From an uncultured Clostridia bacterium (GTDB lineage Bacteria; Bacillota; Clostridia; Oscillospirales; Oscillospiraceae), in assembly GCA_947572235.1 (NCBI GenBank), contig CANPBB010000010.1, positions 1 through 41,177 on the forward strand: DNA of 41,177 nucleotides, in the 5' to 3' direction. Made by a program: the position numbers and the translations under genes. The number at the start of each line of letters is the position of its first letter. The first letter of the stretch is position 1. Shown piece by piece: positions 1 to 41,177 of the stretch. Under the pieces are notes generated by a model. It had not been told where the DNA came from. It did no database searches and saw nothing but the letters and a program-made list of their open reading frames with translations.

Positions 1-85
1 TCCCCCCACCCAGCTATACTATATTATATCTACCCACCCCTAAATCAAAATGCGCAAAATGGGGGAGGACTTTTCCCTCCGGCCA

Positions 86-94
86 TGCTATAAT
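86..94 (+). promoter_or_regulatory. Extended -10 promoter of the YhaN-like gene
   Basis: TGCTATAAT is a perfect extended -10 hexamer about 70 bases before the start codon at 162. No good -35 hexamer is visible 16-18 bases upstream, which is tolerable for an extended -10 promoter. A sigma-A promoter is inferred. Confidence 0.6.
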
Positions 95-123
95 AGCGGT
101 ACAAGCACCAACTATCCTATCAA

Positions 124-147
124 TAACTCCTAACTCCCGACTCCCAC
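124..147. repeat. Heptamer repeat arm (TAACTCC type)
   Basis: Three consecutive heptamers (TAACTCC, TAACTCC, CGACTCC) lie just before the ribosome binding site of the gene at 162. They match the right arm of the heptamer-hairpin elements at 2361-2453, 6047-6120, 31829-31912, 35763-35889 and 36508-36546. No hairpin core or opposite arm is seen here, so this is a partial copy. Confidence 0.7.
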
Positions 148-161
148 TTTGAGGTGCCCAT

Positions 162-2369
162 ATGAAACTCACCCGCCTCACCGCCACCTTTGGCGTCCTG
201 AACAACCAAACCCTGACCCTCAGCAGCGGCCTGCACCTCATATACGCCCCCAACGAGAGCGGCAAGACCACATGGTGCGCCTTCCTGCGCTCCATGCTCT
301 ACGGCCTGCCCACCCGGGACCGCCGCCCCGCCGCGGACAAGAACCGGTACGCTCCGTGGTCCGGCGCGGCCATGGAGGGTGCCATTGACCTGACCGCCAA
401 CGGCGAGGCCCTGACCATCCGCCGCCGCACCCGCTCCCCCTCCGCCCCCATGGCCGCCTTCTCCGCCGTCTACACCGGCACCGCCCAGAGCGTCCCCGGC
501 CTGGACAGCCTCAACTGCGGACAGATCCTCACCGGCGTCCCCCGGGAGGTTTACGAGCGCAGCGCCTTCATCTCCCAGAGCGGTATGGTCATCGGCCAGA
601 GCGCCGAGCTGGAGCGCCGGATCACCGCCCTGCTCACCTCCGGCCAGGAGGACGTCTCCTGCACCGAGGCCGCCGAGCAGTTAAAGAAGTATCTCTCCCG
701 CCGCCGCTACAACAAAACCGGCCTCCTCCCCGCCGCGGAGGAGGAGATCGCCGCCTTGGAGCGCCAGCTCTCCCAGAGCCAAGCCCTCCAGCAGCAGCTC
801 ACCGAAGCCGAGGCCGCCCTCCCCCTCTTGGAACAGCAGGAGCGCCGGCTCACCGAGGAAATCCTCCGGCAGGAGCGCCAGGCCGGCGCCCGGCAGCGCC
901 AACAGGCCGACGCGGTCCAGCGCTCCTACGACGCCGCCGTCCTGCGTGCCGCCCTCTGCCGGGAGGAGACCGCCGGCCTCCCCCCGCGAAGCGAGCTGGC
1001 CGCCCTGAAATCCGCCGCCGGCAGCGTCCAGATGAACCGCCTCACCGCCGACAGCCTCCGGCGCCGCTTGGAGCAGCGCCAGCGGGACACCGCCGCCGCC
1101 CAAGCGGAGGCCGACGCCTTCCCCCTCTTCGCCGGCCTCACCGCCGAGGAGGCGCAGGCCAAGGCGGAGAGCGACCAGCAGACCCGCCGCGCCCTCCAGC
1201 GGCAGAGGAAACTATCCCGGCCCCTGTTCCTCCTCTCCCTGCTTTTCCTCCTCCTCACCGCCCTGCCCCCGCTCCTCCGCCATCCCCTGCCTCTCCCCCT
1301 GACCGCCGCCGGCACAGCCCTTTTCCTCCTGACCCTCACCATCGGAACCCTCCTCTGCACCCGCGCCCGCCGGCAGCTTCTATCCCTCACCGCCGCCTAC
1401 GGCTCCGGCAGCTTCACCCGCCGTGCCGACGCTTACGCCGCCGCCTACGCGGTCCTCGCCGACTGCCGCCAGCGGGAGCGGGAGGTCCGCCAGCGCACGG
1501 AGAACCTCGCCGCCGCCCTCTCCTCGGCGGAGGACGAGGTGATGGCCGCCGCCCGACGCCTCTCCCCCGCCGCCACCACCCTCACCGAGGCCGCCGCCGC
1601 CATCGACATAGGTCTCGCCCGCTGGAACCGCCTCGCCGAGGCCCAGCAGGACCAGGCCCTGTGGACCGCCCGCCGCAGCGCCCTCTCCGACGCCCCGCCC
1701 CCTGACGATGACCAGCCGGAGGCCCTGCCCCGCCTCCGCGCCCAGCTGGAGGATCTGCGCCGCCAGCTCAGCAACACCCGCCGCGCCCTCTCCGCCGCCC
1801 AGGGCCAGCTCCAGCTCACCGGTTCCCCCGCCGCCTTAGAGGCGGCCTTAGAGGAGAAACGCCGCCGGCGAGATACACTCCAAGGGGAATATGACGCCGC
1901 CCAGTTAGCCTTGGAGGCCCTCTCCGCCGCCAACGCCGCCCTCCAAAGCCGCTTTGCCCCGGCGCTGGGAAAAAAATCTGCAAAATACTTTGCAAAACTC
2001 ACCGCCGGGAAGTATAATACTGTACTGCTGAACCGGGACTTAGCGGCCTCCGTCCAGCAGAGCGGCGCCGCCGCCCCCCGCCCCTTCCGCCAGCTGAGCC
2101 AGGGCGCGGTGGACCAGCTCTACTTGGCGGTGCGCTTGGCCGTCTGCGACTTGGTCCTCCCCGCCCCCCAGTCCGCCCCCCTGATCCTGGACGACGCCCT
2201 GGCCACCTTCGACGACCGCCGCATGGCCGCCGCCTTAGAGGTCCTTTTGGAGCTGTCCCAACGCCGACAAATCCTCCTCTTCACCTGCCACACCCGCGAA
2301 GCCTCCTACCTCCGCCGCGCCCACCCCGCCCAATTCCACGAGCTGACGCTGCCGGAAAACGAGGAATGA
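162..2369 (+). CDS. YhaN/SbcC-like coiled-coil ATPase
   Basis: This 735-residue protein has the split ATPase head of the SbcC/Rad50/YhaN group. The Walker A motif (NESGKTT) is near residues 30-36. The C-terminal signature (LSQGAVDQLYLA) is near 640-660 and a Walker B motif (LILDDALATFDD) near 672-683. Between them lies an Ala/Arg/Gln/Glu-rich coiled coil, interrupted around residues 350-395 by two adjacent hydrophobic segments. Such a membrane hairpin inside the coiled coil is typical of YhaN-type proteins rather than SbcC, so the protein is probably membrane attached. In relatives it is paired with a YhaM/SbcD-type metallophosphoesterase and acts in DNA end processing or repair; that partner would lie left of the window. 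The start is set by GAGGTG six bases upstream. The stop codon falls inside a heptamer repeat. Family assignment is firm; the exact role is inferred. Confidence 0.85.
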   Translation: MKLTRLTATFGVLNNQTLTLSSGLHLIYAPNESGKTTWCAFLRSMLYGLPTRDRRPAADKNRYAPWSGAAMEGAIDLTANGEALTIRRRTRSPSAPMAAFSAVYTGTAQSVPGLDSLNCGQILTGVPREVYERSAFISQSGMVIGQSAELERRITALLTSGQEDVSCTEAAEQLKKYLSRRRYNKTGLLPAAEEEIAALERQLSQSQALQQQLTEAEAALPLLEQQERRLTEEILRQERQAGARQRQQADAVQRSYDAAVLRAALCREETAGLPPRSELAALKSAAGSVQMNRLTADSLRRRLEQRQRDTAAAQAEADAFPLFAGLTAEEAQAKAESDQQTRRALQRQRKLSRPLFLLSLLFLLLTALPPLLRHPLPLPLTAAGTALFLLTLTIGTLLCTRARRQLLSLTAAYGSGSFTRRADAYAAAYAVLADCRQREREVRQRTENLAAALSSAEDEVMAAARRLSPAATTLTEAAAAIDIGLARWNRLAEAQQDQALWTARRSALSDAPPPDDDQPEALPRLRAQLEDLRRQLSNTRRALSAAQGQLQLTGSPAALEAALEEKRRRRDTLQGEYDAAQLALEALSAANAALQSRFAPALGKKSAKYFAKLTAGKYNTVLLNRDLAASVQQSGAAAPRPFRQLSQGAVDQLYLAVRLAVCDLVLPAPQSAPLILDDALATFDDRRMAAALEVLLELSQRRQILLFTCHTREASYLRRAHPAQFHELTLPENEE

Positions 2370-2453
2370 GGAATGGCGGTATCCGCCTGCGGCGAATGAA
2401 TGCCAAACCGTCCCGCCGCCCCCTTTCACTCCTAACTCCTAACTCCTAATTTA
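2361..2453. repeat. Heptamer-hairpin intercistronic element, copy 1
   Basis: The element begins with two GAGGAAT heptamers (2361-2374) that encode the last residues and TGA stop of the upstream gene. A GC-rich core with GGCGGTATCCGCC and CCTGCGGCG follows. It ends with TCACTCC, TAACTCC, TAACTCC and TAATTTA heptamers on the opposite strand sense. It fills the whole gap up to the next ribosome binding site. Related copies are listed separately. Confidence 0.75.
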
Positions 2454-2475
2454 CCCCCCCTTTGGAGGTGCCCCC

Positions 2476-3408
2476 ATGCCCCCTCAACTGCTAAGCCGCC
2501 TCACCGCCCTTGCGGGCTGGTTTCTCCTCTTCATTCTCTACAGCTTCATCGGCTGGTGTGGGGAGACTGTCTACTGCTCCATCGGCCAGCGCAAGCTCTG
2601 CGAGAAGCGGGGCTTTCTCAACGGTTTCCTCTGCCCCATCTACGGCCACGGCGCCCTTCTGGTCCTCTGCGCCCTCCGCGGCGGCTGCGCCAGCCCCGTC
2701 CTCACCTTCCTCTTCGGCCTGCTCCTCACCAGTGCCGTGGAGTACGTCACCAGCTGCGTCATGGAGCGCCTGTTCCACATGCGCTGGTGGGACTACTCCC
2801 ACTACCGCTTCCAGCTGAACGGCCGGGTCTGCCTGCTCAACTCCACCCTCTTTGGCCTGGCCTGCGTCTTTCTCTGCCACTACGCCCACCCCCGGGCCAT
2901 GGTTTTGATCAACGCCATGATCCGCCGCGGCTCGGCCATCCCTCTGGCCCTCCTCATCTTTGTCGTCTACGCCGTTGACATCGTCATCTCCGTCCGCAGT
3001 GCCATCCAGATCGGCAGCCGCCTGGAGAAGCTCCACGCCCTCCAGGAGGAGCTCCAGCACAAGCTGGAGGAGCTGAAGGCCGAGCAGCTGCGGACCATGG
3101 CGGAGCACCTGAACCACCTGGAGGAGGCGGTGGAGAACCGCATGGAGGCCCACGAGGCCCAGCGGGAGGCCCGGAAGGCCCGGGCCATGGAACGCCTGCA
3201 GGCCCGCGTGGACTCCCTGGACCAGTGGGGAGAGGCATACCTGCGTCGCTGGGAGCAGCTGAAATCCGACTTCCAGCGCCGCTCCCGCCAGCTGATGGAG
3301 GCACAGGACTATTTTGAGCGCCGTCTGATGCTGGCGCACCCCACGCTGCGCTCGGCCAAACACAGTGAAGCCCTCCAGAGGCTCCGCGAATTTATCAAGA
3401 ACCGGTAA
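2476..3408 (+). CDS. PF06541-type integral membrane protein with coiled-coil tail
   Basis: The first ~180 residues carry about five hydrophobic segments and the conserved layout of the 'putative ABC-transporter type IV' family (PF06541, CmpB-like): FIGWCGE near residue 22, then GF-NG-LCPIYG, a central EY-TS segment, and WWDYS followed by N-GR-CL near 105-125. The C-terminal ~120 residues are soluble, charged and strongly coiled-coil (Leu/Glu/Gln/Ala-rich), longer than the minimal family. Function in this family is not established; a role as a membrane permease-like or scaffold protein is only a name-based guess. GGAGGTG lies 7 bases before the ATG. It follows the YhaN-like gene and probably shares its transcript across the heptamer element. 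Confidence 0.75.
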   Translation: MPPQLLSRLTALAGWFLLFILYSFIGWCGETVYCSIGQRKLCEKRGFLNGFLCPIYGHGALLVLCALRGGCASPVLTFLFGLLLTSAVEYVTSCVMERLFHMRWWDYSHYRFQLNGRVCLLNSTLFGLACVFLCHYAHPRAMVLINAMIRRGSAIPLALLIFVVYAVDIVISVRSAIQIGSRLEKLHALQEELQHKLEELKAEQLRTMAEHLNHLEEAVENRMEAHEAQREARKARAMERLQARVDSLDQWGEAYLRRWEQLKSDFQRRSRQLMEAQDYFERRLMLAHPTLRSAKHSEALQRLREFIKNR

Positions 3409-3604
3409 ATCCTGTTTTGTATGCCGGCGCGGGGGGATACATACTATATTATTGGAGTACGCTCTCTGCCGCCGATGGTTGTTTCGGCGGCGCAGGCGCT
3501 TTCGCTCCCCTCCCATCGCGCCGGACAAGGCCGTGTACTGCGCCGCGGCGCCCCCATTAAAAGACAATTCAATTTAATTTTTATGGTAAAGGAGAATAAA
3601 ACCC

Positions 3605-4420
3605 ATGAGCGAATGCACACATGACTGCTCCACCTGCGGGGAATCCTGCGGTGAGCGCACCGAGCCTCAGTCCTTCCTGAAGGCCCCCAACGCCGCCGCC
3701 CGGATCGGCAAGGTCTACGGCGTGGTCTCCGGCAAGGGGGGCGTGGGAAAATCCATGGTCACCAGCCAGCTGGCCGTCCTCACCCGCCGTCTGGGCCACA
3801 AGGTGGGCGTTCTGGACGCCGACGTCACCGGCCCCTCCATCCCCAAGGCCTTCGGCGTCCACCAGCGGGCCATGGGCGACGAGCGGGGCATGCTCCCCGC
3901 CGTCACCAAAACCGGCATCGAGCTGATCAGCGTCAACCTCCTCCTGGACGACGAGACCGACCCCGTGATCTGGCGGGGCCCCGTCATCGGCGGCGTTGTC
4001 ACCCAGTTCTGGACCGACGTGGTCTGGGACGTAGACTACCTCTACGTGGATATGCCCCCCGGCACCGGCGACGTGTCCCTCAGCGTCTTCCAGTCCATCC
4101 CCTTGGACGGCATCATCGTCGTGGCCAGCCCGCAGGAGCTGGTGAGCATGGTGGTGGAGAAGGCGGTGAAGATGGCGGAGATGATGAACGTCCCCATTGT
4201 GGGCCTGGTGGAAAATATGTCCTACCTCCGCTGCCCCGACTGCGGCAAGGAGATCCCCCTCTTCGGCGAGGGCAAAACCCTGTCCGCCGCCCAAGCCCAC
4301 GGCCTCCCCCTCTTGGCCCGGATGCCCATCGACCCCTCCCTGGCGGCTTTAGCAGATTCTGGAAATATCGAGGACTTCACCGGCGATTGGCTCACCGGCG
4401 TGGTGAAGACCCTCCTCTGA
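3605..4420 (+). CDS. Mrp/NBP35-family Fe-S cluster carrier ATPase
   Basis: This 271-residue P-loop protein carries the deviant Walker A motif SGKGGVGKS near residues 41-49, typical of Mrp/ApbC/NBP35/MinD-fold proteins. Further family marks are DADVTGPS (about 71-78), DMPPGTGD (about 149-156) and a CPDC pair near 205-208, the bridging cluster site in the dimer. The N-terminus has an extra cysteine cluster (C-x3-C-x2-C-x3-C in the first 15 residues), as in Nbp35. It is expected to assemble and transfer 4Fe-4S clusters to apoproteins in the cytosol. AAAGGAG precedes the ATG by about 10 bases. The neighbours do not add to the assignment. Confidence 0.92.
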   Translation: MSECTHDCSTCGESCGERTEPQSFLKAPNAAARIGKVYGVVSGKGGVGKSMVTSQLAVLTRRLGHKVGVLDADVTGPSIPKAFGVHQRAMGDERGMLPAVTKTGIELISVNLLLDDETDPVIWRGPVIGGVVTQFWTDVVWDVDYLYVDMPPGTGDVSLSVFQSIPLDGIIVVASPQELVSMVVEKAVKMAEMMNVPIVGLVENMSYLRCPDCGKEIPLFGEGKTLSAAQAHGLPLLARMPIDPSLAALADSGNIEDFTGDWLTGVVKTLL

Positions 4421-4725
4421 CCCCTCCCCGGCCCGGTCCGCCGCCCCTGTAGGCACGTTTCGGTGCAACACACCCCCTCAAAAACGGTGTTTTTTGCGCA
4501 AAAAGGCCCCAAAAGCGCGGTTTTTTACCGCTTATTTTCGGCCCCCACCCTGTCATTTTCTAACTTTTCGCCCCCTTTACAGCACACCGCCGAGGCCTCC
4601 ACCCTCCCCTGCCGCCGAGGCTCTCCCCCTCTTTTGGGCCGCGATTTCAGCAAGCCCACCCGCCCTCCGGCCTCCGGCATCCCCTCAATAAACCAGCATT
4701 AGAACCACAATAAAGAGGTGTTTTT
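4421..4725. other. Spacer after mrp with a weak hairpin
   Basis: This ~305-base gap is C-rich on the given strand and holds no supported gene. A five-base-pair hairpin (GCGGT/ACCGC at 4517-4531, T loop) followed by TTATTTT may be a weak terminator for mrp. The start of the next gene is fixed by AGAGGTG just before 4726. Confidence 0.4.
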
Positions 4726-5748
4726 ATGAAAAAATCCTTTCTTATGATCCTATTTCTTCTGGTTTTAACCTCCTGCGCCCAGCAGCCGAAGGACCCGGAG
4801 AAGTATATCGGCATCGAGGCAGCCAAGGCGGCGGCCTTAGCCGACGCCGCCCTCCCCGCGGACGCCCCCGCCGACTTCTCCACCACCGGCTTGGACCGGG
4901 CCAACGGAGAGGATTTCTACGCCGTCAATTTCACCGCTGATGGCGTCTCCTACCAGTACGAAATCCACCCTGTCACCGGCGCTGTCATCCGTTCCAATAG
5001 CCAAGGCCCTCGTCTCATAGGGGATGAGGCCGCCCAAGAGATAGCGCTCCAGCACGCCGGCCTCACCGCCGATCAGGTCACTGTCCTCTCCATCGAGCAG
5101 GACATCGAGAACGGCCGGCAGGTCTACGACGTGGAATTTTACACCGCGGACCATAAGGAGTACGACTACAATATTGACGCCATCACCGGTGAGGTGGTCA
5201 GCTACGACTACGACATAGAGCGCCCCCTCCCCACCGATGATACGCGCCCCGAGACCCCCGACACCGGCACAGCCCCCAACACCCCCGTCCTTGGCACAGA
5301 CAGCCCCATCGGCGAGGAGGTAGCCAAGGCCGTAGCCCTCAAGCACGCCGGCCTTACCGCCGACGCCGTCACCTTCCTCCCCACGGAGCTGGATTGGGAG
5401 AACGGCCGGCAGGTCTACGACATTGAGTTCTACACCGCGGACCGGAAGGAGTACGACTACGAAATCGACGCCGCCACCGGCGAGATCGTCAGCTTCGACT
5501 ACGACGCGGAGCACGCCCTGCCCCAGAACACCGTCAGCTCCCCCATCACAGCGGATCAAGCCCGGAGCATCGCCTTGGCCAAGGTCCCCGGCGCCTCCTC
5601 CGGCGACATTTGGGATTTTGAGTCGGATTACGACGATGGCCGTCTGAAGTATGAGATTGAAATCCGGTACAACGGCATGGAGTACGACTTTGAAATCGAC
5701 GGCACCAACGGCACTATTCTGGAGATGGACTCAGAGCCGATTTCCTGA
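4726..5748 (+). CDS. PepSY-repeat lipoprotein
   Basis: The 340-residue product begins with a lipoprotein signal peptide (hydrophobic stretch, lipobox LTSC with Cys17), so it should be anchored to the outer face of the membrane. After it come four PepSY-like repeats, at about residues 26-88, 100-165, 190-255 and 270-335. Each has an acidic 'A-x2-IAL-x-HAGL' helix followed by a two-strand hairpin with Y-[DE]-[VI]-[EN]-F and Y-[DEQ]-[YF]-[END]-I-D. Repeats 2 and 3 are nearly identical, so internal duplication was recent. PepSY domains are associated with inhibition or chaperoning of secreted peptidases; here that is an inference. The convergent neighbour encodes a membrane peptidase of family M56, with a shared terminator between them. 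Confidence 0.85.
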   Translation: MKKSFLMILFLLVLTSCAQQPKDPEKYIGIEAAKAAALADAALPADAPADFSTTGLDRANGEDFYAVNFTADGVSYQYEIHPVTGAVIRSNSQGPRLIGDEAAQEIALQHAGLTADQVTVLSIEQDIENGRQVYDVEFYTADHKEYDYNIDAITGEVVSYDYDIERPLPTDDTRPETPDTGTAPNTPVLGTDSPIGEEVAKAVALKHAGLTADAVTFLPTELDWENGRQVYDIEFYTADRKEYDYEIDAATGEIVSFDYDAEHALPQNTVSSPITADQARSIALAKVPGASSGDIWDFESDYDDGRLKYEIEIRYNGMEYDFEIDGTNGTILEMDSEPIS

Positions 5749-5753
5749 GACGA

Positions 5754-5794
5754 AAACAAGCCCACGGCGCACATTGTGCGCCGTGGGCTTGTTT
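5754..5794. terminator. Strong bidirectional terminator
   Basis: A 19-base-pair perfect hairpin (AAACAAGCCCACGG... with a 3-base loop) is flanked by A and T runs on both sides. It ends the PepSY lipoprotein transcript on the plus strand and can also end the M56 operon on the minus strand. Confidence 0.9.
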
Positions 5795-5857
5795 CATGCA
5801 GAACAATCAGACCCATACGATAAACCAATGCACCCTACAGGGGGAGATAATATCCGA

Positions 5858-6007
5858 CATACAGGCGATATGCCAAGGCATTCCAGACAACGGGGGCGGC
5901 AGGCCGGGATTGTCCTGTTTTGCAAACGGTGCACTACACCATTTTGAACAGCGGGCCAAAGGCACTCCAGCATGCGGACGATATGCCGGACCATTCCGGA
6001 CAGCGGG
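5858..6007. repeat. Imperfect 37-bp direct repeat in spacer
   Basis: The segments 5858-5894 and 5971-6007 match at about 28 of 37 positions, sharing CGATATGCC, CATTCC and GACA-CGGG. Almost all differences are purine transitions. The spacer between the terminator at 5794 and the end of the M56 gene has no supported gene. Confidence 0.55.
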
Positions 6008-6046
6008 CCGGGGTGGACTGGGACATTTATAGCCATTGGGGCACAT

Positions 6047-6120
6047 TCAAATCCATCCAAATCCGTCCGGCGAAGCCGGACACCACAACTCCTCATTCCT
6101 AAACTCCTACTTCCTAACTC
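6047..6120. repeat. Heptamer-hairpin element, copy 2
   Basis: A palindromic core (CGTCCGGC-GAA-GCCGGAC) is followed by CACCACAACTCC and then ATTCC/ACTCC heptamers up to 6120. Read on the minus strand, the heptamers overlap the end of the M56 gene and supply its TAG stop. The core is nearly identical to that of the copy at 35763-35889. Confidence 0.75.
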
Positions 6121-9100
6121 TGCGGAGGGGAGGAGCGGACGGCGAACAGCTCCCCCACCTTGCTGTCGTAAAAGATGGCCGGGTGGGTGGCGTGCTCTGT
6201 GACGCCGATCCGGTTGTCGATGCCCAGCTCCGTCACCCAGACGGAGCTGCCGAGGCCGCTCTCCACCAATTCCAGCTCCCGCTGGAACGCCTCGCTGTCC
6301 GGCCCATACTCGCTGTTCATCAGAAAACTCCTGCTGATGCAGCCCCGCTCATAGTCGGCCTCCAGCACCAAATAGGGCGTGCCATCGCCATGCCAGCACC
6401 CGTCCTCATCCACGGTGCCGCCGGTGTAGGCAGGGATGACCTCGTAGTTGGTCTGCATGGCCCAGTCCGCTCGGCAGATGAACAGCGTATGGGGACCGTC
6501 GCCCTCCTCTGGAAAGCCGCTGTCCTGCGTCCCGACCAGCTCCAAGCTGTTTAGGCGGATATCTCCGAAGAGGGCGGGGTAGTGGGAGCTGGAGGCGTTC
6601 ATCAGGCTCCGCACCCGCTCTGCGTTCTCCTGAAAATAGTCCTCCAAGCGGAAAGCCCAGCCCTCTGGAGTCAGCACCAAATAGGTCCCCGCCTTGATCC
6701 ACTCCGTGTCCGTCTGCTGCCGCACCACCCGGTAACCGGGGTAGGAGACGGACTGCCCCATCAGTGTCACCGGCTCGATCTCCCCGAAGGCCGGAGGATC
6801 CTCCCCCGCCAAGGCAAAGGTCATCGCCACCGCGCGCATCTCGGCCATCAGGGCGGGGTCCGTGGAGGTCCAAAGCACCTCAAAGGGTCCTTGGCCCCCG
6901 CTGACCCATAGGCTCTCGGTGTACCGCGTCTGGCCGGAGAGGGACTGCTTCCCTCTGGCCCACGCGGCGGTGGCCGCCCCGCTGTCGAGGCTGCGCCGGT
7001 TGTTCTCCGTGTTCTCGTACTGGAGCAGATAGGACTGGTAGAAGCTGGACGCGGTGGCGCAGCCGCTCCAAGCGATCCTCAGGTAACTGTTTTCCCGATC
7101 CGCGGCGGCGGGGTACCAGCGGGTGGCAAGGCCACCCTGACCATGGACAGGGGTTTGGGCCCAGCCTTGGGGGATATAGATATCATAGGCGTAGTCCGTG
7201 TAAGCGCCCTCTTGGTAGTCCGTGCCGCCGTGGAAGAGACCGGCTGTGACCTCCCGCTCCGCTCCGTCCACGGTGTACCGGATCTGGGCGCTGCCATTTC
7301 GGTAGTCGGAGTCTGGCTCCGGCAGGTCCTCCCCGGTCTCCACCTTATAGCCCGCCACCGACCAGTAGCCGGGGATCTCCCTCCCACGGGGGGTCAGGAG
7401 GTTCAGGAGCACCAGCACCTGCCGCCCGCCGGCGGTGGTACAGCGCAGCACCATGTCCTGATAGCTGGTGGTGTAATCGTAGAGATTGGTGTGCCTGTCG
7501 GGGGTCTTTGACGGACTCCCATAGACGGTCTCCGCCTCTGTCAGACTGTCGCCGCAGGCCTGAAGCCATCGGGCCGCGGTCTCCTTCGGGTCCGTGGCCC
7601 ACTCGGCCTTGCCGGCGGGGAAATCCTCATAGAAGGACGCGCTGGGGGCGGGCCAGCTCCAGCTCCGGGTGGAGAGGGTCAGGCCGTAATCGTAGCGGTA
7701 GCGGAGATACTCCTCAAAGGTATAGCCCATTCCTATATAGCTCCGCACCCCCTCGCCCCCGGCCTGGCCAAACTGAGAAAACTCCAAGGTCTCCAGGGTT
7801 CCGTCCGGGTTCCGGCGGGTCAGCAGCAGGGCGCTCTCGGTGCGGGGCTCCCCATCCTCCCCGGTAAGGAGGAGGATGAAGGACCACTGGTGGTAGTCCC
7901 CCATCTCCCCGCGGTAGGCGTGGTACAGCTGCAAGGGATTATATATGGTTACATCGGCATCCTCCGATTTCGCTATCCGCAGCAGCTCCTCCATTGCCGC
8001 CGCCTCCGCGTCGGCGTAGAGGGGGGACATATAGCTGACCACCTTGCCGTCGGTGATGGTGAGAACACCGTCCTCCCAAGGGATGCCGGCCGCCTCGGAC
8101 GCGGTTTGAGACCGGTTCTCCGGCTCCCGGCGGACGGTCAGGCGGAGGGTGTCGCCCTGCCGCTCCCCGGAGAGCACCTCCACGCGGAGGGTTTCGGTGG
8201 AGAAATTGAGCACATAATAGCTGTCGTACTCCTCCAAATAGTACCACGTCCTTGTATGGGACAGGTCCTCAAAGCCGAGGCCCGTGTACGCCCGCAGGTA
8301 TGCCTCCAGGTCGGCGGCGTAGATCCCGATAATCCGGTTCTCCCAAGGCTCGCCGAAGGTCTCGGAGTAGATGTCGCCCTTCCAGTCGTCGTATCGGGTG
8401 AAGAAGGCGCTGTGGGCGGCGGTCCGCTCGGCATCGGTGAGCTCGTGGCCTAAGCCCGCCCCTTGGTAGAGGACACTGTTGAGGTTGATGAGCTCCGGGG
8501 AGCTGTACATGTGGAGGAGAAAGCCGTTCCACCCCGGCTCCGCCAGCTTCTCCTGCCACTGGGCCAATTCCTCGTCGGTGAGGGGCACCGGCTTCTCCTC
8601 GGTGAGGGCCACGCCCAAGCCCACGGCTGTCAGGAGCAGCAGCACGGCGCAGAGCACCGCGATCCCCCGCTTTCGGCCGCTGCCGGTGAGGATGTTTTGA
8701 AATCGCTCTTTCATCGTTTTCGCACCTCCATAGAAGTGGGTGGAGAGGGCCAGCGCCGCCCCGCCTTGGCGGTGGAGGGAGGCCAAAAGGGTCTCGCTGT
8801 AGGCCCTCCGGGTCTCCCGGTCCGCGCCGGCCACCACCGCGTCGTCACAGGTGAGCTCTAAGTCTTTGGAGGCCTCCCGCACCAGCAGGTAGGCCAAGGG
8901 GTTGAACCAGTGGACGCCGTTGGCGGCGAGGAGCAGCAGCTTATACCACAGGTCCCCCCGCCTGCAGTGGGTCAGCTCGTGGCGTAGGATGAAGTTCAGC
9001 TCTTGGTCGCCGTAGTCCTCCGGGGGCAGCACCAGCTTGGGCCGCAGGAGGCCGATAACCATAGGGCTCTTCACGCACTCCGACACCAGCAGTGCCGGCC

Positions 9101-9653
9101 TCCGGCGAAGGGCCATGGCGCAGGCTGTCTCTCTAAGCCTCTCTTGAAGGGCCTCCGGGGCCGGACGGCTCCAGCGGAGGGTCCTGCGGCAAAAGACAAT
9201 ATTGCCTATGGCAAAGTACAGGGCAAACGCCGCCATGCCCGCCAGCCAGAGCGTCCGCAGAACGGCGGGGAGGCTCAGGCGGATGGAGGCACCGGTCCTC
9301 ACCGCCAACTCCTCAGAGGGCGGAAGCGGTGTGGGGGCGGCGGGCTCCTCCGGGAGGCCCTGGACCGTTGGCGGCGGCAGGGCGGCGGGCTCGTCTGCCG
9401 GCGCCGGGGCGGTCTGGATGACGATGGGCGCCGGCGGCGGCACCTCAATGCGGAGGGGGGCCCGCTCCGCCACCGCGGCGGTCCAGGGCGTCGGGAACAG
9501 AGGCAGCAGCAGGACTGCGGCCAGCACCAGCCACAGCCATAGGCGCCACCGGGCTTGGTACCGCCGTCCCAGGGCCGGGCGCAGAAGCGTCAGCAAAAGC
9601 ACGGCGGCTCCCGTTAGGATGCTGCATTTGCACAGGGTCAAAAGCTGCTCCAT
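6114..9653 (-). CDS. BlaR1/MecR1-like M56 membrane metallopeptidase with large ectodomain
   Basis: The 1179-residue product starts with hydrophobic helices near residues 10-60 and again near 135-160. The zinc site of family M56 follows: HELTH near residues 225-229, then the distal E-x3-D motif in SKDLELTCDDAVV. Another membrane helix lies near 315-340, and then about 830 residues that should face outside. The ectodomain is not a penicillin-binding domain of the BlaR1 type and I do not recognise it; it is rich in Tyr/Trp/Glu and looks globular. BlaR1-like proteins sense an external signal and trigger cleavage of the cognate BlaI repressor. The start codon overlaps the blaI stop (TGATG), so translation is probably coupled. 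The stop codon lies in a heptamer repeat. An in-frame extension upstream of 9653 is rejected because it overlaps blaI. Confidence 0.82.
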   Translation of the reverse strand: MEQLLTLCKCSILTGAAVLLLTLLRPALGRRYQARWRLWLWLVLAAVLLLPLFPTPWTAAVAERAPLRIEVPPPAPIVIQTAPAPADEPAALPPPTVQGLPEEPAAPTPLPPSEELAVRTGASIRLSLPAVLRTLWLAGMAAFALYFAIGNIVFCRRTLRWSRPAPEALQERLRETACAMALRRRPALLVSECVKSPMVIGLLRPKLVLPPEDYGDQELNFILRHELTHCRRGDLWYKLLLLAANGVHWFNPLAYLLVREASKDLELTCDDAVVAGADRETRRAYSETLLASLHRQGGAALALSTHFYGGAKTMKERFQNILTGSGRKRGIAVLCAVLLLLTAVGLGVALTEEKPVPLTDEELAQWQEKLAEPGWNGFLLHMYSSPELINLNSVLYQGAGLGHELTDAERTAAHSAFFTRYDDWKGDIYSETFGEPWENRIIGIYAADLEAYLRAYTGLGFEDLSHTRTWYYLEEYDSYYVLNFSTETLRVEVLSGERQGDTLRLTVRREPENRSQTASEAAGIPWEDGVLTITDGKVVSYMSPLYADAEAAAMEELLRIAKSEDADVTIYNPLQLYHAYRGEMGDYHQWSFILLLTGEDGEPRTESALLLTRRNPDGTLETLEFSQFGQAGGEGVRSYIGMGYTFEEYLRYRYDYGLTLSTRSWSWPAPSASFYEDFPAGKAEWATDPKETAARWLQACGDSLTEAETVYGSPSKTPDRHTNLYDYTTSYQDMVLRCTTAGGRQVLVLLNLLTPRGREIPGYWSVAGYKVETGEDLPEPDSDYRNGSAQIRYTVDGAEREVTAGLFHGGTDYQEGAYTDYAYDIYIPQGWAQTPVHGQGGLATRWYPAAADRENSYLRIAWSGCATASSFYQSYLLQYENTENNRRSLDSGAATAAWARGKQSLSGQTRYTESLWVSGGQGPFEVLWTSTDPALMAEMRAVAMTFALAGEDPPAFGEIEPVTLMGQSVSYPGYRVVRQQTDTEWIKAGTYLVLTPEGWAFRLEDYFQENAERVRSLMNASSSHYPALFGDIRLNSLELVGTQDSGFPEEGDGPHTLFICRADWAMQTNYEVIPAYTGGTVDEDGCWHGDGTPYLVLEADYERGCISRSFLMNSEYGPDSEAFQRELELVESGLGSSVWVTELGIDNRIGVTEHATHPAIFYDSKVGELFAVRSSPPQS

Positions 9654-10045
9654 CACTTCTCCTCCTCTCTCTCCAGCTCGTCGAGGAAGCGGCGCAGGTC
9701 GCTCAGCTCCTCTTTTCCGATAGCCCTCCCCCGGTACAGCGCCGCCACAAGGGCGGGGAAGGAGTTGCCGTAGAGCCGCTGGAGGAAACCCCGGCTCTCG
9801 AACTCCCGGTAGGCCTCCTCGCTGACCGCCGGGGCGTACCAATTCCCCCGGCCACGCCGCTCGCAGGTGAGAAAGCCCTTCTCCACCAGACGGTTCAGCG
9901 CCGTCAGCACCGCCGGCAGCGGCCAGTCCCGCCGGGAGCGCAGCGCCTGCTGGATGTAGGGGGACTGCACCGGTTCCCCGGCCCGCCACACCGCCTGCAT
10001 GATCTCCAGCTCCGCATCCCCTAAATGCTTCAGCTCCTGTGCCAT
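9653..10045 (-). CDS. blaI: BlaI/MecI-family transcriptional repressor
   Basis: A 130-residue winged-helix repressor: the LGDAELEIMQAVW start, a recognition helix near residues 40-60 (LPAVLTALNRLVEKG) and a C-terminal dimerisation segment with a FLQRLYGNSFPALVAAL pattern. BlaI proteins bind TACA-x2-TGTA dyads as dimers and are inactivated by cleavage after the partner M56 sensor is activated. GGGGGAGGAAG precedes the ATG. Two operators lie directly upstream (10072-10112), so the operon represses itself. The partner gene follows with overlapping stop and start. What genes other than this operon are controlled is not visible here. Confidence 0.92.
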   Translation of the reverse strand: MAQELKHLGDAELEIMQAVWRAGEPVQSPYIQQALRSRRDWPLPAVLTALNRLVEKGFLTCERRGRGNWYAPAVSEEAYREFESRGFLQRLYGNSFPALVAALYRGRAIGKEELSDLRRFLDELEREEEK

Positions 10046-10071
10046 CGCTCTTCCTCCCCCGCTGTTTTTTG

Positions 10072-10112
10072 TTATACATCTGTATAGCTGTTTTTATTAT
10101 ACAACTGTATAA
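10072..10112 (-). promoter_or_regulatory. Two BlaI operators overlapping the blaI promoter
   Basis: Two 16-base dyads, TTATACATCTGTATAG (10072-10087) and TTATACAACTGTATAA (10097-10112), match the BlaI/MecI operator type and are spaced 25 bases apart. On the minus strand the second contains a TATAAT -10 hexamer with TTGCTG 17 bases upstream. Repressor binding would block the promoter. Confidence 0.88.
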
Positions 10113-10292
10113 CAAAAACAGCAAGTTACAATTCTGTTACAGCCGGCACGGCGGAGGCGGTCTCGTCCCTTGCCCCAATTTTATCCTTGGTTTATCTCGG
10201 ATTTTTGGCAATTTCCGCTGTTTTGCGGCCACTATGTTTATGGTAGTATATAGGCAGGAAATCTATACCACAAGAGCGGAGGAGCCCCTGCC

Positions 10293-11105
10293 ATGCGAGT
10301 GATTGACGCCCACGCACACATCTTTCCCGACAAGATCGCCCGGAAGGCCACCGTGGCCACGGCGGACTATTTCGACCTGCCGGAGCCGCCCAACCACTAC
10401 GGCAGCGTGCAGGAGCTCTTGGACGTGCTCCACGAGGCAGGGATCGGCCACGCCATGGTGTTCTCCGCGGCTACCACGGCGGCGCAGGTGGAGCACATCA
10501 ACCGCTACATCCTCCAGGAAGCGGAGGCCCACCCGGAGTTCATCCCCTGCGGCACCCTCCACGCGGAGTATGGGAATTTCGAGGAAGAACTGGCGTGGAT
10601 GCGCCAGCACGGCATCTACGGGATCAAGCTCCATCCGGAGTTTCAGCACTTTGTGCTGGATGACCGGCGGCTGTTTCCCATGTTTGAGGAGATGGCGGCC
10701 CACGACATGTTTTTGATCTCCCACATGGGAGACCCCCGTGTGCGTGTCTCCGGCCCGGAGCGGATGCTGCCCATCGCGCGGACTTTCCCCAAGCTGCGGT
10801 GCATCGCCACCCACTTGGGGAACTGGGGGGAGTGGGTACCGGAGCTGATCCGGCCACTGGCGGCTCTGCCCAACGTGTACGCGGACATCAGCAGCTCCTT
10901 CAGCTACGCGCCGGGGGACAGGAGGCTGTTTGACTGCATGGAGGCCTATGACCCGACACATCTGTTTTTTGGGTCGGATTATCCCATCTGGTGTCCCAAG
11001 AAGGAGCTGGAGAAGGCGCTGGCGCTGGGGCTTCCCACAGGGCTGCTGGAGCGGGTGCTGTTTGATAATTTCGCGGCGTTTTATCATTATCGGGTGATTG
11101 AATAG
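10293..11105 (+). CDS. Amidohydrolase-2 family metal-dependent hydrolase
   Basis: The 270-residue protein has the TIM-barrel metal sites of amidohydrolase family 2 (PF04909): DAHAHIF at residues 5-11, GIKLHPE near 108-114, ISHMGDP near 146-152, ATHLGNW near 170-176 and FGSDYPI near 226-232. Relatives include decarboxylases (ACMSD type) and various hydrolases; the substrate cannot be read from the sequence. GCGGAGGAGCC precedes the ATG. It is monocistronic with its own terminator, and is divergent from the blaI operon. Confidence 0.82.
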   Translation: MRVIDAHAHIFPDKIARKATVATADYFDLPEPPNHYGSVQELLDVLHEAGIGHAMVFSAATTAAQVEHINRYILQEAEAHPEFIPCGTLHAEYGNFEEELAWMRQHGIYGIKLHPEFQHFVLDDRRLFPMFEEMAAHDMFLISHMGDPRVRVSGPERMLPIARTFPKLRCIATHLGNWGEWVPELIRPLAALPNVYADISSSFSYAPGDRRLFDCMEAYDPTHLFFGSDYPIWCPKKELEKALALGLPTGLLERVLFDNFAAFYHYRVIE

Positions 11106-11116
11106 GGGGTTTTGAG

Positions 11117-11148
11117 GCGGGGTAGTGCGGTGTACTGCCCCGCTTTTT
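11117..11148 (+). terminator. Terminator of the amidohydrolase gene
   Basis: A ten-base-pair stem (GCGGGGTAGT with ACTGCCCCGC, one G-T pair) is followed directly by TTTTT. Confidence 0.85.
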
Positions 11149-11168
11149 GGCGCCGTGCCTGCGGTGAA

Positions 11169-11455
11169 GGGGGACGGGTGGTTTATTGGAGGGTTTCGGG
11201 GGATGGGAGACGGCGCGCCGGGAACGCGCGCCCTACGGGGTGGGGTGACGGGGGCCTGCGAGGAATCCCTCCACCGCCATGCGGCGGTCCCCCTCATCTC
11301 GGCCTAAGAGCCGCCCTTTGGGGCGGTTGGCCTCGAAACGCGCCTGCGGGCGCAGCCTTTAGCAAGGGAGGCAAGGCGCGAAGCGCCGCAGCCGTTTGGT
11401 TCGGTGCGGTGGGTGTCGGTGGGGCGGGCGCACAGCGTGCGCCCCTACGGAGGTT
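11169..11455. repeat. Composite intergenic repeat, copy 1
   Basis: Module order: a G-rich lead (GGGGGACGGGTGG), GGCGCGCCGG...CGCGCCCTAC, GGAATCCCTCCACCG with GCGGCGGTCCCCC, an AGGCAAGGCGCGAAGCGCC module, and GGGCGCACAGCGTGCGCCCC. The same order recurs at 40801-41000, and the first module recurs at 21687-21775. It contains no supported gene. The last module is of a dispersed palindromic type seen in many gut Firmicutes. Confidence 0.75.
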
Positions 11456-11471
11456 GGCATAGTGCAGAGGA

Positions 11472-11744
11472 GTGTCGATAGATTAAGCGCACTGCCAAAG
11501 TGCGTTGCCGCCAAGCACGGCGGCCTTTGCCGCATCGGGCCAGCGCAACAACCATCAAGTTTCGGGGGCAAGTCGCGGCGAGGTTGGCAGAGCGGCAGCG
11601 GCGGTTTATCGTATGGCCAAAGACGGGGGGACGCTCTCAGGATACCTTCTGCCATGCGAGAACTACCGCCGCCGCGTGGGGGCGGCAAGGTTGGATGAAA
11701 GTCGGGCTGTCGAGGGGGCGTTGCGTCTTGGGGTTCTTAGGGGG
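11472..11744. repeat. Conserved ~270-bp non-coding element, copy A
   Basis: This stretch aligns end to end with 14112-14376. Both begin GTGTCGATAG and end GGTTCTTAGGGGG. Shared blocks in the same order include GCCTTTGCCGCA, CCAGCGCAAC, ATCAAGTTTCGG, CGCGGCGAGGT, AGAGCGGCAG, AAAGACGG and ACCGCCGCCG. The reading frames are not conserved between copies, so a non-coding RNA or non-autonomous mobile unit is more likely than a protein. The two copies flank the RNase J gene. Confidence 0.7.
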
Positions 11745-11880
11745 GAGCGAATAAGGGCTGTGCCCCCTGCGGGGGGCTAAAGCCCGCCTGAGCGGACACC
11801 TAAGCAGCCTTTTGCTGACTTTTGGGCTGTGCCAAAAGTCAGTCGCCCCGGGGGGCGAAACCCCCGTCCTCATAGCAGGA
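11745..11880. other. Hairpin-rich spacer before the RNase J promoter
   Basis: The segment holds an 11-base-pair hairpin (CTGACTTTTGG/CCAAAAGTCAG, 11815-11842) and GC-rich palindromes on both sides. It resembles the CTTTTG...CCAAAAG unit of the satellite at 41043-41177. No gene is supported. Confidence 0.5.
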
Positions 11881-11893
11881 CAGAAAAATTGTG

Positions 11894-11922
11894 TGTACAA
11901 ACCGATTCTTTTGTGTTATACT
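11894..11922 (+). promoter_or_regulatory. Promoter of the RNase J gene
   Basis: TGTACA (11894-11899), a 17-base spacer and TATACT (11917-11922), with TG one base before the -10 hexamer. It implies a leader of about 255 bases before the start codon at 12185. The leader contains several GC-rich hairpins, for example GTCCCC-CCAA-GGGGAC near 12123-12138. Confidence 0.65.
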
Positions 11923-12184
11923 ATCCACAGCCGCCGGACATTCCGGCTTTTATATACCGTTTGTTTCGCGGAGGCGTTGTGGGCGCCGCTGCGACAAAAT
12001 AGATACAATAGAGAAAGAGGGAAAGCATCGGCAGGGAGGTTCCCCCGTTATAGCCGCGCACGAATCGGGGTGCGCAGCTGGGGACGCCTCTCTGTGTCGG
12101 CGCGCGGTTTTTGTGCGCCCTCGTCCCCCCAAGGGGACTCACTCTTTCCCTACATAGCCATGATGAAAAAAGGAGTGAAACTAT

Positions 12185-13843
12185 TTGGCAGAAAAAATGA
12201 AAATTATCCCCTTAGGAGGCTTAGACGAGATCGGTAAGAACATGACGGTCTATGAGTACGGCGGGGAACTGATCGTAGTGGACTGCGGCATGGGCTTCCC
12301 CGGCGACGACATGTACGGCGTGGACTTGGTGATCCCCGATGTGACTTACCTTGTCAAGCAGCGCAGCCGCATCCGGGGCATGTTTATCACCCACGGACAT
12401 GAGGACCACATCGGTTCTATTCCCTATGTGCTCAAGCAGGTCAACATGCCCATCTACTGTACCCGCCTTACCGCCGGCCTTATCAAGCTGAAGCTGGAGG
12501 AGCACGGTCTCCTAAAGCAGACCAAGCTTATCACCGTGGAGGCCGGGGAGATGATCCGGGTAGGAAAGTTCTACGTGGAGTTTATCCATGTAAACCACTC
12601 CATTGCCGACTCTGTGGCCTTTGCTATCCACACCGATATGGGTGTCATCGTCCACACCGGCGACTTCAAGATCGACTCCACCCCCATTGACGGAGATGTA
12701 ATCGACTTGGGCCGCTTCGGCGAGCTGGGCCGGGAGGGGGTGCTGGCGCTGCTGGCGGATTCCACCAACGTAGAGCGGCCGGGGTACACCATGAGTGAGA
12801 GAACCGTGGGCAAGACCTTCGACAGGCTCTTCACCGGCTGCAAGCAGCGGATCATTGTCACCACCTTCGCCTCCAACATCCACCGCATCCAGCAGGTCAT
12901 CGATGCTGCCGCCGCCAACAAGCGGAAGGTGGCTGTCACCGGCCGGAGTATGGAGAACATTATGAGGGTCTCCACAGAGCTGGGATATATGAAGGTGCCC
13001 AAGGGCGTGGTGGTGGACTTAAACAAAATCAAGAACGTGCCCAAGGAGCAGCAGGTGATTATCACCACCGGCTCCCAAGGGGAGGAGATGAGTGCCCTGT
13101 ACCGCATGGCCTTCTCCACCCATAAGCAGATCGACTTAGGCCCCGGGGACAAGGTGATCATCTCCGCCAGCGCCATCCCCGGCAATGAAAAGACCGTGGG
13201 CCGGGTGATCAATGAGCTGTTCCGCAAGGGGGTAGAGGTGGTCTACGACCGGGCCGACGCCCTCCACGTCTCCGGACACGCCTGCCAGGAGGAGCTGAAG
13301 ATCATCCACGCCCTGGTGCGTCCCCGGTTCTTCATCCCTGTCCACGGCGAGCAGCGGCACCTGCGCCGCCACATCGCCTTGGCGCTGGATATGGGCATGG
13401 ACCGGCGGAACATTGTTCTGCCGGAGATCGGTAATGTAATTGAGCTGACAGCAAGGACCGTTAAGGTCAACGGCAGTGTCCCCTGCGGTGAGGTGATGGT
13501 GGACGGCAGCGGCGTGGGCGATGTTGGCGCCGTGGTGCTCCGGGACCGGAAGATTCTGGCTGAGGACGGCATGGTGGTGGTGATCCTGAACATCTCCAGC
13601 CACAATAATCAGCTGATCGGCGAGCCGGAGATCATCACACGGGGCTTTATCTACGTGAAGGAGAATGAGGCCATGCTCAAGGAACTCAGCCACGTGGCCA
13701 TGGCCGCCGCCGGCAGTGTAGGCGTCAAGCGTATCCGCGATTTGGGCGAGGTCCGCAGTGCTGTGAAGTCCGCGGTGAGCAACTACCTGTATAAGAACAC
13801 CCGGAGGAGTCCCATGATTATTCCGGTGATCAATAGAGTGTAG
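12185..13843 (+). CDS. rnj: Ribonuclease J
   Basis: The 552-residue protein is a beta-CASP metallo-beta-lactamase ribonuclease. The catalytic motif THGHEDHIG is near residues 69-77, with HVNHSIADS (about 139-147), HTGDFKID (about 156-163), the beta-CASP STNVE block (about 197) and the HVSGHA motif (about 361-366). It also has the C-terminal domain of RNase J. It acts as a 5'-3' exonuclease and endonuclease in mRNA decay and rRNA maturation. The start is TTG: AGGAG lies 9 bases upstream of it, whereas the first internal ATG at 12197 would be 21 bases from that site. A short overlapping frame (12160-12237) begins before the site and lacks its own RBS. The gene has a long leader and is flanked by the two copies of the ~270-bp element. 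Confidence 0.95.
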   Translation: MAEKMKIIPLGGLDEIGKNMTVYEYGGELIVVDCGMGFPGDDMYGVDLVIPDVTYLVKQRSRIRGMFITHGHEDHIGSIPYVLKQVNMPIYCTRLTAGLIKLKLEEHGLLKQTKLITVEAGEMIRVGKFYVEFIHVNHSIADSVAFAIHTDMGVIVHTGDFKIDSTPIDGDVIDLGRFGELGREGVLALLADSTNVERPGYTMSERTVGKTFDRLFTGCKQRIIVTTFASNIHRIQQVIDAAAANKRKVAVTGRSMENIMRVSTELGYMKVPKGVVVDLNKIKNVPKEQQVIITTGSQGEEMSALYRMAFSTHKQIDLGPGDKVIISASAIPGNEKTVGRVINELFRKGVEVVYDRADALHVSGHACQEELKIIHALVRPRFFIPVHGEQRHLRRHIALALDMGMDRRNIVLPEIGNVIELTARTVKVNGSVPCGEVMVDGSGVGDVGAVVLRDRKILAEDGMVVVILNISSHNNQLIGEPEIITRGFIYVKENEAMLKELSHVAMAAAGSVGVKRIRDLGEVRSAVKSAVSNYLYKNTRRSPMIIPVINRV

Positions 13844-13929
13844 GGCTTTTGCTCAGAAGAAAACGGAAGCAAAAGAGATTTAATGGTCTATGGCAAACTA
13901 AGAATCCCGATATTTTTCCCACAAACGAG

Positions 13930-13960
13930 AGAGGGGTGCGACATTCGCACTCCTCTTTTT
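13930..13960 (+). terminator. Terminator of the RNase J gene
   Basis: A 12-base-pair stem (AGAGGGGTGCGA with TCGCACTCCTCT) with a 3-base loop runs into TTTTT. Confidence 0.9.
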
Positions 13961-14111
13961 GTATGCTGTTTCGCAGGAAGATTTCGGTGGACGGGAGACA
14001 GCCAACCGGGTTGTTGTGTCCTGCGGAGGGGGGTATTGGGGAATTCTGGTTGACGAAAGAAGGCGCACTGAGGTAGTCGCGCTCTACAGGTGGGGTGTTA
14101 GGACATTTCCG

Positions 14112-14376
14112 GTGTCGATAGGGCAGGTGCGCATACTGACAACACCGGCAAGTACGGCAGCCTTTGCCGCACCGGCCAGCGCAACGACTATCAAGTTTCG
14201 GAGGCAAGCCGCGGCGAGGTGAACAGAGCGGCAGCTTGCCAAAAGACTAAAGACGGAGGTCGCTTTCAGGACATATTCTACTCAGCGAGAACCACCGCCG
14301 CCGAGTTCGAAGCCGCACAGTAAAACTACGCGCCAGTCTACCGAAACAGCGTCGTAGCTTGGAGGTTCTTAGGGGG
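14112..14376. repeat. Conserved ~270-bp non-coding element, copy B
   Basis: Diverged partner of 11472-11744, with the same ends and the same block order. Near the 3' end AGAACC (from 14288) can pair with GGTTCT (14364-14369). In copy A the matching sequence is AGAACT, which still pairs through a G-U wobble. This gives mild support for an RNA structure. The rest of the 13961-14507 spacer shows no gene. Confidence 0.7.
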
Positions 14377-14507
14377 CGGCGCGAAAAAAGAGCGGGAGGA
14401 GAGGCCAGGCCGCTCCCCCTCCCCATACATATTCCCTTTGCTTTTTCCCCATACTTGCAGTAAAATACCCCCAAAGGCAAAAACCCAACAAAGGAGGAAA
14501 TCAAAAA

Positions 14508-16433
14508 ATGAAGGACGGTTTTATCAAAGTCGCCGCCGGCACCCCTAAAATCAGGGTCGCCGACTGCCGCTACAACGCGGAGCAGATCTTCACCCTCATG
14601 CGTCAGGCGGACGCCGAGGGCGTCCGCGTCCTCTGCCTGCCGGAGCTGTGCATCACCGGCTACACCTGCGGCGACCTGTTTTTGCAGGATACCCTCCTCC
14701 AAGGCGCGGAGGAGGCCCTGACCACCATCCTCCGCGCCACCCGGAACTTGGACCTATTGGCCGCCGTTGGGATCCCCGTGCGCTGCAACAACAAACTCTA
14801 CAACTGCGCCGCCGTCATCCACAAGGGCGTGATTCTGGGGCTGGTGCCCAAGCTCCACATCCCCAGCTACGGCGAGTTCTACGAGAGCCGCTGGTTTACC
14901 TCCGGGACGGATTTGAGCGAGACGGACTTCTCCATCCCCTTTGCCGGGCAGGAGAGCGTGGACTTCTCCCCGGCCCAAGTGTTCCGCTGCGCCGCGCTGC
15001 CGGAGCTGGTCATCGGCGTGGAGATCTGCGAGGATCTTTGGGTGCCGGAGCCGCCCTCCGCCCGGCTGGCCGCCGAGGGGGCCACTCTGATTTTAAATCT
15101 CTCCGCCAGCGACGAGGTGGTGGGGAAGGCCGACTACCGCCGCTCCCTGGTGGCGGGGCAGTCCGGGCGGCTGGTCTGCGGCTATCTCTATGCCGACGCC
15201 GGCGAGGGGGAGTCCTCCACCGATCTGGTGTTTGCCGGCCACTGCCTGATCGCCGAGAACGGGGCCATCTTGGCCGAGCGGCGCTTTGCCTGCGGCCTCA
15301 CTGTCAGCGAGATTGACGTCCACCGCCTCTCCTATGAGCGGCGCCGGATGTCCACCTTCCCGCCCAAGAGCTTGGGCGTCTATCCCAACTACTTTGACAT
15401 GGCCCTCACCGACACGGTGCTCACCCGCCGCCTCTCCCCCACCCCGTTTGTCCCCGAGGAGGCCGCGGGACGGGCGGAGCGGTGCAGCGAGATCCTGTAT
15501 ATTGCCGCCTTGGGGCTGAAAAAGCGCATGGAGCACACCGGGGCCAAGACTGCGGTGGTGGGACTCTCCGGGGGGCTGGACTCCACTTTGGCCATCCTGA
15601 TCACCGCCGTCACCATGGGGATGCTGGGCCGGCCGGCCTCGGACATCTTAGCGGTGACCATGCCCTGCTTCGGCACCACCGACCGGACCCGGGACAACGC
15701 GGTGGAGCTGGCGGAGCGGCTGGGGGCCACCTTGAAGCGCATCGACATCGGCCAGGCGGTGAAGCAGCACTTTAAGGACATCGGCCAGAGCATGGAGAAT
15801 CAGGACGTGACCTTTGAGAACGCCCAGGCCCGGGAGCGGACGCAGGTGCTGATGGATGTGGCCAACCAGACCGGGGGGCTTGTCATCGGCACCGGGGATC
15901 TCAGCGAGCTGGCCTTGGGCTGGGCCACCTACAACGGCGACCACATGAGCATGTACGGCGTCAACGCCTCCATCCCCAAGACGCTGGTGCGCCACCTGGT
16001 GTCCTACGTGGCCGGGGACAAGGCGGAGGAGGACAAGCGGCTGTCCGTGGTGCTGGAGGACATTCTGGACACCCCGGTGTCCCCGGAGCTGCTGCCGGCT
16101 ATCGAGGGGCGGATCGCCCAGAAAACGGAGGATCTGGTGGGCCCCTACGAGCTTCACGACTTCTTCCTCTACTACGCCATCCGCTGGGGCTTCCCCCCCC
16201 GGAAGGTGCTGCGTCTGGCGGAGTACGCCCTGGGGCGCCGGTATGATCGGGGGACGATTTTGAAGTGGGAGAAGAATTTTTACCGCCGGTTCTTTGCCCA
16301 GCAGTTTAAGCGGAGCTGCCTCCCCGATGGACCCAAGGTGGGGAGCGTTACGCTGAGCCCCCGCGGGGACTGGCGCATGCCCAGTGACGCCGTGGCGGCG
16401 CTGTGGCTGAGCGAGGTGGAGGGCTTGGTGTAG
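14508..16433 (+). CDS. nadE: Glutamine-dependent NAD+ synthetase
   Basis: The 641-residue enzyme has two domains. The N-terminal nitrilase-like glutaminase (about 1-290) has its triad in LPELCITGY (Glu), LVPKLHIP (Lys) and GVEICEDLW (Cys). The C-terminal NAD synthetase (about 320-641) has the PP-loop SGGLDST near residues 352-358, then GTGDLSELALGW and NGDHMSMYGVN. It amidates nicotinate adenine dinucleotide with glutamine-derived ammonia, the last step of NAD synthesis. AAAGGAGG precedes the ATG. A weak promoter may be TTTGCT (14437-14442), an 18-base spacer and TAAAAT (14461-14466). The length is normal for the fused form. Confidence 0.96.
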   Translation: MKDGFIKVAAGTPKIRVADCRYNAEQIFTLMRQADAEGVRVLCLPELCITGYTCGDLFLQDTLLQGAEEALTTILRATRNLDLLAAVGIPVRCNNKLYNCAAVIHKGVILGLVPKLHIPSYGEFYESRWFTSGTDLSETDFSIPFAGQESVDFSPAQVFRCAALPELVIGVEICEDLWVPEPPSARLAAEGATLILNLSASDEVVGKADYRRSLVAGQSGRLVCGYLYADAGEGESSTDLVFAGHCLIAENGAILAERRFACGLTVSEIDVHRLSYERRRMSTFPPKSLGVYPNYFDMALTDTVLTRRLSPTPFVPEEAAGRAERCSEILYIAALGLKKRMEHTGAKTAVVGLSGGLDSTLAILITAVTMGMLGRPASDILAVTMPCFGTTDRTRDNAVELAERLGATLKRIDIGQAVKQHFKDIGQSMENQDVTFENAQARERTQVLMDVANQTGGLVIGTGDLSELALGWATYNGDHMSMYGVNASIPKTLVRHLVSYVAGDKAEEDKRLSVVLEDILDTPVSPELLPAIEGRIAQKTEDLVGPYELHDFFLYYAIRWGFPPRKVLRLAEYALGRRYDRGTILKWEKNFYRRFFAQQFKRSCLPDGPKVGSVTLSPRGDWRMPSDAVAALWLSEVEGLV

Positions 16434-16617
16434 CGCGGGCGCCCGGCGGCATTGGCCGCGGCGCAGCCTCTGCGTAAGCGCGCAAGAGCGAGCCGGGCCG
16501 TCCCTTGGGGGGATTTTCTCCGGGGGGCGGCCGCTGTATGCAGTTTTTTGAGTACCGGGGCAAACCCTCCCAAGGCTGAAACGGCGGCACCATTGATAAA
16601 CCTTTAACATTCCTGCC
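16434..16617. other. GC-rich spacer after nadE
   Basis: The segment has CCGG- and CGCG-rich palindromes, including GGGGGGATTTTCTCC near 16505-16521. No clear terminator or gene is seen. Confidence 0.35.
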
Positions 16618-16646
16618 TTGACATTCCTTCACCCCCCCACTATAAT
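16618..16646 (+). promoter_or_regulatory. Perfect consensus sigma-A promoter
   Basis: TTGACA (16618-16623), a 17-base spacer and TATAAT (16641-16646) are an exact consensus match. The predicted transcript starts about 53 bases before the corrinoid reactivase gene. Confidence 0.9.
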
Positions 16647-16705
16647 AATTCTTATCTGTCTCCCCTATCAAAATATCCTCTCTCAACGGAAAGGAGCCCC
16701 TTCCC

Positions 16706-18631
16706 ATGTACAAAATCGAATTCGCCCTCTCCGGCGACGTCCGCGTCGCCATCGACGCAAATTCGGGAGAAAACCTCTTGGAGCTGGCCCGGAAGGCCAA
16801 CGTGGCCATCGACGCCCCCTGCTCCGGCAACGGCAGCTGCGGCAAGTGCCGGGTCCGCTTGGTTCAGGGGCAGGTGGACTCTGCCTCCAGCCGCCACATC
16901 TCCGAGGAGGAGTACGCCGACGGCTGGCGGCTGGCCTGCTGCTCCACGGTCTCCGGCGACGCGGTAATTGAGGTGCCCGATATCGCCTCCGCCTACCGCA
17001 GCCGCATGAAGGTGGCCGATTTGGACTCCCCGGAGGAGATCGCCATTTTTGAGGGTCTGCGGACCCAGATGCTCGCCGCCGGCATCGACTTCTCCAGCGA
17101 TCTGACCTTCCTTCCCCTGACCCTCTCCGCCCCCACCTTGGACGACACCATGCCCGACAATGAGCGGCTGCTCCGGGCGGTGGAGGAGGCAACCGGCTGC
17201 CCCTATGAGAAGATCATCCTGCCCTATGCCGTCCTCCAGGACCTGTCTCTGGTACTCAGGGAGAGCAGCTGGAATGTGAAGTGCGTCATCTCCAGAGACG
17301 GCGACCGGATTCAGATCAGGGACGTCCTTCCCGCTGACAGCGACGCCCCCATTGCCGGGTTCGCCTTGGATTTGGGCACCACATCCCTGGCCGGACTGCT
17401 GGTGGATCTGAAGAGCGGGAAGATTTTGGCCAAGGCCAGCGGCGGCAACGGGCAGATCCGATACGGCGCCGACGTGATCAACCGGATCATCGAGTCGGAG
17501 AAGCCCGGCGGGCGGAAGCGGCTGCAGGACGCAGTGGTGCAGGAGAGCATTCTGCCCCTCTTCACCTCCATGCTCCACAGCGCCGGGATCGAGGCCCGCA
17601 GCGTCTATCGGATGGTTCTGGCTGGGAACACCACCATGAACCACCTGCTTCTGGGCCTCCACTCCGACCCGGTGCGGATGGAGCCCTTCATCCCCAGCTT
17701 CTTCCACGCCGGCTATCTCTACACCCGGGATATCGGCATCACCATGAACCCCTTGGCGGAGCTGATTGTAGCCCCCAACATCGGCAGCTATGTGGGCGGC
17801 GACATCACCGCCGGCACCTTCGCCTCCATGATCTGGAACAAACCGGAGATGAGCCTCTTCATCGACCTTGGCACCAACGGGGAGCTGGTCTTCGGCAACA
17901 GCGAGTTCCTCATGTCCTGCGCCTGCTCCGCCGGCCCCGCCTTTGAGGGCGGCGACATCTCCTGCGGTATGCGGGCCACCGACGGGGCCATCGAGGCGTG
18001 CACCATCGACAAGGAGACGATGGAGCCCGCTCTCACCGTGGTGGGCGGCGGCGCACCGGTGGGCATCTGCGGCAGCGGCATTATCGACATCATCGCGGAG
18101 CTGTTCCGCTGCGGCATTATCAACGGCAAGGGCAAGCTGATCCGGGAGGGCCGCCGGGTCCGCCGCGACGAGCACGGCATGGGCTCCTTCATCCTATCCT
18201 TCCGGGAGGACACCGGCGGGGTGAAGGATGTGGCCATCAACGAGGTGGATATCGACAACTTTATCCGGGCCAAGGGGGCCATCTTCTCCGCCACCACCAC
18301 CATGCTCACGTCCTTGGGGTTTGACCCGTCGGTGATCGAGCGGGTCTATGTGGCCGGGGGCATCGGCAGCGGGATCAATATGCGCAACGCCGTGACCATC
18401 GGCATGTTCCCGGACATCCCGCTGGAGTACTTCCACTACATCGGCAATTCCTCCCAGACCGGCGCCTTCGCCATGCTCCTGAGCAGCGAGGCCCGGGAAA
18501 AGGTGGAGGAGCTGGGACGGAGCATGACCTATTTAGAGCTCTCCAACGAGCCGGGGTATATGGACGCCTTTGTGGCGGCCTGCTTCCTGCCCCATACGGA
18601 CGCGGCGCTGTTCCCCTCGGTGGACATCTGA
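16706..18631 (+). CDS. RACo-type ASKHA ATPase, reductive activator of corrinoid proteins
   Basis: The 641-residue protein begins with a 2Fe-2S ferredoxin domain (about 1-90). Its cluster cysteines are in APCSGNGSCGKC (Cys39, 45, 48), with the fourth in LACCS near 78-79. A linker domain follows, then the DUF4445 ASKHA ATPase core with ALDLGTTSLAG near 222-232, GNTTMNHL near 310 and FIDLGTNGEL near 386-395. RACo proteins use ATP to reduce inactive Co(II) corrinoid proteins so that methyltransferases can work. No corrinoid protein or methyltransferase gene lies in this window, so its client is elsewhere. AAAGGAG precedes the ATG. The gene has a perfect promoter and its own terminator, suggesting strong, independent expression. 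Confidence 0.88.
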   Translation: MYKIEFALSGDVRVAIDANSGENLLELARKANVAIDAPCSGNGSCGKCRVRLVQGQVDSASSRHISEEEYADGWRLACCSTVSGDAVIEVPDIASAYRSRMKVADLDSPEEIAIFEGLRTQMLAAGIDFSSDLTFLPLTLSAPTLDDTMPDNERLLRAVEEATGCPYEKIILPYAVLQDLSLVLRESSWNVKCVISRDGDRIQIRDVLPADSDAPIAGFALDLGTTSLAGLLVDLKSGKILAKASGGNGQIRYGADVINRIIESEKPGGRKRLQDAVVQESILPLFTSMLHSAGIEARSVYRMVLAGNTTMNHLLLGLHSDPVRMEPFIPSFFHAGYLYTRDIGITMNPLAELIVAPNIGSYVGGDITAGTFASMIWNKPEMSLFIDLGTNGELVFGNSEFLMSCACSAGPAFEGGDISCGMRATDGAIEACTIDKETMEPALTVVGGGAPVGICGSGIIDIIAELFRCGIINGKGKLIREGRRVRRDEHGMGSFILSFREDTGGVKDVAINEVDIDNFIRAKGAIFSATTTMLTSLGFDPSVIERVYVAGGIGSGINMRNAVTIGMFPDIPLEYFHYIGNSSQTGAFAMLLSSEAREKVEELGRSMTYLELSNEPGYMDAFVAACFLPHTDAALFPSVDI

Positions 18632-18707
18632 CCGACGGGGGCGCAGGTCCGCTGGGCCGCCCCCCTCTGGAAACACTTTACTGCCGGTGACAGCCTCTAT
18701 AGCGGAC

Positions 18708-18753
18708 AAAAATATATGGACTAAAAGGCCAAGCCTTTTAGTCCATATATTTT
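18708..18753. terminator. Bidirectional terminator between the reactivase and kinase genes
   Basis: A roughly 20-base-pair hairpin with AT-rich base (AAATATATGGACTAAAAGG and its complement) has A and T runs on both sides. On the minus strand its first arm encodes the last residues and TAA stop of the kinase gene at 18738, so coding sequence and terminator overlap. Confidence 0.88.
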
Positions 18754-19574
18754 ACGCAAAACGCCTCGTAGGGAACCGCGTCACACAGCTCCAGCAGCGT
18801 GGGGTTCAGACCGCCGTTGTACTGAAGGCGGATGTCGCTGAGACGGGCGATCACGCTCCGCCGGTTGGGGAAGCGGGCAGTCACCGCCGTGCCCTGCCCC
18901 ACTGTGGAGGCGGCGAAGATCTCTCCCTCGTGGCCCGCCATGATCCGGTGGCAGATGGGCAGACCCAAACCCAAGCCGTGAACCGGCGGGTCCATGCGCC
19001 CCGTGTGGCGGTAGCGGTCAAACAGCGTGGGCAGCAGCTCCTCCGAGATGCCGCAGCCGTTGTCCGCCACAGTGAGCTCTATCCACTCCTCCACGCCGCG
19101 CAGGCGCACCACAATGGCCCCCCCCTTGGGGGTGAACTTCATGGCGTTTGACAGCAGGTTCAGCAGCAGGCGCTCCACCCCCTCGGCGTGGAGCGCGATG
19201 ATGTGCTCCGGCTCGTCACTCTCAAAGCGCAGGGTGATTCCCTGCATCTGGGCCAGCCCCTCTGTACACTGGCACACCGCCCGGCACAGGGAAACCATGT
19301 CGTCATTGCGCAGAGGCAATGGCCTCTCGCCGGTCAGCTCCGCCGCGGCCGTCATGTTGTTGACAATCCGCAGCATCTTGTAGTAGCTCTGGTAGAGCAG
19401 TGCCGCGTGGGCGTCCAAACGCGGGTCCGCGTCCCGGGCCTCCGGCGGGACAATCCGGCTGAGAACGCTGCTCATGCTCCCCAGCGCCATCCGCAGCTGG
19501 GCCGCCGCGTCAGACAGCAGCTGCTCATGGATCGGCTCGTTTTTATGCTCGGATTCCATATCACTCACCCCCAT
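18738..19574 (-). CDS. Orphan sensor histidine kinase-like ATPase
   Basis: The 278-residue protein has a full HATPase domain: N box LLNLLSNAMKFTPKGG near 150-166, G1 box DNGCGIS near 188, then F box and G2 box GLGLGLPICH near 215-224. The preceding helix (SDAAAQLRMALGSM, about 22-35) aligns with a HisKA helix, but the position of the phosphoacceptor His in H-E-L-R is Ala. A nearby His in PIHEQ is the only substitute. There is no signal peptide, membrane helix or response regulator next to it. It could be a soluble kinase, a phosphatase or an anti-sigma-like ATPase. Two starts are possible: ATG 19574 (GGGGGAG, short spacing) or ATG 19559 (GGGGGTG); upstream starts to 19634 lack a better site. 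Confidence 0.75.
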   Translation of the reverse strand: MGVSDMESEHKNEPIHEQLLSDAAAQLRMALGSMSSVLSRIVPPEARDADPRLDAHAALLYQSYYKMLRIVNNMTAAAELTGERPLPLRNDDMVSLCRAVCQCTEGLAQMQGITLRFESDEPEHIIALHAEGVERLLLNLLSNAMKFTPKGGAIVVRLRGVEEWIELTVADNGCGISEELLPTLFDRYRHTGRMDPPVHGLGLGLPICHRIMAGHEGEIFAASTVGQGTAVTARFPNRRSVIARLSDIRLQYNGGLNPTLLELCDAVPYEAFCVKYMD

Positions 19575-19652
19575 TTTCTCCCCCGGCTTGGCGGCTCTTC
19601 CCCTGCCGGGCCGTTCTATCGGCAGGCGCTCCATAGGAAGTCCTGCCGGTTC

Positions 19653-19684
19653 TCTCTAAAGTCCTATCAATCGTCTCTAAAGTC
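19653..19684. promoter_or_regulatory. Paired direct repeats upstream of the kinase gene
   Basis: TCTCTAAAGTC occurs at 19653-19663 and 19674-19684, exactly 21 bases apart, i.e. two helical turns. The position upstream of the minus-strand kinase gene fits binding sites for a response regulator. Function is inferred. Confidence 0.4.
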
Positions 19685-19708
19685 GTACAAAATATCTAAT
19701 TACGTGGG

Positions 19709-19744
19709 AAAGAACCTCAAATGAGGTTCTTTCAGTCTTTTTTT
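19709..19744 (+). terminator. Orphan terminator-like hairpin
   Basis: A perfect ten-base-pair stem (AAAGAACCTC/GAGGTTCTTT, 4-base loop) is followed five bases later by a seven-T run on the plus strand. No plus-strand gene precedes it, so it may end a small RNA or an antisense transcript. The rest of 19745-19910 is AT-rich and without a gene. Confidence 0.6.
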
Positions 19745-19884
19745 CTACCAGCGGCAGATCGTCGGTCTGTCGCACACTCTATTCTATGCCGCTTTCCTCC
19801 GTCTGCGGCGCGGTAAATTGCACCTTTTATACGAAGGATGTGAATAGTATAGCAAAAATTTGTAGAAAATACAAGAATTTTTGA

Positions 19885-21030
<1,146 letters not shown>

Positions 21031-21042
21031 GATGTTTCAAAA

Positions 21043-21075
21043 GAGAGGGGGCCGCTGTGCGGCCCTCTTTCTTTG
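21043..21075 (+). terminator. Terminator of gapA
   Basis: The hairpin pairs GGGCCGC with GCGGCCC and extends through an AGAG/CTCT base, followed by TTTCTTT. Confidence 0.85.
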
Positions 21076-21134
21076 TCTGGCGGCAAGTGCATTGTATCAT
21101 ATTTAATAATCGAATTTTGCTGAATTATAGATCA

Positions 21135-21162
21135 TTGAAATTATTTTATACATTATTATAAT
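21135..21162 (+). promoter_or_regulatory. Promoter of the XRE regulator gene
   Basis: TTGAAA (21135-21140), a 16-base spacer and TATAAT (21157-21162) lie in a conspicuously AT-rich block (21085-21200) about 50 bases before the start. Confidence 0.7.
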
Positions 21163-21213
21163 TATTGTGATTCCTGTTTTACTTTTGTTGATACTGGCCA
21201 AGAGGTGAATAAC

Positions 21214-21552
21214 ATGTCCTATGAGGCCAGAATGAAAGAATGGATCACAGACCACGATATCCGACAGAAAACCTTGGCGAAGGAGTTCCATATTACGGAG
21301 GCGGCGCTCAGCCACTACATGACCGGCCGGAGCGAGGTTTCAGTGGATGTACTGGTAAAGTTTGCAAAATATGCGGGGCTCAGTATGGACTATTTGGTAG
21401 AACTCAGCGATGAGCCCTTGCCGGCAATGCGTCTGACAACGCCGGAGCGCCAGTTCGTTGAGGAACTGCGAACTTTGTCCTACGAACAGCGGGAGTTAGT
21501 GGCCAAGATAATCACCACCATGCAGGAGCAGAACCAGAGGAAACACCTGTAG
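21214..21552 (+). CDS. XRE-family helix-turn-helix regulator
   Basis: A 112-residue protein with an N-terminal Cro/C1-type HTH (about residues 5-65): IRQKTLAKEFHITEAALSHY followed by the MTGRSEVSVDVLVKFAKYAGLSMDYL layout. The C-terminal ~45 residues form a probable amphipathic helix for dimerisation. ATG 21214 is chosen because GAGGTG (21202-21207) is 6 bases upstream; the in-frame GTG at 21205 lies inside that site. It opens the AT-richer accessory region and has no obvious partner gene. Its target is unknown. Confidence 0.85.
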   Translation: MSYEARMKEWITDHDIRQKTLAKEFHITEAALSHYMTGRSEVSVDVLVKFAKYAGLSMDYLVELSDEPLPAMRLTTPERQFVEELRTLSYEQRELVAKIITTMQEQNQRKHL

Positions 21553-21620
21553 GTCCTTGCAGGGGTACGGTGTTTGATCGGTAGGGTTCCGGTCAACGTA
21601 TGGGGTTCGGTAAACCGTCC

Positions 21621-21771
21621 GTAGGGCGGGACGACCCCGGCCCGCCGTTCCACAGGCTCCCGCCGCCTCCCGGTCGAACGATGGCAGGGGGACGGGGTTC
21701 GGCGGGTGTGGTGGTTGATTTGAGGGGTTCCGGTTGGTGGAGAACGGCGCGCCGGGGTCGTCGCGCCCTAC
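21621..21771. repeat. Intergenic repeat with 30-bp inverted ends
   Basis: The arms 21621-21650 and 21742-21771 are inverted copies matching at 28 of 30 positions (GTAGGGCGGGACGACCCC... type). The right arm and its left flank (from 21687) belong to the first module of the composite repeats at 11169 and 40801. The layout is MITE-like. No reading frame inside is supported. Confidence 0.75.
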
Positions 21772-21801
21772 AACAGCAGGGAGTGTAGCCTCCCAACCCT
21801 T

Positions 21802-21842
21802 AGCGGGCCGATCTGTTACAGCAGACGGCCCGCTTCTTTTTA
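21802..21842 (+). terminator. Terminator-like hairpin
   Basis: AGCGGGCCG pairs with CGGCCCGCT, with additional pairing of TCTG and CAGA inside, followed by TTCTTTTT. It probably ends the XRE regulator transcript after the inserted repeat. Confidence 0.8.
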
Positions 21843-21862
21843 TCAAAATCCGTCTCTAAAAT

Positions 21863-21895
21863 ACGGTATACTATGCAAAAAGCATAGTATACCGT
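21863..21895. promoter_or_regulatory. 14-bp perfect inverted repeat with 5-base loop
   Basis: ACGGTATACTATGC and its exact complement flank AAAAA. Both arms contain TATACT, so it could be an operator over a promoter, or a bidirectional promoter element. It lies about 105 bases before the small membrane protein gene. It has no T run, so it is not an ordinary terminator. Confidence 0.5.
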
Positions 21896-21998
21896 GCAAA
21901 TTGCATATCTTATCTTCCTATATTCGCTGTCGATAGCCTATTATATGGGGCGGTGCAGCCGTCCGCTGAAATTCTATTTGTGGAAAGGAAAAACGGAT

Positions 21999-22442
21999 AT
22001 GAAAAAGCATGGCGGAGATAAGAAGCAGCTTTGGCTCAAGGCGGGCTTTGTGGTGGGGGTGCTGGCCATCCTGATTGGCATCTATTTCATGGGAACCTAC
22101 AAGGATACCGTGTTCTACGGCAGTCCGGACTCCTCCTACGGCGGCACACTCCACTTGGGCACCGCCAAGTTCGGGGCGGACTTCTACACCGAGATCTACG
22201 AGTCCACCACCTTTGCCGGCAACGCCGTCAAGGGCGTCTATGAGCTTTTGGGCGCGGCCTTTGGGATGCTCTTCATCCTGATCGGGGCCATTGATGTCTG
22301 CGTGTTTGGCGTGAAGCTGGCGGAGTACAAGCCAGCTCCCCAAGCCCAGCCGGCGGCTCCCAAACAGCCGGTACAGCAGGTGCAGCCAGTGCAGCCGGTG
22401 CGGCCAGTTCAGCAGGACTTGCCAGATCAGGCCCAGCTTTAA
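21999..22442 (+). CDS. Small membrane protein with Pro/Gln-rich tail
   Basis: The 147-residue protein has two hydrophobic segments, near residues 12-34 and 80-108, separated by an extracellular loop of about 45 residues rich in Tyr, Ser and Gly. The last ~35 residues are a low-complexity tail built from QPV, QPA and PV-Q units, probably cytoplasmic. I do not recognise a family. ATG 21999 is preceded by GGAAAGG at an acceptable distance; the longer frame from 21894 overlaps the palindrome and is rejected. Neighbours are a XRE regulator and zinc-ribbon proteins in an accessory patch. Confidence 0.7.
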   Translation: MKKHGGDKKQLWLKAGFVVGVLAILIGIYFMGTYKDTVFYGSPDSSYGGTLHLGTAKFGADFYTEIYESTTFAGNAVKGVYELLGAAFGMLFILIGAIDVCVFGVKLAEYKPAPQAQPAAPKQPVQQVQPVQPVRPVQQDLPDQAQL

Positions 22443-22532
22443 CGCCGCAGGTACTCTCTGTTGACCATTGAGAAGTCAGTGGGGGATGTTCCACCCAAAT
22501 TCCGATTAACAGGAGGCAATAACAAAATCATA

Positions 22533-22654
22533 ACCACCGGCCTTGCCGGTGGTATGTACAGGCCCCTTAGGGCCTTTTACCAGCCGAGCCTATAGGCTCA
22601 TCGAAATTTTTTCGTTCGCATAAAGTGCCCTACTGCTATTGAAATAGCGGTAGG
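22533..22654. mobile_element. Palindrome cluster resembling an IS200/IS605 end (PATE-like)
   Basis: Five hairpins follow one another in ~120 bases: ACCACCGGC/GCCGGTGGT (22533-22553), AGGCCC/GGGCCT (22560-22575), GAGCC/GGCTC (22586-22599), a CGAAA/TTTCG hairpin near 22602-22614 and an 11-base-pair stem (22629-22654). ACCACCGGC-type subterminal hairpins are known at ends of IS200/IS605-family elements. No tnpA or tnpB gene is present, so this is either a palindrome-associated derivative or the scar of a lost element. The region immediately downstream carries broken genes. Confidence 0.45.
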
Positions 22655-22797
22655 ACGTCTCTTTTCCGAATTTTCTAAATCATCAGATTTATTCCCTATC
22701 GTTTTTGTAGTGATTCCTCGCCTCGCTCGGATATTTTATTCTGGGCATAGCTAAAGCTTTTTGGAACCACCAGCACCGCTGATGGTTTCCTCTTACA

Positions 22798-23205
22798 ATT
22801 AAAAAGATACTCGCGCTCATGCTCACGGCGGCTATGGACCTCTCCTTGGCGGCCTGTGGCGGCGGGGGTGGAACAGGAGGAACCCCAAAGCCTGACAACG
22901 TAGACGACCAAGGAAACGTTCAAATTACGATGGACTGTTCGTATGCAAATGAAGATGAGGCTTTGATGTTTGCAGAAAGGTTTGGTTTGAAAGATCTTAC
23001 CCTCAACGAAAACGGAACCATGACCTTTTGGGTAGAAAAAGCGGATTGTGAGGCGTATAAGGTTCAAATTACTGTCACCAATAAAAGAGTATATGGATGT
23101 AACGCAACAGCAAACCGTGTTGACTTGCCGTTGGATTCTATTACTGCTGTTGGAACCAGCCTGTTCAGTGGCTTGGCTGTAACTACTGCCTCTGGGAGCA
23201 ATTAA
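22798..23205 (+). pseudogene. Lipoprotein gene lacking a normal start
   Basis: The frame reads through a good lipoprotein signal (KKILALMLTAAM..LSLAAC, lipobox Cys around codon 19 of this frame) followed by a Gly-rich linker and a ~95-residue acidic beta-rich domain that I do not recognise. At the place where an ATG before Lys-Lys is expected the sequence is ATT (22798-22800), and no ribosome binding site precedes it. A start at ATG 22819 would cut the signal peptide to about 12 residues and would still lack an RBS. The 5' end therefore looks mutated or replaced, next to the palindrome cluster. Rare ATT initiation is the alternative. Confidence 0.6.
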
Positions 23206-23410
23206 ATTTGTTTTTCTGAAAAATCGTGATGAGCTGCATGAAGAAATCAGCAAACTTTTGATTGGCCGGCAGGAAAAGTCTGCTGTTATAAAGCAGGAAA
23301 TTCCCCAAAGTCCCGCTGATGAATTGAAAAAGTACAAGGCTTTGCTGGACAGCGGCACGATTACACAGGCCGAATTTGACGCGAAGAAAAAGCAGTTGTT
23401 GGGGCTGTAA
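23198..23410 (+). pseudogene. C-terminal fragment with SHOCT domain
   Basis: This open frame has no start codon of its own with an RBS. It ends with a classic SHOCT (short C-terminal) domain: ELKKYKALLDSGTITQAEF followed by DAKKKQLLGL. The segment before it (FVFLKNRDELHEEISKLL) looks like the end of a membrane-binding or PH-like domain. The intact gene would normally have another 100 or more residues, so this is a truncated remnant fused behind the lipoprotein gene. Confidence 0.7.
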
Positions 23411-23602
23411 TTCCCTATCGACACAGACAAAGGCCGTATCATCCTGCCAAAAGCGTTCTTTCCCACGCTGGACAAGATGAGCAAAATTCTTGCGGAGGGC
23501 GGCTCCGACAAGAAGCGGACGGCGGAGGACTATGTGCAAGACCAATTCGACAAGGCTATGAAAGAGACAATGCTCCGGGCGGAGGACAAGGTGGTGAAGT
23601 GA
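23411..23602 (+). pseudogene. C-terminal fragment of an unidentified, probably mobile-element protein
   Basis: A 63-codon frame follows the SHOCT fragment's stop in the same phase, with no start and no RBS. Its charged C-terminal sequence (AEDYVQDQFDKAMKETMLRA and onward) is clearly coding in character. I cannot name the family; the style suggests a conjugative-element protein. It adds to the picture of a recombination scar. Confidence 0.5.
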
Positions 23603-23667
23603 AGTACACTTTTCAACGCTAATAATGACCTGCTAATGTGGGAGAAAGAAGTTTAGGGGGAACAGTT

Positions 23668-24096
23668 ATGTTTTGTGTAAAATGTGGCAATCAAATTCAA
23701 GAGGGCACAGCTTTCTGCCCCAAGTGCGGTAATAAGGTAAACGAACTGCTTAACGCAGAAGCACCTGCGGAGGAAGTTGTTGTCAAATCCAAGAAAGATT
23801 TTATCTACGAAAAACTTTGTTTATATATGACAGCCAATGTCGCAATTGTAGGTATCAATCCCACTTTTGGACAGCTTGAAAACTATGAAGAAGGTGCAAA
23901 CGGAATGATTTACTGCGAGCTGGTTGCAAGTACCCGCAATATGCTTGGCAAGACGAAAAATACTCGTTTTGGTGCTGTGGTAGAAACTGTTGAAGCTGAT
24001 GGCAATGTGGTTTTCAAGGGTATAGGCCCTCAATTGATAACTCCTATCTCTGGAACAAAAATAATTAAAAAAATATTGGGATTCAAGGCAAAATAA
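23668..24096 (+). CDS. Zinc-ribbon protein with C-terminal PH-like domain
   Basis: The 142-residue protein starts with a zinc ribbon: C3-x2-C6 and C17-x2-C20 in MFCVKCG and FCPKCG. A short linker and a ~100-residue beta-rich domain follow (MTANVAIVGINPTFGQL onward) with no membrane helix. The fold of the second part is not certain. ATG 23668 is preceded by GGGGGAA. The next gene begins 15 bases after its stop and has a near-identical zinc ribbon, so the two arose by duplication and domain shuffling and are probably co-transcribed. Codons are AT-richer than in the flanking chromosome. Confidence 0.72.
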   Translation: MFCVKCGNQIQEGTAFCPKCGNKVNELLNAEAPAEEVVVKSKKDFIYEKLCLYMTANVAIVGINPTFGQLENYEEGANGMIYCELVASTRNMLGKTKNTRFGAVVETVEADGNVVFKGIGPQLITPISGTKIIKKILGFKAK

Positions 24097-24111
24097 GCAG
24101 GGAGATTAAAT

Positions 24112-24447
24112 ATGTTTTGTTCTAAATGTGGAAACAATCTTTCGGATGGAACGCTGTTCTGCCCTAATTGTGGTAATAAAGTTGGCGAAGTAAATTCATC
24201 TGCTACAAAAAAGGAAGTAAAGGTAATTCTTGACCCGGCAGAGGTGGTTCCACAAAAAGCAATCACAGACAGTAGCAAAACATTCTCTGGACAATGGAAA
24301 ACTATCGGTTTAAGTTTGATGATAATATCCATTATCGGTGATTTGCTTTCGATGTTCGTAATCGGCTTTGATTTCTTTATTCCCATTACAATTGGAGCAT
24401 CGATTTTGTTTGTAATCGGCTTCTTTATGCAAATGTTTTCTTCCTAA
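24112..24447 (+). CDS. Zinc-ribbon membrane protein
   Basis: The 111-residue protein has the same N-terminal ribbon as its neighbour (C3, C6, C17, C20). A polar linker to about residue 60 and two hydrophobic helices (about 63-85 and 88-108) follow. Such 'zinc-ribbon plus transmembrane' proteins are common in Firmicutes and have no assigned function. AGGGAG precedes the ATG. A GGGGCGGGA/TCCCGCCCC hairpin follows the gene at 24455-24476. Confidence 0.75.
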   Translation: MFCSKCGNNLSDGTLFCPNCGNKVGEVNSSATKKEVKVILDPAEVVPQKAITDSSKTFSGQWKTIGLSLMIISIIGDLLSMFVIGFDFFIPITIGASILFVIGFFMQMFSS

Positions 24448-24454
24448 CATAAAT

Positions 24455-24476
24455 GGGGCGGGATTACTCCCGCCCC
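24455..24476. terminator. GC-rich hairpin after the zinc-ribbon genes
   Basis: A nine-base-pair perfect stem with a 4-base loop, but no T run follows on the plus strand. It is a weak terminator or an mRNA 3'-end stabiliser. Confidence 0.5.
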
Positions 24477-24492
24477 GGGCCGTTTCTGCGCA

Positions 24493-24528
24493 CAAAAAGA
24501 GGGGGAACAGGTCTCCCTGTTCCCCCTC
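24493..24528 (-). terminator. Terminator of the perR-rubrerythrin operon
   Basis: A 13-base-pair perfect stem (GAGGGGGAACAGG with its complement, 4-base loop) is followed by TTTTT on the minus strand. Confidence 0.9.
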
Positions 24529-24545
24529 AAAATATCGCCTTACCG

Positions 24546-24875
24546 TCAGTCCAGAATTTCCATCAGCCTGCCGCAGCAGACGGGGATGGGCTGACCGGCC
24601 TTGATGTGCTCGGTGCGGTTGCAGATATAGCAGTAGACATCGGTGTCATAGGGCGCGAGGACGGTGGGCTGGGCCTTGACCTCCTCGGCGGTAAGGCCCT
24701 CGATGTGGAACTTAGCCGACTTGTCCTCCGCCTTCATATAGGTCCCCATGGGCTCCAGCCGCTTGGTGCCGCCGGTGCAGTTGCCCATCTTGATCCAGAG
24801 GGCTTCCAGCTCCGCGGCCTCGGAGGCGTGCTCGGGGATGATCTCCACGATGTCCTTGTCGATCCGGATCTTCAT
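24546..24875 (-). CDS. Small desulforedoxin-like metal-site protein
   Basis: The 109-residue protein ends in a cysteine site of the desulfoferrodoxin N-domain kind: CYIC followed 13 residues later by CC-G (VYCYICNRTEHIKAG then PVCCGRLM). That pattern binds one Fe or Zn in desulforedoxin. The N-terminal ~75 residues lack the superoxide reductase catalytic motif and are not recognised. It follows the reverse rubrerythrin gene by 21 bases in the same operon, so a role as an electron carrier or metal-binding partner in peroxide or superoxide defence is inferred. The start is preceded by a GGAGG-type site in the rubrerythrin tail region. Confidence 0.7.
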   Translation of the reverse strand: MKIRIDKDIVEIIPEHASEAAELEALWIKMGNCTGGTKRLEPMGTYMKAEDKSAKFHIEGLTAEEVKAQPTVLAPYDTDVYCYICNRTEHIKAGQPIPVCCGRLMEILD

Positions 24876-24896
24876 AGCGCGGTCCTCCGTTCGCTC

Positions 24897-25439
24897 TTAC
24901 TTGAAATAGCGCTCCAGCAGGCCCTTAAACGCCTTGCCGTGGCGGGCCTCGTCCCGGGCCATCTCATGGACGGTGTCGTGGATGGCGTCCAGGCCCAGCT
25001 CCTTGGCCTTCTTGGCGATGGCCATCTTGCCGGCGGTAGCGCCGTTCTCGGCCTCAACCCGCATCTCCAGGTTCTTCTTGGTGGAGTCGGTGACCACCTC
25101 GCCCAGCAGCTCGGCGAACTTGGCGGCGTGCTCGGCCTCCTCGTAGGCGGCCTTCTCCCAGTACAGGCCGATCTCGGGGTAGCCCTCGCGGTGGGCCACA
25201 CGGGCCATGGCCAGATACATGCCCACCTCGGAGCACTCACCGTTGAAGTTGGCGCGCAGGCCCTCCAAGATCTTCTCATCCACGCCCTTGGCAACGCCCA
25301 CCACATGCTCGGCGGCCCAAGCCATCTCGCCCTTCACCTCGGTGAACTTGGAGCCGGCGACCTTGCACTGGGGGCAGAACTCCGGGGGCGTATCCCCCTC
25401 ATGGACGTAACCGCAGACGGGGCAAACCCACTTTTTCAT
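24897..25439 (-). CDS. Reverse rubrerythrin (peroxidase)
   Basis: The 180-residue protein has the reversed domain order: an N-terminal rubredoxin site (Cys6, Cys9, Cys22, Cys25) and then a four-helix ferritin-like diiron domain. Diiron ligands are seen in [27 protein letters not shown] and DEARHGKAF. This arrangement is known from clostridial reverse rubrerythrins, which reduce hydrogen peroxide with electrons from NADH through a rubredoxin reductase. AAAGGAG precedes the ATG. It sits between a Fur/PerR-type regulator and a desulforedoxin-like gene, an expected peroxide-stress operon. Confidence 0.93.
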
Positions 25440-25487
25440 AGCTGTATTCTCCTTTTTCTCAAGTATTATAGACGCCTTTCGGCCGTA

Positions 25488-25871
25488 CTAACTGTCTGAA
25501 GCGGCTTGGCAGCGGGGGCACAGGCCGGCGTACTCCACCGCGCAGCCGGTGAGCAGGTACCCCCCGGTCTCCGCGGGCTCCTCCATCGCCACCGCCGGAA
25601 TATCCGCCACCGCGCCGCAGCGGGTACAGCGGACGTGGCTGTGGCGGCTGGTGTTGCCGTCGTACCGAACGTCCTCCCCCGCAAGGTGAAGGCGCAGAAT
25701 CTCGCCCTCCTCCGTCAGCTGGCCCAGCACCCGGTACACCGTGGAGCGGCTGATGGTGGGATGGGTTCGGCGCACCTCCTCAAATACCGCAACCGCAGTG
25801 GGATGGCAGCACATGCGGCAGAGCGTATGGCGGATGATCTCCTTTTGCTGTGTGTTCCGTCTCGCAGCCAT
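25488..25871 (-). CDS. perR: Fur-family regulator, probably PerR
   Basis: The 127-residue protein has the Fur winged helix (HPTAVAVFEEVRRTHPTISRSTVYRVL, about 23-49) and the regulatory HSHVRCTRCG metal site near 78-87. The second structural zinc pair is LCPRC near 118-122. Linkage to rubrerythrin argues for PerR rather than Fur, but ferric-uptake specificity cannot be excluded from sequence. ATG 25871 is chosen because AAGGAGAGG lies just upstream; an in-frame extension to 25934 runs through the promoter. It is the first gene of the operon and likely represses itself. Confidence 0.85.
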   Translation of the reverse strand: MAARRNTQQKEIIRHTLCRMCCHPTAVAVFEEVRRTHPTISRSTVYRVLGQLTEEGEILRLHLAGEDVRYDGNTSRHSHVRCTRCGAVADIPAVAMEEPAETGGYLLTGCAVEYAGLCPRCQAASDS

Positions 25872-25905
25872 GGCCCTCTCCTTAATAGGACTTAATCCTG
25901 ATAAG

Positions 25906-25934
25906 AATATACTCCATATATACCGCGTTGTCAA
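25906..25934 (-). promoter_or_regulatory. Promoter of the perR operon
   Basis: On the minus strand TTGACA (25934-25929), a 17-base spacer and TATATT (25911-25906) precede the perR gene. Just downstream TGATAAGAATATACT-like sequence on the plus strand (25899-25913) is a weak match to a Fur/PerR box. Confidence 0.8.
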
Positions 25935-26126
25935 GCGGATTTTGGCGGCAGGGCAAAATTTTTTGTCCTCTCCACAGCGGCAAGGGCAGCGGAGGCGGGT
26001 AAAATGGACAAAGCGCCCCGTTTTTCAGAGGAATTCTTGCTGAAAATCCGCCGTTGCGCAGAAGGAGAAAATGTGCTACCCTATTGCCGACGGAATAACC
26101 GCCGGATTTTTATTCTGGAGGACGCT

Positions 26127-26288
26127 ATGGAACCAACCTATTATACGGTACTCAGCATCAACGGCGATTACGCCTACCTCCGCTCCGACAGCGGGGTGGA
26201 CAACCAAGTGGCCATGTTCCTTCTGCCTGAGGGCGTGGATGTGGACCGCCGGCTGCTGTGGGAAAATTTTGAGTGGACGCTGCTGTAA
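26127..26288 (+). CDS. Small protein, DUF3006-like
   Basis: The 53-residue frame has a compact beta-rich layout (YYTVLSINGDYAYLRSDSG, then LLPEGVDVDRRLLWENF) that resembles DUF3006-type small proteins, a guess based on pattern. GGAGG lies 5 bases before ATG 26127. A longer form starting at ATG 26004 (94 residues) also has a GGAGG site about 8 bases upstream, and cannot be ruled out. The inositol monophosphatase gene starts 12 bases after its stop, so the two are co-transcribed. Confidence 0.6.
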   Translation: MEPTYYTVLSINGDYAYLRSDSGVDNQVAMFLLPEGVDVDRRLLWENFEWTLL

Positions 26289-26300
26289 GGAGGGCTGGCT

Positions 26301-27065
26301 ATGCTGGAGAAAATCATCTCTATTGTCAGACAGGCGGGGGAGATCATCCTCTCTGCCGAGGACGTGGGCGCCCACACCCACACCAAGACCTCGGCGGCGG
26401 ATCTGGTGACAGATTTTGACGTGCAGGTGGAAGCGTTTTTGAAGCGGGAGCTGCTCACCCTTCTCCCGGAGGCGGTGTTCTACGGCGAGGAGGAGGCGGA
26501 GCGTGAGGACCCCACCCGCGGATGGGCTTTTATTGTGGACCCCATCGACGGCACCACCAACTTTGTCCGGGGCATCGGTCACAGCAATATCTCCGTGGCT
26601 CTCTCCAAGGATGGAGAAGTACAGCTCGGCGTGGTCTACAACCCCTACAAGGGGGAGCTGTTCGCCGGGGAGCGGGGGAAGGGGGCCTTCCTCAACGGCG
26701 CGCCTATTCACGTCAGTGACCTGCCCCTCAGCCAAGGAATCTTTATTATGGGCACCGCCATCTACCGCCGGGAGTTCATCGGGCCTTCCATGGCCATGGC
26801 GGAGGCCCTGCTCCGGCGGAGCTGTGATCTCCGGCGGTTTGCCGCCGCGGCTCTGGACCTGTGCTATGTGGCCTGCGGCCGGGCGGAGGTTTTTTATGAG
26901 TACAGCCTCTGCCCGTGGGACCACGCTGCCGGCGGCCTTATTCTCACCGAGGCCGGCGGGGTGATCCGCACCTTTGAGGGGGATCGGCCGGCTCTGGACC
27001 GCCGATGCTCTGTCTGGGCCAGCAATCTGGTCAACGCGGACATTATGGAGGAGGTTCTGCCCTAA
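26301..27065 (+). CDS. Inositol monophosphatase family protein (SuhB-like)
   Basis: The 254-residue protein has all metal-site motifs of the family: GEEEAE near residues 60-66, DPIDGTTNF near 78-86 and PWDHAAGGLIL near 203-213. The length is normal. These enzymes hydrolyse inositol-1-phosphate or related sugar phosphates with Mg2+; the true substrate in this organism is not known. GGAGG precedes the ATG by 7 bases. It forms an operon with the small protein before it and has a strong terminator after it. Confidence 0.9.
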   Translation: MLEKIISIVRQAGEIILSAEDVGAHTHTKTSAADLVTDFDVQVEAFLKRELLTLLPEAVFYGEEEAEREDPTRGWAFIVDPIDGTTNFVRGIGHSNISVALSKDGEVQLGVVYNPYKGELFAGERGKGAFLNGAPIHVSDLPLSQGIFIMGTAIYRREFIGPSMAMAEALLRRSCDLRRFAAAALDLCYVACGRAEVFYEYSLCPWDHAAGGLILTEAGGVIRTFEGDRPALDRRCSVWASNLVNADIMEEVLP

Positions 27066-27092
27066 AGGACCCCAGCCAGAAAAAATCGGACG

Positions 27093-27148
27093 CCTGCCGC
27101 CCTTCCCGGCGCTTTTGCCGGGGCGGGTTGGCAGGTAAAAATTTTTTG
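27093..27148 (+). terminator. Terminator of the inositol monophosphatase gene
   Basis: CCTGCC pairs with GGCAGG around an inner GC-rich hairpin (CGGC/GCCG), followed by AAAAATTTTTT. Confidence 0.7.
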
Positions 27149-27169
27149 TGAATTTTTTGTCAAAACCAC

Positions 27170-27198
27170 TTGACAACCAACGGAGAAAGGCATATACT
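27170..27198 (+). promoter_or_regulatory. Promoter of adhE
   Basis: TTGACA (27170-27175), a 17-base spacer and TATACT (27193-27198). Transcription should start near 27205, just before the Rex site. Confidence 0.88.
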
Positions 27199-27212
27199 GC
27201 CCATAGCGAGAA

Positions 27213-27230
27213 TTGTTAAATCATTAACAA
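27213..27230 (+). promoter_or_regulatory. Rex operator of adhE
   Basis: TTGTTAAATCATTAACAA is a perfect 7-4-7 inverted repeat that matches the clostridial Rex consensus. Rex binds when NAD+ is high and leaves when NADH rises. Its place about 10 bases after the predicted transcription start fits repression by road-block or by competition with polymerase. Confidence 0.9.
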
Positions 27231-27281
27231 GGAGCGCATCCCCTTATTTCTTCTGAAAAAAATTTAATGGAGGCATCGCTT

Positions 27282-29876
27282 ATGGAAAAAAATCAACTGA
27301 TTGATACCGCCGAGGCCCTGACCGCAAAGATGGAGGCCATGCGCGCGGCCCAGCGCGCCTTCGCCGCCTACTCCCAGGAGCAGGTGGATACCATCTTCTT
27401 TGAGGCCGCCAAGGCCGCCAACATGGCCCGGATTCCCTTGGCCAAGATGGCTGTGGCGGAGACCGGTATGGGTGTGGTGGAGGACAAGGTAATCAAGAAC
27501 CACTACGCCGCCGAGTACATCTACAACGCCTACAGGGACATGAAAACCTGCGGTGTCATCGAGGAGGACAAAGCCTACGGCTTTAAGAAAATTGCCGAGC
27601 CGGTGGGGCTTATCGCCGCGGTGATCCCCACCACCAACCCCACCTCCACCGCGATTTTTAAGGCGCTGATCGCGCTGAAAACCCGAAACGCCATCATCTT
27701 CTCCCCCCACCCCCGGGCCAAGGGCTGCACCATCGAGGCCGCGCGGATTGTCCTAAACGCCGCGGTGAAAGCCGGCGCCCCGGAGGGGATCATCGGGTGG
27801 ATCGACACCCCCTCCCTGGAACTGACCAATCAGGTCATGCGGGACGCGGACATCATCTTGGCCACCGGCGGCCCCGGCATGGTGAAGGCGGCCTACTCCT
27901 CCGGCAAGCCCGCTGTGGGTGTGGGCGCCGGCAACGTGCCTGTGGTAATTGACGACAGTGCCGAGATTAAGATGGCGGTCAGCTCCATCATCCACTCCAA
28001 GACTTTTGACAACGGCATGATCTGCGCCAGCGAGCAGTCGGTGACGGTGATGGACAGCATCTACAGCGAGGTGAAGAAGGAGTTCGCCGCCCGCGGCTGC
28101 TACTTCTTAAAGAAGGATGAGATCGAGAAGCTCCGCGAAACCATCCTCATTAACGGCGCCCTCAATGCCAAGATCGTGGGCCAGAGCGCCGCTAAGATTG
28201 CGGAGATGGCCGGCGTCACCGTGGACCCGGCTGTCAAGATCCTCATCGGCGAGGTGGAGAGCGTGGAGCCCTCGGAGCCCTTCGCCCATGAGAAGCTGTC
28301 CCCGGTGCTGGCTATGTACAGGGCCAAGACCTTTGAGGAGGCCATCGCCAAGGCGGAGCGCTTGGTGGCCGACGGCGGCTATGGCCACACCGCCTCGATT
28401 TACATCAACCCCAACCGAACCGACCGCCTCGACGCCTTCTGCGCCGCCATGAAGACCTGCCGGGTAGTGGTAAATACCCCCTCCAGCCACGGCGGCATCG
28501 GCGATCTCTACAATTTCAAGCTGCGTCCCTCCCTGACCTTGGGCTGCGGCTCTTGGGGCGGCAACAGCGTCAGCGAGAACGTGGGGCCCATGCACCTTTT
28601 GAACATCAAGTCCGTGGCGGAGAGGAGAGAGAATATGCTGTGGTTCCGCACCCCCCAGAAGGTCTATTTCAAGAAGGGCTGCCTCCCTGTGGCACTGAAT
28701 GAGCTGCGGGATGTGCTGGGCAAGAAGCGGGCGTTTATCGTCACCGACTCCTTCCTCTTCCAGAACGGCTACACCAAGCCCATTACCGACCAGCTCACCG
28801 CCATGGGCATTGTCTACGCCGTGTTCTCCAATGTCCAGCCCGACCCCACTCTGGCCAACGCGCAGGAGGGCGCCAAGGCCATGGCGGCCTTCCAGCCGGA
28901 TGTGATCATCGCCCTGGGCGGCGGCTCCGCCATGGACGCGGGGAAGATCATGTGGGTCCTCTACGAGCACCCCGAGGTGGACTTCGCCGACCTAGCCATG
29001 CGCTTTGTGGACATCCGCAAGCGGGTCTACACCTTCCCCAAGATGGGGGAGAAGGCCTACTTCGTGGCCGTCCCCACCTCCTCCGGCACCGGCAGCGAGG
29101 TGACCCCCTTCGCCGTCATCACCGATCAGGAGACCGGTGTGAAGTACCCGCTGGCGGACTATGAGCTGCTGCCCAACATGGCCATCGTGGACGTGGACAA
29201 CATGATGAGCCAGCCCAAGGGGCTCACCAGTGCCAGCGGCGTGGATGTGCTGACCCACGCTTTAGAGGCCTACGCCTCCATCATGGCCACCGACTACACC
29301 GACGGTCTGGCTCTGAAGGCCATGAAGAGCGTGTTTGACTACCTGCCCCAGGCCTACAGCGACGGCACGGACTTGGAAGCACGGCAGAAGATGGCCGACG
29401 CCTCCTGCATGGCGGGTATGGCCTTCGCCAACGCCTTCCTTGGCGTCTGCCACTCCATGGCCCACAAGTTAGGGGCCTTCCACCACCTGCCCCACGGTGT
29501 GGCCAACGCCCTTCTGATCAGCTTAGTGGTGGACTTCAACAGCGCGGAGGTCCCCCCCAAGATGGGCACCTTCTCCCAGTACCAGTACCCCCACACGCGC
29601 GCCCGCTACGCCGAGTGCGCCCGCTTCTGCGGCATCAGCGCCAAGAGCGACGAGGAGGCGGTGCAGAAGCTTATTGAGAAGATCGAGGCGCTGAAGGAGG
29701 CCGTCGGAATCAAGAAGTGCATCAAGGACTACGGCGTGGAGGAGAAGGCCTTTTTGGACACCTTGGATGCCATGGTGGAGCAGGCCTTCGACGATCAATG
29801 CACCGGCGCCAACCCCCGCTACCCGCTGATGAGCGAGATCAAGGAGATGTATCTGAAGGCGTACTACGGAAAGTAA
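27282..29876 (+). CDS. adhE: Bifunctional acetaldehyde/alcohol dehydrogenase
   Basis: The 864-residue protein joins a CoA-acylating aldehyde dehydrogenase (about 1-440) and an iron-dependent alcohol dehydrogenase (about 455-864). The first domain shows GVGAGNVPV and catalytic Cys about 248 in NGMICASEQS. The second shows GGGSAMDAGK and iron ligands in HSMAHKLGAFHHLPHG. It converts acetyl-CoA to ethanol with two NADH and forms spirosomes in relatives. The start is ATG 27282, with GGAGG 8 bases upstream; the in-frame ATG at 27267 overlaps that site. The Rex operator ties expression to the NADH/NAD+ ratio. It is monocistronic with a strong terminator. Confidence 0.97.
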   Translation: MEKNQLIDTAEALTAKMEAMRAAQRAFAAYSQEQVDTIFFEAAKAANMARIPLAKMAVAETGMGVVEDKVIKNHYAAEYIYNAYRDMKTCGVIEEDKAYGFKKIAEPVGLIAAVIPTTNPTSTAIFKALIALKTRNAIIFSPHPRAKGCTIEAARIVLNAAVKAGAPEGIIGWIDTPSLELTNQVMRDADIILATGGPGMVKAAYSSGKPAVGVGAGNVPVVIDDSAEIKMAVSSIIHSKTFDNGMICASEQSVTVMDSIYSEVKKEFAARGCYFLKKDEIEKLRETILINGALNAKIVGQSAAKIAEMAGVTVDPAVKILIGEVESVEPSEPFAHEKLSPVLAMYRAKTFEEAIAKAERLVADGGYGHTASIYINPNRTDRLDAFCAAMKTCRVVVNTPSSHGGIGDLYNFKLRPSLTLGCGSWGGNSVSENVGPMHLLNIKSVAERRENMLWFRTPQKVYFKKGCLPVALNELRDVLGKKRAFIVTDSFLFQNGYTKPITDQLTAMGIVYAVFSNVQPDPTLANAQEGAKAMAAFQPDVIIALGGGSAMDAGKIMWVLYEHPEVDFADLAMRFVDIRKRVYTFPKMGEKAYFVAVPTSSGTGSEVTPFAVITDQETGVKYPLADYELLPNMAIVDVDNMMSQPKGLTSASGVDVLTHALEAYASIMATDYTDGLALKAMKSVFDYLPQAYSDGTDLEARQKMADASCMAGMAFANAFLGVCHSMAHKLGAFHHLPHGVANALLISLVVDFNSAEVPPKMGTFSQYQYPHTRARYAECARFCGISAKSDEEAVQKLIEKIEALKEAVGIKKCIKDYGVEEKAFLDTLDAMVEQAFDDQCTGANPRYPLMSEIKEMYLKAYYGK

Positions 29877-29889
29877 GCGGGAGCATAAG

Positions 29890-29925
29890 CAAGGCGGACG
29901 CACTCTGTGCGTCCGCCTTGTTTGT
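29890..29925. terminator. Terminator of adhE
   Basis: A 14-base-pair perfect stem (CAAGGCGGACGCAC and complement, 3-base loop) followed by TTTGTT. It may also serve lepA from the other side. Confidence 0.9.
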
Positions 29926-30014
29926 TCGCGGCAAAATGTCCGCGCATAATCTTCCTTCTTGCGGTACAGTGGTCCTGCAAGGCAAATAAAGGCAGGACAC
30001 GGAGGACCGCCCTC

Positions 30015-31817
30015 CTATTCATCCAGCTTCAGCACCGCCATAAACGCCTCCGTCGGCAGCTGCACCGTCCCCAGATTCCGCATCTTTTTCTTGCCCTCCT
30101 TCTGCTTCTCCAGCAGCTTCTTCTTCCGGGTAATATCGCCGCCGTAGCACTTGGCCAGCACGTCCTTGCGCATGGCCTTCACCGTTTCCCGAGCAATGAT
30201 CCGTCCGCCGATGGCCGCTTGGATGGGCACCTCGAAGAGTTGGCGGGGGATGTTGTCCTTCAGCTTCTCGCACAGCCGCCGGGCCCGGGGGTACGCCTTA
30301 TCCCGATGGGCGATGAAGCTCAGGGCATCCACCTGATCCCCGTTTAAGAGCAAATCCACCTTCACCAAGTCGCTGGAGCGGTAGTCGGACAGCTCATAGT
30401 CCAAGGACGCATAGCCCTTGGTGTGGGCCTTCAAGGTATCAAAAAAGTCGTAGATGATCTCATTCAAGGGCATCTGGTAGTGGAGCTCCACCAAGTTGGT
30501 GTCCAGGTACTGCATATCCTTGAACTCCCCCCGGCGCTCCTGACACAGGGGCATGATGTTCCCCACATACTCATTGGGCGTCAAAATCGACACCTTCACA
30601 AAGGGCTCCTCCGCCTCGGCGATGGACGCCGGGTCCGGGTAGTTGTGGGGGTTGTCTACGTTCACCACCGTGCCGTCGGTCTTGGTGACCTTGTAAATCA
30701 CCGAGGGCAGCGTGGTCACCAAATCCAAATCGAACTCCCGCTCCAACCGCTCTTGGATAACCTCGCTGTGGAGCATCCCCAAAAAGCCGCACCGGAAGCC
30801 AAAGCCCAGGGCCACGGAGCTCTCCGGCTCGAAGGTCAGCGACGCATCGTTGAGCTGGAGCTTCTCCAGGGCCTCCCGCAGATCCGGGTATTTGCTGCCG
30901 TCCTCGGTGTACACGCCGCAGTAGACCATGGCCTGTGCCTTCCGATAGCCGGGCAGGGCTTCTGCCGCCGGCTCCTCTGTGCCGGTGACAGTATCGCCCA
31001 CCTCGGTGTCCCGGACGTTTTTGATGGAGGCGGTGAGATATCCCACCTGCCCCGCCGTCAGGGTGTCACAGGGCTCGTACCCCAAGGGCCGCAGCAGGCC
31101 GCACTCCAAGATCTGGTACTGGGCGCCGGAGGCCATCATCTTGATGCTCATGCCCCTCCTCACCGTGCCCTCCATGATGCGGAAGTACACGATGACCCCC
31201 TTGTAGGCGTCGTAGTAGCTGTCGAAGATCAGCGCCCGCAGGGGGGCGTTGGGATCGCCGGCGGGAGCGGGGACGTTCCGCACCACATCCTCCAGCACCG
31301 CAGGGATGTTGATCCCCATCTTGGCGGAGATCTCCGGGGCCTCCATGGCCGGCAGGGCCAAGATGTCCTCAATCTCGTGCTTCACCCGCTCCGGGTCGGC
31401 GGCGGGCAGGTCAATCTTATTCACCACCGGACGGATCTCCAGATCGTTGTCCATAGCTAAATAGGTGTTGGCCAAAGTCTGAGCCTCGATGCCCTGACTG
31501 GCGTCCACCACCAGCACCGCCCCCTCACAGGCGGCGAGGGAACGGCTGACCTCGTAGTTAAAATCCACATGGCCCGGCGTATCAATCAGGTTCAGGGTGT
31601 AGACCTCCCCGTCCTCAGCGGTGTAATCAAACGTCACCGCCCGGGCCTTAATCGTGATCCCCCGCTCCCTCTCCAAGTCCATATTGTCCAGGAGCTGGGA
31701 CTCCATATCCCGCTCCGCCACTGCCCCGCAGGCCTCCAGAAGCCGATCCGCCAAGGTGGACTTCCCATGGTCGATGTGCGCGATAATGCTGAAATTCCGA
31801 ATGTTTTCCTGTTTCAT
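30015..31817 (-). CDS. lepA: Elongation factor 4
   Basis: The 600-residue GTPase has G1 AHIDHGKST (about 12-20), the switch region [15 protein letters not shown]3 DTPGHVDF and G4 NKIDLP. The LepA-specific C-terminal domain is also present ([21 protein letters not shown]-like block and basic [13 protein letters not shown] stretch). EF4 back-translocates or remodels stalled ribosomes. ATG 31817 is chosen because GAGGTG lies 5 bases upstream; the longer frame to 31889 runs through the heptamer element. It follows the XRE regulator gene and shares its strand. Confidence 0.97.
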
Positions 31818-31828
31818 AAACACCTCTG

Positions 31829-31912
31829 TATCAGTTAGGAGCGAATCAGACAAATGACTCCATATCCATTCGCCGCAGGCAAATCCCACAATTCCTGACT
31901 CCTAATTTTTCC
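31829..31912. repeat. Heptamer-hairpin element, copy 3
   Basis: Read on the minus strand it starts TTAGGAGTCAGGAATTG, has a CCTGCGGCGAATGG core like copy 1, and ends with CTCCTAACTGA next to the lepA RBS. The first TAG is the stop codon of the XRE gene. It fills the gap between the two genes. Confidence 0.7.
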
Positions 31913-32594
31913 GAAATGCCGCCATCTTCTGTATCCTCTCCCCCGTGGTGTGGATCACTTGATAGAGGGACTGGTAGGCGCCGGGGTAGGCCGCCGACAA
32001 TGACTCCCGATCCATGGGGGGCACCGCCCCCTTCTCCTTCATGTGGGCGGCTAAGGCGTCGGAGAAGTCCGCCTCGGCAAAGATCATGTCGGAGGTGACC
32101 ACCCCCACATTGAAGTGGTTGGAGGTAATGTTGAACATATCCTCGTTGGCGTCAGGGGAGATCAGGTAGAGCCGGCGGAAGATCCGGTAGATCCCGTCCC
32201 CGATGTAGGCCGCCGCCGCCATCACCGCCTCCCGGCTGCCCACCTTGCCGAGGAGCGCGAAGAGCACGCTGATGGAGTTCACCAGCAGCTTCTTTTGCAA
32301 GGTGGCCATAATGCTGCCCTGCATGGACCCGGCCCGCTCCTCGCTGGCGTCGTACAGCGCTTCGGTACCAATGTTGATGCCGTCCCGGTCCGGGGAGCGG
32401 CCCAGCATGAAGTCGGCGGAGACATGGTAGTAGTCGCAGGCCCGCACCACAAAGTTGAGCCCCGGCTCCCGCACGCCCTTCTCATAGTGGCTCAGCAGCG
32501 CCTGACTAATCCCCAGCTCCGCGGCCACCTTCCGCTGGCTGAGCCCCCGCTCCTGCCGCAGCAGGCACAGGGTCCGTGAAAAGTCCTCTCTCAT
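31902..32594 (-). CDS. XRE-family regulator with C-terminal domain
   Basis: The 230-residue protein has an N-terminal Cro/C1 HTH (about 8-62): LRQERGLSQRKVAAELGISQ, ALLSHYEKGVREPG, then DYYHVSADFMLG. The C-terminal ~150 residues are mostly helical and not recognised. ATG 32594 is preceded by AAGGAGAA. A promoter and a TGTATAT/ATATACA dyad lie just upstream, so autoregulation is likely. Its stop codon is inside a heptamer repeat and lepA follows. Confidence 0.85.
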   Translation of the reverse strand: MREDFSRTLCLLRQERGLSQRKVAAELGISQALLSHYEKGVREPGLNFVVRACDYYHVSADFMLGRSPDRDGINIGTEALYDASEERAGSMQGSIMATLQKKLLVNSISVLFALLGKVGSREAVMAAAAYIGDGIYRIFRRLYLISPDANEDMFNITSNHFNVGVVTSDMIFAEADFSDALAAHMKEKGAVPPMDRESLSAAYPGAYQSLYQVIHTTGERIQKMAAFRKN

Positions 32595-32628
32595 AGCGGA
32601 TGTTCTCCTTGTCTGTGTAAATACGAGA

Positions 32629-32662
32629 TGTATATTATATATTAAGATATACACTTTGTAAA
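32629..32662 (-). promoter_or_regulatory. Promoter and dyad of the XRE gene
   Basis: On the minus strand TTTACA (32662-32657), a 17-base spacer and TATAAT (32639-32634). A TGTATAT...ATATACA inverted repeat (32629-32635 and 32647-32653) overlaps the -10 and spacer and is a candidate self-operator. Confidence 0.75.
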
Positions 32663-32773
32663 GGGATTTCGTGCAAAAAGTTTGCCCTGTATCCCCAAAA
32701 ATCCTCTGTACCCAGACTGTCTGCCCATTCCTGCGGGGCAAATCACCCGCGAAAATCGGTCAGCCCGCTGCTG

Positions 32774-32962
32774 CTATACGGAGGAGACTGTCCGTGTTTT
32801 GCTTTTATCATGGGTAAAAGTGTGTGTGATGCAACCGCCGTCTGTGACCAAGGCCACGCTGTAGATGCGCTCCCTTTCGCTCTCCCGGCGGATCTTCTCC
32901 ATCGCCTGCCGCACCATCCCCACTTCTTTTGCCGAGCGGATCTGAGCAGAGTATACCATCAT
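32774..32962 (-). other. Possible short reading frame in the spacer
   Basis: A 62-codon minus-strand frame has a coding-like middle (AMEKIRRESERERIYSVALV and onward) but no ribosome binding site at its ATG. I do not recognise it. It may be a small gene or a gene remnant. The rest of 32663-33145 holds two GC-rich hairpins (near 33018-33042 and 33092-33113) and nothing else clear. Confidence 0.3.
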
Positions 32963-33145
32963 AGCAAGCAGCTTTCAACCCTCCGTTATAGGTACTGATT
33001 CTATAAGAGCAAAAGGGGATCGGACAGGGCAGCCCCTGTCCGCGAAAGCGAACTGCCGCGCGTGCGGCGTCACAAGCGTTTTGCCGCATGGCGCTGGGGC
33101 GTCACTCGCCCCAAGCATGTCAAATCAAGCCACAGGCGTCCACAA

Positions 33146-33187
33146 GGAAATAAAAGCGACAGGCCATGGCCAGTCGCTTTTATTTCC
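33146..33187. terminator. Long near-perfect palindrome, probable terminator of the tRNA unit
   Basis: GGAAATAAAAGCGAC and its complement frame GGCC-AT-GGCC, giving about 19 pairs with one A-A mismatch. It has T-rich arms on both strands. It lies at the end of the tRNA-tail array. Confidence 0.7.
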
Positions 33188-33191
33188 TTTC

Positions 33192-33537
33192 GAGCGGGCG
33201 ACGGGGCTCGAACCCGCTACGGGCATCCCACGAATGGCACGCCATTCGCGGGAACCCTGCCCGACCTCCTATTTGACGCGCCTTCGGCGCAGGTGGAGGC
33301 AGCGGGTTCGCTTCCTGCGGAAAGAAAAATAGGACACCCAATCTTGGATGTCCTATTACAGATGGAGCGGGCGACGGGGCTCGAACCCGCTACGGGCATC
33401 CCACGAATGGCACGCCATTCGCGGGAACCCTGCCCGACCTCCTATTTGACGCGCCTTCGGCGCAGGTGGAGGCAGCGGGTTCGCTTCCTGCGGAAAGAAA
33501 AATAGGACACCCAATCTTGGATGTCCTATTACAGATG
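33192..33537. repeat. Two perfect 173-bp tandem copies of the tRNA-Gly tail plus terminator
   Basis: Positions 33192-33364 and 33365-33537 are identical. Each unit starts with the last ~29 bases of tRNA-Gly (T arm and acceptor strand, antisense in this numbering), then a unique segment with CGAATGGC/GCCATTCG and GCGCC/GGCGC palindromes. It ends with the terminator hairpin that also follows the real tRNA. No integrase gene is nearby. Reading frames across this region are spurious. Confidence 0.92.
33498..33530 (-). terminator. Terminator of tRNA-Gly
   Basis: On the minus strand AATAGGACA pairs with TGTCCTATT around a partly paired loop and ends in TTTTT, directly after the tRNA 3' end. An identical copy lies 173 bases further (33325-33357). 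Confidence 0.85.
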
Positions 33538-33611
33538 GAGCGGGCGACGGGGCTCGAACCCGCTACCTCCACCTTGGCAAGGTGGCGCTCTACCAGATGA
33601 GCTACGCCCGC
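33536..33611 (-). tRNA. tRNA-Gly (GCC)
   Basis: The 76-base cloverleaf reads GCGGGCGTAGCTCATCTGG at its 5' end. The anticodon loop is CTTGCCAAG, anticodon GCC. The T arm is GCGGGTTCGAGCCCCGT, and the 7-base-pair acceptor stem is intact with encoded CCA. Its 3' part is copied twice downstream. Confidence 0.97.
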
Positions 33612-33622
33612 GGAACGTTGAT

Positions 33623-33651
33623 AGTATACCAAATTCTTTGCCCCATGTCAA
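33623..33651 (-). promoter_or_regulatory. Promoter of tRNA-Gly
   Basis: On the minus strand TTGACA (33651-33646), a 17-base spacer and TATACT (33628-33623) place the transcript start a few bases before the tRNA. Confidence 0.9.
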
Positions 33652-33670
33652 CCTCTATTTTCAAAGCGAA

Positions 33671-33698
33671 TTGACAAAATCTCACAGAGGGCTATAAT
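33671..33698 (+). promoter_or_regulatory. Promoter of the MBL-fold hydrolase gene
   Basis: TTGACA (33671-33676), a 16-base spacer and TATAAT (33693-33698), about 70 bases before the start codon and divergent from the tRNA promoter. Confidence 0.88.
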
Positions 33699-33767
33699 AA
33701 AGAACAACCGCAGGCGGGAACCGCCCCAATCGGCCAGCCACCCCCCACTAAGAAAGCGAGGCGCCCC

Positions 33768-34529
33768 ATGAACCCTTGGTTCACCATCGACCCCATTGAC
33801 CGCCGCACCCACTGCATCAGCGAATACCGCCACTGGGAGGAGACCCACTGCTACCTCCTCACCGGCGAAACACGCAGTCTGCTGATCGACACAGGCTTAG
33901 GCATCTGCAACATCCTCGACTCTGTCACCGCCCTCACCGACAAGCATGTCACCGCCGTGGCCACCCACGTCCACTGGGATCACATCGGCGGTCATCAATA
34001 CTTTCCGGACTTCTGCGCCCACGCCGCGGAGCTCCCTTGGCTGCAAGGGGAATTCCCCCTGCCCGAGGACGCTGTGCGGAGGATGGCTGCCGACCGGTGC
34101 CAGCTGCCGGAGGGTTTTAAGCTCGACGCCTACACCATATTCCAAGGCACTCCCTCCCGTCTCTTGGAGGACGGGGATCTCATTGACTTAGGCGGCCGCA
34201 CCCTCCAGGTTCTCCACACACCGGGGCACTCCCCGGGGCATCTGTGCTTCTATGAGGACGCCACCAGCTATCTCTTTACCGGGGACTTAGTCTACAAGGG
34301 CACCCTTCTCGCCTACTACCCCTCCACAGATCCGGAGGCCTACCTCGCCTCCTTGGAGAAGCTGGCCGCCCTCCCCGTCCGGCGGGTATTTCCGGGGCAC
34401 CACTCCCTGCATATTTCCCCGGAAATCATCCTCCGTATGCGGGACGCCCTCCGGGAGCTGAAAGCAAAGGGCCTGCTTCACCACGGCAGCGGCGTCTTCC
34501 GCTATGGTGACTGGGCGATCCATCTTTGA
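33768..34529 (+). CDS. MBL-fold metallo-hydrolase
   Basis: The 253-residue protein has the metallo-beta-lactamase metal sites: THVHWDHIGG near residues 66-75, HTPGHSPGH near 145-153, GDLVY near 167 and GHH near 208. The compact size and order fit glyoxalase II-like or quorum-quenching-like hydrolases; the substrate is not evident. GAGGCG precedes the ATG. It is convergent and directly abutting the TfoX_C gene (stop codons at 34527-34529 and 34530-34532). Confidence 0.85.
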   Translation: MNPWFTIDPIDRRTHCISEYRHWEETHCYLLTGETRSLLIDTGLGICNILDSVTALTDKHVTAVATHVHWDHIGGHQYFPDFCAHAAELPWLQGEFPLPEDAVRRMAADRCQLPEGFKLDAYTIFQGTPSRLLEDGDLIDLGGRTLQVLHTPGHSPGHLCFYEDATSYLFTGDLVYKGTLLAYYPSTDPEAYLASLEKLAALPVRRVFPGHHSLHISPEIILRMRDALRELKAKGLLHHGSGVFRYGDWAIHL

Positions 34530-34784
34530 TCACCGGAGCTGGTCGCTGAACCCCTTCAGCTCCCTCTTCACCTCCGCCGGCAGCGCGTTGAAGTCCACCC
34601 CCCGCACCGCCCCCTCCAAGGCATAGAGGTGGACCAGACAGACATGGGGATAGACGCTCTTCAGCCGCAGATAGGCCCCCATGGCCCCGGTCTCCCGCAG
34701 CTGCTCCGGCGAGCTGATCCCCACCGCTTGGAGCTTCCGCGACATCTCCCGCCCAATATTCACCATGGATGTCAAATCCGACAT
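34530..34784 (-). CDS. TfoX C-terminal-domain protein
   Basis: The 84-residue protein matches the TfoX_C domain (PF04994): NIGREMSRKLQAVGI and SPEQLRETGAMGAYLRLKSV, a helix-hairpin-helix-like fold. It lacks the N-terminal TfoX domain of competence regulators. Stand-alone copies are common in Firmicutes and have no known job. GAGGTG precedes the ATG by 7 bases. The 34785-34911 gap shows no gene. Confidence 0.85.
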   Translation of the reverse strand: MSDLTSMVNIGREMSRKLQAVGISSPEQLRETGAMGAYLRLKSVYPHVCLVHLYALEGAVRGVDFNALPAEVKRELKGFSDQLR

Positions 34785-34911
34785 ATAGGCACACCTCTAT
34801 CTATCCATCAAAAAAACGTCCGCACGCCGGCACTTACACCCCCACCGCTGGCCCAATCTGCCGGTCGATGGAACACTTCGCAGACGGGAGCGTCGCTTCC
34901 GCCTGTTCTTT

Positions 34912-35742
34912 TTATGGCAGGGTCACGCCGTCCTCCGGCTGCAAAAATACCTCCACAATACTGCGCTGTCCCTTGGGGGGATAGAAATATACCTCCCAGA
35001 GCACCGGCTTCTCCGGCGGCGGGACGATCTCCCCATCTCCGGTCTCCTCCGTCGGCTCCACCTCGTCCAAGGGATCGCTCTCTCCCGCCTCCGCCGCCTC
35101 GCCAGATTCCCCCTCAGAGGCCTCCCCGCCGTCTGAGACCAACCGGTCAAAGCCCTCCAGCTCCGCTTGGAGCAGCCGAATATTCTCCAGCAGCACCTCC
35201 GGCTCCTCGGAGAGGTAGGAGTACCGCACGGTCAGCCGGGGCACTTCCTCCTCATAGGCCTTGAGCAGCATGTCATAGATGGCGCCGGAGCTGGCGGTCT
35301 CCTGAATGCCGGCCACATCCTCCGCCGTCCGCCGGTACACCGGGCGAAGCTCCGCCTGGTAGTAGCTGTTGCGCAGCTCCTCCATGTCGAAATCCAGACG
35401 CTCCAAGGCGTAGGAGCCGATGGCGGTCTCCTCCCGCACCTCAGTCACCGCCCGTTTCAGCATGGTCAAAGCGGACACATAGTCCACATCGGTAAGGTAC
35501 AGCCGCAGCGTCCCGCTGTCCCGGTGCTCCTCCACCAGCAGCATCAAGGTATTCACCAAGTCCTGATAGGACTCCGCCCGCAGGATATCACTGCCGGCGC
35601 CCTCCTCCCAATACCGGTTGGCGTGGGGCTCCACAGAGCCGTAATCCTGCTCCAAAAGGGAATTACAGCCGGTGAGCAGCAGAAGGAACAGGAGGGCGCC
35701 CCAGAGGAGGCCGAATCTTTGTATGTTAGCTTTTCGATCCAT
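34912..35742 (-). CDS. Lipoprotein of unknown function
   Basis: The 276-residue product has a lipoprotein signal with lipobox LTGC at about Cys26. The body (about 35-195) is helical and acidic with many aromatic residues. An Asp/Glu/Pro-rich linker (about 200-240) leads to a short beta-rich end. I do not recognise a family. It would be attached to the outer membrane face. A GGGGG-type site precedes ATG 35742; the in-frame TTG at 35760 is less likely. It follows the LUD genes on the same strand, separated by heptamer-hairpin element copy 4. Confidence 0.7.
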   Translation of the reverse strand: MDRKANIQRFGLLWGALLFLLLLTGCNSLLEQDYGSVEPHANRYWEEGAGSDILRAESYQDLVNTLMLLVEEHRDSGTLRLYLTDVDYVSALTMLKRAVTEVREETAIGSYALERLDFDMEELRNSYYQAELRPVYRRTAEDVAGIQETASSGAIYDMLLKAYEEEVPRLTVRYSYLSEEPEVLLENIRLLQAELEGFDRLVSDGGEASEGESGEAAEAGESDPLDEVEPTEETGDGEIVPPPEKPVLWEVYFYPPKGQRSIVEVFLQPEDGVTLP

Positions 35743-35762
35743 TGAAACCCCCTTTTTCAACG

Positions 35763-35889
35763 AGGAATTGGGAATGAGGAATTAGGAGTTAGGAATGGTG
35801 GTGTCCGGCTTACGCCGGACGATTTTATTCCCATCACCCCGCCGCAGACAGGATTCCTTCATTCCTAATTCCTCATTCCTAATTTTTCC
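35763..35889. repeat. Heptamer-hairpin element, copy 4
   Basis: The most complete copy: heptamers GAGGAAT/TTAGGAG type on the left (35763-35798), then GGTGGTGTCCGGC-TTAC-GCCGGAC, a spacer, then ATTCCTA/ATTCCTC heptamers (35854-35885). It fills the gap between the stop of the LUD gene (35891) and the RBS of the lipoprotein gene. Confidence 0.85.
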
Positions 35890-35890
35890 C

Positions 35891-36490
35891 TTAGTAGCCC
35901 AGTTCCTCGTCTACTAAGACCACTTCCATCTCCATGGACTTCATCCGCTTGTAGTGCACCACTAAGCCGCGGCAGATGCGCTCGGGGCTGTTGCAGTCAT
36001 AGCAGCGGTCCGCCTTGGCCGCGCAGGGGGTCTTGATCCCCATGCGCCGCGCGTTTTTGGGGGCCACCACGTTGCGCACCCGGTGCAGGGCCGACGCATA
36101 GTCCAAAGACACCTTGTTGCGTCCCGCGACAAAGTAGACCTTCCGGTGGCCAAACAGGGTGGAGGCCGCCCGGTTGCCCACGCCGTCGATGCTGATGATC
36201 TCCCCGGTGCTCTCGGCAATGCCGTTGGCGGAGAGGAGATAGACCTCCGTACTCATAGCCGCCCGCCGCGCCGCCTCCACATCCTCACTGCGCCGGTGGT
36301 AGATCAGCGTATTGTGGGACGCCAGAGAGTCGTAGAGCCCCAGCTCCTCCAGCGTCATAGAGACGCCGCAGCCCACCGCCGTGCCATCAATCACCCGATT
36401 GAGATACGCCGCCGCCTCCGCCCCCGTGGCGCAGACGGTGACGGTGAAGCCATTGCGCTCCAATACTCTTTGCAGATTTGTAAAATCCAT
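35891..36490 (-). CDS. LUD-domain protein, paralog 1
   Basis: The 199-residue protein belongs to the LUD (lactate utilisation, PF02589) family. It has the GCGVSMTLEELGLY block near 40-53, LLSANGIAESTGEI near 84-97 and VGNRAASTLFGHRKVYFVAGRNK near 102-124. The C-terminal part has a cysteine cluster (CAAKADRCYDCNSPERIC, about 156-173) that may bind a metal or Fe-S cluster. LutC-type partners LutA and LutB are absent, so a link to lactate is only by family name. The adjacent upstream gene encodes a close paralog of the same length. A GGGGG site precedes the ATG. Confidence 0.85.
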   Translation of the reverse strand: MDFTNLQRVLERNGFTVTVCATGAEAAAYLNRVIDGTAVGCGVSMTLEELGLYDSLASHNTLIYHRRSEDVEAARRAAMSTEVYLLSANGIAESTGEIISIDGVGNRAASTLFGHRKVYFVAGRNKVSLDYASALHRVRNVVAPKNARRMGIKTPCAAKADRCYDCNSPERICRGLVVHYKRMKSMEMEVVLVDEELGY

Positions 36491-36507
36491 AAAGGCCCCC
36501 TTTTTGT

Positions 36508-36546
36508 CAGGAGTGAGGAGTTGCGGGATCCATTCACTTCTAACCC
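36508..36546. repeat. Heptamer element, short copy 5
   Basis: AGGAGTGAGGAGTTGCGGGATCC-type sequence followed by ATTCACTTCTAACCC lies between the two LUD genes. It matches the arms of the other copies but has a shortened core without a strong hairpin. Confidence 0.6.
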
Positions 36547-36547
36547 A

Positions 36548-37147
36548 CTAAAACCCCAAATCCTCGTCCACCAGGACCACTTCCATCTCCATGGACAGCA
36601 TCCTTTGGTAGTGCACCACCAAGCCGCGGCAGATGCGCTCCGGGCTCTTGCAGTTGTAGCAGCGGTCCGCCTTGGCCGCGCAGGGGGTCTTGCAGCCTAA
36701 GCGCTGGGCGTTTTTGGGCGCCACTACGTTGCGCACCCGGTGCAGCGCGGCCGCAAAATCCGGGGACACCTTGTTGCGCCCCGCCACAAAGTAGACCTTC
36801 CGGTGGCCAAACAGCGTGGAGGCCACCCGGTTGCCCGTGCCGTCGATGTTGATAATCTCCCCGGTATCCTCAGCAATACCGTTGGCGGAGAGCAGGTACA
36901 CCTCTGTGGTCATCGCCTTTCGCCGGGCCTCCTGCGGGTCCTCGCTGATGCCGTGGTAGTGGAGCGTGTTGTGCGCTCCCAGAGACCGGTAGAGATCCAG
37001 CTGCCGCAGCGTCATCGACCCGCCGCAGCCCACGGTGGTCTTGTCAATCACCCGATTGAGATACGCCGCCGCCTCCGCCCCCGTGGCGCAGACGGTGACA
37101 GTGAAGCCATTGCGCTCCAGCGTCTGCTTTAATGCCTCAAATGCCAT
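36548..37147 (-). CDS. LUD-domain protein, paralog 2
   Basis: It has 199 residues and is about 80 percent identical by eye to the next gene, with the same GCGGSMTLRQLDLY, STLFGHRKVYFVAGRNK and CAAKADRCYNCKSPERIC blocks. Conservation runs at the protein level over the whole length, so both copies are probably functional after a tandem duplication. AAAGGAGG precedes the ATG. It is the upstream member on the minus strand. Confidence 0.85.
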   Translation of the reverse strand: MAFEALKQTLERNGFTVTVCATGAEAAAYLNRVIDKTTVGCGGSMTLRQLDLYRSLGAHNTLHYHGISEDPQEARRKAMTTEVYLLSANGIAEDTGEIINIDGTGNRVASTLFGHRKVYFVAGRNKVSPDFAAALHRVRNVVAPKNAQRLGCKTPCAAKADRCYNCKSPERICRGLVVHYQRMLSMEMEVVLVDEDLGF

Positions 37148-37254
37148 AATAGCCTCCTTTTTGTGTGAAATCAGGAATAATCGTACCGCTTGACTGCGGC
37201 GGATTTGAACCGTTTCTATGCCAGAAGCTCCAACGCCGGTGGATTTTTACAAAT

Positions 37255-38127
37255 TTACATAGCGTTTTTGTCGTAGGCCGTAAAGCCCTCGCCTAAGACC
37301 TCGTGGGCTTGGCAGACGATGACGAAGGCCGCGGGATCGCGCTCATTGACCAGCTCCTTGACCATGGCCACCTGACGGCGGCGGATGGCGCAGAGGATCA
37401 CCCGCTTCTCGCCGCCGGAGAAGCCGCCGGTGCCGTTGAGCAGGGTAATACCCATGTCCAGCTCCAAAAGAGCGGCGGCGATTGTGCCGCTGTGGTCGCT
37501 AATGATATAGGCCAGCACCGCCCTCTGGGAGCCGTAGATCACCATATCCATGACAATGGTGGCGATATACAGCGCCACAATGCCGTAGAGCGCGTTGTTC
37601 AGGCTGCGGAATGCCGCGGCGTAGGCCACAATGACCACCAAATCAATCGCCAGACACAGCCGGCCCATGGAGAGGTTGGGCAGATGGTACTTGAGCAGCC
37701 GGGCCAGCAGCTCCGTGCCGCCGCTGGTGGCATTGGCCATCAGCACCAGCCCCAGTGAAAAGCCCAAGGTCAGGCCGCCGTAGAGGCTGGCCAAGAGGGG
37801 GTCCATGGGTGAAAAGGTGTGGACCGCGGCCATTATATCCACAAAGATGGAGCTGACCGCCATACAGTACAGCGAGGAGAGCAGCAGCCCCACCCCCATC
37901 CGCCGCACACCGGCAACAAACAGGGGCACATTCATAACAATCACCATCGCGCCCACCGGCAGAACGGGCCAAATACGGTTTAGAATCTGGGCGATACCGG
38001 TGAGCCCGCCGAAGGCGATATGGTTGGGCTGGAAAAACCAGTTAAAGGACAGGGCATAGATCAGGGCGCCGAAGGTGATCAAACTGTAGGCCTTCAGGAG
38101 CTTCAAGAGGGTGTGGCGCTGGGTCAT
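37255..38127 (-). CDS. YitT-family membrane protein
   Basis: The 290-residue protein has about five to six hydrophobic helices in its first ~190 residues with the family motif FQPNHIAFGGLTGIAQIL near 30-48 and ATSGGTELLARLL near 135-147. A C-terminal DUF2179 domain (about 215-275) includes GTGGFSGGEKRVILCAIRRRQ. YitT proteins are widespread in Firmicutes and of unknown function; a transport or osmotic role has been suggested only loosely. AAAGGAAA precedes the ATG. The 38128-38282 gap shows no gene. Confidence 0.88.
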   Translation of the reverse strand: MTQRHTLLKLLKAYSLITFGALIYALSFNWFFQPNHIAFGGLTGIAQILNRIWPVLPVGAMVIVMNVPLFVAGVRRMGVGLLLSSLYCMAVSSIFVDIMAAVHTFSPMDPLLASLYGGLTLGFSLGLVLMANATSGGTELLARLLKYHLPNLSMGRLCLAIDLVVIVAYAAAFRSLNNALYGIVALYIATIVMDMVIYGSQRAVLAYIISDHSGTIAAALLELDMGITLLNGTGGFSGGEKRVILCAIRRRQVAMVKELVNERDPAAFVIVCQAHEVLGEGFTAYDKNAM

Positions 38128-38282
38128 AGAGGTTTCCTTTCTGTTTTGAGAGTAAAAAAGCGCCTTTACAGGGATGAGATCCGCCCCATTCCATCCAGCG
38201 AAGGCCAGCTGTTTTCACAGAGACCTCCGACAGGCGGAGACAGCGGGCGGAGATGCTCTGCCGCATCTTCCCGCGGGAAAAC

Positions 38283-40523
38283 TCAGAGGATCTGCATTTG
38301 CTTCTCCTCTCCATCCTCCTCCCGCACCACCGCGCCGGCAGCGGGAACCGCGCGGCAGCGATACCGGGCCAAGTTGGTAATGGGGCTGTCCTCCAGCGGG
38401 CAGACGGAGGCGACATGATGCTTGGGCTTCAGGGTCATCACCTGCACCCCCTGCGTGGTGCGGGTGGTTTTGGGTGTGAGCAGCGCCGTGCTGAACACCA
38501 GCGCGCGGGGCTCTGTGGAGTAGACCGCCAGCTCTCTCTCCTCCCGCAGGGCCACGATCCCCACCAGAGGGCTCTTGTCCGAGTAGGCCCCGGTGAGGCG
38601 CCGGCGGTTGCTGGTGGTCTTATAGGCGGAGAGATCCACACGGGCGGCCTTGCCGTTTTCAAAGAAGAACACCAGCGCCCCGGTGTAATCCCTTGGCAGG
38701 TGGAGGAACACCACCCGTTCCTCCGGCTCCATCCCCAGCTTTGAGGGGAGATAGTCCCCCAAGGCGCTGGCCTTGCTGTCCTCAAAGTCCGAGAGCCGTG
38801 CCTTGTACACTTGGCACTTGTCGGTGAAGAACATCACCTCGTCCCGGTTTGACGCCTCAAAGGACTGGCGGAGGCCGTCCTCCTCCTTATATTTCTGGGT
38901 ATCCGCCATCCGCAGAGACTGGGGGGTGATCTTCTTAAAATACCCCTCCCGGGAGAGGAACACGCTCACCGGATAGTCCGGCGTCTCCTCCTCCTCCCGG
39001 TACTCCTCCACCTCGTGGGCATAGACAATGGTGGTCCGCCGGGGCTGGGCGTACTGCTTCCTCACCTCGGCCAGCTCGTCGATGATGAGCTTCCGCACCC
39101 GCCTGTGGTTCCCAAGGATGTCCTCCAGATCGTCAATCTCGTCCCGGAGGGCCTCCTCCTCTTGGACGCGCTTGAGAATATACGCCTTGTTGATGTTGCG
39201 CAGCTTGATCTCCGCCACGTACTCCGCCTGAATCTCGTCAATGCCGAAGCCGATCATCAGGTTCGGCACCACCAAAGCCTCCTCCTCGGTCTCCCGGATG
39301 ATGGAGATGGCCTTGTCAATGTCCAAGAGAATCCGCTTGAGGCCCTTCAGCAGATGGAGCTTATCCTTCCGCTTTTTCAGCACAAAGCAGATGCGCCGCT
39401 TCACGCTCTCCGTGCGCCAAGCGCACCACTCCTCCAGAAGCTCCCGGACCCCCATCACACGGGGGGAACCCCCCACCAGCACGTTGAAGTTGCAGCTGAG
39501 GCTGTCCTGGAGGGTGGTGGTCTTGAAGAGCTTGGCCATGAGCTTGTCCGGGTCCACCCCCCGCTTCAGATCAATGGTGAGCTTCAGGCCGGAGAGGTCG
39601 GTCTCGTCCCGCATATCGCTGACCTCCCGGAGCCTGCCGCCCTTAATCAGCTCCGCGGCCTTGTCCAAGATGGCCTCCGTGGTGGTGGAGTAGGGGATCT
39701 CATAAATCTCAATGAGATTTTCCGCCTTCACATACCGCCACTTGGCCCGGAGCTTCACGCTGCCCCGGCCAGTGCGGTAGATCTCCTCCAGCGCGGCGCT
39801 GTCGCAGATGATCTCGCCGCCGGTGGGAAAATCCGGGGCCAAAAGGGTGGCGGAGAGGTCGCAGTCCGGATTTTTCAAAAAGGCGATGGTGGTGTCGCAG
39901 ACCTCCCCCAAGTTGAACCCGCAGACTTGGGAGGCCATGCCCACAGCAATCCCCTGGTTGGCGCTGACTAAGATATTGGGGAAGGTGGTGGGCAGGAGAG
40001 ACGGCTCCTTCATGGTGTTGTCATAGTTGTCCACAAAGTCCACAGTATCCTGGTCGATGTCCCGGAAGAGCTCGGCGCAGATGGGGGAGAGCTTGGCCTC
40101 GGTATACCGGCTGGCAGCATAGGCCATATCCCGGGAGTAGACCTTGCCGAAGTTGCCCTTGGAATCCACAAAGGGATGGAGCAGGGCGCCGTAGCCCTTG
40201 GAGAGGCGGACCATGGTCTCATAGATAGCGCTGTCGCCGTGGGGGTTGAGGCGCATGGTCTGGCCCACGATGTTGGCGGACTTGGTCCGCGCCCCAGTGA
40301 GGAGGCCCATCTTGTACATGGTGTAGAGGAGCTTCCGGTGGGAGGGCTTGAAGCCGTCGATCTCCGGGATGGCGCGGGAGAGGATGACGGACATGGCGTA
40401 GGGCATGAAGTTTGTCTCCAGCGTCTGGGTGATGGGCTGCTCCAACACAGCGGAATGCAGGCCCATAACGTTGGGGTTGTTGGCTTTTTTGGTTCCCTCA
40501 GAGGGGGATTTCTTTTTTGGCAT
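38283..40523 (-). CDS. parC: DNA topoisomerase IV/gyrase-type A subunit
   Basis: The 746-residue protein has the type IIA topoisomerase A-subunit fold. It shows FMPYAMSVILSRAIPEIDGFKPSHRKLL near 39-66, the catalytic Tyr140 in AASRYTEAKLS, GIAVGMAS near 190 and FPTGG near 230. The C-terminal beta-pinwheel is short and lacks the canonical GyrA box (QRRGGKG), which favours ParC over GyrA. It cuts and rejoins DNA with a ParE/GyrB partner to separate sister chromosomes. The partner is not next to it inside the window and could lie beyond 41177. AAGGAG precedes the ATG; a GTGCCC/GGGCAC hairpin lies in its leader (40540-40555). Confidence 0.88.
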   Translation of the reverse strand: MPKKKSPSEGTKKANNPNVMGLHSAVLEQPITQTLETNFMPYAMSVILSRAIPEIDGFKPSHRKLLYTMYKMGLLTGARTKSANIVGQTMRLNPHGDSAIYETMVRLSKGYGALLHPFVDSKGNFGKVYSRDMAYAASRYTEAKLSPICAELFRDIDQDTVDFVDNYDNTMKEPSLLPTTFPNILVSANQGIAVGMASQVCGFNLGEVCDTTIAFLKNPDCDLSATLLAPDFPTGGEIICDSAALEEIYRTGRGSVKLRAKWRYVKAENLIEIYEIPYSTTTEAILDKAAELIKGGRLREVSDMRDETDLSGLKLTIDLKRGVDPDKLMAKLFKTTTLQDSLSCNFNVLVGGSPRVMGVRELLEEWCAWRTESVKRRICFVLKKRKDKLHLLKGLKRILLDIDKAISIIRETEEEALVVPNLMIGFGIDEIQAEYVAEIKLRNINKAYILKRVQEEEALRDEIDDLEDILGNHRRVRKLIIDELAEVRKQYAQPRRTTIVYAHEVEEYREEEETPDYPVSVFLSREGYFKKITPQSLRMADTQKYKEEDGLRQSFEASNRDEVMFFTDKCQVYKARLSDFEDSKASALGDYLPSKLGMEPEERVVFLHLPRDYTGALVFFFENGKAARVDLSAYKTTSNRRRLTGAYSDKSPLVGIVALREERELAVYSTEPRALVFSTALLTPKTTRTTQGVQVMTLKPKHHVASVCPLEDSPITNLARYRCRAVPAAGAVVREEDGEEKQMQIL

Positions 40524-40800
40524 GGCGGGTGCTCCTTATTGTGCCCCGCAGGGCACCGTGCTTTTTTGTGATGATAATTGGATTTTTGCCCCTTCAGCAG
40601 GGGGGAAAAACAGGTGGTTTTGGGGGAAAAAGCAGTGAAAAACAGGAAAAAACAAGGGGGGGTGTTGCATGGGCTGCTGCACGCTTTGCGGTGGCCGGGG
40701 GTGCTGTGCAGGGGCGTTGTGTTCTATAGAGGTTGGGGCGTTGGATATGGTTCGTGAAAACAGGTGCATGGGCGGACATGATCCACCCGTCCCCGGTGCG
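40524..40800. other. Leader and spacer upstream of parC
   Basis: This spacer has a GTGCCC-CGCA-GGGCAC hairpin followed by T6 on the plus strand, then G-rich and purine-rich sequence without a supported gene. No clear minus-strand promoter was recognised. Confidence 0.35.
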
Positions 40801-41000
40801 GGGGGACGGGTGGTTATCGGGGTGTTCCGGGGGATGGGGGACGGTGCACCGGGGCCATCGCGCCCTACAAAGGGGTGACGGAAGTGTCTGCGCGGAATCC
40901 CTCCACCGATGCGCGGCGGTCCCCCGCCCTTTAGCAGGGGAGGCAAGGCGCGAAGCGCCGCAGCCGTTCGGCCCGGTGCAGCGGGGCGGGCGCAAGGACT
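40801..41000. repeat. Composite intergenic repeat, copy 2
   Basis: It aligns with 11169-11455 over the modules GGGGGACGGGTGG, CGCGCCCTAC, GGAATCCCTCCACCG, GCGGTCCCCC, AGGCAAGGCGCGAAGCGCC, GCAGCCGTT and GGGCGGGCGCA in the same order. It is followed directly by the 40-bp satellite. Confidence 0.75.
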
Positions 41001-41042
41001 GTGTCCCGCCGCAGGCGGGGCGGGAGTCCGCCGCTCCCCTAA

Positions 41043-41177
41043 GCGCCCTTTTGCCGGATTGCCTGCAAGCGCCAAAAGGGAAGTGCGCTTTTGCCGGATT
41101 ACCTGCAAGCACTAAAAGGGACGTGCGCTTTTGCCGGATTACCTGCAAGCGCCAAAAGGGAAGTGCGCTTTTGCCGG
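41043..41177. repeat. 40-bp tandem satellite, open at window end
   Basis: The unit CTTTTGCCGGATT... repeats at 41048, 41088, 41128 and 41168 with only a few substitutions. Each unit has a CTTTTG/CAAAAG dyad. The period is not a multiple of three, so it is not coding. The array continues past the end of the window. Confidence 0.9.

Follow-up and report, generated by a model that had tools for sequence, protein, structure and literature searches.

Heptamer-armed palindromes in the stop-to-start spacers of an Oscillospiraceae genome look like old selfish DNA insertions

The window, a 41,177-nt stretch of contig CANPBB010000010.1 from an Oscillospiraceae MAG (G000), carries five copies and one partial copy of an element built on tandem heptamers, lying beside genes that are named here by their Pfam families (Table 1). 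Heptamer arrays were present wherever an earlier note on this DNA had placed them, and above chance, with the exact AGGARTNAGGARTNAGGA pattern at 26 places in the genome and a reversed-pattern control at none. The same control was not clean in genomes G188 (90 against 235) or G379 (62 against 171). The earlier note had also put the stop codons of the YhaN-like, M56, and XRE genes inside heptamers and the two LUD stops within ten bases, and had described the element as filling the stop-to-RBS gap in four co-directional pairs; both statements hold, with spacers of 106, 84, 148, and 57 nt in those pairs. Its idea of a single complete plan common to every copy does not, as E2 is a single half-unit, E5 is reduced, and 124-147 is one array. 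A core flanked by two arms occurs only in the copies at 2361, 31829, and 35763.

Table 1. Copies of the heptamer element in the window
Copy	Positions	Strand	Structure	Surroundings	Upstream stop codon
E1	2361-2453	+	Two heptamers, GC core, three inverted heptamers	Spacer between YhaN-like AAA gene (162-2369) and PF06541 gene (2476-3408); gap filled	In-frame TGA (2367-2369) within heptamer
E2	6047-6120	-	Single half-unit; heptamers 6088-6116; hairpin GTCCGGC/GCCGGAC	Convergent spacer, not co-directional	TAG of M56 gene (6114-6116) within heptamer
E3	31829-31912	-		Fills 84-nt spacer from XRE-type HTH gene (31902-32594) to lepA (30015-31817)	TAG (31902-31904) within heptamer
E4	35763-35889	-	Most complete copy; heptamer arms flank two hairpins	LUD gene (35891-36490) and next gene (34912-35742) on either side	LUD stop at native place; first heptamer begins a few bases after
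E5	36508-36546	-	Reduced copy	57-nt spacer separating two tandem LUD genes	
Partial copy	124-147	-	One heptamer array (right arm)	Upstream of gene 162-2369, ~12 nt from its start; close to end of contig	

Across the 745,618 of 2,626,772 bases examined in G000, we defined 114 elements, each comprising one or two facing half-units, and 41 of these were two-sided. The half-unit consists of tandem heptamers (ARTKAGG), a hairpin (GTGTCC..GGAC), and then GATTTGAAT, and the core GTGTCC..GGACGATTTGAAT is common to scores of copies. We counted 148 half-units at E ≤ 1 among 150 candidates scored; over the 745,618 bases, the count at E ≤ 0.1 was 167. Forty facing half-unit pairs span 75-262 nt, with length peaks near 105 and 180.

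Placement relative to genes was then scored against calls from our own simple gene finder. Though ~83% of the sequence is coding, 105 of the 114 elements have under half their length within a called gene, and the other 9 have at least half. Co-directional spacers hold 86 of 103 classifiable elements, with 9 in divergent and 8 in convergent spacers, compared with 216 of 317 element-free spacers that are co-directional (Fisher p 0.0024). Within the co-directional set, 58 of 86 elements lie ≤25 nt from the stop. The two-armed co-directional copies (n = 37) have a median gap of -2 to the upstream stop and 21 to the downstream start, and 28 of them begin ≤10 nt from the stop, a share that averaged 0.51 and reached at most 0.68 in 2000 trials of a sliding null. 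Some copies sit in the last codons of the upstream gene (E1, and position 2304 of stretch L077), and RBS-like sequence is present downstream of the element in the spacers displayed. Given the number of copies, their mainly intergenic position, and the co-directional and stop-side bias, neither outcome that would have counted against the earlier note, random placement or a mere handful of copies, was seen. Two-armed copies begin at the upstream stop at the median, and that stop does not always belong to the element: at E4, the LUD stop is native and the first heptamer follows a few bases later.

The arrays supply stop codons, as had been proposed, in a minority of cases. Of 63 genes that end in an array, 20 have their stop within a tandem unit by a strict test, versus 8 of 596 others, and a looser test raises the count to 30 of 63; elsewhere, as at LUD, the native stop is kept. 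TAG serves as the stop in 29 of the 63 array-ending genes versus 147 of the 596 others (p 5e-4). Among 21 arrays with at least three exact units, only 10 have a stop in each of the three frames (shuffles 0.15). No sign of selection for sense-arm stops was seen, the base before AGGA being no more stop-prone in sense arms (T33 G11 C9 A0) than in antisense arms (T38 G21 C5 A2). We rejected a stop codon kept in every relative's unit, because AACGAAR and AATGCAR have none.

Ten congeners were compared, with 137 candidates scored per genome. At E ≤ 1e-6, there were 90 half-units in G000, 54 in the sister species G010, and 0 in the nine other congeners, and, G010 apart, the congeners examined showed no element at corresponding junctions. 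At the cobalamin gene pair 4897|5082 of L077, G000 has an element, and the genes overlap (-4 or -1) in all eight congeners with data. Pairs 3 and 5 of the same stretch were left out as overlap evidence owing to unclear congener starts or spacers. Such a comparison offers a before-and-after view of how a repeat comes to part overlapping genes, with neither gene visibly lost. Junction 9751|9905 of L077 is 153 nt and element-free in both G000 and G010, whereas seven congeners have -1 to 5 nt there; spacers of this lineage have thus widened by other means too. Between the sister species, length differs by >15 nt in 22 of 37 comparable elements versus 8 of 51 element-free spacers counted by an identical rule (p 3e-5). 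Every comparable G010 element has a G000 counterpart (36/36), in a sample where fresh G010 insertions could be missed because the G000 stretches were picked around G000 elements. Lone heptamer-like traces occur in G010 at some sites of G000 elements. One clean filled/empty pair was found, at L099:650-756, where the G000 element follows one base after a native TAA; no target-site duplication is visible at this, the one clean empty site. The empty site could alternatively represent a deletion in G010.

Beyond these species, the heptamer array, and not the core, matches plasmid-borne arrays in cyanobacteria and in other phyla. Plasmids of Nostoc, Dolichospermum, and Kovacikia carry TTAGGAG-type tandem heptamers, the match being confined to the array portion (17-19% of the query), and in Sulfurovum, an array begins at the annotated TAG stop of a gene. 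G188 and G379 have similar inverted arrays with unrelated interiors. Environmental contigs (27-68% GC) yielded 20 facing array pairs, 1 reverse pair, and 3 same-strand pairs within 300 nt. Core-pattern matches in Desulfobacteraceae and Bacteroidetes contigs (L181 and L183) were taken as chance, since a 1177-aa ORF encloses L181 and no arrays are visible at either stretch.

A search for a mobilizing enzyme covered the same 745,618 bases, in which seven facing pairs span 250-5000 nt and no transposase was found between their arms; five enclose ordinary genes and two enclose none. Matches to PF01797 (Y1/RAYT) were obtained in 12 of 21 genomes searched, and none in G010 or G188. A RAYT/IS200 link was rejected for the 25 inspected of 39 listed PF01797 matches, as no array adjoins them; among the stretches holding these 25 (L198-L216), an array is present in L206 alone, at a distance of ~2 kb from the gene.

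ERIC/IRU, REP/BIME, RUP, and other MITE-like repeats are short, non-coding, palindromic, and intercistronic, with many degraded copies in full and internally deleted sizes. The Clostridia element shares these traits and adds heptamer arms. A distant-mode comparison of E4 with 5,426 E. coli genomes gave no match to ERIC or other E. coli repeats, and, whereas REP/BIME are linked to a RAYT gene, the Y1/RAYT genes examined here do not adjoin the Clostridia arrays. Cyanobacteria also carry tandem heptamers, the STRR repeats, which resemble the element in the array, while the core is without a match. The earlier note called such repeats analogies and not matches; this needs qualifying for the array, though not for the core, given the plasmid matches in cyanobacteria and further phyla and the shared geometry of the Xanthomonas pairs. 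Rehm et al. (2015, PMC4692102) describe (GGGANTN)n in Xanthomonas and (GGGGAYT)n in Nostoc as G-rich tandem heptamers with variable positions. The Xanthomonas repeats are 89-93% intergenic, mainly between aligned ORFs, and form 70 and 75 facing pairs, with the sense-strand array ≤50 bp from the stop (some overlapping it) and the antisense array ≤50 bp from the next ORF; the Nostoc repeats form few inverted pairs (PMC4692102). The Clostridia element shares with these repeats the tandem heptamers, intergenic position, aligned ORFs, stop-hugging, and inverted pairs. It differs in its host, in its conserved hairpin core and GATTTGAAT between the arms, in the overlapping gene pair that congeners show at an element site, and in its unit, since ARTKAGG has only GG and therefore none of the three-G tracts that give the Rehm repeats (at least three G per unit) G4 potential. 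TAACTGA heptamers of Beggiatoaceae (MacGregor 2015, PMC4679880, to which the Thiomargarita paper PMC4853749 points) are, in the parts of that account used here, intergenic and patchy across phyla, with stops in all three frames and, if mobile, survival mainly at ORF ends. They are mostly single forward arrays just before the start codon, apparently replacing the SD, with one inverted repeat only, and the abstract finds no evident transfer mechanism (PMC4679880). The Clostridia element has a different unit, a median of 21 nt to the downstream start with RBS-like sequence retained in the displayed spacers, and a shared core, which those parts of MacGregor 2015 do not describe. No description of the Clostridia element was found in the open-access literature searched.

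Collectively, the elements look like old selfish DNA insertions whose plan is related to repeats of other bacteria. We consider it somewhat probable that they are a non-coding, MITE-like selfish interspersed palindrome of Oscillospiraceae and relatives, surviving in the tolerated stop-to-Shine-Dalgarno slot with the help of stop-bearing arms. The element would have multiplied before the G000/G010 species split by loosely targeted or random insertion, and the survivors would be those just upstream of a Shine-Dalgarno sequence, where a co-transcribed gene is in its last codons or has just reached its stop. TAG or TGA is present in most heptamers, and a period of 7 would shift the frame by one per unit, so that translation of an interrupted gene would usually stop after a few codons. 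The RBS and start of the next gene would remain downstream of the element. Insertion would cost least at stop and last-codon sites because the upstream frame closes quickly and the next RBS and start stay downstream, and an array at both ends would let either orientation work. We infer mobility from this older expansion only. Of the earlier proposal of a mobile unit targeting stop codons, the mobile-like part is supported by amplification specific to this lineage at a junction where the genes of congeners overlap. Targeting is not, since last-codon and divergent copies occur.

A mobile unit truly specific for stop codons or stop-SD junctions is the least credible of the alternatives, and we regard it as very unlikely. 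The L099 insert one base after a native TAA, E4 directly after the native LUD stop, and the Sulfurovum array starting at its TAG would suit it. It is opposed by the copies in last codons, in divergent and convergent spacers, and at least half inside genes, and by the missing target duplication at L099; selection alone could give the stop-side pattern, explaining the bias equally well. Nor do we find it likely that no transposition took place and that replication slippage, with template switching, built up the palindromes on site from Shine-Dalgarno-like AGGAG near stop-start junctions. AGGAG does lie within the unit, and the arrays with unrelated interiors in G188 and G379, the facing environmental arrays, the lone traces in G010, and the one junction widened without an element are consistent with such growth, but slippage does not create a specific core found in scores of copies and common to other genera.

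A functional intercistronic RNA module, in which the palindrome sets processing, stability, or attenuation in the operon and is kept by selection, is a better candidate, though still an improbable one. For the attenuation or processing role raised earlier, positive evidence was limited to the folding of some copies. Against 200 shuffles each, E4 gave z -7.7, E1 z -2.7, and E3 z -1.9; the L099 copy gave z -7.75, and both it and E4 fold end to end. The hairpin stem is paired in 84.1% of cells, with 10 cells changed on both sides, neither value being reached in 500 shuffles, and occurs as GTCCGGC, GTCCAGC, GTCCCGC, TGTCGCC, and TGCCGCC (the test used detected a hairpin in 87 of 205 half-units). 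Co-directional bias, the G000 counterparts of all comparable G010 elements (given the sampling), and the more frequent starts and stops of Xanthomonas transcripts at G4-forming than at control repeats also fit such a module. However, E2 (z -0.3) and E5 (z +0.35) fold no better than shuffles, and two other covariation measures lie within shuffles (330/500 for pairs with both sides changed and 189/500 for further pair types). RNAalifold found only three pairs in the half-unit alignment, the seven-pair hairpin then being counted directly, so the half-unit model (R1) is mostly a sequence model. Rfam covariance models returned only a tRNA at the gathering threshold in the window, with nothing on the elements, and no match at E ≤ 1 in L077 2200-7300. 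A scan of 30000-41177 gave no gene-sense intrinsic terminator at E3-E5, its only in-element match (35802-35821) being antisense to the genes. The many length changes between sister species and the absence of the element at matching junctions in the congeners examined except G010 argue against the module as well.

Returning to selfish insertion, we tentatively raise a wider possibility: that mobile palindromes with "self-sealing" ends form a widespread class. Their arrays would consist of 7- or 8-base units, which are not a multiple of three long and usually include a stop codon, and would allow the element to insert at overlapping operon gene ends in either orientation. The upstream frame would be closed and the ribosome site downstream preserved, and the genes would be pried apart. 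The hairpin core would be the conserved mobile signal, and the unit would drift and be homogenized genome by genome. This would give a testable reason for arrays of non-multiple-of-three units recurring at stop codons in unrelated phyla, and a core that stays conserved while the repeat units are exchanged offers a way to look for the enzyme responsible for heptamer repeats. Other Clostridia have the core with different 7- or 8-base repeat units, and there the upstream ORF stop lies inside the array in 4 of 13 cases.

The genome from which the window derives (G000) is a MAG of 2.63 Mb in 156 contigs, of which the window is contig C10, and its host is placed in the Oscillospiraceae, Clostridia. 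Heptamer arrays were present at all six positions at which the earlier note had described them. The stops that it had read inside heptamers, the TGA of the YhaN-like gene and the TAGs of the M56 and XRE genes, were verified, and the LUD gene stops do lie within 10 bases of heptamers. The common plan ascribed to these copies, two heptamer arms facing each other around a hairpin core, held at three of the six places and failed at the other three. Compared with shuffled sequence, folding was far stronger at 35763-35889 and moderately stronger for the copies starting at 2361 and 31829, while that of 6047-6120 and 36508-36546 did not exceed shuffles.

Heptamer copies and other repeated features in the window
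Position	Feature	Context
124-147	lone heptamer array	
2361-2453	two-armed copy with core	
6047-6120	one half-unit	convergent spacer
11356-11413 and 40928-40985	~60-nt dispersed repeat, 89-90% alike	without heptamer arrays
11538-11599 and 14174-14235	~60-nt dispersed repeat, 89-90% alike	without heptamer arrays
31829-31912	two-armed copy with core	
33192-33566	perfect 173-nt tandem repeat, 2.2 copies	3' part of tRNA-Gly recurs within
33536-33611	tRNA-Gly, minus strand	only complete one at the 173-nt repeat
35763-35889	two-armed copy with core	
35891-37147	tandem LUD-domain gene pair (87% alike across 300 nt)	
36508-36546	reduced copy	between the two tandem LUD genes
41041-41177	40-nt tandem repeat, 3.4 copies	extends off contig end

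The exact pattern AGGARTNAGGARTNAGGA matched 26 times in G000 and never in the reversed control. The aligned half-unit runs from (ARTKAGG)n through TGAATGTGTCCGGC, a short loop and GCCGGAC to GATTTGAAT. In its seven-pair stem, 84.1% of cells were paired, where shuffles gave 77.4% and sliding the stem gave 26-41%, and 10 cells had changed on both sides against 3.1 in shuffles; pairs with two-sided changes (2) and pair types (7) were not above shuffles, in counts to which rows carrying another stem type contribute poor alignments. A covariance model recovered at least 148 half-units at E ≤ 1 from the whole of G000 (150 candidates scored) and 167 at E ≤ 0.1 in 745,618 bases of it. From the best 150 of those 167, together with near-exact arrays, 114 elements were defined in the G000 stretches, 41 of them two-sided. 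Forty facing pairs no more than 300 nt apart ranged in span from 75 to 262 nt, their lengths peaking around 105 and 178 nt.

Genes were called with a simple in-house gene finder (coding fraction 0.83), and only 9 of the 114 elements lay at least half within a called gene. Among the remainder, 103 had both neighbors called, and these sat between co-directional (86), divergent (9) or convergent (8) genes; the 317 element-free spacers of at least 40 nt in the same stretches, a local rather than genome-wide control from stretches picked around elements, divided into 216, 58 and 43, respectively (Fisher p = 0.0024 for the co-directional excess). Median gaps for the 86 co-directional elements were 3 nt to the upstream stop and 29.5 nt to the downstream start. 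For the 37 two-armed ones they were -2 and 21 nt, negative gaps being due in part to model ends reaching into flanks, and 28 of these 37 started no farther than 10 nt from the stop; random sliding within their own spacers gave a mean fraction of 0.51.

Stop codons fell within a near-perfect tandem unit in 20 of 63 array-ending genes and 8 of 596 others (30 and 52 under a looser rule), and the stop was TAG in 29 of the former and 147 of the latter. TTAGGAR and TGAGGAR units each hold a stop, and with a length of seven each further unit moves the frame by one. Of 21 arrays with at least three exact units, only 10 contained stops in every frame (0.15 in shuffles), and 9 did so on the complementary strand; a three-frame stop argument was already made for TAACTGA repeats by MacGregor 2015 (PMC4679880). 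The stop-making base was not enriched in the sense arm. Stop supply is therefore a helpful property of the arms rather than a demonstrated object of selection.

Model matches at E ≤ 1e-6 were found in 4 of 40 genomes, namely G000 (90), its sister species G010 (54), G011 (2) and G014 (1), and nine other congeners gave none at this threshold (137 candidates scored per genome). In the cobalamin operon of G000 (L077), the 184-nt spacer of gene pair 4897|5082 is the element itself, with a TAG stop inside a heptamer; G010 carries a shorter version of 119 nt, and the genes overlap (-4 or -1) in all eight congeners with data (G001-G005 and G007-G009; G006 gave no match). Pair 2326|2522 overlaps in four of six congeners and is 30 and 37 nt apart in the other two. 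In the window, the LUD gene preceding 35763-35889 stops at its native place, followed by a gap of 148 nt, compared with 128 nt in G010 and -8 to 49 nt at nine loci of eight congeners, for which the start was extrapolated. The stop of the YhaN-like gene lies in heptamer sequence, some three codons beyond that of its G009 and G007 counterparts. The XRE-lepA spacer measures 84 nt in the window, 93 nt in G010 and 26 to 434 nt in five congeners, where no heptamers were seen. One junction of the cobalamin operon counts against a simple element-insertion story: 9751|9905 (spacer 9752-9904) is 153 nt wide with no heptamer element in both G000 and G010, and -1 to 5 nt in seven congeners, so spacers in the same operon also grew by another route. 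As the matched congener loci gave a single LUD match each and the G010 match spans both genes, the LUD duplication may be a feature of the lineage of G000 and G010.

We then compared elements with G010, where 37 of the 114 had both flanks in G010 stretches. Scored by one length-change rule, 22 of these 37 elements and 8 of 51 element-free spacers showed length differences above 15 nt (p = 3e-5); 17 elements were shorter in G010 by at least 40 nt, and 2 were longer by more than 15 nt. G010 has 44 elements, 36 of them within G000 stretches, and by length difference and alignments G000 lacked the whole element at none of the 36, though stretches of both genomes were picked around elements, which biases towards shared sites. 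Since the G000 stretches make up ~28% of the genome yet cover this many G010 sites, we infer that most sites are common and older than the split. The sole clean empty site is L099:650-756, where the G000 insert lies one base past the native TAA with no visible duplication; this could be a G000 insertion or a clean G010 loss. Some orthologous copies have a different hairpin type altogether (GTCGCC versus GTCCAGC at the right end of L077 6992-7194 and 2304-2495), and such differences suggest exchange between element copies.

We lean slightly towards reading the element as an old selfish palindrome that would persist at sites of least harm. A function in mRNA is possible, but a needed role is disfavored by the length decay, by weak folding in some copies, by a scan of part of the sequence that showed no terminator in the sense orientation and by the absence of the element from the congener junctions examined. 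Growth of the arrays in place through slippage explains the arrays seen elsewhere whose interiors are unrelated; it leaves the common core unexplained, and we regard it as improbable. As for the selfish palindrome, no moving enzyme was found: no transposase was found between the arms in the 745,618 bases examined, and the 25 of 39 Y1/RAYT matches examined had no array beside them, with one array ~2 kb away. G000 also holds a degenerate Y1_Tnp remnant with two stops (L214, C106:3548-3766) and, on C37, an open IS200-like gene.

The closest published case found is the Xanthomonas heptamers (Rehm 2015, PMC4692102), which are likewise intergenic, stop-hugging, flanked by aligned ORFs and arranged in inverted pairs. 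Since this geometry is common to both, yet the unit, the conserved hairpin core and the hosts differ, the family is a variation on a published heptamer-repeat type, new in those respects and in its before-and-after evidence.

In a search reaching past the genus, 16 of 391 class genomes, G000 included, contained the strict array pattern. Two genomes of another family had 235 and 171 strict matches (reversed controls 90 and 62), with array interiors that differ as judged by eye. The looser (ARTKARN)3 was found in 114 of 291 genomes, mostly with 0-5 matches each, and these low counts may be chance because reversed controls were nonzero in a number of genomes; high counts were 401, 289, 260, 98, 88 and 53, against reversed controls of 17, 7, 0, 0, 21 and 3. 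The Clostridia genome G287 (stretch L217, 30% GC) has 88 such arrays, for example AGTTAACAGTTAACAATTAACAG, with a reversed control of 21. Seventeen named stretches contained the core GTGTCC..GGACGATTTGAATT: three came from G010 and one from G011, two were taken as chance matches, and 11 came from eight other records. Units beside it in other records, read by eye, were ATGAAACT (8 bases), AGTTGAN, AGTGAAN, AACGAAR and AATGCAR, and some core-bearing stretches had no array clear by eye. Of the 22 cores examined, which include one place twice, a co-oriented upstream ORF of at least 80 aa accompanies 13 different ones, and this putative ORF stops within the array in four (L178, L180, L182 and L191).

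Close array pairs in IMG/VR were facing in 20 cases, reverse in 1 and on the same strand in 3, in a sample of 80 of 81 loci preselected for a TTAGGAR array. Plasmid records of Nostoc, Dolichospermum, Kovacikia, Phaeobacter and Sulfurovum carried arrays; that of Sulfurovum, the sole array within the 100 kb of record scanned, has at least nine units starting at the annotated stop of a DNA polymerase III delta gene. A second element query (L137:6950-7200) had no plasmid matches, and one phage record matched ~36 bases at one element end. In genome G188 (L147:7997-8303), inverted heptamer arms surround ~300 nt with an apparent other repeat (CTGTAGGGGCG...), as if one element lay inside another.
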